A stretch of DNA of 64,000 bases from contig NZ_CP016540.2 in assembly GCF_001186155.3 (NCBI RefSeq), positions 3,016,001 to 3,080,000 on the forward strand, read 5' to 3'. A program made the translations under genes and the position numbers. The stretch is from Planococcus versutus. Its GTDB lineage: Bacteria; Bacillota; Bacilli; Bacillales_A; Planococcaceae. Below, one piece after another: positions 1-64,000 of this stretch. Below the pieces are notes generated by a model. The model made no database searches, was not told where the DNA came from, and worked only from the letters and a program-made list of their open reading frames with translations. How positions within the stretch are numbered: the first letter of the stretch is position 1; every line of letters begins with the position of its first letter.

Positions 1-1
1 A

Positions 2-133
2 TTAGAAAACTTTTACGATGAATACCCCAAATCAATTGAAGATCGACGTTTGCCAATGGAACAAATCGATCATGCGGAAAGATTGCAGCCGTATAAGCTA
101 TGGAACGAAAAACATGGAACAAACAAAGCGTAA
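2..133 (+). CDS. C-terminal end of an unidentified protein (partial)
   Basis: An open frame enters from the left edge and runs 43 codons to a TAA at 131-133. It ends in a polar, tyrosine- and lysine-rich tail (PYKLWNEKHGTNKA). A strong terminator follows 55 bases later, as expected for the true end of a gene. Too little is present to name a family, and no function is assigned. Confidence 0.6.
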   Translation, partial: LENFYDEYPKSIEDRRLPMEQIDHAERLQPYKLWNEKHGTNKA

Positions 134-188
134 AAACCAAGTTTTCGCAGTATCTGTATTTACTAATTGAATAAGAAAACGAAAAAAA

Positions 189-225
189 AGATAGACCGAC
201 ACTTATGTGTTGGTCTATCTTTTTG
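189..225. terminator. Rho-independent terminator
   Basis: A stem of AGATAGACC against GGTCTATCT closes a short loop. It has an A-run on its left and a T-run on its right, so it could act in both directions. It sits downstream of the partial gene at the left edge. Confidence 0.85.
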
Positions 226-619
226 AAATTCTGTTACACATGATGGTTCAAATGACATCTCTATTAAATTAGTACCACTAATTTAATAACCTCTAAGTCC
301 CTAATACTCCCAAAAATAGTAGTTGAGATATGTATAAAGATATAGATTATTTTTAAAACAGTACATTAAACGTAAAAATTCGGGTATATATATCTTGTGT
401 CCCACAAAAATAAGACGAAAATTTGATAAATAGCAAGAATTTAGTAGGTTAGCCAAATGCGCTTCTCACGCTAATTAGAAACTAGATGATCTCACAAGAC
501 CAGGTGCGAAGCTCAAATGAAATAAACCAAAGCTGCTCAACAGGACTAAAAAATATGACATGTTACTAACCGAACCAATCCGTTACTAAAAAACGAAAAC
601 ATGAAAGGAACCACAGACA
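226..619. other. Intergenic region with an unassigned palindrome
   Basis: No coding sequence is convincing here. The one structured element is a perfect 11-bp inverted repeat with a 3-nt spacer at 263-287 (ATTAAATTAGT, ACC, ACTAATTTAAT). It could be an operator or a hairpin. It resembles but does not match the longer FapR operator. The right end carries GAAAGGA, the likely ribosome binding site of the next gene. Confidence 0.5.
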
Positions 620-922
620 ATGGATATGACCTTAGAAAAAAAATACATTCCTTTAGCAAATTATTTTTTAACAGCTAAAAATCCAATAATTACATTGCAT
701 TTTACAGAAATCGAAAAAATTATGGGACATAATTTACCGAATAGTGCTTATTTAAATTACAGTTGGTGGAAAAAAACCAAAGCTCCTGCTAAGCATTTTC
801 AAGCTTGGGCAGCTGCTGGATATGCTGTGAAGCATGTTGAACCTAACCGTTACGTAGTGTTCGAAAAGCTAGATCTCTCGGGGATGAATCGAACAAGGAT
901 CGTGACGATGATATCTTATTGA
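620..922 (+). CDS. DUF7662-domain protein, possibly the N-terminal part of a frameshifted GNAT fusion
   Basis: The 100-residue product matches the DUF7662 pattern: a tyrosine-rich N-terminus, then TLHFTEIEKIMGHNLPNSA, then a WW motif and WAAAGY. The molecular function of the family is not established. The domain ends near VVFEK; the last ~18 residues read like out-of-frame sequence. One extra G in the G4 tract at 880-883 would carry the frame through an acidic linker (DESNKDRDDDIL) straight into the acetyltransferase that follows. The ATG at 620 has a plausible GAAAGGA site. Either a two-gene overlap or a broken DUF7662-GNAT fusion fits. Confidence 0.7.
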   Translation: MDMTLEKKYIPLANYFLTAKNPIITLHFTEIEKIMGHNLPNSAYLNYSWWKKTKAPAKHFQAWAAAGYAVKHVEPNRYVVFEKLDLSGMNRTRIVTMISY

Positions 923-1419
923 TACGTCCTGCTGGACACGGAGATGCTCGCTTTCTTGCAGATTTACAAAAACAGACCGAAAGCGAATCGGATTTTCTAC
1001 TTTATGGAAAAGGGGAACGCTCGCTGTCTACGCAAAAAGTCAGAAAGCAAATCATCTCATGGAATCAAAGTGGGCAATCCGTCATCTATTTGGCGATTTT
1101 AAATGGAGAACATGTGGGATACTTGATTGCAGAAGGTAACGATGCCGCTCGAGCGTCACATCGCCTAGATTTGCTTCTGGCTGTTCAAAAAAAAGCACAA
1201 GGCAAAGGAATCGCAACGGCTCTTCTTCATAAAACAGAAGAATGGGCTGAAGAAAAAGCCATTACGCGTCTGGAACTTACCATCCTAGAAGCAAACACGC
1301 CAGCTCGAAAGTTTTTCGAAAAAAATGGCTATGAGTCTGAAGGCATCCGCAAAAATGCAATTATGATCGAAAACAAACCGCAAAATGAAATTTATATGGC
1401 TAAAATGTTAATTTCATAA
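919..1419 (+). CDS. GNAT family N-acetyltransferase
   Basis: The protein has the GNAT core: an N-terminal IRPA strand, the acetyl-CoA loop QKKAQGKGIATALL, and the C-terminal ANTPARKFFEKNGYESEG signature. Its acceptor substrate cannot be told. The only usable start is a TTG overlapping the stop of the DUF7662 gene. It has no recognisable ribosome binding site, and no ATG exists early in the frame. This supports the view that the domain was originally translated as a fusion with the upstream gene. A bidirectional terminator follows. Confidence 0.8.
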   Translation: MIRPAGHGDARFLADLQKQTESESDFLLYGKGERSLSTQKVRKQIISWNQSGQSVIYLAILNGEHVGYLIAEGNDAARASHRLDLLLAVQKKAQGKGIATALLHKTEEWAEEKAITRLELTILEANTPARKFFEKNGYESEGIRKNAIMIENKPQNEIYMAKMLIS

Positions 1420-1442
1420 GATCCAATGACCATTTCAGTAGT

Positions 1443-1479
1443 AAAAAAAACCGAGTGCGAAAATTTGCACTCGGTTTTT
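1443..1479. terminator. Bidirectional terminator between convergent genes
   Basis: ACCGAGTGC pairs with GCACTCGGT. The stem is flanked by an A-run and a T-run, so it serves both the GNAT gene on the plus strand and the MFS remnant on the minus strand. Confidence 0.9.
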
Positions 1480-1505
1480 CTATGCCAGTTAAAAGCACTA
1501 AATTA

Positions 1506-2320
1506 TTAATTGTATTGCCCTTTGCTTTCAAGTATCTTTTTCCCTTTAAATGCAAAAGTAATTAAGATGATATTGATAATGAGCATAGCAATAATCATGT
1601 ACAAAACAATTTGATAGTTCCCCGTGATATCGTAAATGTACCCATACCCAGGCAAAGCAACAATACCAGCAGTCGCTAATCCAATTGCGATCGTTGCATA
1701 AATTTGACTGTATTCTTTCGTACCAAAAATTGCTGTAGTCAATAACGGTCCCAATGTTCCAATTGATGCCGTCACAAACCCAAACAAGCCAATTCCTACA
1801 CTAAAAACTGCAGCGTTTCCAGGAATGAAGATTAGTAGTAAAACCGAGATAATACCAACTGACATTGACATGTATCCTGTGTTACGAACACCCATTTTGT
1901 CTGTCAAAAAGCCAAAGGCCAGTGAACCAACAAGCATTCCAATCATGAAGTATCCTAACACCTGACCCGCAAATTCAATTGTGTAGCCGTTGACAATCGC
2001 ATAAGGAGCAATATGTTGTGCAAAACTGCCGACTGCCGTCATAAAGAATAGGAATAAGAACATCGAATAAAAGGCAAGTGACTTTTTGGCATTAGCAAAA
2101 GTAACGCCTCGCACGATATTGTCTTCTGCATTAAAATCTGAAGCACTTGCATCTTTCATACCATAGGGTAAAAGCCCTTTGTCTTCTGGGTTTTTACGAA
2201 TTAAGAGTAAGATAACAAGCACAATCACGACAAACGCACCGACTCCAAGAATCATATAAGAACTGCGCCAGCCTTGATCTGCAATTAAGCTCCCCGCGAA
2301 TGGCTGGATAAATGCTCTAG
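1506..2320 (-). pseudogene. MFS transporter remnant lacking its N-terminal part
   Basis: This frame encodes the second part of an OFA/NarK-like 12-helix MFS permease. It has hydrophobic helices and a loop motif GFLTDKMGVRNTG. A typical protein is about 400 residues. Here the similarity-bearing frame begins with KARAFIQPFAGSLIADQGW, without a start codon, directly against the 3' end of the manganese transporter gene. Roughly the first 130-150 residues are therefore missing. The ATG at 2255 is internal and unlikely to be a real start. It looks like the product of a deletion whose other edge lies next to the mntH stop codon. Confidence 0.75.
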
Positions 2321-2322
2321 CT

Positions 2323-3606
2323 TTACAGTAAGCCTTGGAAGGTCTCGACTAACAAGAAAACATTTAACGCGATGATGACTGCTGCAATCAACCAAGCGAG
2401 CAAACTGGTGACTTTGTGATTTACTAAGCCACCCATAATTTTTTTATTGCTTGTAAAAATGATTAAAGGGATCAAAGCAAAAGGGATCCCAAAAGATAAA
2501 ATGACCTGACTAAGCACCAGTGCGGTTGTCGGATTAACGCCGATGGCAATGACGACAAGAGGTGGAATAACAGTAATTGCTCTTCTCAAATAAAGTGAAA
2601 TTCGCCGTTTGATATACCCTTGCATAATAATATCGCCAGAAATTGTGCCTACAGTAGAACTGGCCAAACCTGCTGCGAGCAGAGCGATTCCGAATAAGAT
2701 CGCAAATAATGGTCCACTCAACTCAGCAAACTGAGTGTATGCTACCTCAAGGTCTTGAACTTGGAGACCATTCTTGAAAAAAAGAGCTGCCGCGACAATC
2801 AGCATGGATGCATTGACCGCTCCGGCGATCAACATCGCAAGCAAAATATCAATTAACTCAAAGCGATAAATTTTCTTTCGTTCCGTTTCAGTTTTACCCA
2901 CAATTCTATTTTGAGTCAAAGCTGAATGCAAATATATGGCATGCGGCATTACAGTAGCACCGATAATTCCAGCAGCCAGCATGACGCTATTGACATCTTT
3001 AAACTGTGGCGTAAAAAGACCCGCAAGAATCAACGAACCGTCTGGCTTCGCAAAGAACACTTGTAATCCAAAAGCCACAACGACGATAAACACCATTCCG
3101 GCTATTCCGGCCTCGAGCGGTCGAACCCCTCTACGTTGCAATTCAAGTATCGCAAATGAACCAACAGCTGAAATTAAAGCAGCAGGCAATAACGGAATTC
3201 CAAACAATAAGTAAAGTCCTAAGGCAGCTCCTATAAACTCAGCTAAGTCTGTAGCCATGACAACTAACTCACCTTGAATCCACAGTCCAAAGGTGACTGG
3301 TTTTGAAAATTTTTCTCTTGAAATTTCAGGAAGGTTTTTGCCAGTGGCAATTCCTAATTTAGCGGACAAAGATTGAATGAGAATTGCCATTAAATTTGAA
3401 GCCAGAACTACCCACAATAACATGTACCCGTATTCAGATCCTGCGGTGATATTGGTAGCGAAATTTCCTGGATCAATGTATGCGACTCCAGCAATAAAAG
3501 CAGGTCCTAAAAACAGCAATATTTTACTTCGTCTTCTGGGAGAACTTGCTATGTCTTTATACGATTTATAATGTCCGTTTGATCGATTTGACTCTTTATC
3601 TGGCAT
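2323..3606 (-). CDS. mntH: NRAMP-family proton-coupled Mn2+ transporter MntH
   Basis: The 427-residue membrane protein has the NRAMP metal-binding motifs DPGN in helix 1 (residues 46-49) and MPHAIYLHSAL in helix 6. The length is usual for the family. These proteins import Mn2+ with protons across the cytoplasmic membrane. The ATG is preceded by GAGGAGAG. A good promoter and an MntR-like palindrome lie upstream, which argues for manganese-responsive repression. The gene is monocistronic. Its 3' end abuts a decapitated MFS gene. Confidence 0.92.
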   Translation of the reverse strand: MPDKESNRSNGHYKSYKDIASSPRRRSKILLFLGPAFIAGVAYIDPGNFATNITAGSEYGYMLLWVVLASNLMAILIQSLSAKLGIATGKNLPEISREKFSKPVTFGLWIQGELVVMATDLAEFIGAALGLYLLFGIPLLPAALISAVGSFAILELQRRGVRPLEAGIAGMVFIVVVAFGLQVFFAKPDGSLILAGLFTPQFKDVNSVMLAAGIIGATVMPHAIYLHSALTQNRIVGKTETERKKIYRFELIDILLAMLIAGAVNASMLIVAAALFFKNGLQVQDLEVAYTQFAELSGPLFAILFGIALLAAGLASSTVGTISGDIIMQGYIKRRISLYLRRAITVIPPLVVIAIGVNPTTALVLSQVILSFGIPFALIPLIIFTSNKKIMGGLVNHKVTSLLAWLIAAVIIALNVFLLVETFQGLL

Positions 3607-3631
3607 GATTTTCTTCTCTCCTCAAAAAAGC

Positions 3632-3694
3632 TTTCCTGAGGGAAACCTTAACGTATTTATCCGTATACTAGTCCTAAACGAATCTCTTTGTCAA
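3632..3694 (-). promoter_or_regulatory. mntH promoter with MntR-like operator
   Basis: On the minus strand, TTGACA (3689-3694) and TAGTAT (3665-3670) are separated by 18 nt. Downstream at 3632-3647 lies the palindromic TTTCCCTCAGGAAA, close to MntR boxes known in front of Bacillus mntH. It sits between the transcription start and the ribosome binding site, where a repressor would block transcription. Confidence 0.65.
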
Positions 3695-3749
3695 TAGCAA
3701 ACGTACGACTCTGTCTTTAAATGGAGTTGCACTAAAATTGACTACACAC

Positions 3750-3792
3750 AAAAGGGCACGGGATATACACATGTATACCTCGTGCCCTTTTG
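3750..3792. terminator. Terminator after the ABC exporter operon
   Basis: AAAAGGGCACG pairs with CGTGCCCTTTT around a loop that is itself partly paired. It is placed just after the stop of the DUF4064 gene on the minus strand. Confidence 0.85.
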
Positions 3793-3802
3793 TTATAGTA
3801 AC

Positions 3803-4227
3803 TTATCTCTCGACCAGTCGCTGCGGCTTCCGGACAAGCGCCATAATACCAGCAACTAAATAAAAGATACCGGCCAAAATACCGGCTCCACCTGTGACGA
3901 ATGAACCGATTACTGCAGTAACAAGGAAAATGATTCCTGCTGCCATTGGTTTGTTATTTCCTTTAAGCAAGACCATTGCGACAATTCCTAACACAATAGC
4001 AACAACCGAAGTGCCAACAAGCAGCCAGCCACCCGTGCCTAACACATCGAGAAAAGCCTCCATATCAGCGGTACTAACTTCTGGTTGGTCTTGAGCTCCT
4101 TCGTTTAATGTATCTTCCAATAGCCCTTTATTGTTTTGAAGCCATACCATTAAGCCCCTAGTCCTGCTGTCAGTCCATACACTAAAACACCTAATATTCC
4201 TACAACGATTTCTGCTGTTCTTTTCAT
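3803..4227 (-). pseudogene. DUF4064 membrane protein, frameshifted near the N-terminus
   Basis: The body of the protein reads MVWLQNNKGLLEDT, then GGWLLVGTSVVAIVLGIVAM and two more hydrophobic helices, as in DUF4064 proteins. The matching N-terminal helix (MKRTAEIVVGILGVLVYG) lies in another frame. It starts at an ATG at 4227 with a perfect AGGAGG, and it runs into a stop at the join. Adding one G to the G4 tract at 4155-4158 fuses the two parts. The longer in-frame start further upstream gives an implausible charged N-terminus and is rejected. The gene lies 33 nt after the ABC permease and probably belongs to that operon. A sequencing error is as likely as a real mutation. Confidence 0.75.
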
Positions 4228-4260
4228 CATAATCCTCCTCATTTTTGGTTACTTTCTCAT

Positions 4261-5232
4261 TTACTGTCCTGCGATATCGCGTTTGGTGAACGCAGTCCAT
4301 GCAGCAGCTATGAAAATTACAAAATAGACGACCAACACGACGATAGAAAACGTCAATGTCATATCTTCATTGATTGGCATGCCGCCCGCCATATACTGTT
4401 TCAAATTCGTATTTGCAAATAAAATGTATTTTGCCCAATCGTATTGAGCCAAGAACGCCACAATCGCATTGCCTGCCATCATCAAGAAAATAGCTAAACC
4501 AATGGCCATGCCACTGCTTCTGAAAATAGCGGAAATCATAAAGGCGAACGTCGCCATCATAACTAATGTAACAAGACTATAACCATACGCTTCGACAATC
4601 TCACCCAATACACCCACTTGAGCAAAACCTTCTGTCTGTTGCTGAACAAATGTCGGATTCAGTCCATTTAACCCAAATAACACAGCTCCTGTTATCCAAG
4701 ACGTCACCAATAAGAAAATCAGTAACGTAAGTGCGAAAATCAAAACCGAAACGTATTTAGAAAACAAAATCTTGGTTCGGGAAATAGGACGAATGAGTAA
4801 TAATTTAATAGTACCCCATTTAAATTCATTTGAAATGATTCCCGCCGCCACCACAATCGTAAACAAGCTGATCAATGACGAAAGAAAACTATTTTCTAAT
4901 ACATACTCCCACCCGTCATAAGGCTTGGGTTTTATATTCTCTTCCAAGTAATAATTGTTTTCTTCAATAATCGGAGGATTAGAGAATTGCAGAAATTCAT
5001 CTTTCTCCATATCAGTTGCTAGTTGTTCATTTTCTTCTTGAAGTTCTGTTTGCCAGTTTTGGCCGTATTCTTTAAAATCAGATTCATCTCCCATAAATTT
5101 TGTTAAAAACCCGCCGCCTATTGCGATTGCTAGTATGAAGATAAACATGACCCACGTTGACTTTTGGGCATATAATTTTATTTGCTCGTTCCAAATCAAT
5201 TTTATAAAATTACTCAATGGTATTCTCTCCAA
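4261..5232 (-). CDS. ABC-2 type transporter permease
   Basis: The 323-residue protein has an N-terminal membrane anchor, a ~90-residue extracytoplasmic loop rich in acidic residues, and about five more membrane segments, as in ABC-2 permeases of the BcrB/NatB class. It overlaps the ATPase gene by 23 nt and is surely translated from the same message. The substrate is unknown; peptide antibiotics, lipids or sodium are all seen with this architecture. Confidence 0.85.
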   Translation of the reverse strand: MERIPLSNFIKLIWNEQIKLYAQKSTWVMFIFILAIAIGGGFLTKFMGDESDFKEYGQNWQTELQEENEQLATDMEKDEFLQFSNPPIIEENNYYLEENIKPKPYDGWEYVLENSFLSSLISLFTIVVAAGIISNEFKWGTIKLLLIRPISRTKILFSKYVSVLIFALTLLIFLLVTSWITGAVLFGLNGLNPTFVQQQTEGFAQVGVLGEIVEAYGYSLVTLVMMATFAFMISAIFRSSGMAIGLAIFLMMAGNAIVAFLAQYDWAKYILFANTNLKQYMAGGMPINEDMTLTFSIVVLVVYFVIFIAAAWTAFTKRDIAGQ

Positions 5233-6130
5233 TCAAGTCAAAGAATTTATCTTCAAGCGTAGCTTGCAAGACACGAACACCGTAAATGCTAATTCCTTGT
5301 TCTACTAACTTTTTCAAAATTGCAGGAATTTCTTCACGTTTGACGGACATCGAAAGTTCTTTTTCCACTAAACTAACCGTATTGGGCATTTCGGCATCCA
5401 AGTAATTTTTCGCAAGCGTTAACGGCTCTGCTTCAATAAACACAGTTTGTAACGCTTCTTCGTTTCTTATACTTCGAACAGCTTCAATCGCGATCAATTC
5501 GCCATTTTTGATAACGCCAATCCGGTCGCACATCAATTCAATTTCTGTCAATAAGTGACTCGAAACAATAACGGCTACATCTTCTTTTTCCGCTAAGTTG
5601 CGTATGTATTTGCGAATTTCACGGATTCCCGAAGGATCGAGTCCGTTTGTTGGCTCATCTAGTATTAAAATAGAAGGTCTGTGCAACAAAGCTTGTGCAA
5701 TGCCTAACCGCTGACGCATTCCTAATGAATACCTGCCAGCTTTTTCATGAATGGCGTTTTCCAAGCCCACTAGTGAAATCACTTTGTTCATGCGCTCTTC
5801 TGTCACTCCATTCACCATACGGGCATATTGCTGCAAGTTTTTCCAACCGCTTAAAAACGGATACATTTCCGGGTTTTCAACAATCGCGCCAACGTGTTGA
5901 ATCGCGCCTTTAAAGTCGGTCTTGATGCTTTTGCCTTCAATCAGTACATCGCCTTCTGTAATGTCAATCAAGCCAACCATCATACGAATCGTCGTGGTCT
6001 TCCCCGCTCCGTTTGGTCCCAAAAACCCAAACACTTCACCGGCTTTTATTTCAAAATCCAAGCCTTTTATGATTGGTTTTTTGCCAATCGTCTTTTTTAA
6101 ATTGATTAACTGCATTGCTGTTTTTGACAT
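5210..6130 (-). CDS. ABC transporter ATP-binding protein (BcrA-like)
   Basis: All ABC ATPase motifs are present: Walker A GPNGAGKT (residues 39-46), signature SLGMRQRLGIAQ, Walker B ILILDEPTNGLD and a switch histidine in SSHLL. The ~80-residue C-terminal extension is usual for exporter ATPases of the BcrA/DrrA type. It powers the permease encoded directly downstream. The start at 6130 has an AGGTGATTG-like site. Function is exporter or sensor-linked resistance by family, not by direct evidence. Confidence 0.9.
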   Translation of the reverse strand: MSKTAMQLINLKKTIGKKPIIKGLDFEIKAGEVFGFLGPNGAGKTTTIRMMVGLIDITEGDVLIEGKSIKTDFKGAIQHVGAIVENPEMYPFLSGWKNLQQYARMVNGVTEERMNKVISLVGLENAIHEKAGRYSLGMRQRLGIAQALLHRPSILILDEPTNGLDPSGIREIRKYIRNLAEKEDVAVIVSSHLLTEIELMCDRIGVIKNGELIAIEAVRSIRNEEALQTVFIEAEPLTLAKNYLDAEMPNTVSLVEKELSMSVKREEIPAILKKLVEQGISIYGVRVLQATLEDKFFDLIGENTIE

Positions 6131-6232
6131 ACAATCACCTCCAAAAATTTCTGCTCTCTACTTTTACGAATGGAAAGTGAAATGGTTCCTAGAATTGGAA
6201 AATAAATTAGAAAATGATTGAATCATTCCAAA

Positions 6233-6269
6233 AAAAACAACCGCAAAGTATCTAACTTTGCGGTTGTTT
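6233..6269. terminator. Terminator of the sialic acid operon
   Basis: AAACAACCGCAAAG pairs with CTTTGCGGTTGTTT around a 7-nt loop. It closes the nan operon on the minus strand and could also protect it from read-through of the opposite strand. Confidence 0.88.
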
Positions 6270-6290
6270 CATTATTTATCACCATGTATG

Positions 6291-7157
6291 TTAGAAATAC
6301 GTTGCTGCAATGCGTTTAGCTGTATCTACTTTTTCTTCTGATAGTTCTTTCATCGGCTGACGGCAATAACCTGCGTCAACGCCTTTTTCTTTTAAAATTT
6401 CTTTTAGCGTTTGGTAAAGACCGTTGTTCAATAATTCCGTGATAAAATCATTGGTCTCATGTTGGATTTCACGCGCTTTTGCAATTTCACCTTTGTTGGC
6501 CAATTCGTAAATTTCGCGCGCGCGTTGTCCGTTGACGTTGAACGTACTGCCAATCGCACCGTCCACACCAAGAACTGCTGCAGATAGAAGCATTTCATCA
6601 AATCCAGCGTAAAGTAGTTTGTCTGGAAACGTTTTTCTCATTCTTTCTAGCAAGTAGAAATCACCAGCCGTGAATTTCACACCAATGATTTTTTCGTTTT
6701 CAAAAAGCTCTGCAAATTGTTCCAAACTGATATTTACTCCTGTTAAGAAAGGAATCGAGTAAATGATCATTTTGTTATCTACTGAATTAATAATCTCATT
6801 ATAATAATGCTTGATTTCTTCAAAGTCGAACTTATAGTAAAACGGCGTAACTGCAGAAAGTGCACCATAGCCTAAATCAGTTGCGTACTTAGCAAGTTCA
6901 ATGGATTCTTTTAAGTTGATCGATCCTACTTGTGCGATTAACTCGACTTGGTCTTTTACTTCATCTTTAACGATGCGGAAAATTTGTTTCTTTTCTTCTG
7001 TAGAAATCATAAAGTTTTCTCCTGTGCTGCCGTTTACATACAAGCCGTCTACTTTACATACATCTACATTATACCGAATAATTTCTCGTAATCCTTTTTC
7101 GTTGATTTCTCCGTCTTTATCGTAAGAAACTATTAATGCTGTAAATAAACCTTTCAT
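6291..7157 (-). CDS. nanA: N-acetylneuraminate lyase
   Basis: The 288-residue aldolase-fold protein belongs to the DHDPS/NAL family. It shows GSTGE (residues 43-47), the catalytic tyrosine in IIYSIP (Y133) and the Schiff-base lysine in GVKFTAGD (K161). It cleaves sialic acid to N-acetylmannosamine and pyruvate in the cytoplasm. The neighbours (ManNAc-6-P epimerase, ROK kinase and TRAP transporter) make NAL far more likely than dihydrodipicolinate synthase. It is the last gene of the operon. Confidence 0.93.
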   Translation of the reverse strand: MKGLFTALIVSYDKDGEINEKGLREIIRYNVDVCKVDGLYVNGSTGENFMISTEEKKQIFRIVKDEVKDQVELIAQVGSINLKESIELAKYATDLGYGALSAVTPFYYKFDFEEIKHYYNEIINSVDNKMIIYSIPFLTGVNISLEQFAELFENEKIIGVKFTAGDFYLLERMRKTFPDKLLYAGFDEMLLSAAVLGVDGAIGSTFNVNGQRAREIYELANKGEIAKAREIQHETNDFITELLNNGLYQTLKEILKEKGVDAGYCRQPMKELSEEKVDTAKRIAATYF

Positions 7158-7188
7158 CTATTAACCGCTCCCTTTATCGTATTGTGTT

Positions 7189-7878
7189 CTACTTGGTCAA
7201 ACTTGAAACAAATCGCTTAGTGATTTCTCTCGGTCGCGTAATCGCAGACCCGACAATACACGCATGAGCTCCGGAAGCTACCGCTTTTTCTAATTCTTCT
7301 GGCTTCCAGTAACCACCTTCTGCCATTACGGGTGTATCAATTGCTTCAGCCAGCGATTTGATCAAATCGATATTCGGTAGCTTCTGATCTCTCGTGTAAT
7401 CCGTATACCCTGAAAGTGTCGTTGCTACTAAGTCAAAGCCTAATCCACTTGCGTTTACGCCTTCTTCAAAGGTTGAAATGTCTGCCATCAACAGAACACT
7501 CGGAAAAGCTTGACGCACTTCTGCATAAAACTCATCCAGTCGTTGGCCGTTCGGTCGTAACTGATCTGTTGCATCAAGTGCGATAATGTCCGCGCCTGAC
7601 TTTACTACTTCTTCCACTTCTTTTAACGTAGCTGTGATGAACACTTTGCTGTCGGCGTAATCACGCTTAACAATGCCAATGACTGGCAAGTCAACGAGCT
7701 TTTTGATGGCACTGATGTCTTCATAGCTGTTGGCTCTAATACCAACAGCGCCACCTTCTTGTGCTGCTACTGCGAGTCTCGACATGATGTAAGAACTGTG
7801 CAAAGGTTCATCTTCTAATGCCTGACATGAGACAATCAGCCCTCGCTCTAGTTTTGCTAGTAATGACTGTTTATCCAT
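7189..7878 (-). CDS. nanE: N-acetylmannosamine-6-phosphate 2-epimerase
   Basis: The 229-residue TIM barrel matches NanE. It has LIVSCQA near the start, GGAVGIRANSYEDI, an IGIVKRDY motif with the catalytic-region lysine, and PVMAEGGYWKPEEL near the end. It converts ManNAc-6-P to GlcNAc-6-P, linking sialic acid use to amino-sugar metabolism. nagA and nagB are not in this window. Confidence 0.93.
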   Translation of the reverse strand: MDKQSLLAKLERGLIVSCQALEDEPLHSSYIMSRLAVAAQEGGAVGIRANSYEDISAIKKLVDLPVIGIVKRDYADSKVFITATLKEVEEVVKSGADIIALDATDQLRPNGQRLDEFYAEVRQAFPSVLLMADISTFEEGVNASGLGFDLVATTLSGYTDYTRDQKLPNIDLIKSLAEAIDTPVMAEGGYWKPEELEKAVASGAHACIVGSAITRPREITKRFVSSLTK

Positions 7879-7923
7879 AACGACTACTCCCTACTATTCC
7901 ATAATGTATATCTTCTAAGTTGA

Positions 7924-8766
7924 TTAATACAATTTACTTGCTGTGTTTTCTGAGATTTTCAATTGTGTTGCTTTTGCTTCTTTTTCATTTTTCATGGCTA
8001 GACCAGTGCAAATTAAATCAATCAAAAACAGCTGAGATATTTTCGAAACTAACGAACCACTATCTAGTGGACTTTCCTTGGCTGAGGATAATAAGACTAA
8101 ATCAGCAAATTTTGTCAAAGGGGATTTTGTATAGCTCGTTAACGCGATTACTGTTGCACCACTCGCTTTTGATGCACTTACAGCGTCGACAATGTCTTTT
8201 GTGCTACCGGTCAAACTAACTGCAATGACGACGGTCTTTTCCGTCATAGAAGCTGCTCGCATCATTTGAAAATGTGAATCTGTGATAATACTGGCATTTT
8301 TGCCGATTCGCATAAATCGATTTTGCATATCTAACGCTGCAATTCCGGATGAACCAATCCCAAAAATGACAACATCTTCAGATTCAGCAATTTTCATAAT
8401 GGCTTGTTCAAGCAAATCTTCTTCAACTACATCAGCAGTATCCGTAATCACTTGAATCACATTGTTTTTTACTTTATCCACGTATGTATCGTCAGTAGCG
8501 TCAGTCACCGTTGATGAAATTTCTTGAGCAAATGTAAACTTGAAGTCTTGAAAGCCCTTGTAGTCTAGCTTTCTGAAAAAACGCAACAAAGTAGCTTCTG
8601 CAACGCAACAGGCTTCAGCCATTTCTGTTAGCGAATGATACAAAACTTTTTCTTTGTTTGCCAAAATGTATTCGTATATTTTAGTATCAGACTTCGTGAA
8701 ATCTGCTTTCATCTGTATCATCAATAATGTCGGCTTCAGACCGCCTAACTTCGTTTGTGGTTTCAT
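7924..8766 (-). CDS. RpiR-family transcriptional regulator of sialic acid use
   Basis: The N-terminal ~80 residues form an HTH of the RpiR class (AEACCVAEATLLRFFRKLDYKGFQDFK). A SIS sugar-phosphate-binding domain follows at about residues 120-260 (GIGSSGIAALD, AVSLTGSTKDI). Its start overlaps the kinase gene by 4 nt (ATGA), so it is co-transcribed with the pathway it probably controls. By analogy with known NanR proteins, an amino-sugar phosphate is the likely effector. The inverted GAAAG/CTTTC repeats in front of dctP are candidate operators. Confidence 0.88.
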   Translation of the reverse strand: MKPQTKLGGLKPTLLMIQMKADFTKSDTKIYEYILANKEKVLYHSLTEMAEACCVAEATLLRFFRKLDYKGFQDFKFTFAQEISSTVTDATDDTYVDKVKNNVIQVITDTADVVEEDLLEQAIMKIAESEDVVIFGIGSSGIAALDMQNRFMRIGKNASIITDSHFQMMRAASMTEKTVVIAVSLTGSTKDIVDAVSASKASGATVIALTSYTKSPLTKFADLVLLSSAKESPLDSGSLVSKISQLFLIDLICTGLAMKNEKEAKATQLKISENTASKLY

Positions 8767-9677
8767 CTGATCTCTCGCCTCACTTGTTGAAGTTCGTAGT
8801 TTTTAATAGCACCTAGTAAATTCGAGCGATTGCCGTTTTTTGCTAAACGAATGACAAGCTTTTCTTTGAAAGGTTCTAGCAAATTCTTGAACAAAGCGCT
8901 CTCAATTTCTTGCTCTAACCATTTTCCTTGAGCTGAAATCCCGCCTCCAATTACAACCGAGTCGGGGTTCCAAACATAGATCAAGGATTGCAAACCAATC
9001 ACTAAGTCATTTAACCATTCATGAAATAAGTTTACAGACTCTTCATCACCACGTTTGACACTTTCCATAAATGCAGGAACTTGTTGGTGTGGCTGAATTT
9101 CTTGTATTTTTTGCTCTAGCCTACTAACAGATGCGTATTGTTCAAAGCAGCCTTTTTGGCCACATGAACAAAGTCTACCGTTAGGGTAGAGATTCATATG
9201 ACCAATGGCACTGGCTAAATGACTAGCTCCTTTGTGGATTTGCCCATGTAATGCGAGTGAACCACCAATTCCTGTTCCAATGGTCAAAAACAATAGCTGT
9301 TGCGAATCTGATGCAACGCCTTTCCAAAGTTCTCCAAGCGCGCCGCAATGGACATCATTTTCAACTTCGACCGGAAGCTGAAGTCTGGTTTCTAGCAGTT
9401 TTTTAACGTTCATCCCTGTATAGCCTGGAATGGTTTGCGTCGCATAAATTACTTTACCCGCTGCTGAGTCAATCGATCCTGCTGTACTAATAGCCACCCC
9501 TGTAATGGGCCACTGTTGTTGAAGTTGTTTTGTCAGGTGCTCAATCTTTTCAACCAATACTGCTCCGCCTTTAGATGCGCCTGTGGGCGTTACATCTTCA
9601 GCAAGTATGTGCCCGTGAGAATCTCCAATACCATACTTAATATTTGTTCCACCAATATCGAATACAGCGACTAACAT
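8763..9677 (-). CDS. nanK: ROK-family kinase, probable N-acetylmannosamine kinase
   Basis: The 304-residue protein has the ROK motifs: the phosphate loop DIGGTNIKYG at the N-terminus, GTGIGGSLA, and the zinc-binding cluster CSCGQKGCFEQYAS. The position in a nan operon points to phosphorylation of ManNAc to ManNAc-6-P, the substrate of NanE. ROK specificity cannot be proven from motifs alone. Confidence 0.85.
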   Translation of the reverse strand: MLVAVFDIGGTNIKYGIGDSHGHILAEDVTPTGASKGGAVLVEKIEHLTKQLQQQWPITGVAISTAGSIDSAAGKVIYATQTIPGYTGMNVKKLLETRLQLPVEVENDVHCGALGELWKGVASDSQQLLFLTIGTGIGGSLALHGQIHKGASHLASAIGHMNLYPNGRLCSCGQKGCFEQYASVSRLEQKIQEIQPHQQVPAFMESVKRGDEESVNLFHEWLNDLVIGLQSLIYVWNPDSVVIGGGISAQGKWLEQEIESALFKNLLEPFKEKLVIRLAKNGNRSNLLGAIKNYELQQVRREIR

Positions 9678-9696
9678 GTGAGATTCCTACTTTCGG

Positions 9697-10977
9697 TTAA
9701 GGTAATAATAGATCTGGTAAGAACAAAGCAATTTGCGGGAAGAACGTAATTAATAACAAACACACAACCAGTGGAATGATAAATGGAATAACGCCTCGTG
9801 TTAACGTAGCCACTGGAATATTCCCGACTCGTGACACCACAAACAAGGCCATGCCCATCGGCGGAGTCAATATCCCGATCATTAAGTTTAAAATAACAAT
9901 AATACCAAAGTGTACAGGATCTACTCCTGCTACTAGTATGACTGGCACTAAAATCGGTACGAGTAAAATCAACAAAGCCAAAGATTCAACAAACATGCCT
10001 AAGAAAATTAGCAACAAGTTCATCAACAACAATAAAATAATTGGATTATCTGTCACGTTCAAGAAGAAATCCGCTACTTTAATAGCCACTTGTTCGTGCG
10101 CGATCATTTGTCCGAAAAACTCGACACCCATGATCATCAACACAGCGACTCCTGTTAACTTCATCGACTCAACGACGTTCGTAAACAATAACTTGAAAGT
10201 TAGTTCTCTGTAGACAAAGAAACCTAAGAACATCGCGTACAATGTAGCGACAATCGCAGCTTCTGTTGGGGTGAAGAAACCAGAGAAAATTCCACCAATA
10301 ATGATAATCGGTGTCAACAACGCCCAAAATGCCCGTTTAAAATGATAAAACCTTTTTTTCATTGATGCTTTTGGTGCCTTTGCATAGCCACGCTTTTTCG
10401 CCCAAATATAAGCCACAACCATTAGTGAAAACGTCATCAACAGTCCAGGCAATACACCTGCTAAAAACAAGCGAGCAATTGATTGATCGGAAATAACGCC
10501 ATAAATGATGAGTGGAATACTCGGTGGAATAATTGGACCGATAATAGCAGATGCTGCTGTTAACCCGCCCGCATAATCATCATCGTACTTTTCATCTCTC
10601 ATCGATTTAATTTCTAACTGTCCAAGTCCTCCCGCATCGGCTAACGCAGATCCGGACATTCCTGAAAACATCAGAGACGCCATAATATTTACATGGCCCA
10701 ATCCACCGCTATAGTGACCGACCAATGATTTCGCAAACGCAAAAATTCGTTCGGTAATACCAGAAGAGTTCATCAACGTCCCCGTCAAAATAAAGAACGG
10801 AACCGCAAGTAACGCAAAGCTATCAATACTATCGATCAACTTTGCTCCTGAAAAGAACACCAAGCTCCAATCGGTCATCGCGAAGTACGCAAATGCTGCG
10901 ACGATTAATGTAAAACCAACTGGCATTCCTAAAAACAGAAGCAGCAACCAAACGATAAAGATAATGCCTACTTCCAT
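9697..10977 (-). CDS. TRAP transporter large permease (DctM/SiaM)
   Basis: A 426-residue, very hydrophobic protein with about twelve membrane segments and the DctM hallmarks [30 protein letters not shown] and [14 protein letters not shown]. It forms the sodium-driven channel of the TRAP system with the small subunit. Its start follows the stop of dctQ with no gap, and the ribosome binding site GAGGAG lies inside dctQ. The context indicates sialic acid uptake. Confidence 0.92.
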
Positions 10978-11445
10978 TTAAATCTCCTCCTTCATATTGC
11001 GCCATTCTTGGTAGTTTCGCTCAAGAAGACGGTAAATCATCAATAGTGAAAGAAGTGGAAGAGCACTGTACATGTACACATACGAAATTCCTAATGCCAC
11101 AATATCAACGGGTACTTTACGTAAAGCCATTTCATAACCAATATACGTCATCAACAATAAAACGATTAAAATGACAAATTGGAAGACATAGTTCAACCCT
11201 TTTTGTATTGCTTTTGGCATCTTCTCAACAAAATAATCAATATAGACATGCCCGTTTTCTTTTATACCGATGGATACGGCTAAGTAACCGACATAGATGA
11301 AAATAAATTTTGCTAATGCTTCTGACCACGTTAGCGGCTGATCAAGAACAAGACGGAAGAAAATTTGCATCGTCAAAACAATTAACATGATGATAAAAAG
11401 AACGCCGCCTACAATTTCTTCAAAATTTGCTAAAAACTTTTTCAT
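10978..11445 (-). CDS. TRAP transporter small permease (DctQ/SiaQ)
   Basis: A 155-residue protein with four predicted membrane segments and the family motif TWSEALAKFIFIYVGYLAVSIG. The subunit is essential for TRAP transporter assembly. It sits between the binding protein and the large permease, as usual. Confidence 0.9.
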   Translation of the reverse strand: MKKFLANFEEIVGGVLFIIMLIVLTMQIFFRLVLDQPLTWSEALAKFIFIYVGYLAVSIGIKENGHVYIDYFVEKMPKAIQKGLNYVFQFVILIVLLLMTYIGYEMALRKVPVDIVALGISYVYMYSALPLLSLLMIYRLLERNYQEWRNMKEEI

Positions 11446-11464
11446 GTTTTCACCTGATTCCTAA

Positions 11465-12484
11465 TTAATCATTCGCCTCTTGAATTTCTTTCAAGTACGC
11501 ATCTGAACCTTCACCAATTTCTTTCAAGTACGAAGGGTATGCTTTAGAAACTGCTTCTTTGAATTCCTCAAGATCTGGCTCTGTTACCGTTACACCTTCT
11601 TCTTTGAACTTCTCGATCAAGCTTGCTTCTTCTTCTTCAAATAGTGACGTGTGATAAGCTGTCGCTTCTTCGATGCCATCTTCTAAAATTGTTTTCAAGT
11701 CTTCTGGTAGTTTATCCATTGTTGCTTTGCTGACAACGTAGTTTACATCGTTTACGACGTGGTTTGTCATCGCTAAGTAATCTTGAACTTCATAGAATTT
11801 TTGTGCATCAATTGTTGATAATGGGTTTTCTTGACCATCTACTGCGTTAGTTTGCAAGGCCAAGTAAACTTCTGTGAAAGCCATTGGAGTGGCAGACGCA
11901 CCTGTGTATTTTGCATAGTCTAACAAGTTTTGCGCTTCTGGTACACGAAGCTTCAAGCCTTCCATGTCTGCTAGTGATTCGATTGCACGGTTAGATGTTG
12001 TTTGACGTGTACCGTTATAAGCATTTCCTGCAAGAACCCAGTTATGCTCTGTCGCTAACTCTTCTTTCAACCCTTTACCGTATTCTGTATCGTTTAACAC
12101 TTTTGTGATGTGTTCATAATTATCAACAATATAGGGTAAGCCCATTAAAGAAGCACGTGGCACCCAAATACCAAAACGCCCAGTTTCAGCTAAAGCCATA
12201 TCTAACGATCCTTCGCTTGCTTGTTCAAGCATTGCACGATCATCACCTAATTGAGAGTTTGGATATAATTTAATCGTTAACTGTCCGTCACTTTCTTTAT
12301 CTACGTACTCTGCTAATTTTTCTGCTGCTTTGTATTCGTTTTGCTGATTTCCAGCAACCATTCCAAATTTCAATTCAACTTTTTCTGATGAATCATCGCC
12401 ACCTGCTTCACTTGATGATGAACATGCACCTAATACGAATAATGCTAAAAACAATACCCCTATTGCTAACCAACGTTTTGTCAT
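11465..12484 (-). CDS. TRAP transporter solute-binding lipoprotein (DctP/SiaP-type)
   Basis: The protein starts with a lipoprotein signal ending in LGAC (lipid-modified Cys21). A DctP-family domain follows, with the substrate carboxylate region RQTTSNRAIESLADMEGLKLRVPE and NPLSTIDAQKFYEVQDYLAMTNH. In a Gram-positive cell it is anchored to the outer face of the membrane and delivers the ligand to DctQM. It is the first gene of the operon. Sialic acid as ligand is inferred from the neighbours. Confidence 0.92.
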   Translation of the reverse strand: MTKRWLAIGVLFLALFVLGACSSSSEAGGDDSSEKVELKFGMVAGNQQNEYKAAEKLAEYVDKESDGQLTIKLYPNSQLGDDRAMLEQASEGSLDMALAETGRFGIWVPRASLMGLPYIVDNYEHITKVLNDTEYGKGLKEELATEHNWVLAGNAYNGTRQTTSNRAIESLADMEGLKLRVPEAQNLLDYAKYTGASATPMAFTEVYLALQTNAVDGQENPLSTIDAQKFYEVQDYLAMTNHVVNDVNYVVSKATMDKLPEDLKTILEDGIEEATAYHTSLFEEEEASLIEKFKEEGVTVTEPDLEEFKEAVSKAYPSYLKEIGEGSDAYLKEIQEAND

Positions 12485-12513
12485 AATTTTTTCTCTCCCC
12501 TTTTCCTTTTTAA

Positions 12514-12527
12514 TGAAAGTGCTTACA
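12514..12527. promoter_or_regulatory. cre-like catabolite-repression site
   Basis: On the minus strand the sequence TGTAAGCACTTTCA matches the CcpA cre consensus (TGWAANCGNTNWCA) with one mismatch. It lies in the 5' untranslated region between promoter and start codon. A bound CcpA there would block elongation in the presence of preferred sugars. Confidence 0.6.
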
Positions 12528-12533
12528 AAAACT

Positions 12534-12621
12534 GAAAGGTAACTTTCAATTTTTATTTATTTTTGACAACAAACTTTCATTAATTTAGTGTAAGTATACT
12601 TTTATGAGAGTTTTCTGTCAA
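12534..12621 (-). promoter_or_regulatory. Sialic acid operon promoter and candidate RpiR operator
   Basis: On the minus strand, TTGACA (12616-12621) and TATACT (12593-12598) are separated by exactly 17 nt, an almost perfect sigma-A promoter. Downstream lies an inverted repeat GAAAG, GTAA, CTTTC (12534-12547). An outer pair, TAATGAAAGT at 12511 and ACTTTCATTA near 12573, also flanks this region. These are likely operators for the operon-encoded RpiR regulator. Confidence 0.75.
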
Positions 12622-12962
12622 TGTTTTTTTGAAACTTGATGGTTAGTTGTCAAAATAAATTTTATTGACTGAATTGGTGTAACTTCTCTAAAGTTGCTGT
12701 TTGAAATTGTCTCAATCTTTTTCGAACCGCCTTTTTTTAACATGTGACGTTCTTTTTCACACTCTACTAACGATTTATGGTTACTTGTTGAGCACAGTTA
12801 GCTTGAACTATCGTAAAAAAGGATATAGTAACAGTACAAGCTATTATTTTTGGTGAAGATGTATGTCCTGTGTTAGCGTGAGCAAAACTCGACGAAATTT
12901 TAAGCGCAACTATTTTTATATTTTTACTTTGCTATCCTTTAATTCAATAGGAGGTCTTCACT
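12622..12962. other. Divergent intergenic region
   Basis: AT-rich sequence between the sialic acid operon and the monooxygenase gene. No coding potential was recognised. The right end carries AGGAGGT, the ribosome binding site of the next gene. No convincing promoter for that gene could be fixed by eye. Confidence 0.4.
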
Positions 12963-14492
12963 GTGAAACCACAAATATTGATCGTAGGAGCGGGTCCGAC
13001 TGGACTTGATCTCGCTTATAGCCTTGCGCGTTTTGGTGTATCTTTTCGGATTATCGAAAAAAAGTCCGGGACAGGTACGGCTTCCCGTGCACTAGCTGTA
13101 CATGCACGGATATTAGAACATTATCAGCAACTCGGCTTGTCCGATAGAATCGTCAAAAAAGGACAACCGATTTTGTCACTCGATTTGAGTGATGGAAAAG
13201 AAGTAAAAGCCAATTTGAAATTTCATGATTTTGGTAAAGGGCTAAGTCCATTTCCGTTAATTCTTAGCTTGCCTCAAGATGAACACGAAGATATTTTAGT
13301 GGATGAACTAAAACAATTAGGCATTGATGTAGAGTGGGATACGGAATTATCTTCTTTTAAAGATACCGGGGAAACAGTCCATGCCGTATTAAAAAAAGAA
13401 GGACAGCCAGAAGAGTCGGCTGACTTTGCTTATCTTTGTGGATGTGACGGAGCGAGTAGTACGGTTCGAAAAGGATTGGATTTTGAATTTCCAGGTGGTA
13501 CGTACGATCAATTGTTTTTCGTAGCCGATGTAGAAACCAAAAAAGCGGAAGTCGAAATGGAAAAAATGGATATGTATATGGACAATGATGGCTTTATGTT
13601 GTATATGTCTGTTCGCAATGAATTCACAAAAAGAATCCTTGGCGTCGTGCCAGAGCGATTTAACAATCAGACGGAAATCGAATACAGTGACATTAGCGAG
13701 TACATTGAAAAGAAAATTGAAGTTACGGCTTCACGCGTCAATTGGTTTTCTACTTATCGCGTTCATAACCGTGTAAGCGATCACTTTGTCAAAGGCCGCA
13801 CTTTTATATTAGGTGATGCCGGACATCTTCATAGTCCTGCAGGTGGCCAAGGCATGAATACGGGCATTGGAGATGCTTTCAACTTGTCGTGGAAGCTCGC
13901 AGCGGTACTAAAAGGCAAAGCTTCTTCTACTATATTAGAAACGTACGAAACAGAACGGATTGCATTTGCCCGGACGTTAGTCGCTACAACTGACAAAGCA
14001 TTCCAAACCATTATCAATCAAAAGCTTCCAGGTACGGCGTTGCGCAAATTTTTTATCCCATACGTTTTGCCTTCTTTATTCACCGTTTCGATTACTAAAA
14101 GGAATGCTTTTAAAATCTTATCTCAAATTCACATCAACTATAAAAAAAGTAGACTCAGTAAAGGCAAAGCCGGAAAGGTTTTTGCGGGGATGCGCTTGCC
14201 TTGGATCAAAACAACAGATGTCGATAATTTCCGTGCTTTACGCTCGCTGGATTGGCAAATTCATATTTACGGCCAAGCAAGTAAAGAACTGAAAGATTTT
14301 GCCGCTGCGCAGTCGCTTGAAATTTATGAATTTGCATGGCAACCCTTCATGAAAAAAACTGGATTTAAACAAGACGCCTTATACTTTGTGCGTCCGGACG
14401 GTCATGTGGCGTTAGCAAATAACACGCAAGACGTGAATGTATTAAAAAACTATTTAACCGAATTTGAGTTGGTTGCGTTTCATGCCAACTGA
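12963..14492 (+). CDS. FAD-dependent aromatic monooxygenase (PheA/TfdB class)
   Basis: The 509-residue flavoprotein has the ADP-binding motif VGAGPTG near the N-terminus. The second FAD motif, GDAGHLHSPAGGQGMNTG, starts near residue 283, and a C-terminal thioredoxin-like domain is typical of phenol-hydroxylase-type enzymes. Such enzymes hydroxylate aromatic or polyketide substrates using NAD(P)H and O2. The GTG start follows a strong AGGAGGT. The gene stands alone, so the substrate is unknown. Confidence 0.85.
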   Translation: MKPQILIVGAGPTGLDLAYSLARFGVSFRIIEKKSGTGTASRALAVHARILEHYQQLGLSDRIVKKGQPILSLDLSDGKEVKANLKFHDFGKGLSPFPLILSLPQDEHEDILVDELKQLGIDVEWDTELSSFKDTGETVHAVLKKEGQPEESADFAYLCGCDGASSTVRKGLDFEFPGGTYDQLFFVADVETKKAEVEMEKMDMYMDNDGFMLYMSVRNEFTKRILGVVPERFNNQTEIEYSDISEYIEKKIEVTASRVNWFSTYRVHNRVSDHFVKGRTFILGDAGHLHSPAGGQGMNTGIGDAFNLSWKLAAVLKGKASSTILETYETERIAFARTLVATTDKAFQTIINQKLPGTALRKFFIPYVLPSLFTVSITKRNAFKILSQIHINYKKSRLSKGKAGKVFAGMRLPWIKTTDVDNFRALRSLDWQIHIYGQASKELKDFAAAQSLEIYEFAWQPFMKKTGFKQDALYFVRPDGHVALANNTQDVNVLKNYLTEFELVAFHAN

Positions 14493-14553
14493 TCGTGTCT
14501 TTAGTTAGAAGTTTGTTCTTCTCTGCACTGCTATTGGCGTTCAGCAATTACCA

Positions 14554-14608
14554 GAAAAAAGCCTCCACTTTAAACAACCTATACAGGTCGTTAAAGTGGG
14601 GGCTTCTT
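14554..14608. terminator. Bidirectional terminator between convergent genes
   Basis: GCCTCCACTTTAA pairs with TTAAAGTGGGGGC, flanked by an A-run and a T-rich end. It separates the monooxygenase gene from the M20 peptidase gene. Confidence 0.85.
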
Positions 14609-14620
14609 GACTGACTTATT

Positions 14621-15838
14621 TTATTTTGCATGATCGTATGCTACCAAGATGGCAGCAAATGATTTAGCGGTATTGAGCATGGCTGTTTCGTCAAAATCGA
14701 AACGAGCGTGATGATGCGGATAAACTTTATCATCTTCTGCTAATTGAGCGCCTGCAAAAATAAAAGAACCGGGTACTTGTTGTGTATAGTAGCAAAAATC
14801 CTCACCCGGCATCACAGCTGGCGTTTCGACTACCGCTTCGGCACCTAACACACTTTCCATTGCGCGCTTCGCTAGTTGCGTTTCCTCGGGATGATTCCAC
14901 ACAGCGTCATAGCCCTTTTCAAGAACGGTATCAACTCTAGCGCCAAATGCTTTGGCTACTTGAGAAGCGATTGTCGACAATCGTTCAGTAGCGAGTGAAC
15001 GAACTTCCGGTTTATACGAACGAATGGTACCGGTCATGACCGCTGTTGTGGGAATCACGTTTTTGGCTTGACCGCTGTTAATAGACCCTACTGAAACGAC
15101 CAGTTGCTCTAGTGGATCGGTGTTGCGGCTAACAATCGACTGAAGTGCCGTGATAATGTGAGCAGCCGTGACAATCGGATCCACCGTTTCTTGAGGAATG
15201 GCGCCATGACCTCCTTTGCCATTCACAGTAATAACAAAGGTATCGACCGCAGCTTGGATATAGCCTTCTTTGTAAAACATGGTTCCCGATGGCATCGTGC
15301 TTTGAAGATGGCAACCATAGACAGCGTCAACGCCTGCGAGGCAACCGTCTGCAATCATAGCCTATGCACCCCCTGGATATTCTTCTTCTCCAAACTGGTG
15401 GATAAAGACTACGTTATGATGCACTTGCTCTGGATTTCCAACTAACGTTTTGGCAAAAACCATGAGTGCCGCTGTATGGCCATCATGACCACAGGCATGC
15501 ATAGCGCCAGGGATGGTCGATTTGTAAGGCACCTCTTTTTGATCTTGAATTGGCAAAGCATCAAAATCTGCACGGAACGCAATAGTTTTTTGTGCATTTT
15601 CCGCATTGAATGTAGCGACTACACCACGTCCACCCACACCGGTTCTGACTTTTAACCCTAACGCATTGTAGTATTCAGCTATATATTGAGGTGTTTCGAC
15701 TTCTTGATGAGAAATTTCAGGATATTGATGAAGATGACGACGAATACTCACCATTTCAGGGTAAAAATTTTCTAATTGGCTGACCAGTTGCTGGAGTTTT
15801 TCATTTTCTATGGACAAGTTTTGTGTATTAATTGACAT
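14621..15838 (-). pseudogene. M20 amidohydrolase/aminoacylase interrupted by an in-frame TAG
   Basis: The two halves are in the same frame and together give a normal ~405-residue M20 peptidase of the aminoacylase/hippurate hydrolase type. The first half ends FGEEEYPGGA. Codon 159 is TAG (15362-15364), and the second half continues AMIADGCLAGVDAVYGCHL. The family normally has lysine at this place (GGAKAMI), so an AAG to TAG change explains it. Metal-binding residues are intact on both sides (HACGHDGHT, GEEE, and a C-terminal HHHARFDFDE). It overlaps the upstream amidohydrolase gene by 11 nt. Readthrough, a base-call error or recent inactivation are all possible. Confidence 0.8.
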
Positions 15839-17009
15839 GGACCATTACGCCTCCTTGATAGACAGTTTCGACTGAACGAAAAGCAGAAAGACTGTTTTCC
15901 GGATCTTCAGACAGAATGATAAAATCAGCGACTTTCCCGGCTTCTAGTGATCCGGTTTCGTTTTGAACATTTAAGACAGCTGCCGCATCATACGTTGCGG
16001 AAGTAATGATGGCACGAACAGTCATCACACCTTCATGCATCAATTCCAGTTCTTTAGCAAAATCACCGTGTAAGTTAAATGGTGTCCCGGCGTCTGTACC
16101 CGCTGCGATTTTTACGCCCGCTTTTACTGCTTTTCGGAAACTTTCTTTATGCGCTTCGTAACAATATTTCGCCTTTTTGATAGCATGCGGTGGAATTTCC
16201 CCTGAATCTGCATTTTGGACAATGTAATACGGTGCTGCAAGCGTCGGGACAAGCACTGTTCCGTATTCAATCATCAAATGAATGGTTTCATCGTCTAGGA
16301 AAATACCATGTTCAATGGTCGTAATTCCTGCACGTACGGCATTTTGAATACCGATAGTTCCTTGTGCATGAGAAGCGGTCGTTTTTCCAGCATGAAGCGC
16401 TTCTTCAACTGCCGCTTTCATTTCGTTTTCCGATAATTGTGGAGAGCCTGGGTCAACGCCAGGTGTCATCACACCGCCAGTCGCCATCAACTTTAATACG
16501 TCAGCGCCTTGCTTTAACGTTTGACGTGCCACTTTACGGATTTCGTCTTCTCCATCTGCTTCTGAAGCAAGCGGATAGCCGTGACCACCCGTCATGACAA
16601 TCGGCTGACCAGAACCATAAACTGTAGGACCAGTGACAAGGCCTGCCTCTATAGCGTCGCGGTACGCCAAGTCAATATGTCCTTTCGACCCTAAGTTACG
16701 AACACTTGTAACGCCAGACTTTATCTGTTTTTTCCCGTTAGCTTGGTGACGATAAGCAGACAATGCCTGGCTGTCTGTAGAAATTTGAGCAAATGGATCT
16801 GCTACACCGTCCATGCCAAGATGAATGTGCATATCAAAAAATCCTGGCAAAATGGTTTTTCCTTGACCGTCGATTACAGTTGTTGCTTGTTTGTGAACAG
16901 CTTCTTCTCCAACTGCAACAATTTTGTTTTTTTCAATGAGGATAGCCGACTCTGTCAGCTTATCGCCTCTACCTGTATAAATCGTGACATTCTCTATTTT
17001 CAAAGACAA
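15828..17009 (-). CDS. Amidohydrolase-superfamily metal-dependent hydrolase
   Basis: The protein has the superfamily metal ligands DMHIHLG, a lysine in DVLKLMATGG, HAQG, IEHG and AGTDAGTP, and the C-terminal GSLEAGKVADFII. It resembles imidazolonepropionase-like or Xaa-Pro dipeptidase amidohydrolases. The most likely start is TTG at 17009, 6 nt after GAGGAGGAATT; earlier in-frame codons lack a site. It is translationally coupled to the M20 gene, which suggests a two-step cleavage of an N-acyl amino acid or peptide. Confidence 0.82.
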   Translation of the reverse strand: MSLKIENVTIYTGRGDKLTESAILIEKNKIVAVGEEAVHKQATTVIDGQGKTILPGFFDMHIHLGMDGVADPFAQISTDSQALSAYRHQANGKKQIKSGVTSVRNLGSKGHIDLAYRDAIEAGLVTGPTVYGSGQPIVMTGGHGYPLASEADGEDEIRKVARQTLKQGADVLKLMATGGVMTPGVDPGSPQLSENEMKAAVEEALHAGKTTASHAQGTIGIQNAVRAGITTIEHGIFLDDETIHLMIEYGTVLVPTLAAPYYIVQNADSGEIPPHAIKKAKYCYEAHKESFRKAVKAGVKIAAGTDAGTPFNLHGDFAKELELMHEGVMTVRAIITSATYDAAAVLNVQNETGSLEAGKVADFIILSEDPENSLSAFRSVETVYQGGVMVHVN

Positions 17010-17451
17010 TCGAATTCCTCCTCTAGTTAAAGTCAATAACCACTTCTATCTGTGACTCAGTAGCCACTTTAGCACTCGTCATTTCACTTTTCCGATCCTC
17101 AACCCACTTAACTAGTTGGAATTATTAATCTATTTCACCTTCTTACTATATAGTCTATGGCACGAAAAAGTAAGCTGTTTTTATGAATAATCATAAAATA
17201 ACGACAAAGTGATCTACTTTTTTTGCTTTAGTCACGAAAAATCTATTGCGATTTTCCGAAAAGTGGTAGCACGTCGCCAATCGTTGTCACAGCAGGTTAT
17301 TCGTGAGTACTTTCTTTAACCTCACATGCTTTCTGTTGAAACTTAAGTGTATTTTTTTCAGCTATTATAGGAGATCTTGCATTTTGTGACTTTTTGAAAA
17401 GAAGTTATGACAAGTATGTGGAGTGTGTTCTCTTGATTACTTTGATTGTCA
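17010..17451. other. Divergent intergenic region
   Basis: AT-rich region separating the amidohydrolase and the drug exporter. No reading frame of merit and no clear operator was found apart from the promoter listed next. Confidence 0.4.
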
Positions 17452-17481
17452 TTGAATTTTGTAAAGAAATTTTGCTATAGT
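17452..17481 (+). promoter_or_regulatory. Candidate sigma-A promoter of the DHA2 exporter
   Basis: TTGAAT at 17452-17457 and TATAGT at 17476-17481 are separated by 18 nt and lie about 90 nt in front of the exporter start codon. Confidence 0.5.
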
Positions 17482-17569
17482 TGCACATGGACTTATTAAT
17501 CCGATGGAAACTAACGGATAACCAGAAACTTCACCAGTCAAAACTAAAGTTAGAGAAAGAAGTTGAGTT

Positions 17570-18976
17570 ATGGAATCTCACGTACACGTTCAAAGACCAA
17601 AACTGATCGCAGGCATTTTAATGCTGGGTTCTTTTATCGGGTTGTTTGGCGAAACCGCATTAAATATGGCGTTAACAAATATTATGGACGACTTAGCTAT
17701 TAGCGCAGGCACAGCACAGTGGCTAACGACTGGTTATTTGTTGGTGTTGGCTACGCTAGTGCCATTATCTGCTTATTTGGTTCGCTGGTTTACCACACGC
17801 CAACTAATCGTTTCAGCATTGCTGATTTCTTCACTTGGTGCACTTCTCGCTGCACTGGCACCTAATTTTGCGGTTCTGCTTCTTGGCCGGCTGATACAAG
17901 CCATTGGCACAGGTATTTTCTTGCCGTTAATGTTCAGCGTTGTTCTCATGATTTTTCCGATTCAAAAACGTGGATCGGTTATGGGGATTGTTGGACTGGT
18001 AATCACTGCAGGTCCTGCTTTAGGGCCTACATTGAGTGGATTAATCATTCAAGTGAGCAGCTGGCATTATATTTTTGTGGTTATGATCGCGTTAAATGTT
18101 TTGCTCTTGCTAGGTTCTTTAAAAGTAGAAAATGTTTCCATTATCTCGAAACCAACTATTGATGTGGCTTCGCTATTGCTATCTACTCTCGCTTTTGGCG
18201 GAATCATCTTCTCTCTCGCGACTTTGGCAGAAACACCTTTTGCAAATCCGTTTGTTTGGGGGCCATTAGTGGTCGGCGTTGTCGCATTGTTGCTATTTGT
18301 GTTGCGTCAGTTGAAAATGACACACCCGATGATTGATTTGCGTGTGTTTAAGTACACAATGTTTTCGTTGGGTACTTTGTTGATGTTCGCGACGTTATTC
18401 GTCATTCTTTCAGTATCAATTCTAATTCCTATTTATTTAAAAAGTGTCCTCGCTTATTCATCGATTGCCGCAGGACTGTTGATGTTACCGGCCAACTTTC
18501 TAAATATCTTAATGGCACCAATTGTCGGCTCTAGTTTTGACCGAGTAGGTGCCCGCATTTATACGCGAGCTGGATTTGCTTTTATGACTCTTGCCGCTTT
18601 ACTATTTATCATGATTCTTTCGGCTACAACACCTGTATGGCAAGTGATCGCTGCACTTTGTATGTTGTTCTTAGGAGTTTCAATGGCCATTATGCCCGCA
18701 CAAACTCATGCTATGAATCAGTTACCTCCCGATTTGTATGCTGATGGTTCGGCTGCTATGAATACGCTGACTCAAGTTGCAGGCGCTGCAGGGACAGCGA
18801 TTGCCATTACGTTGTTTACAGCCGGTCAAAAAAACTACATTGCCGAGTTTGGCGCTGTCAATCCGGCAGCATTTTTAGCATCTGGTACAAATTTCGCTTT
18901 TTATGCTGTGTTGGTAGCTGCTATTGTGGGATTGGTAGGCTCTTTGTTTGTCCGCAACACCAAACTAGCCAGTTAA
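17570..18976 (+). CDS. DHA2-family MFS multidrug exporter
   Basis: The 468-residue protein has about 14 membrane segments. Motif A-like LVPLSAYLVRWFTTRQLI and the antiporter motif GPALGPTLSG in helix 5 mark a proton-driven drug exporter of the EmrB/QacA/LmrB type. A ribosome binding site (AGAAAGAAG) precedes the ATG. No dedicated regulator is adjacent. A clear terminator follows. Confidence 0.88.
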   Translation: MESHVHVQRPKLIAGILMLGSFIGLFGETALNMALTNIMDDLAISAGTAQWLTTGYLLVLATLVPLSAYLVRWFTTRQLIVSALLISSLGALLAALAPNFAVLLLGRLIQAIGTGIFLPLMFSVVLMIFPIQKRGSVMGIVGLVITAGPALGPTLSGLIIQVSSWHYIFVVMIALNVLLLLGSLKVENVSIISKPTIDVASLLLSTLAFGGIIFSLATLAETPFANPFVWGPLVVGVVALLLFVLRQLKMTHPMIDLRVFKYTMFSLGTLLMFATLFVILSVSILIPIYLKSVLAYSSIAAGLLMLPANFLNILMAPIVGSSFDRVGARIYTRAGFAFMTLAALLFIMILSATTPVWQVIAALCMLFLGVSMAIMPAQTHAMNQLPPDLYADGSAAMNTLTQVAGAAGTAIAITLFTAGQKNYIAEFGAVNPAAFLASGTNFAFYAVLVAAIVGLVGSLFVRNTKLAS

Positions 18977-18979
18977 TTG

Positions 18980-19019
18980 AAAAACACATCCGGCCTTTTA
19001 AAGGAAGGATGTGTTTTTT
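18980..19019. terminator. Terminator after the DHA2 exporter
   Basis: AAAACACATCC pairs with GGATGTGTTTT and is followed by a T-run. It also faces the end of the DUF4181 gene on the other strand. Confidence 0.88.
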
Positions 19020-19024
19020 AGCTT

Positions 19025-19435
19025 TTATAGTCGTAAATTGACCAAATCCAATTGAATCATTGCAATACTCGCCACAATGACCCAAATCGTAATTTCACTC
19101 ATGGTCAATATCCATTGTTTTGGATTATCGGTGTATTTCCATTCAAAAAAGGCTCTCACGGAGTAATCGATGACTATAAAAGCACCCCAGACAATTAAGT
19201 AAAGAGCGATTGGATATTCTTTGAAAACGAACAAATAGATCACGAAGATCGACCCAATCATTGTCGCAATTCGAATTGTCCAATCGATTTTCTTATGCAA
19301 ATTGTTTATATGGTTATACGAAAACCAATCGATTTTCTCTTTCTTAATCTTAAAGGTTTTTCTCAAAACCCATTTCACGAACCAAATCACACCAAACACT
19401 GATGCCATCAGCAAAAAGAATTTCAGCCAAAACAT
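19025..19435 (-). CDS. DUF4181 membrane protein
   Basis: A 136-residue protein with four membrane segments. The motif KKEKIDWFSYNHINNLHKKIDWTIRI, spanning the first loop and second helix, defines DUF4181. Function unknown. A paralogue with an added C-terminal domain lies at 53460-54095. The start has AAGGGGG upstream. A DUF6366 gene is directly upstream in the same direction. Confidence 0.8.
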   Translation of the reverse strand: MFWLKFFLLMASVFGVIWFVKWVLRKTFKIKKEKIDWFSYNHINNLHKKIDWTIRIATMIGSIFVIYLFVFKEYPIALYLIVWGAFIVIDYSVRAFFEWKYTDNPKQWILTMSEITIWVIVASIAMIQLDLVNLRL

Positions 19436-19454
19436 GCCATTGCCCCCTTTTCAA

Positions 19455-19664
19455 TTAAAAACTAACATAGATCACGTACCCTGCAAATAACACCAATATC
19501 AATAAGGTCATGCCTTTCCAGCCCATATCCCCTGCGATATCTGTTAAATTGCCACTTCCCGCTCCATTGTCTAATCCATCACGCACGTTTCCTCCAGGAT
19601 TGTTCTTTTGTTCATTTTGTTTCAAGTGATTTCTTTTTTCTTGTGGTGTTTTTTGCATGTTCAT
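19455..19664 (-). CDS. DUF6366 small membrane protein
   Basis: A polar N-terminus (TPQEKRNHLKQNEQKNNPGGN) is followed by GNLTDIAGDMGWKGM and a single C-terminal membrane helix, as in DUF6366 proteins. The function is not known. The start at 19664 was chosen because AGGGAG lies 8 nt upstream. It likely forms an operon with the DUF4181 gene. Confidence 0.75.
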   Translation of the reverse strand: MNMQKTPQEKRNHLKQNEQKNNPGGNVRDGLDNGAGSGNLTDIAGDMGWKGMTLLILVLFAGYVIYVSF

Positions 19665-19858
19665 AAGGGACACTCCCTATTTTTAGTTTTTTAAAATTCC
19701 ATCACCTTATTCATATTATGGCATATTTTGGATAGGTCGCCTATCGCTATTTTAAGAATTCACTGGAAAAGGCGCTTGAAAGATTGCAAGAGACGGGCTA
19801 TGCTTCAATTAGCTAGTGTGTTTATTGGGCAAATCAATTGGATAAAGGAGCTACGAAT

Positions 19859-21043
19859 ATGAATTCTTTTCAACAAGTATACGATAGAAAAAATACTCGT
19901 TCGGTAAAATGGGATACCCTTGGCGCTATTTACGGATTAGAAGAAACTTCAGACATCTTGCCTATGTGGATTGCAGATATGGACTTTTCTGCTCCTCCCG
20001 CTGTCTTAAAAGCCTTACATGACCGCGTCGAGCATTCGATATTCGGTTATTCGTTTATGTGCGAAGAATGTCGTACTGCTGTCATCAATTGGCAAGCCAA
20101 ACGAAACGATTGGCAAATCGACAAAGACTGGATGTTATTTCACCAAGGCATTATTCCAGCGATTGCATCGATTATTGAAACGTTTACAGAAAAACACGAT
20201 AAAATTGTGGTGACGCCACCCGTCTACCCTCCTTTTTTCCAACTTGCTGAACATCAAGATCGCCAAGTTTTGTATTCGCCACTTGTTGTGCAAAACGGGC
20301 AATACACGATAGATTTCAACGATTTTGAAGAAAAGTTACAAGAAGCGGCTTTGTTTATCTTATGCAATCCGCACAATCCAGGCGGTCGCGTATGGACGGT
20401 CGATGAACTAACAGAAATTATTCGACTGTGCGCAAAATACGACGTGCTGATCATTTCTGATGAAATTCACGGTGATTTGATGATAGGCGAAAGTCGTCAT
20501 ACCCCACTCGCCAAAATTGCTGGCAGTGAAAGCAATCGCATTTTCACCTGTCTTGCACCGACCAAAACTTTTAACTTGGCGGGCATTCAAGTGGCCATGA
20601 TTGTTGCAACTGACAAAGACAAACGCGCTAAACTCGAAAAGCACGCGCTCGCACACGGCTCTGGTATGCTGAATGCTTTTGCGCCTACTGCGTTGACCGC
20701 GGCTTACAATGACAGCGAAAAGTGGCTTGAAAGGATGCTAGTCACTATTTCAGACAATATCGATTTTGCGAGTAGCGCATTAGAAGAAAAAATTCCCGGC
20801 TTACACGTTATGAAGCCGCAATCGACTTATTTGTTGTGGATCGATTACCGCAAGTTGGACTTGACTGAAGAAGAAGTGATGAAAAAACTACTGCTAACAG
20901 GAAAAGTCGCATTAGAACCGGGAAGCAAGTATGGTCCCGCTGGACTGGGGTATTTACGATTAAATGCAGCTTGTCCACGAACCACATTGTCAGAAGGCAT
21001 AGACCGTATCGTTTTAGCATTAACAAGCACGACACAAGACTGA
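19859..21043 (+). CDS. PatB/MalY-type pyridoxal-phosphate C-S lyase (aminotransferase fold)
   Basis: A 394-residue fold-type I PLP enzyme. LPMWIADMDFSAPPAV near the start, CNPHNPGGRVW, ISDEIHGDL and the PLP lysine in APTKTFNLAG (about K236) are those of MalY/PatB cystathionine beta-lyases. It cleaves cystathionine or cysteine conjugates to pyruvate, ammonia and a thiol in the cytoplasm. The ATG at 19859 has AAAGGAG 8 nt upstream, better than the in-frame upstream start. Confidence 0.9.
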   Translation: MNSFQQVYDRKNTRSVKWDTLGAIYGLEETSDILPMWIADMDFSAPPAVLKALHDRVEHSIFGYSFMCEECRTAVINWQAKRNDWQIDKDWMLFHQGIIPAIASIIETFTEKHDKIVVTPPVYPPFFQLAEHQDRQVLYSPLVVQNGQYTIDFNDFEEKLQEAALFILCNPHNPGGRVWTVDELTEIIRLCAKYDVLIISDEIHGDLMIGESRHTPLAKIAGSESNRIFTCLAPTKTFNLAGIQVAMIVATDKDKRAKLEKHALAHGSGMLNAFAPTALTAAYNDSEKWLERMLVTISDNIDFASSALEEKIPGLHVMKPQSTYLLWIDYRKLDLTEEEVMKKLLLTGKVALEPGSKYGPAGLGYLRLNAACPRTTLSEGIDRIVLALTSTTQD

Positions 21044-21071
21044 ACACCCAAGCAAAAGGAGATTTTAAAAG

Positions 21072-21449
21072 ATGATTAAAAAAGTAATGATGGTTTCAAT
21101 GGCTGCACTGTTTTTAACAGCTTGCAGTGACAAAGCCCCCGACGAAACAACACCTGTTCCAGAAGAAACAAACAGCACTCAAAGCGAGTCTGCTGATGCT
21201 GCTGCAACTGCTGATCAGGGAGAATGGGCTTCTTTGCCGGAGTACGCGACCATTATAGACCAAATTGACGACGGGGAGTATAACTTTGAAACAGTAACCG
21301 ATGTTTCGGAAAAACGAATTTTGCTACTTAGCGATCAAGATGGCAAAGAACAGTACAAAACCATTTTTATCAAACCGACCGACCGACTAGAAATCATTAA
21401 AATCGGGAATGATGGCGTTGGCGAAATTTTCAATGCGACGTTAAAGTAA
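21072..21449 (+). CDS. Small predicted lipoprotein
   Basis: A 125-residue protein with a lipoprotein signal ending in LTAC. A Thr/Glu/Ser/Ala-rich low-complexity linker and a small beta-rich domain of about 70 residues follow. No family was recognised. It lies 28 nt after the C-S lyase gene and is probably co-transcribed, with AAGGAG as ribosome binding site. Confidence 0.75.
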   Translation: MIKKVMMVSMAALFLTACSDKAPDETTPVPEETNSTQSESADAAATADQGEWASLPEYATIIDQIDDGEYNFETVTDVSEKRILLLSDQDGKEQYKTIFIKPTDRLEIIKIGNDGVGEIFNATLK

Positions 21450-21464
21450 GCAATAACCGAAATT

Positions 21465-21515
21465 CAAAAAAAGCCTTTCCCGATTCCAGTTAAGGAATCG
21501 GGAAAGGCTTTTTTG
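21465..21515. terminator. Strong bidirectional terminator
   Basis: AAGCCTTTCCCGATTCC pairs perfectly with its complement around a 6-nt loop, with A and T runs on the two sides. It separates the lipoprotein gene from the convergent prs paralogue. Confidence 0.93.
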
Positions 21516-21524
21516 CTAATCGAT

Positions 21525-22475
21525 TTATTCAAACAAAGGCGTAACCGGTTTTTCGTTATGCACGTGTTCAATCGCTTCAGCCAATAACGGAGCCACTGAC
21601 AAAATCGTCAGCTTGGGAATGCGTTTTTCATCCCCGACACGAATCGTGTTGGTCACAACCAATTCCGTCAACGCCGAATCGTTGATTTTTTGAATGGCAT
21701 CTCCTGATAACACGGCATGCGTACAACAAGCATAAACGGCTTTTGCCCCGTTTTCCACGAGCACATTCGCCGCAGCTGCAACAGTTGTTGCCGTGTCGAT
21801 AATATCGACAATGATGATGACGTTTTTACCTTTAATGTCGCCGACAATGTTGACCGTTTCCGGCTCATCCGGATGCATGCGGCGTTTGTCGATAAAGCCA
21901 ATCGGCACGTCCAAATGATTAGCCAGTTTCCGCGCACGGCCAAGCCCTCCGTTATCCGGAGCCACCACGATGGCATTGTCTAAGTTTTTATCGTAGAAAT
22001 GCTTTTCTAAAATCTTGCCACCGAGCAATTGATCGACGGGCACATTAAAGAATCCTTGAATTTGTGGCGCATGTAAATCCATCGTAATGACGTGATTGGC
22101 GCCTGCTTTTTCCAGCATATTCGCTACCAGTTTGGCTGTAATCGGTTCACGTGAACTCGCTTTGCGGTCTTGACGCGCATAGCCATAATACGGAATCACC
22201 ACGTTGATCTTGTTGACCGATGCACGTTTTAACGCATCAATCATGATCAGCAACTCCATAACATGTTCACTTCCCGGCTGCGATGTCGACTGAATCAGAT
22301 ACACATCCGCCCCGCGCACACTTTCCTCAATGTGAATTTGCACTTCTCCATCACTAAAATGCGCAATCGAGCTCTTGCCCAAATCATGACCAAGCAACTC
22401 AGAAATTTCCTGGGCCAGTTCTGGATTTGAGTTCAATGTAAACAGCTTAAAGTTCGTTCCTAGTTGATAAGCCAC
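21525..22475 (-). CDS. Ribose-phosphate pyrophosphokinase paralogue with altered PRPP loop
   Basis: The 316-residue protein aligns along its length with Prs, which makes PRPP from ribose-5-phosphate and ATP. The catalytic-region histidine in [12 protein letters not shown] is present. Several normally fixed residues differ. The PRPP loop is VDIIDTATT (residues 223-231) instead of DDIIDTAGT, the loop KASSREP replaces KARSREP, and DNGG replaces DHGG. It is thus a divergent second copy rather than the housekeeping enzyme, perhaps with reduced or changed activity. The GTG start follows AAGGGGG. Confidence 0.85.
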
Positions 22476-22767
22476 TTGATAGCCCCCTTGAATTTTTTAG
22501 ATGATCCACTAATTACTAAGGTATTTGTTCGCCAAATGACCTTAGCAGTTGCTTTTATGATAACCTTTTCGTAGGGTAATAGCTATTGGTTGAAGGAGAT
22601 TTTCTTTAAAAAAAGACTTAATTCAAGGCAAATTATACATTTTAACTGCTCACTTAAATTAAATATTATATTGCAGAGTTAGCTGCTCCTTTCCTACTAT
22701 GTATTTATTAATATTAAAGTTACTTACAGAAGAAGTCTTTCAGTGTAAAAGAGAAAAAAGGAGATAG
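22476..22767. other. prs leader and spacer with hairpin
   Basis: A hairpin at 22516-22545 (CTAAGGTATTTG against CAAATGACCTTAG, one bulge) lies in the presumed leader of the prs paralogue. It has no T-run, so it is not a plain terminator. The remainder is AT-rich and holds no gene. Confidence 0.4.
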
Positions 22768-23060
22768 AGTGAGGAATTCTAATAAATGGCTTGAGGAAAT
22801 AGTACTTTCTTTAATTTCAATCGAGGGAAAATGATCTTTAGAAGAGATCTATTAAAGAATTCGGAAGCAAGGCAATATAGACTTTACCTCTTACACCGAA
22901 TGGAAGTCACAGGTTAGAAAAATATATACCTGTACTATAGTAATTGTGACATTTTAAAGGGAACAATTGGTGACACAACTGATCTATTATACTAAATCGA
23001 GGGTGAAAGAAAAGATTATTTTAGCATTAGAAAATTCAACAATTTTAAAAAGTAAGGAGT
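22768..23060 (+). pseudogene. Degenerate gene remnant (HTH-like small protein)
   Basis: After AAGGAGATAGA a GTG frame reads MRNSNKWLEEIVLSLISIEG and hits TGA. The next frame continues SLEEIY, stop, RIRKQGNIDFTSYTEWKSQVRK. A further frame gives NIYLYYSNCDILKG and then an interrupted DLLY/IEGERKDYF. Together this resembles a short protein with one winged-helix-like domain often found beside restriction and defence genes. It is broken by at least two stops and one frameshift and is convergent with the Ssp operon. The family assignment is from memory of the pattern. Confidence 0.5.
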
Positions 23061-23106
23061 TTACTTAGACCCAAACCCCTCACTTTTCATCCAACTATTT
23101 ATATAA

Positions 23107-23907
23107 CTATGAAAATGAACATACACAAGGAACTGTTTCATCTTGAATTTTCAAGAAGTTCTCCACGCCTTCTCGATCCATGCGTTCACGGTACTCACGC
23201 AAAGTATAGGGTCCACCATTTTTTTTAAGAATAGATACATTTTTTTCGAAGTCTTTTCGGAAATTTTCTTCCATCTCTTCTTGTAACGCGTAACGTTCTG
23301 GCCATACGTTGTACAGCTGTGCGTAATGCTGGAAGCCACCACGTACACACCGTCCTCCACAGTTTGCATGTGAGAACCCCATAGCGTACATTCTCGGAAG
23401 CTTGATGCCCCATTCTTCTTCAATAATAGATTTCACATCAATGTCTTCTCTAAAAGTTTCAATCATCGGAAACCTTGTTTCAATCGGCTCTAATGGACGA
23501 TGTTCATAAAAGTCTTTCAGGTTATCCGATCGATGTGTTTCGTGAGGCCCGATACCGAAATAAAGAATCGGTTCAAGGTTATGCACATCTCTTAATTCTT
23601 CCAAAAATACGATGGTTTGCTGTACTTTCAACTCTTCTGAACACTTCGCTAATCGAGAGTTTCCCAAGAAGCGATAATCATAAAATACTTCTTCAGGAGT
23701 TCTACCATCTACTCTTTCCGTAATTTCCACTCCGATATAATCTGCAACTTCATACATGAAACGATAATTGTCTTCGTCTTCCCACAAGGTATTTGTAAAG
23801 AACAAGATACTGTTCTCTTTCCCGTGTGCTTGGACCATCTGATAGGCCACATACGCACTAGAAGCACCGCCGCTATACATCGCTACGTGCACTTTTTTTC
23901 TTTCCAA
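23107..23907 (-). CDS. sspD: SspD/DndC-like PAPS-reductase-family ATP pyrophosphatase
   Basis: The 266-residue protein has the PP-loop SGGASSAY (residues 12-19). Cysteines C89, C183, C187, C261 and C263 (CSE, CGGRC, CVC) are placed to hold an iron-sulfur cluster, as in DndC and SspD. In those systems the protein activates DNA for sulfur insertion. At 266 residues it is far shorter than DndC (about 500), in line with SspD. It is the last gene of the operon, 14 nt after sspC2. BREX type 4 also carries a PAPS-reductase-like gene, but no PglZ or BrxL is present here. Confidence 0.8.
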   Translation of the reverse strand: MERKKVHVAMYSGGASSAYVAYQMVQAHGKENSILFFTNTLWEDEDNYRFMYEVADYIGVEITERVDGRTPEEVFYDYRFLGNSRLAKCSEELKVQQTIVFLEELRDVHNLEPILYFGIGPHETHRSDNLKDFYEHRPLEPIETRFPMIETFREDIDVKSIIEEEWGIKLPRMYAMGFSHANCGGRCVRGGFQHYAQLYNVWPERYALQEEMEENFRKDFEKNVSILKKNGGPYTLREYRERMDREGVENFLKIQDETVPCVCSFS

Positions 23908-23921
23908 AATAGCTCCTCCTC

Positions 23922-26900
23922 TTATTCTATATACTCATCTAGTAGTTTAAAAACTAGATATTCTATTTCTTCTCTTGGGACACTTCTTCCAGCATTATTA
24001 ATGATTCGATTTACATTTTCATAAACCGTTATGGCTTTATTGGAAAGCTCAATTTTTTTAATGGATTTCTGCGAATCGTTGTATCCTAATAGGATTGTAT
24101 CTTTGGTTTCGGAAGACATTTCCATATCCCTATAATCATTCTGCATCTGTCGAACAAATAAATCAAATGTTGTGTCTGACCAATTTCCTAATTCCACTCC
24201 TGTGTAATTTAAAGCAAATTGTTCAATAAAATTATCCGCGATAGTATTAATCGACTTTAATAATCGATTTCTCTTCACTAGATCCGCGGAATAAGTCATC
24301 AATCGGTCTTTTAGCGCGTCCAAAGAAGATACTTGGAAAGTCTCATAGAGATTATTTGTTACCTCCTCTTTGAACGTTTCAAAATGACCTTCTAATTCAC
24401 TTTTCATTTCTGCTAATGAAAGCGAACTTTCAAACTTAGTTTGCAGCAATTCCAGACTATTTATAGGATTAACTTCAATTCTTCGAGCCATTGTTTTGAA
24501 CTCAAGTAAGTTGGCGGGCATCTTCTCTGTCGTTTGAGAATGTCGAGGCAATTGGCGGAGCCAATTCAACAAGCCACTGCTTGCTCTAATGACAATTGTC
24601 TGGTCTCTTACATATTCACTCTCGTACTCATAGAATACTTTTTCGACACCACTTACAAATTGTAAGAATTCAGATGAATAATCGTTAAAAACAAATTCAT
24701 ATTCAGCGGGCTCTTTAAATATCCCGTAAAGTTTCTCAGCATCAATTGCCGTCACATACATTCCATTCCGATAAAACGTCAATTGCTCCCAAACATCTCG
24801 TAGAAGCCCTGCAAATAATAGCGGAATAAGCGGTTTTCGAATGCCAAATGGCGGCGCAATAAACATTTGTTCTAAGTCCTTCACCGAAGCTTTTCTGTGA
24901 TTCTTGATGTATTCCAATAGCGCTCGGCGTAACAAATTATACGGTTCATATGATACGTGATTTAAATTGCTGACATCTAATTTATTATTTTTAAATACCG
25001 TAGCGTATATTAAATAATCCGGACCTTGGCCCTCGATGCCCAAACGCTCAAATTGCGAATTCTTGATTACATTATCCAATACAGTATAAATGGCCTTTGT
25101 TTGCATACCGTTCAAATTTCTTCTATTAATTGAATCATTTCTGATTTCAGGTGTGGATGGATATAACTCATACATGATTTCACTGATTTTGTTTTCTAAT
25201 TGAACAGGATGAGTCACAGCCATCTCTAGTCCTTTATAATACCAGGAAACATTTTCATTGAAGTTTTCGAAGTCTTTCAAAAACTCTCTAATCTCAAATT
25301 GAGTTTCTGCCATTAATACGCTAACTTCTTCTTCTAGACGAGTATGCTCTGAGAGGAGCTTCTTATTCGAATAAATGGATTGTAATCCAATTAGTCTATC
25401 TATAGAGACTTTGATAGATTTGAATTTTCTGTTAGTCAAGGAGAAAATAACTCGATTATCTTGAACAGGTGCAATCATGGATATGGCTTTCAAAAATGAA
25501 CTTTCATCAGTTGGAATTATATAATAAATATAACCATCTGAATCATATTGTATTTTTTTCATAAAGCCTTTTTCTAATAACTGTTCTGTTGTCAAAATAT
25601 TCACTTGCATAAAACGTGTAATATTAATATCGTCATTATAATCTGTTGCAAGATAAAATTTCTTTTCAAGAAGACTTTTTAATGTGTCTAAGCGGTTTTC
25701 GTTGCTGACTTTCAATATAGCTCTTTCTTCGTCCAACATCTCATCAACTAAAACCGAGCTGCCTTCATTCAATTCCCACAGCCCTAACACTCGATTAAAG
25801 CGTAGCATTTTCTGTTGGACCAACTTTTCTAAATTCAATCTCAGCTCTTCTAAATGTTGACCTGTTCCAAACATCAATAACTCTTCGTTCAATTTAACGA
25901 TATTTGTTGAGTTTGATAAATCCCATAAAGTGATCATTTTCAGCAAATCTAGTTGCCCTTTGTTTTGTTTAGTTCCTCTCATTTTATTCGTGATTTTAGC
26001 GAACGTTTTCAGAGATTTAAATGATTCATCTCCCAAAAATTCATTCATCGAAATTTGAAAGAAGTAATCAAAAAGAATATGAGGATAATACATCCCTTCT
26101 TTTTGTTTTATAACGAAGTTAGTTAAACCACCCGTTTCTTCGCTTTCTAGGAAAGTAAACAGGGTTCGTTCATTTTGTCCAAAAATATTAGATAACCTTG
26201 GCAACAAAAATAATGCTAGTGGATGTAAAGGATAAGAACCTTCTACGATCAATCGTTCAGTTTCTTGATGGTTTAATTCACTAAATAAGTTATATTTTTT
26301 TAAGATCCATTTGGAATCTGCTGATTCAAGATTGAGCAACATCAAGTCTTTTTGCATGTTTTTAGTGTATTCTTGCGCAATTCTATAAAAAGTGGCTTTA
26401 TCACTTTCTACAAAATATGTCTTAAATCGCTTTTCAATTCTTTGGAATTCCGCTTTAAACTCTTCATTATGCCCTAACATATATTGCGACATATTTTTGT
26501 GAGATATAAGCAAAAGTTGGATGGTGTTTTCACTCCGCCCAGCCACTTCTGCTAAATCCTGCAAGTCTTGCATCGTCTTATAAACTTGTGACATTTCCAA
26601 TGATTGAAGAAATCGTCCAAATTCATCGTATGCAATGAAAATTCTAATATTTTCTTCCTTCAATTGCGCAATAATATGCGTGATTTTATCTATGAAATTC
26701 GCTTCATAATCCACTTGAAATTTTGCGCCAGCACTTAAGGTAGAATATTCTCCTATGAACCACTCGATCTCTTTTGGATTATTATTATTAAGTTCTTTTT
26801 TCCATTGAATTAATGTATAGGAACGATTTTTCAACGATTTCTTAAATAGACTGAAGGTTTTCGGAAATTCTGATTCCCACTTGTACAAGACACCGTAAAT

Positions 26901-27353
26901 TTCTTCAATTTCTCCAGGTATATCTATTTGATACCCCGTCTTTTTCACTGCTTTGGCAATTGAGTTTATAATTGTTCTGCTAAAAGGACCTTCATTTCCA
27001 GAAAGAACTACAGGAATAAACATTGCCTTCTCTTGTTTAGCTGCATTAAGTTTTTGAAAAATTTCCTGATCTACATCTTTAAACTTATTAATTAGTTTAT
27101 TAAAGTCTTGATTATTAATATTGTCGGAGAAAATATCCGCTACAATTGTCGCTGCCAAAGACTTCCCACTTCCATAAGGTCCTATCATAATATGCGAATT
27201 ATTTTTACCGTCCCCTAAGAACGCCCCTATAATGCCTTTTAGAAATTCTGCATGAGAAGGGGTGGGCAAATAACGTTGAACAAATTCTTTGTTTCCGATA
27301 TCAAACTTCAAATTGATACTGGTAGTAAATACTTTTTTATCTTGAGTAATCAT
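23922..27353 (-). CDS. sspC: SspC-like large P-loop ATPase (second copy)
   Basis: The 1143-residue protein carries Walker A GPYGSGKS (residues 58-65) and Walker B IFIAYDEFGRF (DE at 243-244), in the arrangement of BrxC/SspC-type ATPases. A long alpha-helical C-terminal half follows, with the landmark APPFGIRKPLIPLLFAG (about residue 810) and coiled-coil stretches to the end. In Ssp systems SspC is an ATPase that works with the SspB nickase and SspD in phosphorothioate modification. The start overlaps sspB2 by 4 nt (ATGA), with GAAAGG upstream. Confidence 0.78.
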   Translation of the reverse strand: MITQDKKVFTTSINLKFDIGNKEFVQRYLPTPSHAEFLKGIIGAFLGDGKNNSHIMIGPYGSGKSLAATIVADIFSDNINNQDFNKLINKFKDVDQEIFQKLNAAKQEKAMFIPVVLSGNEGPFSRTIINSIAKAVKKTGYQIDIPGEIEEIYGVLYKWESEFPKTFSLFKKSLKNRSYTLIQWKKELNNNNPKEIEWFIGEYSTLSAGAKFQVDYEANFIDKITHIIAQLKEENIRIFIAYDEFGRFLQSLEMSQVYKTMQDLQDLAEVAGRSENTIQLLLISHKNMSQYMLGHNEEFKAEFQRIEKRFKTYFVESDKATFYRIAQEYTKNMQKDLMLLNLESADSKWILKKYNLFSELNHQETERLIVEGSYPLHPLALFLLPRLSNIFGQNERTLFTFLESEETGGLTNFVIKQKEGMYYPHILFDYFFQISMNEFLGDESFKSLKTFAKITNKMRGTKQNKGQLDLLKMITLWDLSNSTNIVKLNEELLMFGTGQHLEELRLNLEKLVQQKMLRFNRVLGLWELNEGSSVLVDEMLDEERAILKVSNENRLDTLKSLLEKKFYLATDYNDDINITRFMQVNILTTEQLLEKGFMKKIQYDSDGYIYYIIPTDESSFLKAISMIAPVQDNRVIFSLTNRKFKSIKVSIDRLIGLQSIYSNKKLLSEHTRLEEEVSVLMAETQFEIREFLKDFENFNENVSWYYKGLEMAVTHPVQLENKISEIMYELYPSTPEIRNDSINRRNLNGMQTKAIYTVLDNVIKNSQFERLGIEGQGPDYLIYATVFKNNKLDVSNLNHVSYEPYNLLRRALLEYIKNHRKASVKDLEQMFIAPPFGIRKPLIPLLFAGLLRDVWEQLTFYRNGMYVTAIDAEKLYGIFKEPAEYEFVFNDYSSEFLQFVSGVEKVFYEYESEYVRDQTIVIRASSGLLNWLRQLPRHSQTTEKMPANLLEFKTMARRIEVNPINSLELLQTKFESSLSLAEMKSELEGHFETFKEEVTNNLYETFQVSSLDALKDRLMTYSADLVKRNRLLKSINTIADNFIEQFALNYTGVELGNWSDTTFDLFVRQMQNDYRDMEMSSETKDTILLGYNDSQKSIKKIELSNKAITVYENVNRIINNAGRSVPREEIEYLVFKLLDEYIE

Positions 27354-28225
27354 AAATTTTTTCTACCTTTCCCCTCATGCTCATAATAAATAAATTCTTC
27401 TGGAGAAACTTCCGGAAGACGCAAGGTATCCAAATTATTCGTTCTTGTGAAAACAGCTGGAAATTCTGCATGCTCTGTCCACGTGCTAATCAAATTCACT
27501 ATCGAAGATCTCTTCATATTAAATAATTTCCCTATCAATTCTTCTTTATGTACTAAATCATCAATACTGACAGAATTCAAATTTCGTCCTTGCATGTATT
27601 TAAGCAGCGCATAACCTACTAGCAACAAGTTACTTTCATCCATTTTCGCTTCTTTTTTATAAATAACCCCACTACGTTCTTCCAATAAATTCAATTTATA
27701 CAACGGACTTAGTATAACTTCCTCAGGATCTGCAGCGCTTCCGCCACTAGTATAAAGTTTAATTAAGCAATCAATGTCCCGTTTCAACGAGTTTTCGGAA
27801 ACAACTCGCTTTTCGTGTTTCTGAACCCAATTAGTAAGTTCAGAAAGAACATCTTCCCGAGAGAAAGAAGTTTCTGTATATACATTAAAAAACCAATACC
27901 ACGTTGTACTGATGTCCCTATTAGTAGCTAAAGAATGATGTAACAACCCTGCCGTATTAAAATATTTAATAGCCCGGTCTTTTTCATTGATGAAATTGCC
28001 CAAAGACGTAATTTGATGATATTTTTGATTATTATCACGAACTTCTTCATATATTTTCGTCGCAACTATCCAATGTTTTAAGGACTGCACCATATTCTTA
28101 CCCAATCCCATTTTTTCAAAAGCATCTTTTTCAAAGAAAAATGAATTATTTACTTCTACGCTCTTAATTGCTTTACTGATCCATCTATCACGTAAATAGA
28201 AACTTTGATGTTGACTGTAGCCCAT
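27350..28225 (-). CDS. sspB: DUF4007 protein, SspB-like (second copy)
   Basis: The 291-residue protein is a canonical DUF4007 member. It opens with HQSFYLRDRWISKA, then KMGLGKNMVQSLKHWIVA, STTWYWFFNVY, and LKRDIDCLIKLYTSGG. SspB of the SspABCD system is a DUF4007 protein that nicks DNA for sulfur incorporation. It is coupled to sspC2 by a 4-nt overlap. It is much closer to the DUF4007 norm than the upstream copy, so this pair and SspD may form the actual modification module. Confidence 0.82.
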   Translation of the reverse strand: MGYSQHQSFYLRDRWISKAIKSVEVNNSFFFEKDAFEKMGLGKNMVQSLKHWIVATKIYEEVRDNNQKYHQITSLGNFINEKDRAIKYFNTAGLLHHSLATNRDISTTWYWFFNVYTETSFSREDVLSELTNWVQKHEKRVVSENSLKRDIDCLIKLYTSGGSAADPEEVILSPLYKLNLLEERSGVIYKKEAKMDESNLLLVGYALLKYMQGRNLNSVSIDDLVHKEELIGKLFNMKRSSIVNLISTWTEHAEFPAVFTRTNNLDTLRLPEVSPEEFIYYEHEGKGRKNL

Positions 28226-28563
28226 CTACCTTACCTTCTTTCATTGGAGTTAGCCTCCAGTAAAAATTGTAACAGAGAAAAAAGACTATGAGTCCTTTTT
28301 CTTTGTTTTTCAATTAAAATATACGAATATTAAATTTCACTTCATTAGACAATTTTCACTTCATTAGACAATTGTTATTTCAAAAAAATCTTAATCGATT
28401 ATTTCTTTTAGCACTTAAATAATTTTACCATGTTAAAACAAAAATGGTCTCAAAAAATAACTTCAATTTATTATCATTATAAATCTAATTTTTTAAATGC
28501 CTAAAGCAATATAATTTAAATACATCTAAAGATGGTACTTCCTTAAACCTCTACTGGCATTAA
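28226..28563 (-). promoter_or_regulatory. Intra-operon spacer with hairpin and tandem repeat
   Basis: This is the only long gap in the operon. It holds a bulged hairpin with T-runs on both strands at 28278-28301. It also has two perfect head-to-tail copies of a 19-nt unit (TTCACTTCATTAGACAATT) at 28336-28373. On the minus strand TTGTCT within each repeat could serve as a -35 element. The spacer may hold a separate promoter or operator for sspB2-sspC2-sspD. No gene was seen in it. Confidence 0.5.
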
Positions 28564-30276
28564 TTACTGTGACACTTCTATAACTTCTTTCATTTTTTTA
28601 AAAGCAATCTCTTGTTGCACTTTTGATAACCCAAAGAACAATCCAATTACCGCATCTATATTTAACTCACTTAATCGTTTTTGAATTTTTAGATCTAATT
28701 CATTCACGTCTTTAGTCAATTTATTCGTTAGATATAAAGGAATTACATTTGTATGCTGTAGCCATGTTGAGCATTGCTTAACGTCCCAAGATTTTACATC
28801 ATTCTCATCAACAATATACTTTGCTTCCCATTTCTCAGCTTGTTCATCTAAATGCATTACCAAACTGTTTTCATAATTCTCTAAAACAACAGAAAAATCA
28901 ATTTCAGATTCAATGTTCAACCATTTTCTTTCTAAAGCTCCCATTTCCATTAAAAGAGCCTCGCGATTCTCTTTAATACCCTGAAGTATCTGGATATCAT
29001 TTAAAAAGTTTTGCAAATTGTTTGCAGCTTCTTCTATTCCTTCGCGATCTTCTTCTCTTATTTCTTTATTTAAGATTTGTTTTACTTTGATAAAGAAATT
29101 TTCACACTCTTCTACTGTTGATAAGTCGTAAATAGTATCATAAATTTCTTCAACTTCAGTATTTAATCTTTTAAGGCAATCGCCTGTTTTTTGCAAAATA
29201 CCTTCTATGATTTGATGCAATTCTTGTTTAGTTTTATTATCGACTTTGCTTTTGTTTACAAATTCGATATTTTTCGAGCCTTCTTCTTTAATTTGCACTA
29301 ATCTTTGGTATCCAAGAGAAGTAGAAGGAGCATTCTTTCTAGCAAATTGATTAATAGTATCTTCAATTTCTCTAGTTTTAAGACTCTCATTTAAATTATC
29401 CAGTATTGCATTTTTCCGACTTTTTAGTTGTCTTGCTTCTGATAAATAATCATATCTATTCAAGGAATCAATAATTTTTTCTACCCACTTATCAAAACCG
29501 CTAGCTTGTCCAAGACTTTGGCACTTTAATTCTTTAATGTAAGTAGCAAATGTTTCTTCAATATAGTTATGACACCGCACTTCAATCTTTCTTGCCTCTT
29601 CTATTTGTTCAATGTTATACACATATTTCTCAGAATCTTCTACTTGTCCGTGAATATTCTCTACAGTGTCTAATATTTCGAACAATAATTTGAAGTCATC
29701 TGTTTTTCTAGTTGCCTCACCTATGTCGGCACGAATTTTACCAAACTTGCGAATTGTATTATTATAAAGTCGTTTTCCTTCTTTTAAAAGATACTCAAGA
29801 TGTGCCATTTTATCTTCTAGATCCCCAGGTACGTCTTCTTCTTTTTTTAATTTTTCATAGTCGTCGAAAAGTTGATTTGCTATTATTACATCATTATTTT
29901 GATTTACTTTTTTAAATAACGTTAGATAACGACCAGTAGACTCTTCAGGATTAATACGCAATACAATGGTTGAAAATAAGGATTTGAAATCTACATTCTT
30001 ATCTAAGAAGACTACTTTACTCCACTCTTCTAACTTTAGGCGCGAATCATCCACTCTTAAGCGAGTTTCTGATTTACGCTGCACTAAATATACTGCTACA
30101 AGTAGTGCTAATGCATAATCATTTATTCCGAATGGTGGAACTTGATATCGATCAAAAATATTTTGAATCTCCATTTTTTCTTCTTTTTCAAGGATTTCAT
30201 CCCATTCATTAAAAATGTATAAAACACGGGGATTAGTAGGAGAAATTATCTGATAATCTCCATTGAAAACCCCCAC
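28564..30276 (-). CDS. C-terminal half of the first SspC-like ATPase (frame-separated)
   Basis: The 570-residue product lacks a P-loop. It begins in a region that aligns with the middle of the second SspC: YQVPPFGINDYALALLVAVYL corresponds to APPFGIRKPLIPLLFAGLL there. The rest is helical and coiled-coil. It overlaps the N-terminal ORF by 31 nt in the -1 frame. Its GTG start has no good ribosome binding site. Adding one G to the G5 tract at 30270-30274 fuses both parts into one ~1420-residue protein. It is therefore best read as the tail of SspC1 rather than a separate gene. A natural split or programmed frameshift cannot be excluded. Confidence 0.7.
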   Translation of the reverse strand: MGVFNGDYQIISPTNPRVLYIFNEWDEILEKEEKMEIQNIFDRYQVPPFGINDYALALLVAVYLVQRKSETRLRVDDSRLKLEEWSKVVFLDKNVDFKSLFSTIVLRINPEESTGRYLTLFKKVNQNNDVIIANQLFDDYEKLKKEEDVPGDLEDKMAHLEYLLKEGKRLYNNTIRKFGKIRADIGEATRKTDDFKLLFEILDTVENIHGQVEDSEKYVYNIEQIEEARKIEVRCHNYIEETFATYIKELKCQSLGQASGFDKWVEKIIDSLNRYDYLSEARQLKSRKNAILDNLNESLKTREIEDTINQFARKNAPSTSLGYQRLVQIKEEGSKNIEFVNKSKVDNKTKQELHQIIEGILQKTGDCLKRLNTEVEEIYDTIYDLSTVEECENFFIKVKQILNKEIREEDREGIEEAANNLQNFLNDIQILQGIKENREALLMEMGALERKWLNIESEIDFSVVLENYENSLVMHLDEQAEKWEAKYIVDENDVKSWDVKQCSTWLQHTNVIPLYLTNKLTKDVNELDLKIQKRLSELNIDAVIGLFFGLSKVQQEIAFKKMKEVIEVSQ

Positions 30277-32822
30277 GAACCAGCTTTTTTCTCAAAAAGC
30301 AGATCCTCAACGCGATTCCTAATTTCTGTAGTTTCTGAATGAATCAATTGAAATGTAGCTTCCGATAACACCAAACGCCCAATACGGGACAAATGTTTTT
30401 TCCCTTTTGATAAATTCTTTTGAGCAAATTCAGTAAAAGGGAAAGGAATAACTTTGCTATACAGCTCCATGAAAAGTTGTTCCATATACTTACTTGGCCT
30501 TACATTGATTTTTTCAATTCCACTAGCCTTTAATACTAACCTTTTTGTTGCAAGATCATTGAAAGAGTCGGCTAAAACGTTACTGACTTTCAATTTGAAA
30601 TCTGTAATAAATCGATTATACTTTTCTTTTTCTGGTGCAGTGAATAAATTAGTAACTTGATATTCTTGAATGGCTTCATAGAATTTATTATCTTTATCAT
30701 CTAAAATACAAAAAGCTATAGGAGCTTCATTAAATTTTTCTTTCATTAAGATAGTTTTAACATTATTTAATTTCTCTTCACTAATATCAGAAGGTAGGTA
30801 AATCCATACTAAACGCCCTTTTGGAGTGTCCGGCCCTACTGATTCTTTCCACTCTTGTTTTAGTTGAGCTAAAAATCTTAAATTCATATCTTTAACATGA
30901 ACAATTTTTTGAGTAAATTGCCACTCTGTTGTTTTAATAAAATGATGCCCACCAAATGCAGTTTCTTGTTTATCAAGAGGTAAGATATCGTCCAAAGCGT
31001 TGTCAAATACTAAAGATAAATCTAATTCCAGCTTACTTTTCTTCTTGTTTACAAGTCGTTTAAAATCATTAATTCCAATTGCATCAGCAACGAAGTCGTA
31101 AACGTTTGCACTTTCATCAAAACTAATTACACCAAAGTTCCCCTCTAACTGTTCTACTGCTGTCTCTACTTCTTTTATCGAGAGGTTCGATGCATAAGCT
31201 AATGCTTTTTTAGTATCCACTGCATTTCGAGTCTTGAAACGACCGATGCGTAGTATTAAATTCGCTGCAAGTACTTCTCTTTGACGCTCATCGAACTTAT
31301 CGTCATATTTAGACAAAACTTGATTATATAATATTGCATATTCGCTTTGCTTGCGCCCTTCTTGTTCGGCAGCAAGAAGCTCTTTGAAAAATTCTGTACG
31401 TATTATTCGAGTAGCCGGCACAATTACCAAGTCACCGAACTCTCTCAGCTCTCTTTCTCCTTCGAATTCAATCTGCCGCTCTAAAAAAGTCAGTGAAGAG
31501 CGTTGTTGCAGCCAGGATGAAAGATTAGAAAGCATCCAAGATGTCATTGGATGTAAAGGATAAATTCCTTCTAATACAACTTTTTTAAAGTGCTCAAAAT
31601 TTCCCCATACACTTGAGCTTTCAGCTTGAGGAGCCCATGCTAAGAAATCTTCATGGTATGAACACCAGTCATTTATTTGATTGTCTATTTTATCAACCAC
31701 TAACTCTTTAAAAGCACTTTGGTTTTTACGTTCAATTAAATTAGCAAAAATGGTTTCCAGATTGGAAGACAAATGGACTTTTTCACTTGCTTCGTATCTA
31801 CCTATATAGCGATTGATATTAGCAGTCCTATCTACTCGAGTGAGGTACGACTTTAAATCAGACTGAATAAAGCCTACGAAGATAATTTTATCGTCACTGT
31901 CTTGAACTGCTTCATAAATCTGCTGTAATGCTGAATCTCCTGCTCGAGTTGGATAAGATGATGCAAACTCAATATATCTTCCAAATTCATCAAAAAACAC
32001 AACTACTTTATTAAACTGCGCTCTTTCACCACATAAGGCATCGGCTATTTTAGTTAATACATCTCCTGCCGAGACGCCTTCGTCCCATCTAATATATGTA
32101 CCGTTTATGTCAAAGTAAACCTTATTAACCACTTCAAAAACATTAGATTCTTGCAAAATATTCTCCATCAAATATTCTTTTAACATATTAAGAGGCACTT
32201 TATTTAATAATTCTTCACTATACTTCTCATATAAATTTACATAGTTCTTGAAAGTATTAGAAACAAAATTGCGAGCTATATCATAAGATTTAGTTAAATC
32301 TTTAAGAAAATCTCCATTTACACCATTGATATCTAAGGTTTTTTGAGTTGTATTTAATATCTCGTAATTTAAATTAAAGTCTTTCATACCGTTCAATATC
32401 AATACTAAATTTGGTTTTAATGTATAAGCAGAAATTTCTTTAGAAATTTTCGAATCTACACTCCGTAAATTAGAGAGCACGTTTTTCCGTCCTTCTGTAT
32501 CTCCACTAAACAGACTTGCAAGTGTTACAGCTAAATGGGATTTACCCGTCCCGTAGGGAGCAATTGTCATAAAGAAATTTGATAAAGGACTTTCATCATA
32601 CAATTTATTAGCCAGAATATTAGTGAAAGTTGCGGTATCTACTAAGCGGTGAGATTTAAATGCGATATCATTTTCTGCTACTCCGAAATATTCAGGTCCA
32701 TGGAACACAAAACTTTTCGCTATTTCGTTTTGTTTTTCTTCGTTATAAAACCAGTCCACTTGAACTGCTCCATTAAAGTATAATTCCTTTTTAAATCTTA
32801 AAATATCCTTTAATTGATACAT
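30246..32822 (-). CDS. SspC-like P-loop ATPase, first copy, N-terminal part
   Basis: The 858-residue protein has Walker A APYGTGKS (residues 88-95) and Walker B VVVFFDEFGRYIEF (DE at 278-279), with the same domain order as the second SspC-like ATPase. It also has YPLHPMTSWMLSNLS, mirrored by YPLHPLALFLLPRLS in the second copy. The two copies are clearly related but strongly diverged. The start follows AAGAAGGTGT. The C-terminus breaks off at the frame junction with the downstream 570-residue ORF. Confidence 0.72.
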   Translation of the reverse strand: MYQLKDILRFKKELYFNGAVQVDWFYNEEKQNEIAKSFVFHGPEYFGVAENDIAFKSHRLVDTATFTNILANKLYDESPLSNFFMTIAPYGTGKSHLAVTLASLFSGDTEGRKNVLSNLRSVDSKISKEISAYTLKPNLVLILNGMKDFNLNYEILNTTQKTLDINGVNGDFLKDLTKSYDIARNFVSNTFKNYVNLYEKYSEELLNKVPLNMLKEYLMENILQESNVFEVVNKVYFDINGTYIRWDEGVSAGDVLTKIADALCGERAQFNKVVVFFDEFGRYIEFASSYPTRAGDSALQQIYEAVQDSDDKIIFVGFIQSDLKSYLTRVDRTANINRYIGRYEASEKVHLSSNLETIFANLIERKNQSAFKELVVDKIDNQINDWCSYHEDFLAWAPQAESSSVWGNFEHFKKVVLEGIYPLHPMTSWMLSNLSSWLQQRSSLTFLERQIEFEGERELREFGDLVIVPATRIIRTEFFKELLAAEQEGRKQSEYAILYNQVLSKYDDKFDERQREVLAANLILRIGRFKTRNAVDTKKALAYASNLSIKEVETAVEQLEGNFGVISFDESANVYDFVADAIGINDFKRLVNKKKSKLELDLSLVFDNALDDILPLDKQETAFGGHHFIKTTEWQFTQKIVHVKDMNLRFLAQLKQEWKESVGPDTPKGRLVWIYLPSDISEEKLNNVKTILMKEKFNEAPIAFCILDDKDNKFYEAIQEYQVTNLFTAPEKEKYNRFITDFKLKVSNVLADSFNDLATKRLVLKASGIEKINVRPSKYMEQLFMELYSKVIPFPFTEFAQKNLSKGKKHLSRIGRLVLSEATFQLIHSETTEIRNRVEDLLFEKKAGSWGFSMEIIR

Positions 32823-32838
32823 AGTACACCTTCTTTAC

Positions 32839-33660
32839 TTAGATTAAAAAGTTATATAGTTTACTTAAACAATAATCTGAAGAAACTTGTTTAATAATAG
32901 TAATTGGAAACAATTGTCTATTAACGACGATTACTCCCTGATCCTGCAACAGTTCTAATACCTCCATCACAGTATGTTCATTCCATACAAATGGATTTCC
33001 AAAACCTAAAGTATCGGTAAGTTCTGTAAAAGTAATTTCAGATTGTGTGGGCAAATGTATTTCCCAATTTTTAAAAAGCAAATAAGCATAAACATACCGA
33101 TAAACCGGATTTATAGAATGAGATGAAATAATAAATTCATCATTTTCTATAGATAAAAAATTTAAACTTGCAAATGACCTTTCAGCAGTATAAAAAGATC
33201 TTAGAGGGGACAAGTTGACTTTTGAGCTGTCAAACTTCCGAGTAACTGCATTAGAAAGACTGTTTTGCGAAAATGCATCTCCGCTGACAGGAATGTACTG
33301 GTTAAACAAATATGACCATAATAAAGTAGGAGCATATTTGTTAGACATTTCGTAATGACAAATAATTTTCGATAAATCTTCAGTCAAAAATGGATCTTCT
33401 TGATAAATAACATCTCCTAAAGCTGTTAATGATAGAGAATACTTGTTATCTTTTTTGTCGAAATTAATTAACCCCATGGCCTGAGAATAGTAAATATGCG
33501 GTACTACCTTACCTGACTTTTCTCCAGTTGGAATCATTGTCAGTGAAGAAAGTTCTTCTTTTGAAAGATATTCACAATTAGAAGAAGCTACTCGCAACAA
33601 TTGTGCGAGCGCTTCTGTTTCAGGTGCAAATGTTTGATGGAAATTTAACTGATATTTCAT
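32839..33660 (-). CDS. Divergent DUF4007 protein, SspB-like (first copy)
   Basis: The 273-residue protein begins LNFHQTFAPETEALAQLLRVA and continues LSKEELSSLTMIPTGEKSGKVVPHIYYSQAMGLI, the pattern of a divergent DUF4007 subfamily. It keeps the FHQTF opening but lacks the WYWFF motif of the second copy. It starts 3 nt after the sspH stop and ends 16 nt before the ATPase gene, forming a second SspB-SspC pair. Whether it nicks DNA or acts as a specificity partner is unknown. Confidence 0.7.
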   Translation of the reverse strand: MKYQLNFHQTFAPETEALAQLLRVASSNCEYLSKEELSSLTMIPTGEKSGKVVPHIYYSQAMGLINFDKKDNKYSLSLTALGDVIYQEDPFLTEDLSKIICHYEMSNKYAPTLLWSYLFNQYIPVSGDAFSQNSLSNAVTRKFDSSKVNLSPLRSFYTAERSFASLNFLSIENDEFIISSHSINPVYRYVYAYLLFKNWEIHLPTQSEITFTELTDTLGFGNPFVWNEHTVMEVLELLQDQGVIVVNRQLFPITIIKQVSSDYCLSKLYNFLI

Positions 33661-33663
33661 TTT

Positions 33664-36600
33664 TTAAATCCTTTCTTTCAGTGGGGTAACATCTATTATG
33701 GCAGGTCTTCCATATTGTAATTCCCCGTTCTCTTTCAGCATAGGTCCCGAGACTATGCATTGGCCCTTGCCAATCTTAGATAATTTGTTGGCCCATTCTT
33801 TTCGTTCTGAAGCATCGGTGCTTAAAAAGCTTGCCATATCATTTATTTCCGATTCCGGTGGAGAGAAGTAAACTTTTTGTCCCGCATTTTGCAAACGACG
33901 TATTTCATCTTTCGCCATTTGCCCTTGCATGAATTGGGTTGCATACCAGCCAGACCATCCAAACTTTCGGCCTTCGGTCAAAATTTTAGCGCTTGGTGAC
34001 TTTTCAGAGTGATCTAAGTTTTGGGCCTCATCTAGAATGACAGGAAATGGTTTCGACTTATCCCCATGAGATATGTTGAAGTTCCATAGATCCCATAAAA
34101 TAAATTCTGTAACAATTAATTGTACTTCTCTAACAAATCCAGAAAGTTGAACAACAAAAACAATTCCATCCTTAGTACGGTGCTCTTCCCAGTTATATTC
34201 TTTTTCAATATCGAACGGATTACGATCAATTAAAGGCTCAATTTTTGAAAGAACCGTTTTCGCATTACCAGAATTATCGCTTTCCAATTCTGCTTTCAAG
34301 TATTGAAGATTCATTTTACTGCCATATTTTTTTAAGCCACTAGATGTGGCACGGTAAATAGCATTTGCTTGCTGATCTCCCATTCCAGGATAAACTGCGC
34401 TAAATACACTTCGAATGCGTTCTGCTACATCGATATCCGATTCTTCCATGAAGTCATCTTCATCAATTTCTTTCATATTCTTTTTAAAGGGGTTAACTGG
34501 AAATCCTTCTTTTTGAACATGAAATTGATTTATACGATCCCCTAAAGAATCTTTAAATTCTGGTTCTAATTTACTTTTCTTAAAACCGTCCGTATAATCA
34601 AAAATTAAGCTGGAGATATTATTATTAGCTAACTCTAATAATAAACATTGCATAAAATAGGTTTTACCTACCCCGGATTTGCCTGAAATTAAGATATGTC
34701 GATTTTCGAGTTTTGGATGTCCATATTCCCAATAAATTTTTTTCTTTGTGCGGGTATCTTCGCCTAATAAAACCCTAATAGACTCTAGACTTTGATCAGA
34801 TTTCTCTACTTCTTCAACCACGATTTCAGGTAACTCGATTCCTTCTGAGTTATCTTCTAATGATTCGATATCCTTTTTCATTTCACTTTGTACTTCGGCC
34901 GCTCGTGAATAATTATTATTAATTTTGTTTGCTAAATTATCGTATGAATCTTTATAAACGTCTATTTTTGCATCTCCTTGAACAAGTTGAGGTATTTTGG
35001 ATGGTATAACTACCTCCTTATATTCTTCTTCAAATAATTCATTATGCATATTTCTGATAACTTCTTTATAATTTTCTTCATCATCTGCAAAAATATCAAA
35101 TTCTTTAGATATTGGAGCAATGAACTCAATTTCTAGTCTTTCTTCTGGAGGAAGTAATTGTGATTGAATGTAGAGTTGGCCATATGCTTTATGAGTAATT
35201 TTCACATTGTCAGACCCTAACATATTTTCTGTTACTGAAATCTCTTCTCGATTATGATCTAACCAATAAGTGAGAAGTGTTGCTTCCCAATTAATTTGAA
35301 ATTCTCCGTCTAATATCTTTAACAAACTTTGATTGAGAGTACCCTTAATATTTTGATCTTCTGTCACATGCACCGGAGAAAAAGCTAACAACCGGTATAA
35401 TTGAGCATACCAATAGCGTCGATCATTAGCCGTGGATTTGCTATTAAGGACTTCCACCAAGAAATCGATACCGTTCTTTAATTGTCGAGTTCCTTTATCT
35501 ATATGAACTTGATTTTCTTTCCCCATCTTACATTCTATTAAATTCGCTTTAATAATCAGCTTTTCAGAATTCAAACTATCTTTTTCTATTTCTAAAAGTA
35601 AATAGTCAGGTCGATTAGGTACATTATTAAACCAATGACTGTAGGAATCTAAAGAAATAAAACTTCTTAATATTATATTAGGTTTAGAAGCTTCAATTTC
35701 TAAAGTTTTGACTGCTAAAATTCCAGACAAAAAGCTATGAATTTCATAATTAAGAGGATTTAAAGCTTTCAATACTTTTATACCATCTAGAGCAGTGGAA
35801 GAATCTAACATGTACTCAGCAGAATTATTACACATATCCATATCCCACGAAGTAAAAATTGATTTCAAACGATTTTTTAACCTTAAAGCAATATCTTTCT
35901 TCATAATAGAGGAAGCGGAAATAGCAACATTTAACTCACCAAATGCTCCTTCGCCTGTAGCAAAGCTAATAATTTGTTCCTTTTCGAATAATGCTTTGTC
36001 TAGCCCTACATCCATTGAAATGACCCATTGAGAATTTTTATGTAAGATCTGTAGAGTTTCTTTAATAGATGCATCAAAACCTAGCACTTTCTCAATTCTA
36101 TATAATTGTTTTTCACCAAAAGGATTTTCGATCCAGAAAACTAATTGCGAATGTGCAAAAGACGCTTGGAATTGTTTTTGACTTACGGAAATATTTCTTA
36201 CTGTTTCATCATTTCTTGCAGGCATTGGATGAAATACCATAGGGAATCGAGTATCTCCAGGTTTGATATCTTGCTCCCCAGTTTTTTCATATTTAATTTC
36301 TTTTGTAACCATAAGGTTTTCTATGAATAGTAAATCAAAACGTGTCTCATCAATAATGTTCTTTATACTATTTATATTGCTATTATCAAATTTATTAAAA
36401 TAAGTTTGAATTATAATATTATCATCTTCAGTAAATACGCTATCTAACCACTTACTCATATAATTTTTAGCTTTATGATTAGTTTTTGACGATAAAATTT
36501 CAAGTCTTAAATTTACACCATGGGATGAACTTTTATAAGCACCGATGAACTCGTGTAAGCCTTCAACTACAGGCTGCAGCTGCTCGAAGTTAACAAAACC

Positions 36601-38880
36601 AATAGATAGCGAATCGATATTAGCCGGGAAAGTGCCAATGTACTGTTGGATATGAGATTGAATTAATTTCGCCTTTGCAGAATTAGAAGCTAATTCTTCT
36701 TCATTTTCTTCTTTACTTGAGGAACTTACTTCTAATAAACTGGAACTATCTAGAATTGTGGTTTTACTATTAGTACCATGTAGAGCGAAATATCCCAAAA
36801 CTTGTGTAGGAATACGACTCAGATTGTTCTCACTCATAATGGTGTCTACTCCAGAAATGATAGTTGATTGTCTCTCAATTTTTTCGAATTTTGCATTCAG
36901 TCTTGAAACAGAGATACCGTCAGACATTAAACTTTCTTTAACTAATTTAGCCATACCTTTTCGTTGGTAAGCTTGCTGATCTATTATTTTTTCTAGCATT
37001 GCGGGGTGAAAAGGCGGGATTATAGCACCTTCAATCTTAGTTACAGTAGAAATTGCATCTTCTTTGGCAATAATGTTAAATAAATTAGAGACGAGGTAAA
37101 GACTATCCTTTTCTACTTGCTTCATCTGCTCGACATTTTCATAAATTTCTTTAATAACTTCGGTATATTTATTTACAAAAAGCGCTGCTGTGTTGCTATA
37201 ATGAGGATTTATCGACTTATAAAAGCCTTCTTTATTTATGTAATTAAGGAAATCCATAAATGGTTCTGCTAAGCGCAGCAATTTACTAAATAATATACCT
37301 TCTACTGACTGCAAATGTTTTAAAATATCTAATACATCGTTAGCTATAATTTCATGCTCTTTCAATTGAAAGTGAAAGGATGCTGTATCAGTGCTGGATA
37401 AGAGATTACCTAAATTATCCGCGCTAAAAACAGGCAAAACTCCCTCAGCTCCTTCAAATTTCTCTTCTAGTATGGTGAGATAAGAAAACGACTGAAGCCA
37501 ATACTCATAAGGACTGAAAGACCATATATATTCAACTTTCTCAAAGTCTGCTATCTGTAATTGAAATGTTACTTTAGAAATTTTCATTTGACTAGAAGCA
37601 AATCCAACAACTGGGCTATTGAAATTATTTAAGTCAAAGATTTCTTCCCCATTTAAGTATTTGATATTGACAACATTACTTAACTCATCATTTATATAAT
37701 CATTGATGCCTTTTACTGCCATACAGAGCTCTTTCCATCTACTTTCTTGATCATCGCCTTCAAAACCTTCTGCTAGTAAGATTTGCTGCACATCTATAAG
37801 TAAATCTCTACCTTCAACAATATCGCCATCTTCTTTAGTTTGTTGTATATAGTCGATTATCATAATTAGAAAAGCTTGCAAAGGATTTCCCCTTATAGCT
37901 CGAACTTTAGGAGTTACTAGCTTATTTTTTTTCGTTTTAACACCTAATATTTTATTAAGTAAAAAGAAATCGAATTGCCCAAGTTCTTCTCTTAATTGAT
38001 GAACGTTTATTCCTCGTGCGAAATCAAGAACTTTATCTTCAAGAGTCTCATAATTTGAAAATGTCTCTACAATTTGCTTTTCGTAATCCTCGAAATCTTC
38101 AGTTTTAGTAAATTCTTCAAATTTTTGTTTTAGTTTTTTTTCTTTACTCGGACTAAAACCATCTTTATATTCGTCTCGTCTAATAAATTTAGCTGCACTT
38201 TCTAAAAGAGGGAATGTTTTTGTACTCACCAACTTGTTAATGGCTTTTGTCTCTACTTTTTTAAGATTTGGTAGGCCAAAATAAACCAACAAGTTACTTA
38301 ATACAAAACGAGTTAATTCGGATGCTTCTGTAATCCTCTCTCCTTTCGTATCTTCAACGATTTCGCTTACCTGCAATAAATTAACGGGTGTTAGTTTAAA
38401 AATAACTTCAAATAGGACATTAACCAAATCTACTTCAGCTTTATTTTCAATATCAATTATTTCATAAAACCATTGCGCATAATTTCCATTTATAGATTTT
38501 TCAATATCTTTAGGAGTAATAGAATAAAAGTCTGCTAGTCCGCCTTTATCTTGCACACTCTCAGTGCCAAGGAGAATTATGGTTTTCTTTTCTTCAGCGA
38601 ATTCATTACGCCATTTCGTTAATCTTTGATTATCGCTGATAAAGTTCTTTTCTTTTAATTGCTGCAATACTAATTCGAATTTCTTCTCTCGGGAAAACTC
38701 TTTATATTTTTCTTCGGATAATTTAATCGTTATATTGTTATTGCTATCTTTTAATGAATTCGCAAGTTCCAAATAAATAGCAGGATGGCTAATGTGATCA
38801 ATTCTAAAAAGTGAGGCACTATGAACTTCGGCATTTTTTTCACTTACAATTTGTATTAATTCCTTTACGTATGCTTTCAT
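33664..38880 (-). CDS. sspH: SspH/DptH-like HerA-FtsK ATPase
   Basis: A giant protein of about 1738 residues. The C-terminal third carries a HerA/FtsK-type translocase with Walker A ILISGKSGVGKTYF near residue 1400 and Walker B FPVILDEAQNLDHS near residue 1620. The first two thirds are unique sequence, as in DptH. In Dpt and SspFGH systems this subunit is part of the restriction complex that damages DNA lacking phosphorothioates. ATG 38880 is preferred to the GTG at 38889 because AAAGGG is well spaced. The gene overlaps or abuts sspG. Confidence 0.82.
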   Translation of the reverse strand: MKAYVKELIQIVSEKNAEVHSASLFRIDHISHPAIYLELANSLKDSNNNITIKLSEEKYKEFSREKKFELVLQQLKEKNFISDNQRLTKWRNEFAEEKKTIILLGTESVQDKGGLADFYSITPKDIEKSINGNYAQWFYEIIDIENKAEVDLVNVLFEVIFKLTPVNLLQVSEIVEDTKGERITEASELTRFVLSNLLVYFGLPNLKKVETKAINKLVSTKTFPLLESAAKFIRRDEYKDGFSPSKEKKLKQKFEEFTKTEDFEDYEKQIVETFSNYETLEDKVLDFARGINVHQLREELGQFDFFLLNKILGVKTKKNKLVTPKVRAIRGNPLQAFLIMIIDYIQQTKEDGDIVEGRDLLIDVQQILLAEGFEGDDQESRWKELCMAVKGINDYINDELSNVVNIKYLNGEEIFDLNNFNSPVVGFASSQMKISKVTFQLQIADFEKVEYIWSFSPYEYWLQSFSYLTILEEKFEGAEGVLPVFSADNLGNLLSSTDTASFHFQLKEHEIIANDVLDILKHLQSVEGILFSKLLRLAEPFMDFLNYINKEGFYKSINPHYSNTAALFVNKYTEVIKEIYENVEQMKQVEKDSLYLVSNLFNIIAKEDAISTVTKIEGAIIPPFHPAMLEKIIDQQAYQRKGMAKLVKESLMSDGISVSRLNAKFEKIERQSTIISGVDTIMSENNLSRIPTQVLGYFALHGTNSKTTILDSSSLLEVSSSSKEENEEELASNSAKAKLIQSHIQQYIGTFPANIDSLSIGFVNFEQLQPVVEGLHEFIGAYKSSSHGVNLRLEILSSKTNHKAKNYMSKWLDSVFTEDDNIIIQTYFNKFDNSNINSIKNIIDETRFDLLFIENLMVTKEIKYEKTGEQDIKPGDTRFPMVFHPMPARNDETVRNISVSQKQFQASFAHSQLVFWIENPFGEKQLYRIEKVLGFDASIKETLQILHKNSQWVISMDVGLDKALFEKEQIISFATGEGAFGELNVAISASSIMKKDIALRLKNRLKSIFTSWDMDMCNNSAEYMLDSSTALDGIKVLKALNPLNYEIHSFLSGILAVKTLEIEASKPNIILRSFISLDSYSHWFNNVPNRPDYLLLEIEKDSLNSEKLIIKANLIECKMGKENQVHIDKGTRQLKNGIDFLVEVLNSKSTANDRRYWYAQLYRLLAFSPVHVTEDQNIKGTLNQSLLKILDGEFQINWEATLLTYWLDHNREEISVTENMLGSDNVKITHKAYGQLYIQSQLLPPEERLEIEFIAPISKEFDIFADDEENYKEVIRNMHNELFEEEYKEVVIPSKIPQLVQGDAKIDVYKDSYDNLANKINNNYSRAAEVQSEMKKDIESLEDNSEGIELPEIVVEEVEKSDQSLESIRVLLGEDTRTKKKIYWEYGHPKLENRHILISGKSGVGKTYFMQCLLLELANNNISSLIFDYTDGFKKSKLEPEFKDSLGDRINQFHVQKEGFPVNPFKKNMKEIDEDDFMEESDIDVAERIRSVFSAVYPGMGDQQANAIYRATSSGLKKYGSKMNLQYLKAELESDNSGNAKTVLSKIEPLIDRNPFDIEKEYNWEEHRTKDGIVFVVQLSGFVREVQLIVTEFILWDLWNFNISHGDKSKPFPVILDEAQNLDHSEKSPSAKILTEGRKFGWSGWYATQFMQGQMAKDEIRRLQNAGQKVYFSPPESEINDMASFLSTDASERKEWANKLSKIGKGQCIVSGPMLKENGELQYGRPAIIDVTPLKERI

Positions 38881-38885
38881 TACAA

Positions 38886-40418
38886 TCACCCTTTAAATGG
38901 ATTTTCAACTATAGATGTTGCATCAGATAAGTTTCTTAAAAAACCACAGTCTTTCAATAATTGCTGGAATGCAACTTCATTCTCATCAAAATCAACCAAA
39001 TGATCCATATCTTGTTCATGAAAGTGTTGAGCCGCTTCCCTTGATCCTATAATAATTTTGAAATGTTTATAACACTTCTTCAAAAAAGTAGAAAATAATA
39101 TTCTTTCGCCGGGAGCAATTAAAGTCAATACTAGCACCTTAACTAAATCTTCATTCAAACTGAAACGCATATTGGGTCCTTTATTTGGAATAACAAGGTT
39201 TATATCTTTTCCCAACCGGCGTACTAATAAATTTGTATCTTTAGCAGCTGCATCTAATGTCTTCGCCATTGTCATTTTCGAATTTTTATCTATATATTCA
39301 TTTATATCAGCATAGTGTACCGCTCTATAAACATTTTCTTCTAGTTCCCTATAAGAATTTACTGCTAATTTACGAATCGGACTTTTTGAATTATTTACCA
39401 AATCCACTAACCACTCTTGAGAATCATCACCTTTTATTGTTTCAGTAGCTTGCAATGTCATTAATCGAATAATTTGCATAGCAATAAGAGTTCCAAACAG
39501 CTTTATTTTTTCGAAAGGATCTAATTCACAGCTAATAAGATTGTTAATTTCTTCAAGTGTATTATCTCCTCTTTTAGCATAGGCACTGGGTATAAATTCA
39601 GCAGTCTTCTTAATATAATGGAAATAAAGATCGCTATCGTTAGTATTGTCGACTACTTCTTCCCATTGATTTTGAATGAACGTAGAGATTTGGCTAAGTT
39701 GTTCTATGCTTGTAATCATGTTTTTAATTCCATCAGTAATTTTTTCTCTATATTCTGGGTCTTCATTTTGAAGGGCTTGGGCAACGTGCAGATAGTATAC
39801 TTCTCCCCCTCTTGCCATAAACGCATGTTGGTCAAAATTAAACTTCTTGTCAGCTTTGGCCCACATACTCTCCTCACTATCTTCCTCAAAATTCGAAAGC
39901 TTTTTACGAACACTTTTACTTCCAATTGCTTCACAAAATATCATTTCTGGTGCAAGAGGTAAAAGTGATTGTGCAAACCATGACCTCTTCCTTGTAACTG
40001 CGTTAAAGCCATATAACAAATCCTGTAATATTTCTAAAGTCAATTCGTTGGATAGTTTACTATTATTCTTCTTCTCAATTAAGGATTCTAAATGTTTTCG
40101 ATGGGCAGATAAGGCAGATTTATCTATAGCAAATCTTTTTTCTTGTTCGCTATGATTAAAGAAAACAAACCTTTTCAAACCTATCTTTGGAACCGGGAAA
40201 TACGTTAATTTTTCCCCATTATTAGGTACATAAAAAGAAAATCCTTCGTCTGCATTATCATATTGTGCATCACTTTTCTTAGAGATAAATACAATCAAGA
40301 ATTCTAATAAATATTCATATAAAGTTTGGTCTTTAAATAGTCTTTGTCCATATATTTGGATTTGAGGATTTTTTTCCGAAATTTTTAAGTTCTTCAATGG
40401 TGGATATTCTGTTTCCAA
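38886..40418 (-). CDS. sspG: SspG/DptG-like restriction subunit
   Basis: The 510-residue protein lacks a recognisable catalytic motif but has the size and place of DptG, between DptF and DptH. It is rich in charged helices and ends in AFQQLLKDCGFLRNLSDATSIVENPFKG. The TTG start has a strong GGAGGAGAG 4 nt upstream. Its stop (TGA) overlaps the beginning of sspH, indicating translational coupling. The assignment leans on context and length more than on motifs. Confidence 0.72.
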   Translation of the reverse strand: METEYPPLKNLKISEKNPQIQIYGQRLFKDQTLYEYLLEFLIVFISKKSDAQYDNADEGFSFYVPNNGEKLTYFPVPKIGLKRFVFFNHSEQEKRFAIDKSALSAHRKHLESLIEKKNNSKLSNELTLEILQDLLYGFNAVTRKRSWFAQSLLPLAPEMIFCEAIGSKSVRKKLSNFEEDSEESMWAKADKKFNFDQHAFMARGGEVYYLHVAQALQNEDPEYREKITDGIKNMITSIEQLSQISTFIQNQWEEVVDNTNDSDLYFHYIKKTAEFIPSAYAKRGDNTLEEINNLISCELDPFEKIKLFGTLIAMQIIRLMTLQATETIKGDDSQEWLVDLVNNSKSPIRKLAVNSYRELEENVYRAVHYADINEYIDKNSKMTMAKTLDAAAKDTNLLVRRLGKDINLVIPNKGPNMRFSLNEDLVKVLVLTLIAPGERILFSTFLKKCYKHFKIIIGSREAAQHFHEQDMDHLVDFDENEVAFQQLLKDCGFLRNLSDATSIVENPFKG

Positions 40419-40437
40419 TTTTCTCTCCTCCAGTATC

Positions 40438-42198
40438 TTATTTTACGTATAAACTTTCGTCATCAAGGTCCATATTAATTAATAAAGGACCTCGTGATGT
40501 TTTTACCAAAACTTTAATTTCTCCGTTTGTGTCACTAAATTTGTAAGCTTTATAAATTTTCGCTTTCATCTTATCAACGCCGTGAGATAATGAAGGATTT
40601 AGTTTTGTTGAAATTGAACCACGAGCAATATTATCGAAATAATCTAGCAATAACAATGAGAGTGGAAAAGATTCCTCAATTTCGGAAAATTTAAGTTCAA
40701 CTTGATAAAAACTAACTTTATCATCAAATTTTGATTCGATTTTCTTTTGAACAATTGAAATCTCATTAGTTTCTACTTTACCCAATAACAGTTGGACATC
40801 TTGAGCTTCTCCATCGCTCCTTTTTAAAGGAAGATACAATATTTCTTCATCATTTAAGTCTTCATTATTCCCATTTATAATAGATTTCAGTGCCCGAATA
40901 ACCATATATTCTAAATTTCGTAAGTCTCTTTTCTTAAAAGGTTCTTCTCTCATTCTTAAATAATCAGGGAAAATTGGTACAAAGACTTTTCCTAAAAGTT
41001 TATTTTGTTCTTCAACCAAATATTCACCAAATAAGACTTGCATCCGTCTCAGTGCTTTTCTCAATAAATATGGTTTCTCTTCTGAATATAAATTACTAGT
41101 GTTTCTATTATAAAAACGCATTTCATTAGTCCAAAAATTTTCAGTTAAATGACGAACTTCATTTTTAAATTTCGAAAAATCATTTCTCACAAATATATCG
41201 TAATTATGCGGAAGATCCTTTTCATCTATACGTAATGATTGAATTTCTTGTATAGCTTTTATTTTCTGGGCATCGTTTGAACTTTCAATACCAATATAAC
41301 CGAAAAATAAATTTGCAAAATGATAGTTGAATAGATTATCTTCCGTTTTTTTAATATTTAACGTTCTACAATCTAAATTTCCAGTAATAGAATAAGTTAA
41401 ATGTGCCAAGATTTGGCGTATGGTTAATCGTTTATCTGTTTCATACAGCCACCTGTAAAAAGCTTCAATAAAATTTGTTACCGATTCTTTATTTTTTTGT
41501 ATAGTATTATAATTATTGTAAATTGGACAACTTTTTGCGACATTACAGGTCTGACAAGGTGACCATAATTCAGGTTGAAGAATATTTTCAAACAATTTAG
41601 GCACCAAATCTGTGTTATCTATCCTTGCCAAATTAATTAACACAACTTCCTGCTTTCCGATAAATTCAGCTTCCCCACCATTGTTGTCCATCATTTTTAG
41701 AAGATCCATCTCAATAGCATCTAAGTCAGCATTACTGGCTATGCCCTTTGCATATTCTTTAAATGCTTCAATTAAAGGACCTGTATTTGAAATAATAATT
41801 GCCGACCCACCCTGCGCCTTAACTTCAAATCCTTCCTCAAGATAAGCAACCTGTTCCAACAAAGATAATTCACTCATATCTTTGACATATAACAATGAAC
41901 TAGAAAGTTGTTCAATATAGCGGACATCTTTAATCTTTAAATTATCCTGTGGACGGATCACACTTAATGTTCTTAGTATCTGGTGGAGTAAACCTGTTTT
42001 CCCATCGCCAGCATGACCCGTAAGGAGGATAACAGATGGCTTCTCTTTTATAGTATCTATTAAATAAGTTCCCAATTCTCTTTCTATACGAATATGGTCA
42101 TAATAAGAACTTGTAATTTGCGACTCTGCTATAGCATTATCATTAGAACTACTCGCATTGTTCATTGACTGAAGATATTTTATATATGGATTAGTCAC
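40438..42198 (-). CDS. sspF: SspF/DptF-like P-loop NTPase
   Basis: The ~586-residue protein has a Walker A VILLTGHAGDGKTGLL (about residues 58-72), characteristic of DptF. A cysteine cluster CxxCxxxxxC near residues 215-224 suggests a metal site. It starts the operon. GTG 42198 (MTNPYIKYL) is preferred because AGAGGTG lies 6 nt upstream, while the GTG at 42207 would leave no space. It belongs to the restriction arm of phosphorothioation-dependent defence. Confidence 0.8.
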   Translation of the reverse strand: MTNPYIKYLQSMNNASSSNDNAIAESQITSSYYDHIRIERELGTYLIDTIKEKPSVILLTGHAGDGKTGLLHQILRTLSVIRPQDNLKIKDVRYIEQLSSSLLYVKDMSELSLLEQVAYLEEGFEVKAQGGSAIIISNTGPLIEAFKEYAKGIASNADLDAIEMDLLKMMDNNGGEAEFIGKQEVVLINLARIDNTDLVPKLFENILQPELWSPCQTCNVAKSCPIYNNYNTIQKNKESVTNFIEAFYRWLYETDKRLTIRQILAHLTYSITGNLDCRTLNIKKTEDNLFNYHFANLFFGYIGIESSNDAQKIKAIQEIQSLRIDEKDLPHNYDIFVRNDFSKFKNEVRHLTENFWTNEMRFYNRNTSNLYSEEKPYLLRKALRRMQVLFGEYLVEEQNKLLGKVFVPIFPDYLRMREEPFKKRDLRNLEYMVIRALKSIINGNNEDLNDEEILYLPLKRSDGEAQDVQLLLGKVETNEISIVQKKIESKFDDKVSFYQVELKFSEIEESFPLSLLLLDYFDNIARGSISTKLNPSLSHGVDKMKAKIYKAYKFSDTNGEIKVLVKTSRGPLLINMDLDDESLYVK

Positions 42199-42509
42199 TT
42201 TAAGCACCTCTCTGTTTTATATAATTTGATAATTAAGTATATGTAATAATTCTATTTTACCATTTTTCTTTTGAAAAAATAGCAACAATTGGAATTCTGT
42301 TTTAAACTCATTCTTATTAACTAATTATTAAATTAATTATCGTGATCATTTTAGACTCTAAGTGCAGTGAAATTTACTAAAAGTTTAAAAGAAACGTTTA
42401 AATATCATTCAATATAAGAAATGTAAATGCCAATGTATTTTATGTTTTTCCCTACATAGTTAAGTTCCTCTAATTAATATGTAAATTGTCAATTCATCAA
42501 GTGAGACCG
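42199..42509 (-). promoter_or_regulatory. Upstream region of the Ssp-type operon
   Basis: Very AT-rich spacer without genes. On the minus strand TAAAAT, about 45 nt before the sspF start, is a possible -10 element; a TTGCTA lies 20 nt before it, so the promoter is weak by sequence. No operator could be assigned. Confidence 0.35.
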
Positions 42510-42836
42510 TCAAGAATTATGTATAAACAAAGCTTTTCCAATGCCTTTTCCTCGGCTATCACTATGAATGCCAACAACAACATAGGCTCGATGTGAAATT
42601 CGCTTAGGCTTCTCATTTTGAACAAACATGTAGCCTAAAATTTGCCCATTCTCCTCAACAACAAATATTCCGGATTTTTCATGCTCGTTTGTAGCATCAA
42701 TAAATTTAGCAAATGATTCAGATGCAACTTTTCTTTCGCCAGGATCAAATAACATATATCCGGATTCCTCTGCATTTTTCATTACCCTTACTATTTGTTC
42801 CGCATCACTATTAGTTCCTTTACGAATTTCGACCAT
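42510..42836 (-). pseudogene. GNAT acetyltransferase truncated after motif A
   Basis: The frame has the GNAT N-terminus (VEIRKGTNSDAEQIVRVMKNAEESGY) and the acetyl-CoA motif HSDSRGKGIGKALF. It then ends after 108 residues in an unrelated IHNS. The C-terminal third normally present in such ~160-residue enzymes, with the NGF/Y signature, is missing. The truncated end lies at the border of the Ssp operon, suggesting an insertion or deletion breakpoint. Confidence 0.7.
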
Positions 42837-42882
42837 ACTGAAACGCTCCTTAATTTTAACGATTTCTTAAAATCTCTATTTT

Positions 42883-42916
42883 TGAATGTAACTTAACTGC
42901 ACTTTTGTTACATTCA
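42883..42916. repeat. Class A palindrome, copy 1
   Basis: Arms TGAATGTAACTTAA and TTGTTACATTCA with a short centre. This copy lies upstream of the truncated GNAT gene and about 130 nt after the stop of the next GNAT gene. It is isolated from the other copies, which start at 54.5 kb. Confidence 0.85.
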
Positions 42917-43048
42917 CTTAGGCAATTTACTTAATCTTATTTTAATCTCAAACTTTTAATAAGCAAGTTCGAATCTGATTGAAACGTAAGGCAGACTTTC
43001 TTAATTTTATTTATAAATTGAGTAGCAATAAAATCGATTCATTCTCTT

Positions 43049-43561
43049 TTACAAACGAGGGTTTTCATTTCCCCACAAATAATGTGTAAACTTCATTATT
43101 TCCCCGTTCATTTCGAATTCTTCATCGCCTACTCGAACTTGCTTAAACCCATTTCTTTCTAACACCTTTTGCGATGCATGGTTAACAGTCGTCGTTTTCC
43201 CACGTATTTGTTTCACACTTAAATCAGTTTTCAATAGTAGATTTAATGCCTGATTTCCGATTCCCTTTCCCACATATGTAGCCCCTACTCTAAATCCTAT
43301 GTCTGCAATGTTATCTTTCTTATCAACCAAGTTGATTCTTCCTACAATTTCTCCAGCATCATTGGTAATCAAGTAAAAATAAGAAAGGCCATTCTTTTGT
43401 TCCTTTAGCAATTCATGATGTCTTCTTATAAATGTTTCGAAAGAATAGTAATCGTCACCGCGACTTGGAACCATTTTTTCAAAAAACCATCGATTTTCAG
43501 ACTCAAACTTAAATAACGCTTCTGCATCGACTTCTTGTAATAGATTTAAAGATATCTCCAT
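43049..43561 (-). CDS. RimJ/RimL-type GNAT acetyltransferase
   Basis: About 170 residues. Family marks are the start MEISLNLLQEVDAEALFKFE, then YLITNDAGEIVGRINLVD, VGKGIGNQALNLLL and the ASQKVLERNGFKQVRVG signature. It acetylates an amino group of an unknown substrate, possibly a protein N-terminus, spermidine or an antibiotic. ATG 43561 is preferred over an upstream TTG; AAAGGA lies 11 nt upstream. It looks intact. Confidence 0.82.
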   Translation of the reverse strand: MEISLNLLQEVDAEALFKFESENRWFFEKMVPSRGDDYYSFETFIRRHHELLKEQKNGLSYFYLITNDAGEIVGRINLVDKKDNIADIGFRVGATYVGKGIGNQALNLLLKTDLSVKQIRGKTTTVNHASQKVLERNGFKQVRVGDEEFEMNGEIMKFTHYLWGNENPRL

Positions 43562-43700
43562 AAGTTGTCCAATCCTTTTCAAGTAGTGGATTTATTGATT
43601 TCTTTCATCATACCAATTATATCCATTATTTTTGATTATAAATAGAACTTTCTGAAATTCTACTTCGTTATATTTCTGTTATCAGATCCCCTCAGAAAAG

Positions 43701-43728
43701 CGTTCGTAAAAGTACACTTTTCCGAACG
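43701..43728. repeat. Class B element, left-arm hairpin only
   Basis: CGTTCG and CGAACG enclose an almost self-complementary AAAAGTACACTTTT. This is the best preserved copy of the left module of class B. The right module is not found here. It lies between the divergent GNAT and antitoxin genes. Confidence 0.7.
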
Positions 43729-43778
43729 AATATCAAAAGTCTTATGATTTAATACTTCTAGTTTTTGTAGATGAAGTA

Positions 43779-43814
43779 AAAAGACTTTTAAAAGTCTTTT
43801 AAAAAGTATATAAT
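43779..43814 (+). promoter_or_regulatory. Toxin-antitoxin promoter with perfect palindromic operator
   Basis: A perfect 22-bp palindrome (AAAAGACTTTT followed by AAAAGTCTTTT) spans 43779-43800. A consensus TATAAT follows at 43809-43814. The palindrome would cover the -35 region, as expected for autorepression by the antitoxin or TA complex. Confidence 0.7.
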
Positions 43815-43841
43815 GAAACTAACTTAAAGGAGTGGATAGAA

Positions 43842-44161
43842 ATGGCGATGAGAATACTCGATATCCCCACAACTTCGATTTCGAATGTCAAACGGTCACC
43901 CATGGAAGCTTTTCAGAAGGCCGATCAAGAAGCTGCTGGCGTGTATGTCTTCAACCGTGAAAAGGTTGCCGGTGTGATGCTTACCCAAAAACAATACGAG
44001 TCCTTGAACAGAGAAATAGAAGAACTTTACGATCAACTGGCTGATTTGATGGCTGAAAAACGGCTGCTGAAAGAAAATGTTTCTACTTTTACAGACGTAG
44101 AAGTCCGCGGAGCCATCGCAACTGCCCCCCTGTCATTGATGAAGAAGACGGGTGGGAATAA
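43842..44161 (+). CDS. Phd/YefM-like antitoxin, C-terminus frameshifted as read
   Basis: The first ~95 residues (SISNVKRSPMEAFQKADQEAAGVYVFNREKVAGVMLTQKQYESL) fit a type II antitoxin of the Phd/YefM class with an N-terminal DNA-binding fold. As written, the frame runs on to 44267, deep into the toxin gene, with an unlikely basic tail. One extra C in the C6 tract at 44125-44130 would give an acidic end PPVIDEEDGWE and a stop at 44159-44161. That stop lies 3 nt before the toxin start, the typical arrangement. The interval given is the restored gene. Confidence 0.75.
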
Positions 44162-44164
44162 CCG

Positions 44165-44455
44165 TTGTATCAGCTTGAATGGACACAGTATTCAAAGGAA
44201 GATTATGAACAGCTTGATGGCAGCCAAAAGATTTTCGTCCATAAAGCGCTGGACCGAATCAAATTGAGAGGCATGGAAGCTGGCCAATCCCTTCATGGCG
44301 ATTTAGCGCAATGCAACAAGCTGAAAAACAAGAAGATGGGCCTGCGGATTATTTTCAGAGAAGCCGTGGGAACCATCCAAGTGATTCAGATTGTAGCCAT
44401 TGGGAAACGCGATAAAGAGAAAATTTATAAGATGGCTGAAGAGCGATTAAGCTAA
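44165..44455 (+). CDS. RelE/ParE-superfamily toxin
   Basis: The 96-residue protein has the RelE-fold pattern: YQLEWTQYSKEDYEQLDGSQK, KALDRIKLRG, and beta strands MGLRIIFREAVGTIQVIQIVAIGKRDKEKIYKMAEERL. Most relatives cut mRNA at the ribosome. The TTG start is preceded by GGTGGGA and directly follows the restored antitoxin stop. It forms a type II toxin-antitoxin pair with the upstream gene. Confidence 0.82.
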   Translation: MYQLEWTQYSKEDYEQLDGSQKIFVHKALDRIKLRGMEAGQSLHGDLAQCNKLKNKKMGLRIIFREAVGTIQVIQIVAIGKRDKEKIYKMAEERLS

Positions 44456-44484
44456 CTTAAATGAAGAACAGGTTTCTCCGACTA

Positions 44485-44537
44485 AAAAGAGTCCGGCATG
44501 TCGGCACTTCTAAAGTGCTCGCTTTGCCGGACTCTTA
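44485..44537. terminator. Bidirectional terminator between convergent genes
   Basis: AAGAGTCCGGCA pairs with TGCCGGACTCTT; the inner loop also pairs (GCACTT with AAGTGC). It separates the toxin and the MFS gene. Confidence 0.88.
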
Positions 44538-44577
44538 TTTTGTTGATCCAGGTTATTCTCTAATTTGATGAAAACAA

Positions 44578-44604
44578 CTTCCGATAATCCGGAATATGTA
44601 AACT
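44578..44604. repeat. Class B element, right module
   Basis: CTTCCGATAA followed after 6 nt by ATATGTAAACT, placed right after the terminator hairpin and at the 3' end of both convergent neighbours. Confidence 0.75.
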
Positions 44605-44619
44605 CAATGCTTCCCACTT

Positions 44620-45894
44620 TCACGATTTCTTTATCCCATTGATGGTCGGTGGGCTTGATGAATCGGAGATTTTGAGGTTATAAGATTTATTAGCTTGAAC
44701 CAATGCAAAGAATTGAGCAAACACAATGAATAACAGGAACAGAAACAAATAATTTATAGATAGATTGGTTAAAAGTAGACCCCCGATTCCAGGTCCAATC
44801 GCATAGGCAAAGTTTCCACCAGCGCCTATTAAAGAAAAATAAGTAGCTTTCAAATTTGTCGGAGCGCTTTTCGCCATGACTGCTTGCATTCGCGGTGCTA
44901 CTATCATTTCTCCAATCGTGATAAACGCAAAAGAAATAAACCATGCGTAGGTAAAATTATTTAAGAACAACAAAATCAAAAATCCAAGAAAGTAAAGACT
45001 GTTACCAAATACGAAGGAGCGCACATTGCTAAACCGACTGAAAACGTGCGTTATAATCGGTTGTAAGACGACAATCAAGCCGGTCATCATAGCAACTAGC
45101 AATCCAAACAAGCGGACGCCATCTTCAAAAGAGCCATTTAAATATTGCGCAATGTTCGTATCGACTTGCGCTTCGATGAAAAAGATAAAGAAATAACTAA
45201 GCATCAGCCATATCAGTACACGGTCTTTCGTGAGTAAGGTGAATATTGACGTAGAGCCTGCTAGTTCTTTTTCTGCCTCTATATAGTGAGCAGAGATATC
45301 TGCTTTTTTGACACGGAACAAACCAATCATTGATCCAGCCAGCGCAACTAAAATAATCGAAAACAATACAATGGGTGTTTCATAACTTCCCATCTCAATG
45401 ACGAGTACACCCAGCAGCGGCCCTATAACCCCGCCTAGATTGATAACCCAGTAGTTATAACCGAAAACCACTTCAGTATGCGCTTTAGGAGTATGCAGCG
45501 CAAGAATCGAATTACTAGTCGAATTATAAACAGTCCAACCAATTCCAGCTAAGACAGAAAACAGTGCGATAACCAGATAATTTTCGAAGACGATATACCC
45601 AATCAAACTCGCTGCTGGAATAAGCAAAGCGATAGGATATACTTTGTGTATCCCAAACCTATCCGCAATCCTACCGCCTACAACACTGAAAACCAAAGAA
45701 CTGAGAGGAGAAATTCCAATCAAAACACCGACTTCTGCAGGCGTAAGGTTCAGTTTTTCGCTGAAATAAATGGCCATGAATGGCATAGACATAAAACGAA
45801 ATGTATTGAAGATAATATTGGCTAAAAGCAAAGACCACACCAAAAAAGGAATTTGTCGATAGCGTTCTTTAATTTTAGACAGTTTGCTACTCAT
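44620..45894 (-). CDS. MFS transporter (drug exporter type)
   Basis: About 424 residues with twelve membrane segments. Motif A GGRIADRFGIHKVYP lies in the first cytoplasmic loop, with GGVIGPLLGVL in helix 5. It resembles bacterial multidrug MFS exporters of the YfmO/MDR class. ATG 45894 is chosen because GGAGAAG lies just upstream; it overlaps the regulator stop by 8 nt. The regulator gene upstream likely controls both. Confidence 0.85.
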   Translation of the reverse strand: MSSKLSKIKERYRQIPFLVWSLLLANIIFNTFRFMSMPFMAIYFSEKLNLTPAEVGVLIGISPLSSLVFSVVGGRIADRFGIHKVYPIALLIPAASLIGYIVFENYLVIALFSVLAGIGWTVYNSTSNSILALHTPKAHTEVVFGYNYWVINLGGVIGPLLGVLVIEMGSYETPIVLFSIILVALAGSMIGLFRVKKADISAHYIEAEKELAGSTSIFTLLTKDRVLIWLMLSYFFIFFIEAQVDTNIAQYLNGSFEDGVRLFGLLVAMMTGLIVVLQPIITHVFSRFSNVRSFVFGNSLYFLGFLILLFLNNFTYAWFISFAFITIGEMIVAPRMQAVMAKSAPTNLKATYFSLIGAGGNFAYAIGPGIGGLLLTNLSINYLFLFLLFIVFAQFFALVQANKSYNLKISDSSSPPTINGIKKS

Positions 45895-46498
45895 ACTCTT
45901 CTCCATCTTCCGATGAATTGAAGAAAGGCTCATTCATACGGAAGCCGAAGGTCGAAATATAGAACCACTCCGCATCTTCGCTCTCTTCTACCACCCCTGT
46001 TAATTCTTCTAGCAAATTTTGGTATTTCATAACCCATTCTTTGAATTTTTCCTGCGTCATTTTCACTTCCAACTGGCTGGTAATTTTACTCCACTCTTTT
46101 GGATTTTCCGTTTCTGTTATAAAGGCAGTATCAGGGGCTTTTAAAACTCTTTCTTTTGTCCGTTCCAGCGCAGTGAGAGTCATTAGTTTTCCGCTTTCAT
46201 TTTGTGGTGCTTGAAAGGGCATTAGTTCTTTCGTAGGAATGTAACTTCTTGCGGTCGATCGGTACTGTTTCTCTGTCATATTCCGTTTTTTTGACTCACT
46301 GACCAGATAAATCAATTCATTTTTTTCAAGATCCTTTAAGTGGTAATGGATTTTTGAACGCGGAATATTTAACAATTGGGAAAGCTGTTGGCCCGAGTAA
46401 GGTTTTTCGATTAGTAAATGCAGCATCTTGACCCGTAACGGATCACTTAAGCTCTTTAATTGTTCTAACTGAGTTAAAAGAAAAATATTTTGTTTCAT
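45887..46498 (-). CDS. ArsR-like winged-helix transcriptional regulator
   Basis: The N-terminal ~75 residues form a winged helix (LKSLSDPLRVKMLHLLIEK, LSQLLNIPRSKIHYHLKDLEKNELI). A C-terminal helical domain of about 120 residues probably senses a ligand or mediates dimerisation. It is translationally coupled to an MFS exporter, suggesting a repressor relieved by the exported compound. Its own promoter is flanked by paired inverted repeats. Confidence 0.82.
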   Translation of the reverse strand: MKQNIFLLTQLEQLKSLSDPLRVKMLHLLIEKPYSGQQLSQLLNIPRSKIHYHLKDLEKNELIYLVSESKKRNMTEKQYRSTARSYIPTKELMPFQAPQNESGKLMTLTALERTKERVLKAPDTAFITETENPKEWSKITSQLEVKMTQEKFKEWVMKYQNLLEELTGVVEESEDAEWFYISTFGFRMNEPFFNSSEDGEEYE

Positions 46499-46517
46499 GT
46501 CATGTCCTCCTTTTTTA

Positions 46518-46582
46518 CTTGTCAGTTTTTATTGACATAAACATAACACCCTTTCGTTTCTTATGTCAATAAAATTTGACAT
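46518..46582 (-). promoter_or_regulatory. Promoter with two flanking inverted-repeat operators
   Basis: On the minus strand TTGACA and TATGTT are spaced by 18 nt. A palindrome with arms ATGTCAA and TTGACAT lies at 46563-46582, covering the -35 box. A second, looser one (TGTCA, TGACA) lies at 46519-46538, near the start of transcription. The layout suggests autorepression by the regulator just downstream. Confidence 0.65.
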
Positions 46583-46614
46583 GAACAAATAAATTATTGT
46601 ATGTCTTATTAAAA

Positions 46615-46727
46615 CGTTCGTAAAAGTAAAGGTTCAAGTACAAAAAAGGAGAAAAGATGCGCTACGTACAGCCTCTTCTCTCCTTAGTTATTTAAGCAAC
46701 TTCCGATAATGTGTCATATGTAAACTG
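46615..46727. repeat. Class B element, full copy
   Basis: The left module CGTTCGTAAAAGTA is followed by an A-rich stretch, then a hairpin GGAGAAAAGA against TCTTCTCTCC. The right module CTTCCGATAA plus ATATGTAAACT ends it. The hairpin is nearly the same as in the copy at 59360. Confidence 0.8.
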
Positions 46728-46969
46728 GTTAAAAAATAAATGCAGTTCAATGAAAATTTTTTAGATTATTTTGATGCTCGTACCTATTTATAATCTATGC
46801 CCTGTTGCCTTCTATACTATTGCTTATTGCAACTTTGCTTCAAAAGCAAGCGTCTAGTTTAATAAGAAATCTTTTAAAAGTGAGTATGAGAGATAATAAA
46901 ACCAAAGTGGTAAGTCAGGTAAAGGTGAGAACGAGAAACACTATTTGAACTTAAAGGATGTGAAGGAAT

Positions 46970-47422
46970 ATGGTGAAAATCCTCAAAGTAACTTTAGTTC
47001 TGGCTTTACTATTTTGCCTATATTTAATCTACACACACTTTACATATGAGTTTTACTATACGAACGGTGAAAAAGACGGAGATGTAGTCACTTCACCAAA
47101 TGAGGCATATTCTGCTCAAGTTTATTATCAAAATTATGGTGGGGCAGCAGGTGGAGTCAATGCGTTTGTAAATGTTATATTTCATTTAGAGGGTGATTTA
47201 GAAAGAACCGTTTATTTTAGTGATGCGAAGGGACGTGTCCAGTTAAATTGGCTTGGCGAGGATTTACTTTCTATTACCAATTACGATGAATATGGAGATA
47301 GAAGTATTGAATTGGTTGTAGAGAAAGAAATTTATGAGGAAGATGGCGGCGCTTGTGATACATACGAAATCAAACAAAATTATGTATGTTTCAGTAGGGA
47401 TCAAGTTAAAAACGGCATTTAA
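46970..47422 (+). CDS. DUF5412 family protein
   Basis: A 150-residue protein with one N-terminal membrane anchor and an outside beta-rich domain. The motif SPNEAYSAQVYYQNYGGAAGGVNAFVNV is typical of DUF5412. Function unknown. GAAGGA precedes the ATG, and a terminator and a class B module follow. Confidence 0.8.
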   Translation: MVKILKVTLVLALLFCLYLIYTHFTYEFYYTNGEKDGDVVTSPNEAYSAQVYYQNYGGAAGGVNAFVNVIFHLEGDLERTVYFSDAKGRVQLNWLGEDLLSITNYDEYGDRSIELVVEKEIYEEDGGACDTYEIKQNYVCFSRDQVKNGI

Positions 47423-47471
47423 AATAACTGCTGCTTTAGTTTAAGGAGCTATCGAAAATAAATAATAGAAT

Positions 47472-47505
47472 AAAAATCTCGATTCAAACTGAACTGAGAT
47501 TTTTT
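47472..47505. terminator. Terminator after the DUF5412 gene
   Basis: AAAAATCTC pairs with GAGATTTTTT around a 15-nt loop; the T-run makes it a good plus-strand terminator. Confidence 0.8.
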
Positions 47506-47538
47506 AATTTCTATTACAATTGTCAGCACGATATGCAG

Positions 47539-47565
47539 CTTCCGATAACTCATGATATGTAAACT
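47539..47565. repeat. Class B element, right module
   Basis: CTTCCGATAA, six bases, then ATATGTAAACT. It lies between the 3' ends of the DUF5412 gene and the Gabija operon. Confidence 0.75.
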
Positions 47566-47654
47566 GGTTATACATATAACAATATTTATCGATAATCTTT
47601 TATTCATTGCGAGCAAAAATATTAAGCTCGACTTTCAAAATCAGGGTACTGGAT

Positions 47655-49481
47655 TTACAAATTATTATCTACAAATTCTTTAAGTTCTAATACAAAATTA
47701 GATGAACCGTGATTTTGACGTCTATCGAAGTAATCATAGTACCATCCTGAGCATAACAAATGAATTTCATCCTTTGCTCTAGTTAGGCCAACGTAAAATA
47801 ATCTCCTTGACTCATTTGTCTTTTCTTCAGTAACATTCAGCCAAGGTATCCTTCCATGCTCCAAGCCAAACATAATGACATATTTAAACTCTAGCCCCTT
47901 AGAACTGTGTAACGTATATAAATTCAAATGACTTTTAGATCCAACTTGTCGGGATAAAGAAGAAACTTTAAAGTCCTTTAACTGTCCACTTTTTGCCGAT
48001 TCATTTAATTTCTTATATTCCTCTACTATACTTGGTTCTTCAGTGAAACAATCTAACAGCTCGGAAACAATATCATTATTAAACTCATCAAGCCAATCAC
48101 TTAGTTTAAGTTCAACATCTCTACTTTGAAATAAAAATTTAGATAAATTTAATTTTTTAGCATCTAGGTTTTCTTCAGAAATATTCGAGTTTGAAAAAAA
48201 TGAACTGAAAGTACCCTCAATTTTATAAAGTTGGGGATTTCCTTTTACCCATCCTCCTGAGCACCACATGGCACAATTTTCTATCCACATAGTTAGTTTA
48301 TTTTTATTGTAAGGAGCATTTCCATCCACTCTAATAAATTGCAAACCTTCTTTTGATACTTTCTCAGCAATTCGATCTCCGTCATTTTTATCTATGTATA
48401 ATACTCCAATATCTCCGAGTGTACTAGAAGGATTCGCAGCAAGAATTTTAGGGACTATGTCTTTGCAAATATAATCACATTGCGTCTCTATACCATTCCT
48501 AATATCATAAAACTTAATACTTCCTTCCCCATTCCTGCTTGAAACGAAGTCTCTTTCCTCTAATAACGAAGCAATCGATGCTTTAACAATATTCCCTTTT
48601 GATCTATAGTTCTTTTTTAGTTGTATTTTTAATACACCTGATTGATGAGCAAGGTCATTCAATAGTATAGGTTGAGCTCCTGTGAACCCATATATTGATT
48701 GATCAGGATCTCCAACTGCTAAAAGACGAATGTCGTTTTCTATACAGAGAACTCTTATTATTCTATCTAAAGATACTCCTAAATCTTGATATTCATCAAC
48801 TGCTATAACAGGAAACTTAGCTTTAAGTAACCCTTGAATCCATTGGTTTTCCTCAATCATCCAAAATCCATTTAAAACCATATCATCAAAATCAATTAAT
48901 CCTTGACGCCTTAACGAATTTTCGTAATTTAAAATCCATACTGCTATATCACTGTCATTAGTCTTCCATTCAGACGATTTCCTATCTATAAATGTTCTTC
49001 TATAAACGTTAAACGCTGTTGACCAGCTTGGAGTATACCGTTCATTTTTTCCGATAGTTAAGTTGTAAGTTTGAAACATTGTTTCTCTTACTTCTTTTGA
49101 AGTAGCAACTTTAATTTCTTTTGGCAGATTCGTATGTACTAAATGTTTGTATGGTTTAATGACATGATTTAAACAAAAAGAATGTACGGTATCAATAAAA
49201 ACTCTAGATGATTCATTGATTCCTAAATTGGAAAGCTTCTCTTTCAGTTCTCTTGCGCATTCCTTATTATAAGTTAAGCAAGCAACTCCTTGTGGTTCTT
49301 CAACATCTTCATTCAAAATCCTTGCTAACTTTAATGTAAGAATTTTAGACTTTCCACTACCAGGACCAGCAAGTACCACGCAATTCCCAGTAGAATCATA
49401 AACTTTTTGTTGTTCTTCATTATTTGCTAAATCTTTAGTCGCTCCTCTATAAAGCTCTTTATCAAACTCTAGCAATGACAT
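47655..49481 (-). CDS. gajB: Gabija GajB, UvrD/PcrA-like helicase
   Basis: The 608-residue superfamily 1 helicase has Walker A VLAGPGSGKS (residues 37-46), Walker B IAVDEYQDLG, motif III-like GDPDQSIYGFTGA, TLHSSKGLEF and the last motif FYVGLTRAKDEIHLL. With an OLD-family nuclease directly upstream it forms a Gabija anti-phage pair. It is longer than the ~500 residues of the characterised GajB. The ATG overlaps the gajA stop by 20 nt. Confidence 0.87.
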   Translation of the reverse strand: MSLLEFDKELYRGATKDLANNEEQQKVYDSTGNCVVLAGPGSGKSKILTLKLARILNEDVEEPQGVACLTYNKECARELKEKLSNLGINESSRVFIDTVHSFCLNHVIKPYKHLVHTNLPKEIKVATSKEVRETMFQTYNLTIGKNERYTPSWSTAFNVYRRTFIDRKSSEWKTNDSDIAVWILNYENSLRRQGLIDFDDMVLNGFWMIEENQWIQGLLKAKFPVIAVDEYQDLGVSLDRIIRVLCIENDIRLLAVGDPDQSIYGFTGAQPILLNDLAHQSGVLKIQLKKNYRSKGNIVKASIASLLEERDFVSSRNGEGSIKFYDIRNGIETQCDYICKDIVPKILAANPSSTLGDIGVLYIDKNDGDRIAEKVSKEGLQFIRVDGNAPYNKNKLTMWIENCAMWCSGGWVKGNPQLYKIEGTFSSFFSNSNISEENLDAKKLNLSKFLFQSRDVELKLSDWLDEFNNDIVSELLDCFTEEPSIVEEYKKLNESAKSGQLKDFKVSSLSRQVGSKSHLNLYTLHSSKGLEFKYVIMFGLEHGRIPWLNVTEEKTNESRRLFYVGLTRAKDEIHLLCSGWYYDYFDRRQNHGSSNFVLELKEFVDNNL

Positions 49482-51240
49482 AATCTAAAGCTCCCTTCAC
49501 ATATTCAGGAACAATCGAGTTATGTGTAAGATTAGTCGATAATCTCTGAGCAAATCTCCCTTTACCGATATTTTCTATGTCGGAAAGAAAACTTTTTTCA
49601 TCTCCTCCAATGCTACATGCAGATCTCCACCCTTGCGCTCTACTAATTGCTTTACTATTTGTTGTCAATTCAGTTAATGTTTCTGTAATTTCCTCAGACA
49701 TTGTATCAAATAGATCAATTTCTAAAGTGTGGCTATTTGTAAAAATACCAACTTCTTCTCCATAGGTAATTAAATCTTCAGTTTCTAAATCTTTATATTT
49801 ATCTCCATTATTTATAAAATTCAATAATTTTATTAAGCGGTTATGAATTAGAGGTAGCTCATCTCTTGGATCATAGTCGGTAAGAATTACAAAAGGAATG
49901 TCTAATCCTCCACTTCCTAAAAGCTTGATATATGGAAGAAAGTTGGTGCCAGATACCGAACATACAGTTATTCCATGTTTATCAAGGTCAATTCCATGCA
50001 ATTCTGATAGTGAAGGTAATAAAAATTCTTCTGCGTCACCTTCAACTAATACTACCCCTTTAGAAAAAAGAACTTCTCCTCTAGTGACATTAATGTAGCG
50101 CTCTAAATCTTTAACATCTTTATCCTCTAAAGATATTTTTGCAGTAGAGACTATTTTTGTGGATTTTTCTTCTCCATACGTTTCCTTTAATAAAACGATA
50201 GATTTCAATGGAGCAACACTTACAATATGGGGTGAGTGTGTTGTTAAAATAGTAGAAACGCTATGAATATGAGTCTGCTCTTGAGAGCCCTCAACTACCA
50301 ACTTATCGTGATTCAACAAATATTTATAAAGTAATCTTTGTAAATGAGGATGTAGATGTGCCTCCGGTTCTTCAATAGCTAAAAAAGTATGAGCACGTTC
50401 ATTTTCATCTACATATTGCTCTAAAGAGAGAAGCTTCAGCACTAAATACAGCAAATTGGAAGACCCTAAGCTGGCCTCATTAATTCCTCTATTTCCATCA
50501 TCAATGAACATTTTTATTGCACGGTAAAGTTTTGAAGCATCGGCAGGAGAAAAACCTAGACTGGTTTCTATCGTATGCCTATCTCCTACAATATCTTCTA
50601 ATTGATTGTTTATTCTTTTAGTTAATGACCCAATTTCGTCCAATTCTTTCAAAGAGTCTGTTGAACGAGTAATTTCTTTAGCAACGTCCTCTAGTTCTTG
50701 CTTATCTGTGGTTTCGATTGCTCTTTCTATCAAAGGCCTTAATGGAGATTTTCTCCAGTTTGATAGATCGCTCTCGGTGTCTCTTAATCCTGATAAAACT
50801 TCAAGAGGTAACCATTTCCTTTGTTCATAACTAAAAATATTCTCTGTTTTTGTTCCATAAACTTTAAAGTTATAAATTTTATTTCCGTCCTCATCTTCAG
50901 GGAAAAACTTATATGTTAAGCCTGCAGTTAATGGTGAAGATTCCACTAAAAAATCAGAAAGGACGGTTTTTAATTTATCGTCTTGTTCAAACTCAGTAAG
51001 TTCAATTTCTATTCTTATTTCTTGATCATCTAATGGTCGAGTTAGACCATCCCAAAAGTCTGAGATCTGCAATACACGACTTGTTTCAGATAAAGTTGGA
51101 TCTAAAACAAGTCTTAGTGCATGTATGAAGTTAGACTTCCCAATTTTATTTTCTCCGACAATAACCATTTGTTTGCCTAACTCAACTTCTGTTTCTTTAA
51201 AATTTCTAAAATTACTTATTTTCACTTTGCTGATATACAT
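49462..51240 (-). CDS. gajA: Gabija GajA, OLD-family ATPase-TOPRIM nuclease
   Basis: The 592-residue protein starts with an ABC-type ATPase half: Walker A VGENKIGKS at residues 28-36, and the late motif TFLAIEEPEAHLHP. A TOPRIM nuclease domain follows, with VVLVEGDAEEFLLP near residue 398 and VILTDYDPRDELP near residue 455. GajA nicks or cuts DNA when nucleotides are depleted in phage infection. The length fits GajA (about 580). It is the first gene of the pair. Confidence 0.88.
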   Translation of the reverse strand: MYISKVKISNFRNFKETEVELGKQMVIVGENKIGKSNFIHALRLVLDPTLSETSRVLQISDFWDGLTRPLDDQEIRIEIELTEFEQDDKLKTVLSDFLVESSPLTAGLTYKFFPEDEDGNKIYNFKVYGTKTENIFSYEQRKWLPLEVLSGLRDTESDLSNWRKSPLRPLIERAIETTDKQELEDVAKEITRSTDSLKELDEIGSLTKRINNQLEDIVGDRHTIETSLGFSPADASKLYRAIKMFIDDGNRGINEASLGSSNLLYLVLKLLSLEQYVDENERAHTFLAIEEPEAHLHPHLQRLLYKYLLNHDKLVVEGSQEQTHIHSVSTILTTHSPHIVSVAPLKSIVLLKETYGEEKSTKIVSTAKISLEDKDVKDLERYINVTRGEVLFSKGVVLVEGDAEEFLLPSLSELHGIDLDKHGITVCSVSGTNFLPYIKLLGSGGLDIPFVILTDYDPRDELPLIHNRLIKLLNFINNGDKYKDLETEDLITYGEEVGIFTNSHTLEIDLFDTMSEEITETLTELTTNSKAISRAQGWRSACSIGGDEKSFLSDIENIGKGRFAQRLSTNLTHNSIVPEYVKGALDYVIARV

Positions 51241-51415
51241 AAATTAAGTCCCTCCTAATTTTTTCAATATTACTAAATTTCTTATATTAAGTATATCGGG
51301 CATGAAACGGTATATCTATAATAGATGTAATTTATTTCCGAAATATTCAAACTTATAAAGTCAATGAATTTTAGTATGTAGTTCTTTAGAAGATGTTACT
51401 ATATTAGTGTCTAAG
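51241..51415. other. Upstream region of the Gabija pair
   Basis: AT-rich spacer with no gene. No promoter could be placed with confidence. It ends in a class B repeat. Confidence 0.35.
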
Positions 51416-51498
51416 CGTTCATAAAAGTACACTTTCACGGACAAAAAAAGAAGCTCTGTCTTGAGCTTCTTTCTTCCGATAATCCTGAATATGTAAAT
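51416..51498. repeat. Class B element, full copy
   Basis: The left module CGTTCATAAAAGTACAC is followed by an A7 run, a hairpin AAGAAGCTC against GAGCTTCTT with a T-rich end, then CTTCCGATAA and ATATGTAAA. It could terminate transcription of the anti-sigma gene. Confidence 0.8.
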
Positions 51499-51597
51499 TA
51501 GGATTCACCCAAAAGTTCTTTTGATTTCTACCAAATTCTTTACGCTTTTCTTTTATGAGTTATAGGAATGACACTACTAGTCGATACGAATTAATCG

Positions 51598-52338
51598 TTA
51601 TTTATTCAATACTCCTGTATGAACGGTTTTGGGTAAAGCATTCTCAATCGTTTGAAAAATAGTAGAAAAAGCATCTTGGTTATCTTTTTTACTTGATTCA
51701 TAGGTCCACGTCATTTCTTCATCTTCGATAGTTAGAAGATATCCGGTAGCGTAATAGTCATGATAAGGGATTTCTCTCGCTTCATCATATTCCAAATTTT
51801 CATCAATGAATGGATAAGCGCCTTTATTGGAATCTATAAAGAAGAAAGGAATATTGGAATCTGTAAAAATATGGGTATACCTTTTTTCCGCAGCAACAGA
51901 TAAACTTTCATTCATTATAAAAACAGCATCAAAATTCCTAATCTTTTTTACTGTGAATTCTTCAAAGTTAATTTCTTGGAATGTTATCTGTTTCTCTTCT
52001 ACTTCGGGTGCATCTCCTAGGGCGGCAATTACTAATTCTTTTCCTTTATACAACGTTTCATTCTGATTTTGTTGATTGATTCCGATACTGTCTTTAACTG
52101 TCTCGCTTCCTGTGAAGATATTAGAGTTATTGTCTTCTACAAAAGTATAACTTAACAAAATAAGCAGGCTGGCTGCGGCTACCAATACTGTTAAATACAC
52201 AGGATTAGCTTTTACAAATCTTTTTTTCTGTTGGTTGATTTTAAACCGAAGCTGTTCGCCTTCCCTATGTGAAAACTGAATATTTTTTTCAAGAAAATTA
52301 TTTACTTCTTTCTTTAGTTCATTCTCAAAGCGACTCAT
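51598..52338 (-). CDS. Predicted membrane anti-sigma factor
   Basis: A 246-residue protein with an N-terminal cytoplasmic segment of ~45 residues, one membrane helix (about residues 46-66) and an external domain of ~180 residues. It is encoded directly after an ECF sigma factor with a 14-nt overlap, the usual place for an anti-sigma. No zinc-finger anti-sigma motif was seen, so the assignment rests on topology and context. Confidence 0.65.
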   Translation of the reverse strand: MSRFENELKKEVNNFLEKNIQFSHREGEQLRFKINQQKKRFVKANPVYLTVLVAAASLLILLSYTFVEDNNSNIFTGSETVKDSIGINQQNQNETLYKGKELVIAALGDAPEVEEKQITFQEINFEEFTVKKIRNFDAVFIMNESLSVAAEKRYTHIFTDSNIPFFFIDSNKGAYPFIDENLEYDEAREIPYHDYYATGYLLTIEDEEMTWTYESSKKDNQDAFSTIFQTIENALPKTVHTGVLNK

Positions 52339-52903
52339 CGAAGGCTCCTCCTTCCAAACTTTTCAACAGCTCTGCTTTACCACGCAGTAGTCGGGATTTT
52401 ACTGTATTGTGGTTTATTTGAAGTATGTCACTAATTTCTAACATCGTCATTTCGTTGAAGTAATATAAGATGAGAACCTCTTTAAACTTGTGAGGTAGCA
52501 AAGAAATCTCTGCTAAAATTTCTTTTGAATTCTGGCTGTGAAAAAACTGTTCCTCTGTTGAAGATTCTTTCTTCATCAATTTGTTCAAGGGCTTATAAAT
52601 CAAGTTCTTTATACTCCAGCGTCTCTGATGGTCTTTGCATTTATTGATGGTGATTCGAGTCAGCCATGTTTTGTAGTTGGATTCGTTTCGAAATTTAGAC
52701 AAGTTCTGAAAGCAACTGATATAAACTTCTTGTACAATATCCTCACACTCGGAATGGTCATTTATGTATAAAAATGCGATTCTTTTCAGGTCGTTAGCAT
52801 ATTCTTGAATGAGCTGATTTACTAGTAAATCAGCGTCGTCACTAAAAATCGGATCTGACTCTTTAATAAATGAAACTTTTGATTTCTCCATCTCTGTGTT
52901 CAA
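52325..52903 (-). CDS. ECF-type RNA polymerase sigma factor
   Basis: The 192-residue protein has region 2 (YANDLKRIAFLYINDHSECEDIVQEVYISCFQNL, then YKTWLTRITINKCKDHQRRW) and region 4 (FNEMTMLEISDILQINHNTVKSRLLRGKAEL). It directs transcription in response to a signal passed through the membrane partner. The start is either the TTG at 52903, close behind GGAGGGAG, or an ATG 12 nt later. Target genes are unknown. Confidence 0.88.
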   Translation of the reverse strand: MNTEMEKSKVSFIKESDPIFSDDADLLVNQLIQEYANDLKRIAFLYINDHSECEDIVQEVYISCFQNLSKFRNESNYKTWLTRITINKCKDHQRRWSIKNLIYKPLNKLMKKESSTEEQFFHSQNSKEILAEISLLPHKFKEVLILYYFNEMTMLEISDILQINHNTVKSRLLRGKAELLKSLEGGAFDESL

Positions 52904-53090
52904 CTCCCTCCATATATTAGACGGACCTGGCCGTTATTTTGACCCTTAAATTTTAATGTTTTATTTTTTGATTTAAATTCCATCTCATTTATCAGTGTAT
53001 ATGTAAGTCTACTTGAAATAATTTGTCCTTTTAGATTCCGCAAATAACTGTAAACTTCATATAAGAGTAAACTTATTTCTAAAGAATAAA

Positions 53091-53146
53091 AATAAGAAGC
53101 TGAATAGACAGCTTCTCTTCATCCGATAAGTTATGATATGTAAACC
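53091..53146. repeat. Class B element, hairpin and right module
   Basis: A hairpin AGAAGCTG against CAGCTTCT is followed by ATCCGATAA and GATATGTAAAC. The left module is degenerate in the preceding 50 nt. Confidence 0.65.
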
Positions 53147-53261
53147 TCATTTATTATAAATGAGATCTTTCGAAGCTTGGAAAGCAATTCTTAATATAAT
53201 AATGATTACGCAGTCAGTTTTTTCTGCTAAGCCGTTTCAATGCTCGTCAAGAAAATACATA

Positions 53262-53294
53262 AATGCCTTTCCACTAATAATCGGAAGGCATTTC
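53262..53294. terminator. Terminator-like hairpin
   Basis: AAATGCCTTTCC pairs with GGAAGGCATTT around a 10-nt loop. It lies downstream of the DUF4181 paralogue on the minus strand, though 165 nt away. Confidence 0.65.
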
Positions 53295-53459
53295 TCTATT
53301 ATTCAGTTTTGTTCCAGTCCTTTAATACCAAGGTAATAATGAAAAGGCTGTAAATAAGCAAAAATCATGAATTTTGCCGGTTCCGGACAGCATCGCTAAC
53401 TAAGCGGAGAATTCGACTACCAAATGCTTCAGCTTGCCATCCGGTTTGCGCTTCCCTTG

Positions 53460-54095
53460 TCACTCCACCGTCACTTCCGCAGCAAGAGAATAGGAAAAGT
53501 CAACGGGCAGATCGAACGGCATCACACGCACCAAATCTCCCTCCTTCAATTCTTCATACGCCTCCACTTTTCCCTTGAAAACCGTGGCATCCGTCAAATG
53601 CACTTCCTGGACAGACGAATCGCCCCAAAAGCCAGTTGCCACCATTTCCACAGTAAAACTTGCTTCCGTTTTTTCAGTCACGACACCCTCAATGATTCCT
53701 AAAAAGAATGAACTTGACTGGATCAGCAAGGCAACCGCAACGAGCCAGACAAACATTTCGCTCAACATGAAAAGGGATTGCTTCGGGTGCTTGGAAGCTG
53801 TCCACTCAAAGTACGCCTCCACTGTATAAGTTAGTATGATAAATACAATGACATAGACGAGCATATAAACAATTGAATTCTCTTCGGCAATGACATAAAA
53901 TAACGTTGCCACCCCTGCAATCAACAGAATCCCCCGCACAAACCAGTCTACTTTCAAGTGAGTTGCATTCACATAATTATTCGAAAAGAACTTCTTCTTC
54001 CGCGGCTCGACCTTCAGCCACTTCTTGAGAACGAATTTGATGATGGCGTTCACTGCGTACACGATGAATAGGAACAGTAATAGCTTAAACCACAT
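53460..54095 (-). CDS. DUF4181 membrane protein with added C-terminal domain
   Basis: The first ~125 residues match the DUF4181 protein at 19025-19435 (KKFFSNNYVNATHLKVDWFVRGI, EAYFEWTASKHPKQSLFMLSEMFVW). An extra ~85-residue beta-rich domain follows (TEASFTVEMVATGFWGDSS, YEELKEGDLVRVMPFDLPVDFS), possibly an OB-like NfeD-type fold. The ATG at 54095 is chosen because GGAGGGAGG lies 7 nt upstream. Its G+C content looks higher than the neighbours. Confidence 0.78.
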   Translation of the reverse strand: MWFKLLLFLFIVYAVNAIIKFVLKKWLKVEPRKKKFFSNNYVNATHLKVDWFVRGILLIAGVATLFYVIAEENSIVYMLVYVIVFIILTYTVEAYFEWTASKHPKQSLFMLSEMFVWLVAVALLIQSSSFFLGIIEGVVTEKTEASFTVEMVATGFWGDSSVQEVHLTDATVFKGKVEAYEELKEGDLVRVMPFDLPVDFSYSLAAEVTVE

Positions 54096-54368
54096 ATTGC
54101 GGCCTCCCTCCACTTACTTTTGCTGAATAATCGAAAGAACTCCTTATGTTGAAAATAGAATGGGAGAACTTCCTTGTTTTTTACTGGATAGAAACAGGAA
54201 AACACCTCCACTACCTATAATATTATTTTACCATTTGCGGAGTATTCGGAATATTATTTTTGTGATTTTTCATCATATTTAGTTCTCTCTTCAAACGGTT
54301 GTAAAAATATCAGTTCATTTTAATATCCGCTACTTAAAAAACTTGCAACAAACCTCCAGAGAATATGA

Positions 54369-54458
54369 CCGTGCGTAAAAGTACACTTCTCCAAGCAACA
54401 AGGGAAGAAACCTTAATCGGGTTCCTTCTCTTCTGCTGACTTTACGATATGTAAAATT
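54369..54458. repeat. Class B element, diverged copy
   Basis: The left module GCGTAAAAGTACACTT is followed by a hairpin GAAGAAACC against GGGTTCCTTC and a right end ACGATATGTAAAATT in which the CCGATAA part has decayed. Confidence 0.65.
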
Positions 54459-54575
54459 AGATTCTTTCAAAAACACGATTTTATAACCATACAGAATAGA
54501 CTTTTGAATGTATCATTTTTTCTAGCAACCCCATTCTTATCTCTCGCTCTTCGAAGATTACCGAAATAAAGGTTT

Positions 54576-54609
54576 TGAATGTAAATTAATTACACTTATG
54601 TTACATTCA
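54576..54609. repeat. Class A palindrome, copy 2
   Basis: TGAATGTAAATTAA and TTATGTTACATTCA arms. It opens the array of small genes. Confidence 0.88.
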
Positions 54610-54735
54610 AAATGAGTAGAAAAATCCCTTTGAAGATTAATTTTTTAGAAGAATCGGAACTTTACTGGAAATAAATAGGTATAATAAAGTGCACTATTAT
54701 TTCTTTAGCGTATGTATGAAAGGTGGAGAAACCAA

Positions 54736-54903
54736 TTGTTCATTTATTTTCTAATAACGTTCGTTGTCATCTTTTTAGTTATTTTAATCATTAATTTTAT
54801 AGTGAATAAACTTTTAAGAATAACGACCAAGACTCATTGGGTTATGTCTATCGTTGCAAGTTTCGTCTTCACCTTAATTTTCATAGCAATACTTGGCTTA
54901 TAA
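54736..54903 (+). CDS. Small two-helix membrane protein
   Basis: 55 residues with two hydrophobic helices joined by a short basic loop (RITTKTHW). The TTG at 54736 is chosen because AGGTGG lies 9 nt upstream; an earlier ATG at 54712 lacks a site. It resembles small immunity or toxin-like membrane peptides in general form, but no family was recognised. A class A copy follows 32 nt after the stop. Confidence 0.55.
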   Translation: MFIYFLITFVVIFLVILIINFIVNKLLRITTKTHWVMSIVASFVFTLIFIAILGL

Positions 54904-54935
54904 ACTAAAAATTCAAAGGTTATAAACATTGAAAC

Positions 54936-54969
54936 TGAATGTAACTTACTTAGAGTTATGTTACATTCA
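54936..54969. repeat. Class A palindrome, copy 3
   Basis: Placed 32 nt after the stop of the small membrane protein gene. Arms TGAATGTAACTTA and TATGTTACATTCA. Confidence 0.88.
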
Positions 54970-55074
54970 AATATAATAAAAAAGAACCCGTAGGCTTCTA
55001 GTTATCTTTCACGCAGGAATATTTCCTTTTATGTTATTTTAAAGTAATAACTTGATTATATAAATAAGGGGGAA

Positions 55075-55311
55075 GTGAAAATGAAAAAATTTGATTGTAA
55101 AAATGGTTGGTTTATAGAGATGCACCCGGAAAGTGAAATATATCTTAATTCGAATAAGGTTGCAGTTGTTGATTACGAGAATGCTTTGATTGCAGTTATT
55201 CAGTTTGAAGACGATAAGATTGATTTTCTTCATACAAATTATAATTTAAATCCTAAATTATTAATAAACGAAAAAACAATTGTTTTCCCTGATATGCCAG
55301 AAGATGAATAA
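55075..55311 (+). CDS. Small uncharacterised acidic protein
   Basis: 78 residues, mixed alpha/beta by pattern (WFIEMHPESEIYLNSNKVAVVDYENALIAVIQFEDD), acidic end PDMPEDE. No membrane segment and no known family. GGGGGAA precedes a GTG at 55075 and an ATG two codons later; either may start it. A strong terminator and a class A copy follow. Confidence 0.6.
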   Translation: MKMKKFDCKNGWFIEMHPESEIYLNSNKVAVVDYENALIAVIQFEDDKIDFLHTNYNLNPKLLINEKTIVFPDMPEDE

Positions 55312-55388
55312 TCAATTAACACATATGTGTGCTTAATTTAATTGCGGATAGTAAATTATTTTATAACGTTTTTATGAGAATCACGGTA

Positions 55389-55428
55389 AAGGCCAAGTGA
55401 GGGATGAATTCCCTTGCTTGGCCTTTTT
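55389..55428. terminator. Terminator abutting a class A palindrome
   Basis: GGCCAAGTGAGGG pairs with CCCTTGCTTGGCC and is followed by TTTTT, which directly joins the first base of class A copy 4. Termination is thus provided separately from the palindrome. Confidence 0.88.
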
Positions 55429-55461
55429 GAATGTAACTTAATTGCTATTAAGTTACATTCA
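55428..55461. repeat. Class A palindrome, copy 4 (contains a stop codon of a gene)
   Basis: TGAATGTAACTTAA and TTAAGTTACATTCA arms around a 6-nt centre. The right arm, read on the minus strand, encodes NVT and the TAA stop of the HEAT-like gene. It also serves as the 3' boundary of the convergent plus-strand gene. Confidence 0.92.
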
Positions 55462-55948
55462 AATCAAACAAAAGATCTAATACGTCTGTATGTAATTCTT
55501 GTTGTCTTTCAATTTCGTTCAGTTGTTCTTTTACCTTTTGAAGAGATGTTAACAAGGTATCGGCAGGCACTTTTCCATCCATGGATTCTAGAAGTTGATA
55601 CGCCATCGCTTGTACTTCAAAGTTTCCAGTTAAAAAATGATGAACAATGGTCTCTAAATGTCCAGTGCAATCGAAGGGTTCCAAAGCGTAAAACAAAGTC
55701 CCTTTATTTCCGAGTGTCTTGGGATCATTAATCAAGTCAAACAGAGGAGAGATCGCTTTTTCATTCCCGATATCCCGCAAAGCAATAGCAAGTGCATTTC
55801 TTATCCCTGAATTTTCGGTTAAGGTAATGTGTTTTATCAATACGGGGACTGCCTCGTCGTATTGATCAGAGGAAATTTCATTTATTAATCTTTCTACATC
55901 ATCCACATCATTTTTCTCAAGTGCATTTTCGAGCAGATTGATGTTCAT
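55448..55948 (-). CDS. HEAT-like repeat protein, possible immunity protein
   Basis: 166 residues, all helical, with HEAT-type units such as AVPVLIKHITLTENSGIRNALAIALRDIGNEKAISPLFDLIND. Such proteins occur among immunity proteins of polymorphic toxins, but also elsewhere. The last four codons, NVT and TAA, lie within the palindrome. The ATG has GGAGAGAAGG upstream. Confidence 0.68.
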   Translation of the reverse strand: MNINLLENALEKNDVDDVERLINEISSDQYDEAVPVLIKHITLTENSGIRNALAIALRDIGNEKAISPLFDLINDPKTLGNKGTLFYALEPFDCTGHLETIVHHFLTGNFEVQAMAYQLLESMDGKVPADTLLTSLQKVKEQLNEIERQQELHTDVLDLLFDLNVT

Positions 55949-55992
55949 CCTTCTCTCCTCCCTCTCTTTCTAAAAGTGTCTTTAAGCAAATT

Positions 55993-56026
55993 TGAATGTA
56001 ACTTAATTCACAATAAGTTACATTCA
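55993..56026. repeat. Class A palindrome, copy 5
   Basis: Lies 3 nt beyond the stop codon of the next minus-strand gene. Arms TGAATGTAACTTAA and TAAGTTACATTCA. Confidence 0.9.
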
Positions 56027-56029
56027 ACT

Positions 56030-56407
56030 TCAACTTCTGACTATTGCGATTGATTTGCAGGTAATCTGACAATCCATCATGGGAATCACCATTTGAACCT
56101 GATAAAGATGAACACCCTCCACTTCAATTCCTGTGATTGATATGGCCTGAAAAAAGAAAGCTGACTCGATAGGGGATTGGGGAACGTATCCTCCTGCCCC
56201 TTCTAACCAAGTATTAAAGCTCGCTGAAAAACATTCTTTGAACAAAACGGTATATTCCTTTTCCTCTACTTCATTATCCCTTGAGCCCATATATTTCATC
56301 GTTACTAAGTGTTTGCTTTGATCATAGTTTAATTCCTTTAATTCTGAATCTATACAATTTGTATTCCCTAATCTCATTTCAACTTCTTGCCCACTTAGTC
56401 GCACCAT
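56030..56407 (-). CDS. Uncharacterised protein, possible immunity protein
   Basis: 125 residues, beta-rich by pattern (KHLVTMKYMG, EKEYTVLFKECFSASFNTWLEGAGGY, YQVQMVIPMMDCQITCKSIAIV). No membrane segment or known family was recognised. AGTGGAGGTTATAA precedes the start. It is placed between class A copies 5 and 6. Confidence 0.6.
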   Translation of the reverse strand: MVRLSGQEVEMRLGNTNCIDSELKELNYDQSKHLVTMKYMGSRDNEVEEKEYTVLFKECFSASFNTWLEGAGGYVPQSPIESAFFFQAISITGIEVEGVHLYQVQMVIPMMDCQITCKSIAIVRS

Positions 56408-56459
56408 TTATAACCTCCACTTCCAAACCTCAAATGCTCAATGCTTTAAAACTTCAATT

Positions 56460-56493
56460 TGAATGTAACTTAACTGCACTTTTGTTACATTTA
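56460..56493. repeat. Class A palindrome, copy 6
   Basis: TGAATGTAACTTAA on the left and TTGTTACATTTA on the right. It nearly matches copy 1 at 42883, including the centre CTGCACTTTTG. Confidence 0.88.
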
Positions 56494-56540
56494 ATAGATT
56501 AGAAATTCCGTCATTACTGACTCGATTAGTATGGCTCAAA

Positions 56541-56906
56541 TTATAAGCAGTTTAAGCAACGAAGTCGGTCATCTTGGATTGTCCAACCATACTCCCTAAA
56601 GTTCAAATTGGAATGGCAAAAACTACAAACATCTGGCCAGCCTGTCCTTCTCCACTCCGCTAGGACTTCTAGGTCCATTGCATGACAAAATGCCGCCCAT
56701 TCAAAATTATCCATCCCCAGTAAAAAATTTAGCTCGCCATCTAATTCTCCATCATGAAACTTACCCACTACCGTATTTATAAGCTCGTAAGCTTGATCTC
56801 CCGTAATGTCTTTTGTTATGATTTCTGCCAAAATGTCTCTCAATTTTTCCTCCTTCTGTTGTATTGGATTTTCTGTTTCACTGGATTCAAACAACCGTTT
56901 TTGCAA
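56541..56906 (-). CDS. Uncharacterised protein with C-terminal zinc-ribbon cysteines
   Basis: 121 residues: a helical part (LRDILAEIITKDITGDQAYELINTVVGKF, FEWAAFCHAMDLEVLAEWRRTGWP) and a C-terminal CSFCHSN ... CLNCL quartet that would bind zinc. The family was not recognised. The TTG start at 56906 has no good ribosome binding site, so the N-terminus is uncertain. Confidence 0.58.
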   Translation of the reverse strand: MQKRLFESSETENPIQQKEEKLRDILAEIITKDITGDQAYELINTVVGKFHDGELDGELNFLLGMDNFEWAAFCHAMDLEVLAEWRRTGWPDVCSFCHSNLNFREYGWTIQDDRLRCLNCL

Positions 56907-56980
56907 TGAATCATGTTTTACACCGTTCTTAAACTATACTCAGTAGCAAATGAGAAAGCCAGATTGGGTTGGAAGTATAT

Positions 56981-57077
56981 CCGTTCCCAGAAGGACGCTT
57001 ACCCAAACAAACGGAAGGGAGTGAAGCTAAGGTTGCGCTTCTTCCCTTCCGATAACCCAGCGAGAATTAAGCTAAAT
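56981..57077. repeat. Diverged G+C-rich class B element
   Basis: CGTTCCCAGAAGGAC is followed by a hairpin GGAAGGGAGTGAAGC against GCGCTTCTTCCCTTCC and then CTTCCGATAACCC. The module order is that of class B, with a different hairpin and a weak right end. Confidence 0.5.
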
Positions 57078-57162
57078 AGCAGGCTATTAACTTTAGCTTT
57101 ACACCACCTCATGAACAAGAAGAGGAAAACTCCTTTTAAACTAAGGTCAATTGGAATTAAAT

Positions 57163-57192
57163 AAAAGGACTTCTCCTTCGAAGTCCTTTTCG
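57163..57192. terminator. Terminator after the minus-strand secreted protein gene
   Basis: AAAAGGACTTC pairs with GAAGTCCTTTT around a 6-8 nt loop just past the stop at 57200. Confidence 0.85.
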
Positions 57193-57199
57193 TTATTTC

Positions 57200-57598
57200 T
57201 TAAGGGCAAAAATTTTCCCTACCATCGAAAGACAATGTGTAGCTTTCTTTCGTGCCATTTGAAGTGAGTGAAGCGTTCAGGTAGTTTTCGTGCTCGATTT
57301 CTTCCAGGCGCTCTCCCTGTTCGTTCACATAGTAAGCAGCTTCCGTGGTCCCTCCAAAACTGGTAAGGGCCGTTGATGAGGAGGTCCGAAGATTGCCGCC
57401 TTTATCAAATGCGATCACCATGACATCCTTGTGCAGTTCCAAGCTTTTCCCGTTCGGCTGGTTAAAGAGAATCGTGTGGCACCCGCTTTGGCCATTCGGG
57501 ACCAGGTAGATGATTTTGTTGTCCTGGCTTTCCCTTCTTACCCACCAGGTGGTTAGAACAAGCAAGATAACGGAACCTGCCAAAATCCATTTTTTCAT
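57200..57598 (-). CDS. Membrane-anchored small protein
   Basis: About 132 residues: an N-terminal hydrophobic helix (ILAGSVILLVLTTWW) and an exported domain with SGCHTILFNQPNGKSLELHKDVMVIAFDKGGN and a C-terminal FCP. The two cysteines may form a disulfide. No family known. The ATG at 57598 has AAGGGG about 7 nt upstream. With the next gene it makes a visibly more G+C-rich block than its surroundings. Confidence 0.65.
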   Translation of the reverse strand: MKKWILAGSVILLVLTTWWVRRESQDNKIIYLVPNGQSGCHTILFNQPNGKSLELHKDVMVIAFDKGGNLRTSSSTALTSFGGTTEAAYYVNEQGERLEEIEHENYLNASLTSNGTKESYTLSFDGRENFCP

Positions 57599-57641
57599 CC
57601 CCATATCCCCTTCCTTATTCTTTCCTCGATGCGAGTGGGTT

Positions 57642-58424
57642 TTATTCTGGTTCTTGCACCATATCGTAAGGTGGTATGTTGATTCCTTGATTCTGGATCG
57701 TCATGCTGCCGCGGTCCACGATATAGGAAGTCAAATTGGTTCCTTTTTCCGTTCCTTTTTGCCATTTCTCAGAAAAACTCACAAGGTAAACGTCTTTTTC
57801 CAGCTGTTTGACAGCCGTAGTTCGCTCCACCAGATAGCCCGCAACCACGCCTTTCCATGTCCCTACTTCATCCGGAAAGTCATCAATTTTCGTATCATCA
57901 TCTCTAGTGACAAACTCAACCGCCTCCTCTGCTGTCACTGGAGGCAAAGGTGGCGTTGTAAGTTGAAAGTACCCCCACAGCAGCACGAAGGCAGCAAGTG
58001 CAGAGATGAAAAATGCTTTGTTTCCTTTGTCCTGCCGCCACTTTCTCAGCAGCCATTTATCGATCACAGCACAAAGGGTGGCAATCAGCATGCCCGCAAT
58101 GATATAGAATTTAAATGGGAAGAGCACCCCAATGGCGGAACCACTTGCCCCGACAATAAACACATACAACCAGTTGGCCCGTTCAAACCATTCCCGCTGG
58201 AATAATTCGACCGTGTAGGATACCAAATTTCCAAAAGTCAGGACAAAGAATCCGACGTAGAAAAAGTAAGTCAACGTCATTCCGTAAAAATGTTCTCCCA
58301 GATGGTAGACGATTTCTTCATCAGCATAAATATCCCAGATGCTCCAAGCCATAGCAAAAATAAATGAGGCGAGAAACGTGGCCTTCAATTTTCGAGCGAT
58401 GAGTTCCCCTGTACTTTCTGTCAT
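57642..58424 (-). CDS. Polytopic membrane protein of unknown function
   Basis: 260 residues with five or six membrane helices in the first ~160 residues. A soluble tail follows (VTAEEAVEFVTRDDDTKIDDFPDEVGTWKGVVAGYLVERTTAVKQLEKDVYLVSFSEKW). Family not recognised. It lies 43 nt before the anchored small protein gene in the same direction, probably one unit. Confidence 0.68.
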   Translation of the reverse strand: MTESTGELIARKLKATFLASFIFAMAWSIWDIYADEEIVYHLGEHFYGMTLTYFFYVGFFVLTFGNLVSYTVELFQREWFERANWLYVFIVGASGSAIGVLFPFKFYIIAGMLIATLCAVIDKWLLRKWRQDKGNKAFFISALAAFVLLWGYFQLTTPPLPPVTAEEAVEFVTRDDDTKIDDFPDEVGTWKGVVAGYLVERTTAVKQLEKDVYLVSFSEKWQKGTEKGTNLTSYIVDRGSMTIQNQGINIPPYDMVQEPE

Positions 58425-58610
58425 CCTGATCCCTCTCTTATTTCTGGCTTCTTTTCTTCATTCTAAGCCTGTTTTCGCCACGTTCTAAGTCTGCTGATTA
58501 AGCTTTATAATGCTATATACTTAAACGTTTTCCTAGTCAGAAAGTTTCGTGCATAGCTACTTTATACCTGAGAAGTGTAGTCGATAGAAGTTGAATGAGT
58601 AAGGAAAACA

Positions 58611-58682
58611 CGTTCGCAAACCAAAAGAAGAGAAAACCTTTATATAAAGTTCTCCCTTCCGATAAGTATTGATATGTAAACT
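58611..58682. repeat. Class B element, full but compact copy
   Basis: CGTTCG, then a hairpin GAGAAAACCTT against AAAGTTCTC, then CTTCCGATAA and GATATGTAAAC. It ends 5 nt from the stop codon of the kinase-like gene. Confidence 0.75.
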
Positions 58683-58687
58683 ACTTT

Positions 58688-59215
58688 TTAACTGTAGAAA
58701 TTTAAAATTTCAACGTGCAGTTCTTCAAGGGAAAGAGAAGCATCAAGCTTTAAAACCGAGCTCTTTGATAGTTCCATTTGATAAGCATGTTCTGCGTAAG
58801 TGCCTGTAATTTCTTTTTCCGTTGCAGTTAAATAAGTCTTGCACCATTCCAAAAAATCATTGGTATTTTCGCCAGTATTCATTTGCGAAAATTGGCTTTT
58901 GCGTTCAATTTCTCTCTTTTGTAATCTGTCCATTCGGACTTTTTCGTCTAAGAAGAGGAATACGAGTAAATCTCGATTTCTGAAACCATCTGGACACCAT
59001 GAAAAAATAGAACCAGAAGCAACATACTCTTTATGTATTTCCATGTCTTTTTGATACATTTTCTTACGTTCTTCTACTGAAAAATTTTCTGTAAAGGAAT
59101 TATCTTTCCAAAGATAATTATCAGTATCAATCCATTTAATTTTTTCTTTTTCACTGATATATTTACCTAAAGTGCTTTTGCCAGTACCAGAACCCCCGAT
59201 GATCTGAATTTTCAT
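58688..59215 (-). CDS. P-loop kinase-like NTPase (adenylate kinase/FlaR type)
   Basis: 175 residues with Walker A IIGGSGTGKST (residues 5-15), then WIDTDNYLWK and DLLVFLFLDEKVRMDRLQKREIERK, as in small DNA-topology-modulation/FlaR or adenylate-kinase-like proteins. The substrate is unknown. A class B repeat touches its 3' end. Confidence 0.75.
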   Translation of the reverse strand: MKIQIIGGSGTGKSTLGKYISEKEKIKWIDTDNYLWKDNSFTENFSVEERKKMYQKDMEIHKEYVASGSIFSWCPDGFRNRDLLVFLFLDEKVRMDRLQKREIERKSQFSQMNTGENTNDFLEWCKTYLTATEKEITGTYAEHAYQMELSKSSVLKLDASLSLEELHVEILNFYS

Positions 59216-59359
59216 TGTTTTAGTCCTCCAAAATGTTTTAATATATTTCTCGCAACCCTATACCAAATATTACACTAACCGTCAGAATATTTTTGCTGCG
59301 TATTTAAGTTTGCTAAAAATATTTCAAGGATAAAAAGATGAGTCCATATGTTTTTCAAG

Positions 59360-59469
59360 CGTTCGTAAAAGGAAAATTTCATGAACAAAAAGGAGAAAAG
59401 ATATGCTACGTATAACCTCTTCTCTCCTTTTCTCTATAAGTCTCTTCCGATAAACTACGATATGTAAAC
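59360..59469. repeat. Class B element, full copy
   Basis: The left module CGTTCGTAAAA is followed by a hairpin GGAGAAAAGA against TCTTCTCTCC, then CTTCCGATAA and GATATGTAAACC. The hairpin is almost identical to the one at 46615, which indicates recent copying. Confidence 0.8.
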
Positions 59470-59587
59470 CTAGATCTTTTAAGATTCAAGTTTTAAAACC
59501 TTACAGAACAGTATTCTGAATGTATCATTTTTTCAAATGGCATTAGTTCGAAATGATTCCCTTGGAAAGCCAGTAGAATCAAGTAAA

Positions 59588-59621
59588 TGAATGTCACTTA
59601 ATTTAGATTAAGTGACATTCA
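59588..59621. repeat. Class A palindrome, copy 7, with compensatory change
   Basis: Arms TGAATGTCACTTAA and TTAAGTGACATTCA. The A-to-C change in one arm is matched by T-to-G in the other, so pairing is kept. This supports selection on the folded or symmetric form. Confidence 0.9.
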
Positions 59622-59643
59622 AAAACAAAAGATTTTATTCAGT

Positions 59644-60327
59644 TTAGAAGCCTTCATAAATTGTTATTTTCCATGGTAGCCACATCAAGTCTTCTTCCGC
59701 CATTCCCTGTTCAGCGAGCACCTCATTGGTGTAACGGGCAAGAGCTTCTGCCGATTGCAGTTCTGGAAACAAACCGTATTTATTGATTGAAAGGTTTGGA
59801 TCGAGTGCCAGATAATCCTTGAAAAGATGATTACCCAAGAACGAGAGAAACCGGCCGCCCAGCTCATAGCCTGCAATATCGTACCCTGCGAATATCCCAC
59901 CGCTGCTAGTTGGTTGTTTTTTTTTCAAGCAGTAGACGACTCCCTCTCCTTCTCCAGTTTCGTCATTGATAGGGTCCCGCCAGTCGTGAAAGTCCGGAAG
60001 ATACTTCTCGTCAAGGCTGATGCCGATCAGACTCACCGACGGTTCCTGGGCTCTTGCTTCCCGATAGCCTTCCAGTGCGTCTTCCAGCGTACCAAATACC
60101 ATGGATACAAAGACCTTATCCAGCACCGATTTGGATAAGACGGGTGTCGGCCTTTTAGGCTTTCGGTCTGCCCAAATATCAAAAATGTTGGGGAAAACAC
60201 CGCCCACTTCCTCATCCATCGAAATCAGCTTTTCGAGGTGGAATCCGCCATCATCCACTTGGGTGAGATAAAAGGGTTGATTGGCGCTTGCTGCAGAAAG
60301 AAGAAAATAGCCACCACTGTATTCCAT
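59644..60327 (-). CDS. Uncharacterised soluble protein, possible immunity protein
   Basis: About 227 residues, rich in aromatic and acidic residues (YFLLSAASANQPFYLTQVDDGGFHLEKLI, FGTLEDALEGYREARAQ, WLPWKITIYEGF). No known domain was recognised. ATG 60327 is chosen because GGAGGTG lies 6 nt upstream; the frame is open further up, but only through class A copy 8. Higher G+C content than its neighbours. Confidence 0.65.
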   Translation of the reverse strand: MEYSGGYFLLSAASANQPFYLTQVDDGGFHLEKLISMDEEVGGVFPNIFDIWADRKPKRPTPVLSKSVLDKVFVSMVFGTLEDALEGYREARAQEPSVSLIGISLDEKYLPDFHDWRDPINDETGEGEGVVYCLKKKQPTSSGGIFAGYDIAGYELGGRFLSFLGNHLFKDYLALDPNLSINKYGLFPELQSAEALARYTNEVLAEQGMAEEDLMWLPWKITIYEGF

Positions 60328-60381
60328 CCGTTGCACCTCCATTTTCGGTCTTCCGTTTTCCACACAAAGAAAATGTAGAAC

Positions 60382-60415
60382 TGAATGTAACTTAATAGCA
60401 ATTAAGTTACATTCA
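60382..60415. repeat. Class A palindrome, copy 8 (contains a stop codon)
   Basis: Perfect arms TGAATGTAACTTAA and TTAAGTTACATTCA. Its first three bases on the minus strand (TGA) are the stop codon of the next gene. Confidence 0.93.
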
Positions 60416-60736
60416 GATTTGTCGTTCATTAGCTATACGATCTCTTTTATTTTTAAAGAACTCCATCACAAGAATATTTATGAATGCGTTTATCGGAATG
60501 AAAAATAGTAATGTCACTATACCCATTGAATCAAATAAACCTTCTGTCTGTTTATGAAAAGTTTGAACATCCAATTTGTAAAGATGCACCGAAGCAATTG
60601 AAAGGATAAGTGCATTTACAAAAAAGACAGCTAAAATTCTTGTCCATTTATTTGCTTTTGTTTTTATCATCCAAAGAGATGCCAGAGAAGAAACAAGTAA
60701 AGAAAATAGAATAATTCCTAGAAATACTGGATGCAA
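60413..60736 (-). CDS. Small three-helix membrane protein
   Basis: 107 residues with three hydrophobic segments and a basic tail (KNKRDRIANERQI). The TTG start has AGGAGGGA upstream. Its TGA stop is the edge of class A copy 8. Function unknown; small membrane proteins of this form occur in poly-immunity arrays. Confidence 0.65.
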   Translation of the reverse strand: MHPVFLGIILFSLLVSSLASLWMIKTKANKWTRILAVFFVNALILSIASVHLYKLDVQTFHKQTEGLFDSMGIVTLLFFIPINAFINILVMEFFKNKRDRIANERQI

Positions 60737-60769
60737 CTATATCCCTCCTAGATTGATTTTGTTAGAAAA

Positions 60770-60803
60770 CGAATGTAACTTAATTCACATTAAGTTACAT
60801 TCA
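60770..60803. repeat. Class A palindrome, copy 9
   Basis: GAATGTAACTTAA and TTAAGTTACATTC arms around CATTCA-type centre, 20 nt beyond the stop of the next minus-strand gene. Confidence 0.92.
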
Positions 60804-60823
60804 CTTTCTCTTCCTAACTGATC

Positions 60824-61309
60824 TTATTTAAACTCTTCAGGACTCCATATGGCGATTTCGTTACCTGGAACAGCCACAATCAACCAGTCACCATCCCCAT
60901 ATCCATGATTATCTCCAACTTGCCAACACTCATAGTTTTCATCATGTCCATTTACATACAATACTTTTCCGGACTCAAGCGAAATATATAAATGCGGCGA
61001 ATCTTCTCCGAGCCAAATATCTTTCACTTTTTCTCTTCGGTTTCTCAACAGCAGCTGAAACGACTCTTCATCGTCGAGTTCTTCTAAGGTTTCTTTAGAA
61101 ATCGTGGTTAATTGCTCATCACTAGCAATGATCGCAATTTTCCTTACTTCGATGTTCAACCATAACTGGTCTGGATCTTGCTCAGAGTAATGAGAAAAAC
61201 AGACACGCACTACCCCCGGACCAATGCCAAATTGGAAACCATCAAGTTGACTTCCAATCAGCAGTTTTTTTAAAGCTCTCTCTGCGAAGTTTCTGTCTTC
61301 TCTTTTCAT
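60824..61309 (-). CDS. Uncharacterised protein, possible immunity protein
   Basis: 161 residues, alpha/beta by pattern, with a central LWLNIEVRKIAIIA strand set and C-terminal HLYISLESGKVLYVNGHDENYECWQVGDNHGYGDGDWLIVAVPGNEIAIW. No family fixed. ATG 61309 follows GAGGGGAAG; an upstream ATG is less well placed. Its boundaries are class A copies 9 and 10. Confidence 0.65.
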   Translation of the reverse strand: MKREDRNFAERALKKLLIGSQLDGFQFGIGPGVVRVCFSHYSEQDPDQLWLNIEVRKIAIIASDEQLTTISKETLEELDDEESFQLLLRNRREKVKDIWLGEDSPHLYISLESGKVLYVNGHDENYECWQVGDNHGYGDGDWLIVAVPGNEIAIWSPEEFK

Positions 61310-61343
61310 TTCTTCCCCTCTCTTATTCATCATTTAGCGAATC

Positions 61344-61377
61344 TGAATGTAACTTAACTGCACTTATGTTACATTCA
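61344..61377. repeat. Class A palindrome, copy 10
   Basis: Arms TGAATGTAACTTAA and TATGTTACATTCA, centre CTGCACT as in copies 1 and 6. Confidence 0.9.
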
Positions 61378-61446
61378 GATTCAATAAAAAGCCGTGCTCT
61401 TTTTTTGAACGCGATCTTTCATTTGCGTATGCTATTTTAGTTAAGC

Positions 61447-61596
61447 TTATCTTCTGTATTCGAATTTTTTTATAAGATGATCAACTCTTAGCGCAATATA
61501 AATCAAGACCATTGCCGCAATAGCTTCCCAGATCCCCCCGAAAAAGAATCCGATGGCTGCACCAAAAGCGATGTAAATAGCTAACGTTTTCTCCAC
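61447..61596 (-). CDS. Small membrane protein (49 residues)
   Basis: Starting at GTG 61596 with GAGGGGG upstream, the frame reads MEKTLAIYIAFGAAIGFFFGG and continues with a second hydrophobic stretch (AIAAMVLIYIAL) and a basic tail to TAA at 61447. It has two short membrane helices with glycine-rich packing motifs. The family is unknown. It sits between class A copies 10 and 11. Confidence 0.6.
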   Translation of the reverse strand: MEKTLAIYIAFGAAIGFFFGGIWEAIAAMVLIYIALRVDHLIKKFEYRR

Positions 61597-61688
61597 CCCA
61601 AACACCCCCTCTTTTTCTAAATATTAGTATAACCGAAAAAGAGAATGAGGTTATTTTATTTTTCGTAAGCACTTATAAGACAGTAATT

Positions 61689-61722
61689 TGAAAGTAACTT
61701 ACTTAGACTTAAGTTACACTCA
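61689..61722. repeat. Class A palindrome, copy 11, diverged
   Basis: TGAAAGTAACTTA and TAAGTTACACTCA. One base differs in each arm at non-matching places, so this copy is decaying. Confidence 0.82.
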
Positions 61723-61883
61723 AAACCAAGAAAAAAATTATGAATAGATAATTTAAAATAACTTTTTCATTGGAAATGATTGGTATAATGAGTGCTGACA
61801 AAGGTGATTTCTAATATGACCAGGACAAACGAAAAAAGTGTAAGAATGGACGGGTATCCTACAAAATTCGATGGAGGTAAAAA

Positions 61884-62438
61884 ATGAAGAAGAAGTTGTT
61901 GTTTACTCTTTTATGTATTCTAGTAATTGGTGTTGGTTATACAATATTTTATGTTAATCAGTATTCTGTTAAAGACAATCGAGCGTCTATCCTTGCTGAT
62001 TTGACGACATGGGAAAGTAGAGGAAGCGAAGAAGAAATTAAAATCCTGAAAATGACACAGATCAACCATACTACATCGTACGTTGTGCTTTTTGAAACAG
62101 CAGATAAATATGTGGGGTATGCACACTTGCTTAAAGGGTGGAATGGACAATTCAAAATTGTAGAATCAGGTGCAGGAACGAATAGTGTCAAATACCGTGA
62201 CCTTAAAACGAATCAAGGCGTGTATGGTATTCTGGCCGGAAAAAATCCGGATTTACAAATCGATCACATTACGGCGAAATCTGCATTTACCGATGAGGAC
62301 TTCAGTTTCACTTCACCTATTTCTGAAGATGCAACGTTTTTGGTATACAAAAAACTTCCTGAAGATTTAAAAGAGACTTTTCTTACCTTTACGCTCTACG
62401 ATGAAAATGGAAAGATAATTGAGCCGGCAAGTGAATAG
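61884..62438 (+). CDS. Membrane-anchored protein of unknown function
   Basis: 184 residues: an N-terminal hydrophobic helix (LLFTLLCILVIGVGYTIFYV) and an exported beta-rich domain (TTSYVVLFETADKYVGYAHLLKGWNGQFKIVESG). GGAGG precedes the ATG. The product resembles small secreted proteins found beside DUF5412-type genes in Bacillales, but no family could be named. A class A copy lies 45 nt beyond the stop. Confidence 0.65.
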   Translation: MKKKLLFTLLCILVIGVGYTIFYVNQYSVKDNRASILADLTTWESRGSEEEIKILKMTQINHTTSYVVLFETADKYVGYAHLLKGWNGQFKIVESGAGTNSVKYRDLKTNQGVYGILAGKNPDLQIDHITAKSAFTDEDFSFTSPISEDATFLVYKKLPEDLKETFLTFTLYDENGKIIEPASE

Positions 62439-62483
62439 AGTGATAGACAAAAAGAAGAAGAAAAGCCTCTGTAATCAATAAAA

Positions 62484-62517
62484 TGAATGTAACTTAATTA
62501 TCATTATGTTACATTCA
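62484..62517. repeat. Class A palindrome, copy 12
   Basis: TGAATGTAACTTAA and TTATGTTACATTCA arms, on the 3' side of the preceding plus-strand gene. Confidence 0.9.
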
Positions 62518-62641
62518 GAAATTATTAAAACTCCCTTTTCTTGATTTTGGTAAAATAGGGATAATCGATTTTATAGCTCTTTCAAGAAAAACAAATACAA
62601 AATTTCGCATTCGCAACCGGATTACAAATGGAGGATAAGGC

Positions 62642-63547
62642 ATGAAAAAAGTAATTGATATGATTGATTCGAAATCAATCAAGACAGGCGTTTCATTGGT
62701 CGATTTAAAAAAAGCCGAAAAACAACTAGGGGCACTTTTCCCAGATGAATTCAAGGACCTTTATCTAGAAACGAATGGCGCCGAATTTGGTGAATGGGTC
62801 TTATTTTCACTCCCCATGATTCAAAACCAATCCAACAGCCCTGAAAACTTACCTGCTGATATGATTTGTATTGGAGAGAATAAGAGTGGCGATAAACTTT
62901 GTTACCGCATCCGAAAAAGATGGATGCAGGAGCATGTCTACCGCTGGACAGCCAAAAGTGGAAATATAGAAAATAAAGCGTCCACGTTATATCAGTTCAT
63001 CGATTGGTTTGTTCCCAAAAAGAATGCCGGAAAGTCTCAAGCAATTGGCCATTTTGCAGTAGAAAGTGGAAAGCTGGTTGTGACAGATCCATGCTACTCA
63101 ATCGAGGATACAGAGATGCAAGTTCATTTAGTCAATGTAAAAAAAGGACAATGGACAGCCTCCATTTCGTATACAGACGATGAGACCGTTGAAACATTAA
63201 CGGCACATTTCACAGAAAAGAAACCGAGTGGCAAATGGCATGTCTGCGATCGGCTGATTGGCGTTGATTCTGCACAGGCCGGAATATTCGATGCTGCTTT
63301 ATTTGGACAAGATGAAAGTATTCCTGGTGAAGTAGAAAACGTTTATGGCATTGAGATGGATGAAGAGGGATTGAAATACTATGTTGCCTGTTCAGATAAG
63401 GTGGCATCTGATGACCAGGGAGGGATAATCCCTGGCGGCACCGTTGCAATGTCCGGATACGGCGACGGAATGTATGAAGTCAGAATAAAATACAATGTTT
63501 CCAAAGAGATAGTGGGCGTGATGATCGACTTTGGTGACGAAGAATAA
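62642..63547 (+). CDS. SMI1/KNR4 plus DUF4241 protein, likely immunity protein
   Basis: 301 residues in two domains. Residues ~10-125 fit SMI1/KNR4 (SLVDLKKAEKQLGALFPDEFKDLYLETNGAEFG). Residues ~140-300 fit DUF4241 (VTDPCYSIED, ICDRLIG-like VCDRLIGVDSAQAGIFD, AMSGYGDGMYEVRI, GVMIDFGD). The SMI1/KNR4 superfamily is the most common immunity fold of bacterial polymorphic toxins. No matching toxin gene is in the window. GGAGGATAAGGC precedes the ATG. Confidence 0.82.
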   Translation: MKKVIDMIDSKSIKTGVSLVDLKKAEKQLGALFPDEFKDLYLETNGAEFGEWVLFSLPMIQNQSNSPENLPADMICIGENKSGDKLCYRIRKRWMQEHVYRWTAKSGNIENKASTLYQFIDWFVPKKNAGKSQAIGHFAVESGKLVVTDPCYSIEDTEMQVHLVNVKKGQWTASISYTDDETVETLTAHFTEKKPSGKWHVCDRLIGVDSAQAGIFDAALFGQDESIPGEVENVYGIEMDEEGLKYYVACSDKVASDDQGGIIPGGTVAMSGYGDGMYEVRIKYNVSKEIVGVMIDFGDEE

Positions 63548-63567
63548 TCACTTGATTTGTCTTTATC

Positions 63568-63601
63568 TGAATGTAACTTAATTAGACTTATGTTACATTC
63601 A
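63568..63601. repeat. Class A palindrome, copy 13
   Basis: TGAATGTAACTTAA and TATGTTACATTCA arms, 20 nt past the stop of the SMI1/KNR4-DUF4241 gene. Confidence 0.9.
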
Positions 63602-63704
63602 AACTTAATTTTCAAAATCCTTTTCGTTGAAAAAATTTCCAATTGACAATTTACTTTTATGTTAAAATAACTGAAAAAATAAAATAATTTTTGGGGGTTA
63701 AAAA

Positions 63705-63863
63705 ATGAAATACCTCTTCTTATCTGTTTTTGTAGTTACAATTGTTTGGCCTATTTTAGGCCTGCTGTCAGGAGACATGGATTTTAGTGGAATGGGTCTA
63801 TTTATTGGTGGAATATCATTGGGATTCATCTTGAGAAAAGTAACTGAACCAGAACCTGAATAA
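63705..63863 (+). CDS. Small membrane protein (52 residues)
   Basis: The frame starts MKYLFLSVFVVTIVWPILGL and ends in LRKVTEPEPE, with two hydrophobic segments. GGGGG precedes the ATG. A terminator and a class A copy follow, as for its neighbours. Function unknown. Confidence 0.62.
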   Translation: MKYLFLSVFVVTIVWPILGLLSGDMDFSGMGLFIGGISLGFILRKVTEPEPE

Positions 63864-63867
63864 AAGA

Positions 63868-63899
63868 AAAAATACTCACTCAACAGGTGAGTATTTTTA
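63868..63899. terminator. Terminator after the small membrane protein gene
   Basis: ATACTCAC pairs with GTGAGTAT around TCAACAG, with A- and T-runs on both sides. Confidence 0.88.
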
Positions 63900-63906
63900 T
63901 TGAATC

Positions 63907-63946
63907 TGAATGTAACTTAATTAGTTTTAAGTTACCATATACATTC
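63907..63946. repeat. Class A palindrome, copy 14, with an insertion in one arm
   Basis: TGAATGTAACTTAA is intact; the right arm reads TTAAGTTAC, then six extra bases, then ATTC. The right arm carries the TAA stop of the partial gene on the minus strand. Confidence 0.75.
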
Positions 63947-64000
63947 GTCAAAATCCTCTAGTTCTTCCTGAGCGATGAAAATAAAATCTTTTAAAGTAGG
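63932..64000 (-). CDS. C-terminal end of an uncharacterised acidic protein (partial)
   Basis: Entering from the right edge, 22 codons read PTLKDFIFIAQEELEDFDECIW and end in a TAA inside the degenerate class A copy. A TLKDFI-type ending is seen in SMI1/KNR4 proteins, but the fragment is too short to assign. Confidence 0.5.
   Translation of the reverse strand, partial: PTLKDFIFIAQEELEDFDECIW

Follow-up and report, generated by a model that had tools for sequence, protein, structure and literature searches.

A candidate mobile gene-cassette system of the genus Planococcus bounded by 34-bp palindromic sites

Background

The attC sites of integrons are at least 57 nt long and imperfect, with unpaired bases and with R and L boxes. 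The loxP site of Cre is a 34-bp site having inverted arms and a directional centre, and unequal centres let a cassette be swapped in place. For the Rep_3 plasmids of Acinetobacter, PMC13141974 describes pdif modules: recombination takes place between spacers that are the same or almost the same, modules are exchanged one at a time, and cointegrates arise; the dif-module system is there called unique to Acinetobacter.

Here we report on 34-bp palindromes in a 64,000-nucleotide stretch of the Planococcus versutus genome (referred to as the window; NZ_CP016540.2, positions 3,016,001 to 3,080,000) and on the arrays that they form in this genus. The arrays resemble dif modules in being small plasmid gene modules, some with a Rep_3 initiator, having short sites with a 6-bp spacer. 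They differ from that description in that pdif sites have distinct XerC and XerD half-sites and alternate in orientation, whereas the Planococcus arms are one sequence inverted and the sites point one way with ordered cores; moreover, pdif uses the host XerC/D, whereas the Planococcus end site is linked to a plasmid tyrosine recombinase, and Planococcus arrays are also present on chromosomes.

With integrons and CALINs (PMC8618304), they share an array layout in which most cassettes contain one gene and a site stands close to the gene end, a tyrosine recombinase gene beside a special, possibly attI-like, end site, enzyme-less arrays elsewhere and a large pool of unknown genes. An initial annotation of the window had likened the layout to that of attC sites while doubting membership, and both the likeness and the doubt hold. 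In contrast to integrons, the Planococcus site is a near-perfect palindrome of 34 bp that by eye is no attC, the cores are ordered, the cassettes are followed downstream by the enzyme gene, which is encoded on their strand, and the recombinase, P0001 (the one scored of the seven tyrosine-recombinase matches in the genome), reaches 33 bits with the integron integrase model TIGR02249, for which the cut-off is 265. The site also has the form known from Cre-loxP and recombinase-mediated cassette exchange, i.e. 34 bp, inverted arms and a directional centre, but loxP use is engineered and relies on one phage enzyme, whereas the Planococcus sites are natural with several recurring cores, and P0001 is a 187-aa protein matching the catalytic-domain family only.

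Judged from sequence comparison, the Planococcus system appears to work like dif modules and integrons, yet departs from both in defining features that were tested. We consider it likely that the palindromes are the recombination sites of a Planococcus gene-cassette system worked by the plasmid-encoded 187-aa tyrosine recombinase. Searches of open-access papers listed no description of this system. If our reading is true, it adds a further cassette-shuffling system, built of other parts and present in Gram-positive bacteria, beside integrons and dif modules, and opens a pool of small mobile genes; the ordered cores make it testable how a recombinase keeps an array exchangeable yet stable, and such a small enzyme, given its many unequal directional cores, might be turned into a tool.

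Results and discussion

Structure and distribution of the sites

The site can be written TGAATGTAACTTAW-NNNNAR-TTAAGTTACATTCA, a palindrome of 34 bp in which the same 14-bp sequence stands inverted on both sides of a directional 6-bp core. All 14 palindromes listed in the initial annotation are present at the coordinates and with the arms given there; 13 of them have 0-3 mismatches over the 28 arm positions and the copy at 63907 has four, in the right arm only. Searching the window for the arms with up to two mismatches gave 28 matches, compared to a mean of 1.55 and a maximum of 6 in 100 shuffles. As had been noted for 0-42 kb, there is no site in the window below 42.8 kb, where the best place has nine arm mismatches. 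The centre does vary, as was said of it, but it is also directional and ordered by position, which had been missed.

The genome to which the window belongs has 56 sites (up to three mismatches), distributed over two plasmids and four clusters on the chromosome, while the reversed control pattern gave no match in the same genome and search. Among 46 Planococcus genomes 45 carry the site, compared to none of 54 other genomes. Sites having more than six arm mismatches were left out of the core, tail, cassette-pair and array-order sets, and intersite segments shorter than 100 bp or longer than 3 kb were dropped.

The initial annotation had also suggested REP-like elements. An origin as REP-like elements dispersed by a transposase of the Y1 (RAYT) type would fit the position of the palindromes between genes and the single Y1 transposase match in the genome; this match, at C1:2533090, belongs to none of the four clusters, and the sites occur in clusters, have a direction and delimit genes that are exchanged, which makes such an origin exceedingly improbable.

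Position relative to genes and a role in RNA

Placement at gene 3' ends, which the annotation had emphasized, is a tendency and not a strict rule: among 248 cassette genes from many loci, the stop codon is at -34 to +60 nt relative to the next site in 178 and the start codon equally near the preceding site in 121 (248 of 282 segments were kept, those longer than 1.6 kb or without a called ribosome-binding site being dropped). Likewise, the claim that almost every gene from 54.5 kb on is followed by a copy is too strong at 56.5-59.5 kb, where several open reading frames lack a site. The position near stops, together with strong hairpins (-11.2 to -22.3 kcal/mol for four folded copies, none of which was equalled by any of its 200 shuffles), is what terminators or 3'-end stabilisers that spread with gene ends would produce. 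Nevertheless, the stem plus T run of an intrinsic terminator is not the rule, a terminator-like call having been obtained for 4 of the 13 copies scanned, and in the slot adjoining the end site (S3-T, see below) 26 of 40 genes are oriented opposite to the array; an action on RNA also leaves the exchange boundaries, the linkage to the recombinase and the order of the cores unexplained. As the main explanation, the transcript-end element proposed earlier is thus most improbable, while a side effect of the palindromes on RNA ends is possible.

Arrays in the window

Along the arrays the core reads GTGCAG (S1), TGTGAA (S2), TAGCAA (S3) and then a variable nnnTAA, and the end (T) site is usually adjoined on its outer side by a conserved tail. 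A lone S1 site, with GTGCAG on the minus strand and two arm mismatches, is present at 42883..42916 (minus strand). The copies from 54.5 kb on form three arrays in tandem, which had likewise been missed; the third of them ends outside the window, at genome position 3081383.

The sites of array 1 are all on the minus strand: the S1 site at its head (56460..56493, GTGCAG), the S2 site (55993..56026, TGTGAA), the S3 site (55428..55461, TAGCAA, with perfect arms), a site with the core CTCTAA (54936..54969) whose orientation was taken from its neighbours, and the end site (54576..54609, GTGTAA). The outer edge of the end site is also the limit of synteny with three other species, and the tail behind it covers approximately 54466..54575 (minus strand). 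The slot S1-S2 is occupied by a gene for a 125-aa protein without Pfam family (56030..56407, minus strand), which has relatives on plasmid C2 and in cluster C, and the slot S2-S3 by a gene for a 166-aa HEAT-repeat protein (55448..55948, minus strand), for which homologous full-length cassettes are present elsewhere.

Array 2 runs on the minus strand from the S1 site at its head (61344..61377, GTGCAG) over the S2 site (60770..60803, TGTGAA) and an S3-type site on the plus strand (60382..60415), with a core polarity opposite to that of its neighbours, to the end site (59588..59621, TCTAAA, minus strand) and its tail (approximately 59478..59587, minus strand). Its three cassette genes, all on the minus strand, have close counterparts elsewhere. 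The cassette encoding a 161-aa protein (60824..61309; DUF6188-like, below the cut-off) is 97-98% identical in L119 and L066, and that encoding a 227-aa protein without Pfam family (59644..60327) has counterparts of 93% identity in L074 and 92% in L112, with different neighbours in each case; for the cassette of the 107-aa gene (60413..60736), cluster A of this genome contains a copy of 96% identity.

In array 3, the sites are on the minus strand and two genes in the window lie opposite to the array on the plus strand. From its S1 site at 3081383 the array reaches the damaged copy mentioned above (63907..63940, AACTAA), followed by sites at 63568..63601 (GTCTAA) and 62484..62517 (TGATAA) and the last site at 61689..61722 (GTCTAA), behind which a tail was not recognised. 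The genes encode a 301-aa protein with SMI1/KNR4 and DUF4241 matches (62642..63547), whose cassette is 91% identical in L202, and a 184-aa protein without Pfam family (61884..62438).

Exchange of cassettes

In agreement with the check proposed in the initial annotation, gene content between copies differs among genomes; neither an even genome-wide scatter nor a conserved gene order between copies, the outcomes named there as contrary, was seen. Specifically, for 115 homologous cassette pairs with readable flanks the outside DNA is unrelated beyond both sites in 99, beyond one in 14 and beyond neither in 2; pairs aligned over less than 93% were left out, and the pairs are not independent given that a few families supply many of them. 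At one orthologous locus in four species (G000, G045, G007 and G024) the tail-side identity of 89-97% stops at most 2 nt from the outer edge of the site, and in the 984-1391 nt beyond the site blastn gave no match longer than 60 nt; the core is identical in G007 and G024. These data indicate that the sites bound exchanged units and that cassettes move as units, one by one. The new recombination site that the annotation had listed among its options is hence strongly supported, by the movement of site-bounded units and by a tyrosine recombinase linked to the array end, and we read the palindromes as the marks of mobile gene cassettes in the genus Planococcus.

Ordinary homologous recombination between repeats could in principle shuffle cassettes, the arms being common to all sites, and one case is compatible with it. 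In G020, plasmid C3 is contained in contig C4, split at the end site, with 8,359 of 8,359 bases outside the site being equal, which speaks for cointegrate formation at the sites; the crossover, however, maps to a 328-bp stretch identical in the two plasmids, made up of the site and the adjoining 294 bp, and homologous recombination could therefore have produced this cointegrate. For the cassettes in general, however, the shared sequence is only 34 bp with a differing core, and 34 bp is short for RecA; the breakpoints are at the site edge with nothing else in common, and the linkage to the recombinase and the core order are left unexplained. We regard this route as very unlikely for the cassettes.

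The orientation of cassettes bears on yet another possibility, i.e. that a cassette is a transposon-like unit with TTAAGTTACATTCA as terminal repeats and the 6-bp core as target remnant. Indeed, where homologous cassettes occupy other slots, the cores match the slot and not the cassette. On the other hand, the cores are fixed words that recur in a fixed order, none of 121 pairs is inverted (orientation from several neighbouring sites) though symmetric ends would permit inversion, and among the transposase families that were searched none shows a linkage to the arrays comparable to that of the tyrosine recombinase. Five pairs first marked as inverted were ties at reversed-core sites and disappeared with the multi-site orientation. 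We judge a transposon-like unit to be highly improbable.

Order of the cores

TGTGAA is second in 73 of 88 arrays and precedes TAGCAA in 44 of 45, whereas GTGCAG is first in 88 of 88 by construction, arrays having been split at S1, which does not apply to the counts for positions 2 and 3. A core is repeated in 4 of 117 arrays versus 47 expected, a figure that adds nothing independent since the null destroys order. The sites of one array have a common polarity (362 of 376 sites used, those without clear polarity being left out), and in the cassette-pair set three sites are opposed to all their neighbours. Both cores were kept in 7 of 9 cassette pairs at ≥97% identity, 6 of 17 at 95-97%, 8 of 26 at 90-95% and 5 of 47 below 90%; for random pairs the value was 8.7%.

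Tentatively, and with somewhat less than even confidence, we suggest that GTGCAG, TGTGAA, TAGCAA and nnnTAA are addresses of the slots 1, 2, 3 and end, such that a cassette could be directed by the plasmid recombinase to one particular slot of another plasmid-borne or chromosomal array in the same cell, much as is done with engineered unequal lox sites. The core would then be a property of the slot, whatever gene it receives, and the order would persist through the loss of arrays in which a core is repeated. Against this stand the low numbers of kept cores at 95-97% and 90-95% identity, in pairs that are not independent; moreover, order without core matching could come from shared ancestry of the arrays.

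The linked tyrosine recombinase

That no integrase is present, as the annotation stated, is true of the window, but the genome has seven tyrosine-recombinase matches, and it carries two Xer-like frames of 304 codons. P0001 matches PF00589 (76.2 bits, cut-off 27.1) as its sole family; with the XerC, XerD and XerS models it scored 56.7, 56.4 and 30.3 bits at cut-offs of 335.15, 329.6 and 267. The residues R47, K71, H135, R138, H161 and Y170, which we take to be the catalytic set of a tyrosine recombinase, do not vary among the 12 homologues compared. A site with tail is present 202-1140 bp upstream of the gene in 36 of 38 copies (at least 84% identity and 180 aa), the other two being at contig edges with flanks of 0 and 3 nt. 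The recombinase gene lies downstream of the cassettes, on their strand. This linkage suggests that the plasmid recombinase is probably the catalyst of cassette exchange.

The recombinase was detected in 18 of 46 genus genomes (E 1e-50). Genomes with it have a mean of 21.2 sites and the 28 without it 10.8 (Mann-Whitney p 0.023), yet one positive genome (G022) has two sites. With sites in 45 of 46 genomes, the enzyme acts in trans, comes and goes, or is not the sole enzyme. The 27 site-bearing genomes without it, as well as the Xer-like frames, are what would be expected if the host XerC/XerD work the sites as in Acinetobacter dif modules and the plasmid recombinase resolves plasmid multimers at the end site only. 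The 6-bp core is also as in pdif, and the arm variant TTATGTTACAT resembles a listed pdif XerD half-site, TTATGTTAAAT. But ACTTCCGATAATTTATATTATGTAAACT at C1:1568393, which is probably the dif site of the host, has another, asymmetric sequence, while the arms here are the same sequence inverted; every recombinase copy with a readable flank (36 of 36) is behind a site with tail, and several diverged homologues adjoin palindromes with other arms. We therefore consider action by the host enzymes unlikely.

Our favoured catalyst, the plasmid recombinase, has homologues among small plasmid-borne tyrosine recombinases in other genera, and upstream of several of these stands a similarly built palindrome. 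Of 39 loci with homologues, 11 show a palindrome of 13-14 pairs upstream of the gene, a value that 0 of 100 mononucleotide shuffles reached; 3 of these 11 are not site-like, and 4 of the 39 loci have an equally good palindrome downstream. Unlike the Planococcus arrays, those loci that were read mostly have one site and no array, though Macrococcoides L228 has two similar sites around a gene; as a guess, these enzymes might serve in plasmid resolution. The serine recombinase P0002, which is encoded close to the heads of two arrays, was set aside as a candidate for the array enzyme, given its close copies on plasmids of Priestia, Staphylococcus, Proteus and others.

We propose the following mechanism. 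Each 14-bp arm would take one recombinase subunit around the directional core, and a cassette would be the stretch from site to site, mostly one small gene. The recombinase, whose gene sits on small plasmids past the end site of their own array, would cut near the core edges, joining sites of two molecules. A plasmid may thereby pair with another array at one site, giving a cointegrate, and resolution at another site would let the cassettes in between trade places. Equal cores would pair most easily, so that cores could act as addresses and order would be kept, while unequal cores would recombine more rarely and shift a cassette to another slot.

Cassette content

Phages were considered as carriers, and viral contigs contained no exact match of the site. 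A defence function of the cargo was also considered; of ten cassette proteins compared with PADLOC, two gave weak partial matches. In total, 248 cassettes encode 138 protein families, of which 88 were seen once, and the cargo includes SMI1/KNR4 (SUKH) and DUF families, some of which count among the known immunity proteins.

Site structure and distribution

All 14 palindromes reported for the window in the initial annotation are present as described. The site consensus is TGAATGTAACTTAW, six core bases and TTAAGTTACATTCA, and derives from the 362 sites with clear polarity out of 376 in total (arm mismatches ≤6; overlaps between loci are kept in the 376). A pattern search at ≤3 mismatches found 56 sites in the genome of the window, and the reversed control pattern gave zero matches in the same genome at the same limit. 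The chromosomal sites fall in four clusters, lettered from A (approximately 1.18-1.20, 1.47-1.48, 1.77-1.79 and 3.06-3.08 Mb), and the plasmid sites are on the 70.7-kb and 9.8-kb plasmids. Among 100 genomes scanned (≤3 mismatches), 45 of the 46 genomes of the genus have the site and none of the 54 from other genera. An exact scan of named genomes matched 101 stretches, 80 of which were shown with titles; 79 of these come from Planococcus or Planomicrobium, and the remaining stretch is on an 11-kb draft contig of Gracilibacillus boraciitolerans. No exact match was found in viral contigs. The Gracilibacillus contig (L066:688-1300) carries a cassette 98% identical to window 60770-61377, which may reflect either transfer or contamination.

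Cassette boundaries

Sequence comparison indicates that cassettes, i.e. the DNA from one site to the next, move as units bounded by sites. We identified 121 full-length homologous pairs (which are not independent) among 282 cassettes, and none of the 121 is inverted. For the 115 pairs with readable flanks, the flanks are unrelated outside both sites in 99, outside one site in 14, and related on both sides in two. Copies of a cassette are found in different slots, with cores then mostly those of the slot. In the window, 7 of 11 intersite segments (<3 kb) have a full-length homologue elsewhere, e.g. segment 60770-61377, which is 97-98% identical in loci L119 and L066 and has other neighbours there. 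At an orthologous chromosomal place (gene 53460-54095) 89-97% identity among the genomes G000, G045, G007 and G024 extends as far as the outer edge of the array end (T) site, beyond which no blastn match >60 nt was detected within 984-1391 nt. The check proposed earlier, whether gene content between copies differs among strains, is thereby answered, as it does differ at this T site in these four genomes. For G007 vs G024, the tail side is 97% identical and the core equal, while the array-side DNA is unrelated.

Core order and array ends

Cores have a direction and follow an order along the array: GTGCAG (S1) is first, TGTGAA (S2) mostly second and TAGCAA (S3) often third, and the end core (T) is mostly of the form nnnTAA. 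Dividing the arrays at GTGCAG gave 117, of which 88 have S1; TGTGAA is at second place in 73 of these 88 and TAGCAA at third place in 37 of 74 arrays. Moreover, TGTGAA precedes TAGCAA in 44 of 45 arrays, the sole exception, in cluster A, being a composite whose cores are variants. Three sites (window 60382-60415, L113:1298 and L110:4822) have a core polarity against all neighbouring sites.

A conserved tail of approximately 110 bp, containing a further half-site, TGATACATTCA, lies behind 71 sites (T, 57/95; other, 10/40; S3, 2/52; S2, 2/84; S1, 0/91). The DNA upstream of S1 can be grouped into a small number of recurrent gene-end families, one of which is common to plasmid C3 and cluster C, and the final bases ahead of S1 are weakly conserved and TTTAGCGGAAT-like.

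Cassette genes

The 248 cassette genes represent 138 families, with a median length of 103-149 aa for the five commonest slot types, and 185 have the orientation of the array (62 of 65 in slot S1-S2 but 14 of 40 in slot S3-T). A Pfam family was assigned at its cut-off to 16 of 35 cassette proteins scanned, including SMI1/KNR4, HEAT repeats, DUF3885, DUF4304, DUF3916, DUF7878, DUF5694, DUF4181, VanZ, histidine phosphatase, nucleotidyltransferase, MazE-type antitoxin and HTH.

A plasmid tyrosine recombinase linked to the site

The genome has seven tyrosine-recombinase family matches, one of which is broken. One intact gene, that for P0001 (187 aa; PF00589), is on the 9.8-kb plasmid, which also has a Rep_3 initiator, and there it follows the end site of an array. 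A site with tail precedes 36 of 38 distinct recombinase copies (≥84% identity, in fetched DNA) by 202-1140 bp, on the same strand; the remaining two are at contig edges with flanks of 0 and 3 nt, and one of these (L178) is the copy of L213, where the site is present once the contig is read as a circle. The copies are located on plasmids or plasmid-sized contigs, and 18 of the 46 genus genomes have the recombinase (E 1e-50); for many genomes that have sites, no plasmid recombinase was recognised. In P0001 homologues, R, K, H, R, H and Y are invariant in 12 of 12, and by this comparison the catalytic residues are intact. P0001 scored under the model cut-offs of integron integrase, XerC, XerD and XerS. 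On the basis of the linkage, we suggest that the recombinase catalyses the exchange.

Homologues of P0001 are common and were found in 2216 of 72,556 plasmid records (E 1e-5), mostly from Bacillota and some from rhizobia, 2196 of them with <60% identity. Several adjoin a similarly built palindrome whose arms differ: TGAATGTATGAAAA-TGTATA in Solibacillus, TGAATGTACGATAA-TATAAA in Peribacillus, AACATGTAACACAA-TATGTA in Macrococcus and CGAATGCAACATAA-TGATGA in Bacillus badius. An upstream palindrome with 13 or 14 pairs of 14 is present at 11 of 39 homologue loci (one plasmid is included twice), which was reached in 0 of 100 mononucleotide shuffles. Since three of the 11 (L223, L231 and L238) are unlike the site and a downstream palindrome is equally good at 4 of the 39 loci, the association leans less on the count than on the arm pattern that is shared. 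The Lysinibacillus capsici plasmid pFN9D (annotated cfr, lsa(B)) has this recombinase (89% identity) and a site with tail (L223:12830 and 26333); its record has seven places matching the recombinase, with one such site per unit in the part read. On a Macrococcoides caseolyticum plasmid, two palindromes with similar arms (L228:7595 and 8033) flank one small gene directly before the recombinase, an arrangement that may represent a cassette outside Planococcus.

Proposed mechanism and recent plasmid events

The boundaries, linkage, order and intact catalytic residues are supported by comparative evidence throughout, and the counts vary with mismatch limits and assemblies, many of which are drafts. 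In the mechanism that we consider most likely, the recombinase would bind the arms, pair two sites and exchange strands across the core; this would join plasmid and target, and a second exchange would resolve the cointegrate, leaving the cassette behind. For dif modules, recombination is reported between 6-bp spacers that are identical or almost so, and single modules are proposed to be transferred by way of cointegrates (PMC13141974). In the present system both cores are retained in 7 of 9 cassette pairs at ≥97% identity, in 6 of 17 at 95-97%, in 8 of 26 at 90-95% and in 5 of 47 at <90%, and both are equal in 8.7% of random pairs. These figures are consistent with exchange that is frequent between equal cores and rarer between unequal ones, although common descent of the arrays would contribute as well. 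Arrays with a repeated core might lose the DNA between, such that an array would last only if no core occurs twice in it, and we conjecture that this gives the lasting order.

In genome G020, plasmid C3 (8,393 bp) is contained in contig C4 (22,457 bp), split at the end site, with 8,359 of 8,359 bases equal outside the site, and next to this copy are two copies of another plasmid. Both plasmids are identical across 293 bp past the site, and the crossover could therefore be anywhere from the site to the end of the identical stretch; it may thus also have been made by homologous recombination. In genome G026, a contig that closes to 13.2 kb carries two recombinase genes together with one S2-to-T cassette (381 nt) in two identical copies; past the two sites, the halves of the contig diverge right from the first bases.

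The Planococcus cassette system works like dif modules and integrons and, by the features tested, belongs to neither. A host dif candidate, found with a dif consensus, differs from the site. We found no description of the system in the open-access literature, as judged on titles and abstract openings.

Neighbouring mobile genes

The serine recombinase P0002 (PF00239) is encoded divergently near the head of two arrays (L055:6474-7091 on plasmid C2, and chromosome C1:3082020-3082637), and plasmids from Priestia, Staphylococcus, Proteus and other bacteria carry near copies of it. Finally, two copies of a transposase-like gene pair, presumably IS3-type, are present between arrays on the chromosome (C1:1473164-1474308 in cluster B and 1770133-1771277 in cluster C), and the two copies have the same beginnings of both proteins.
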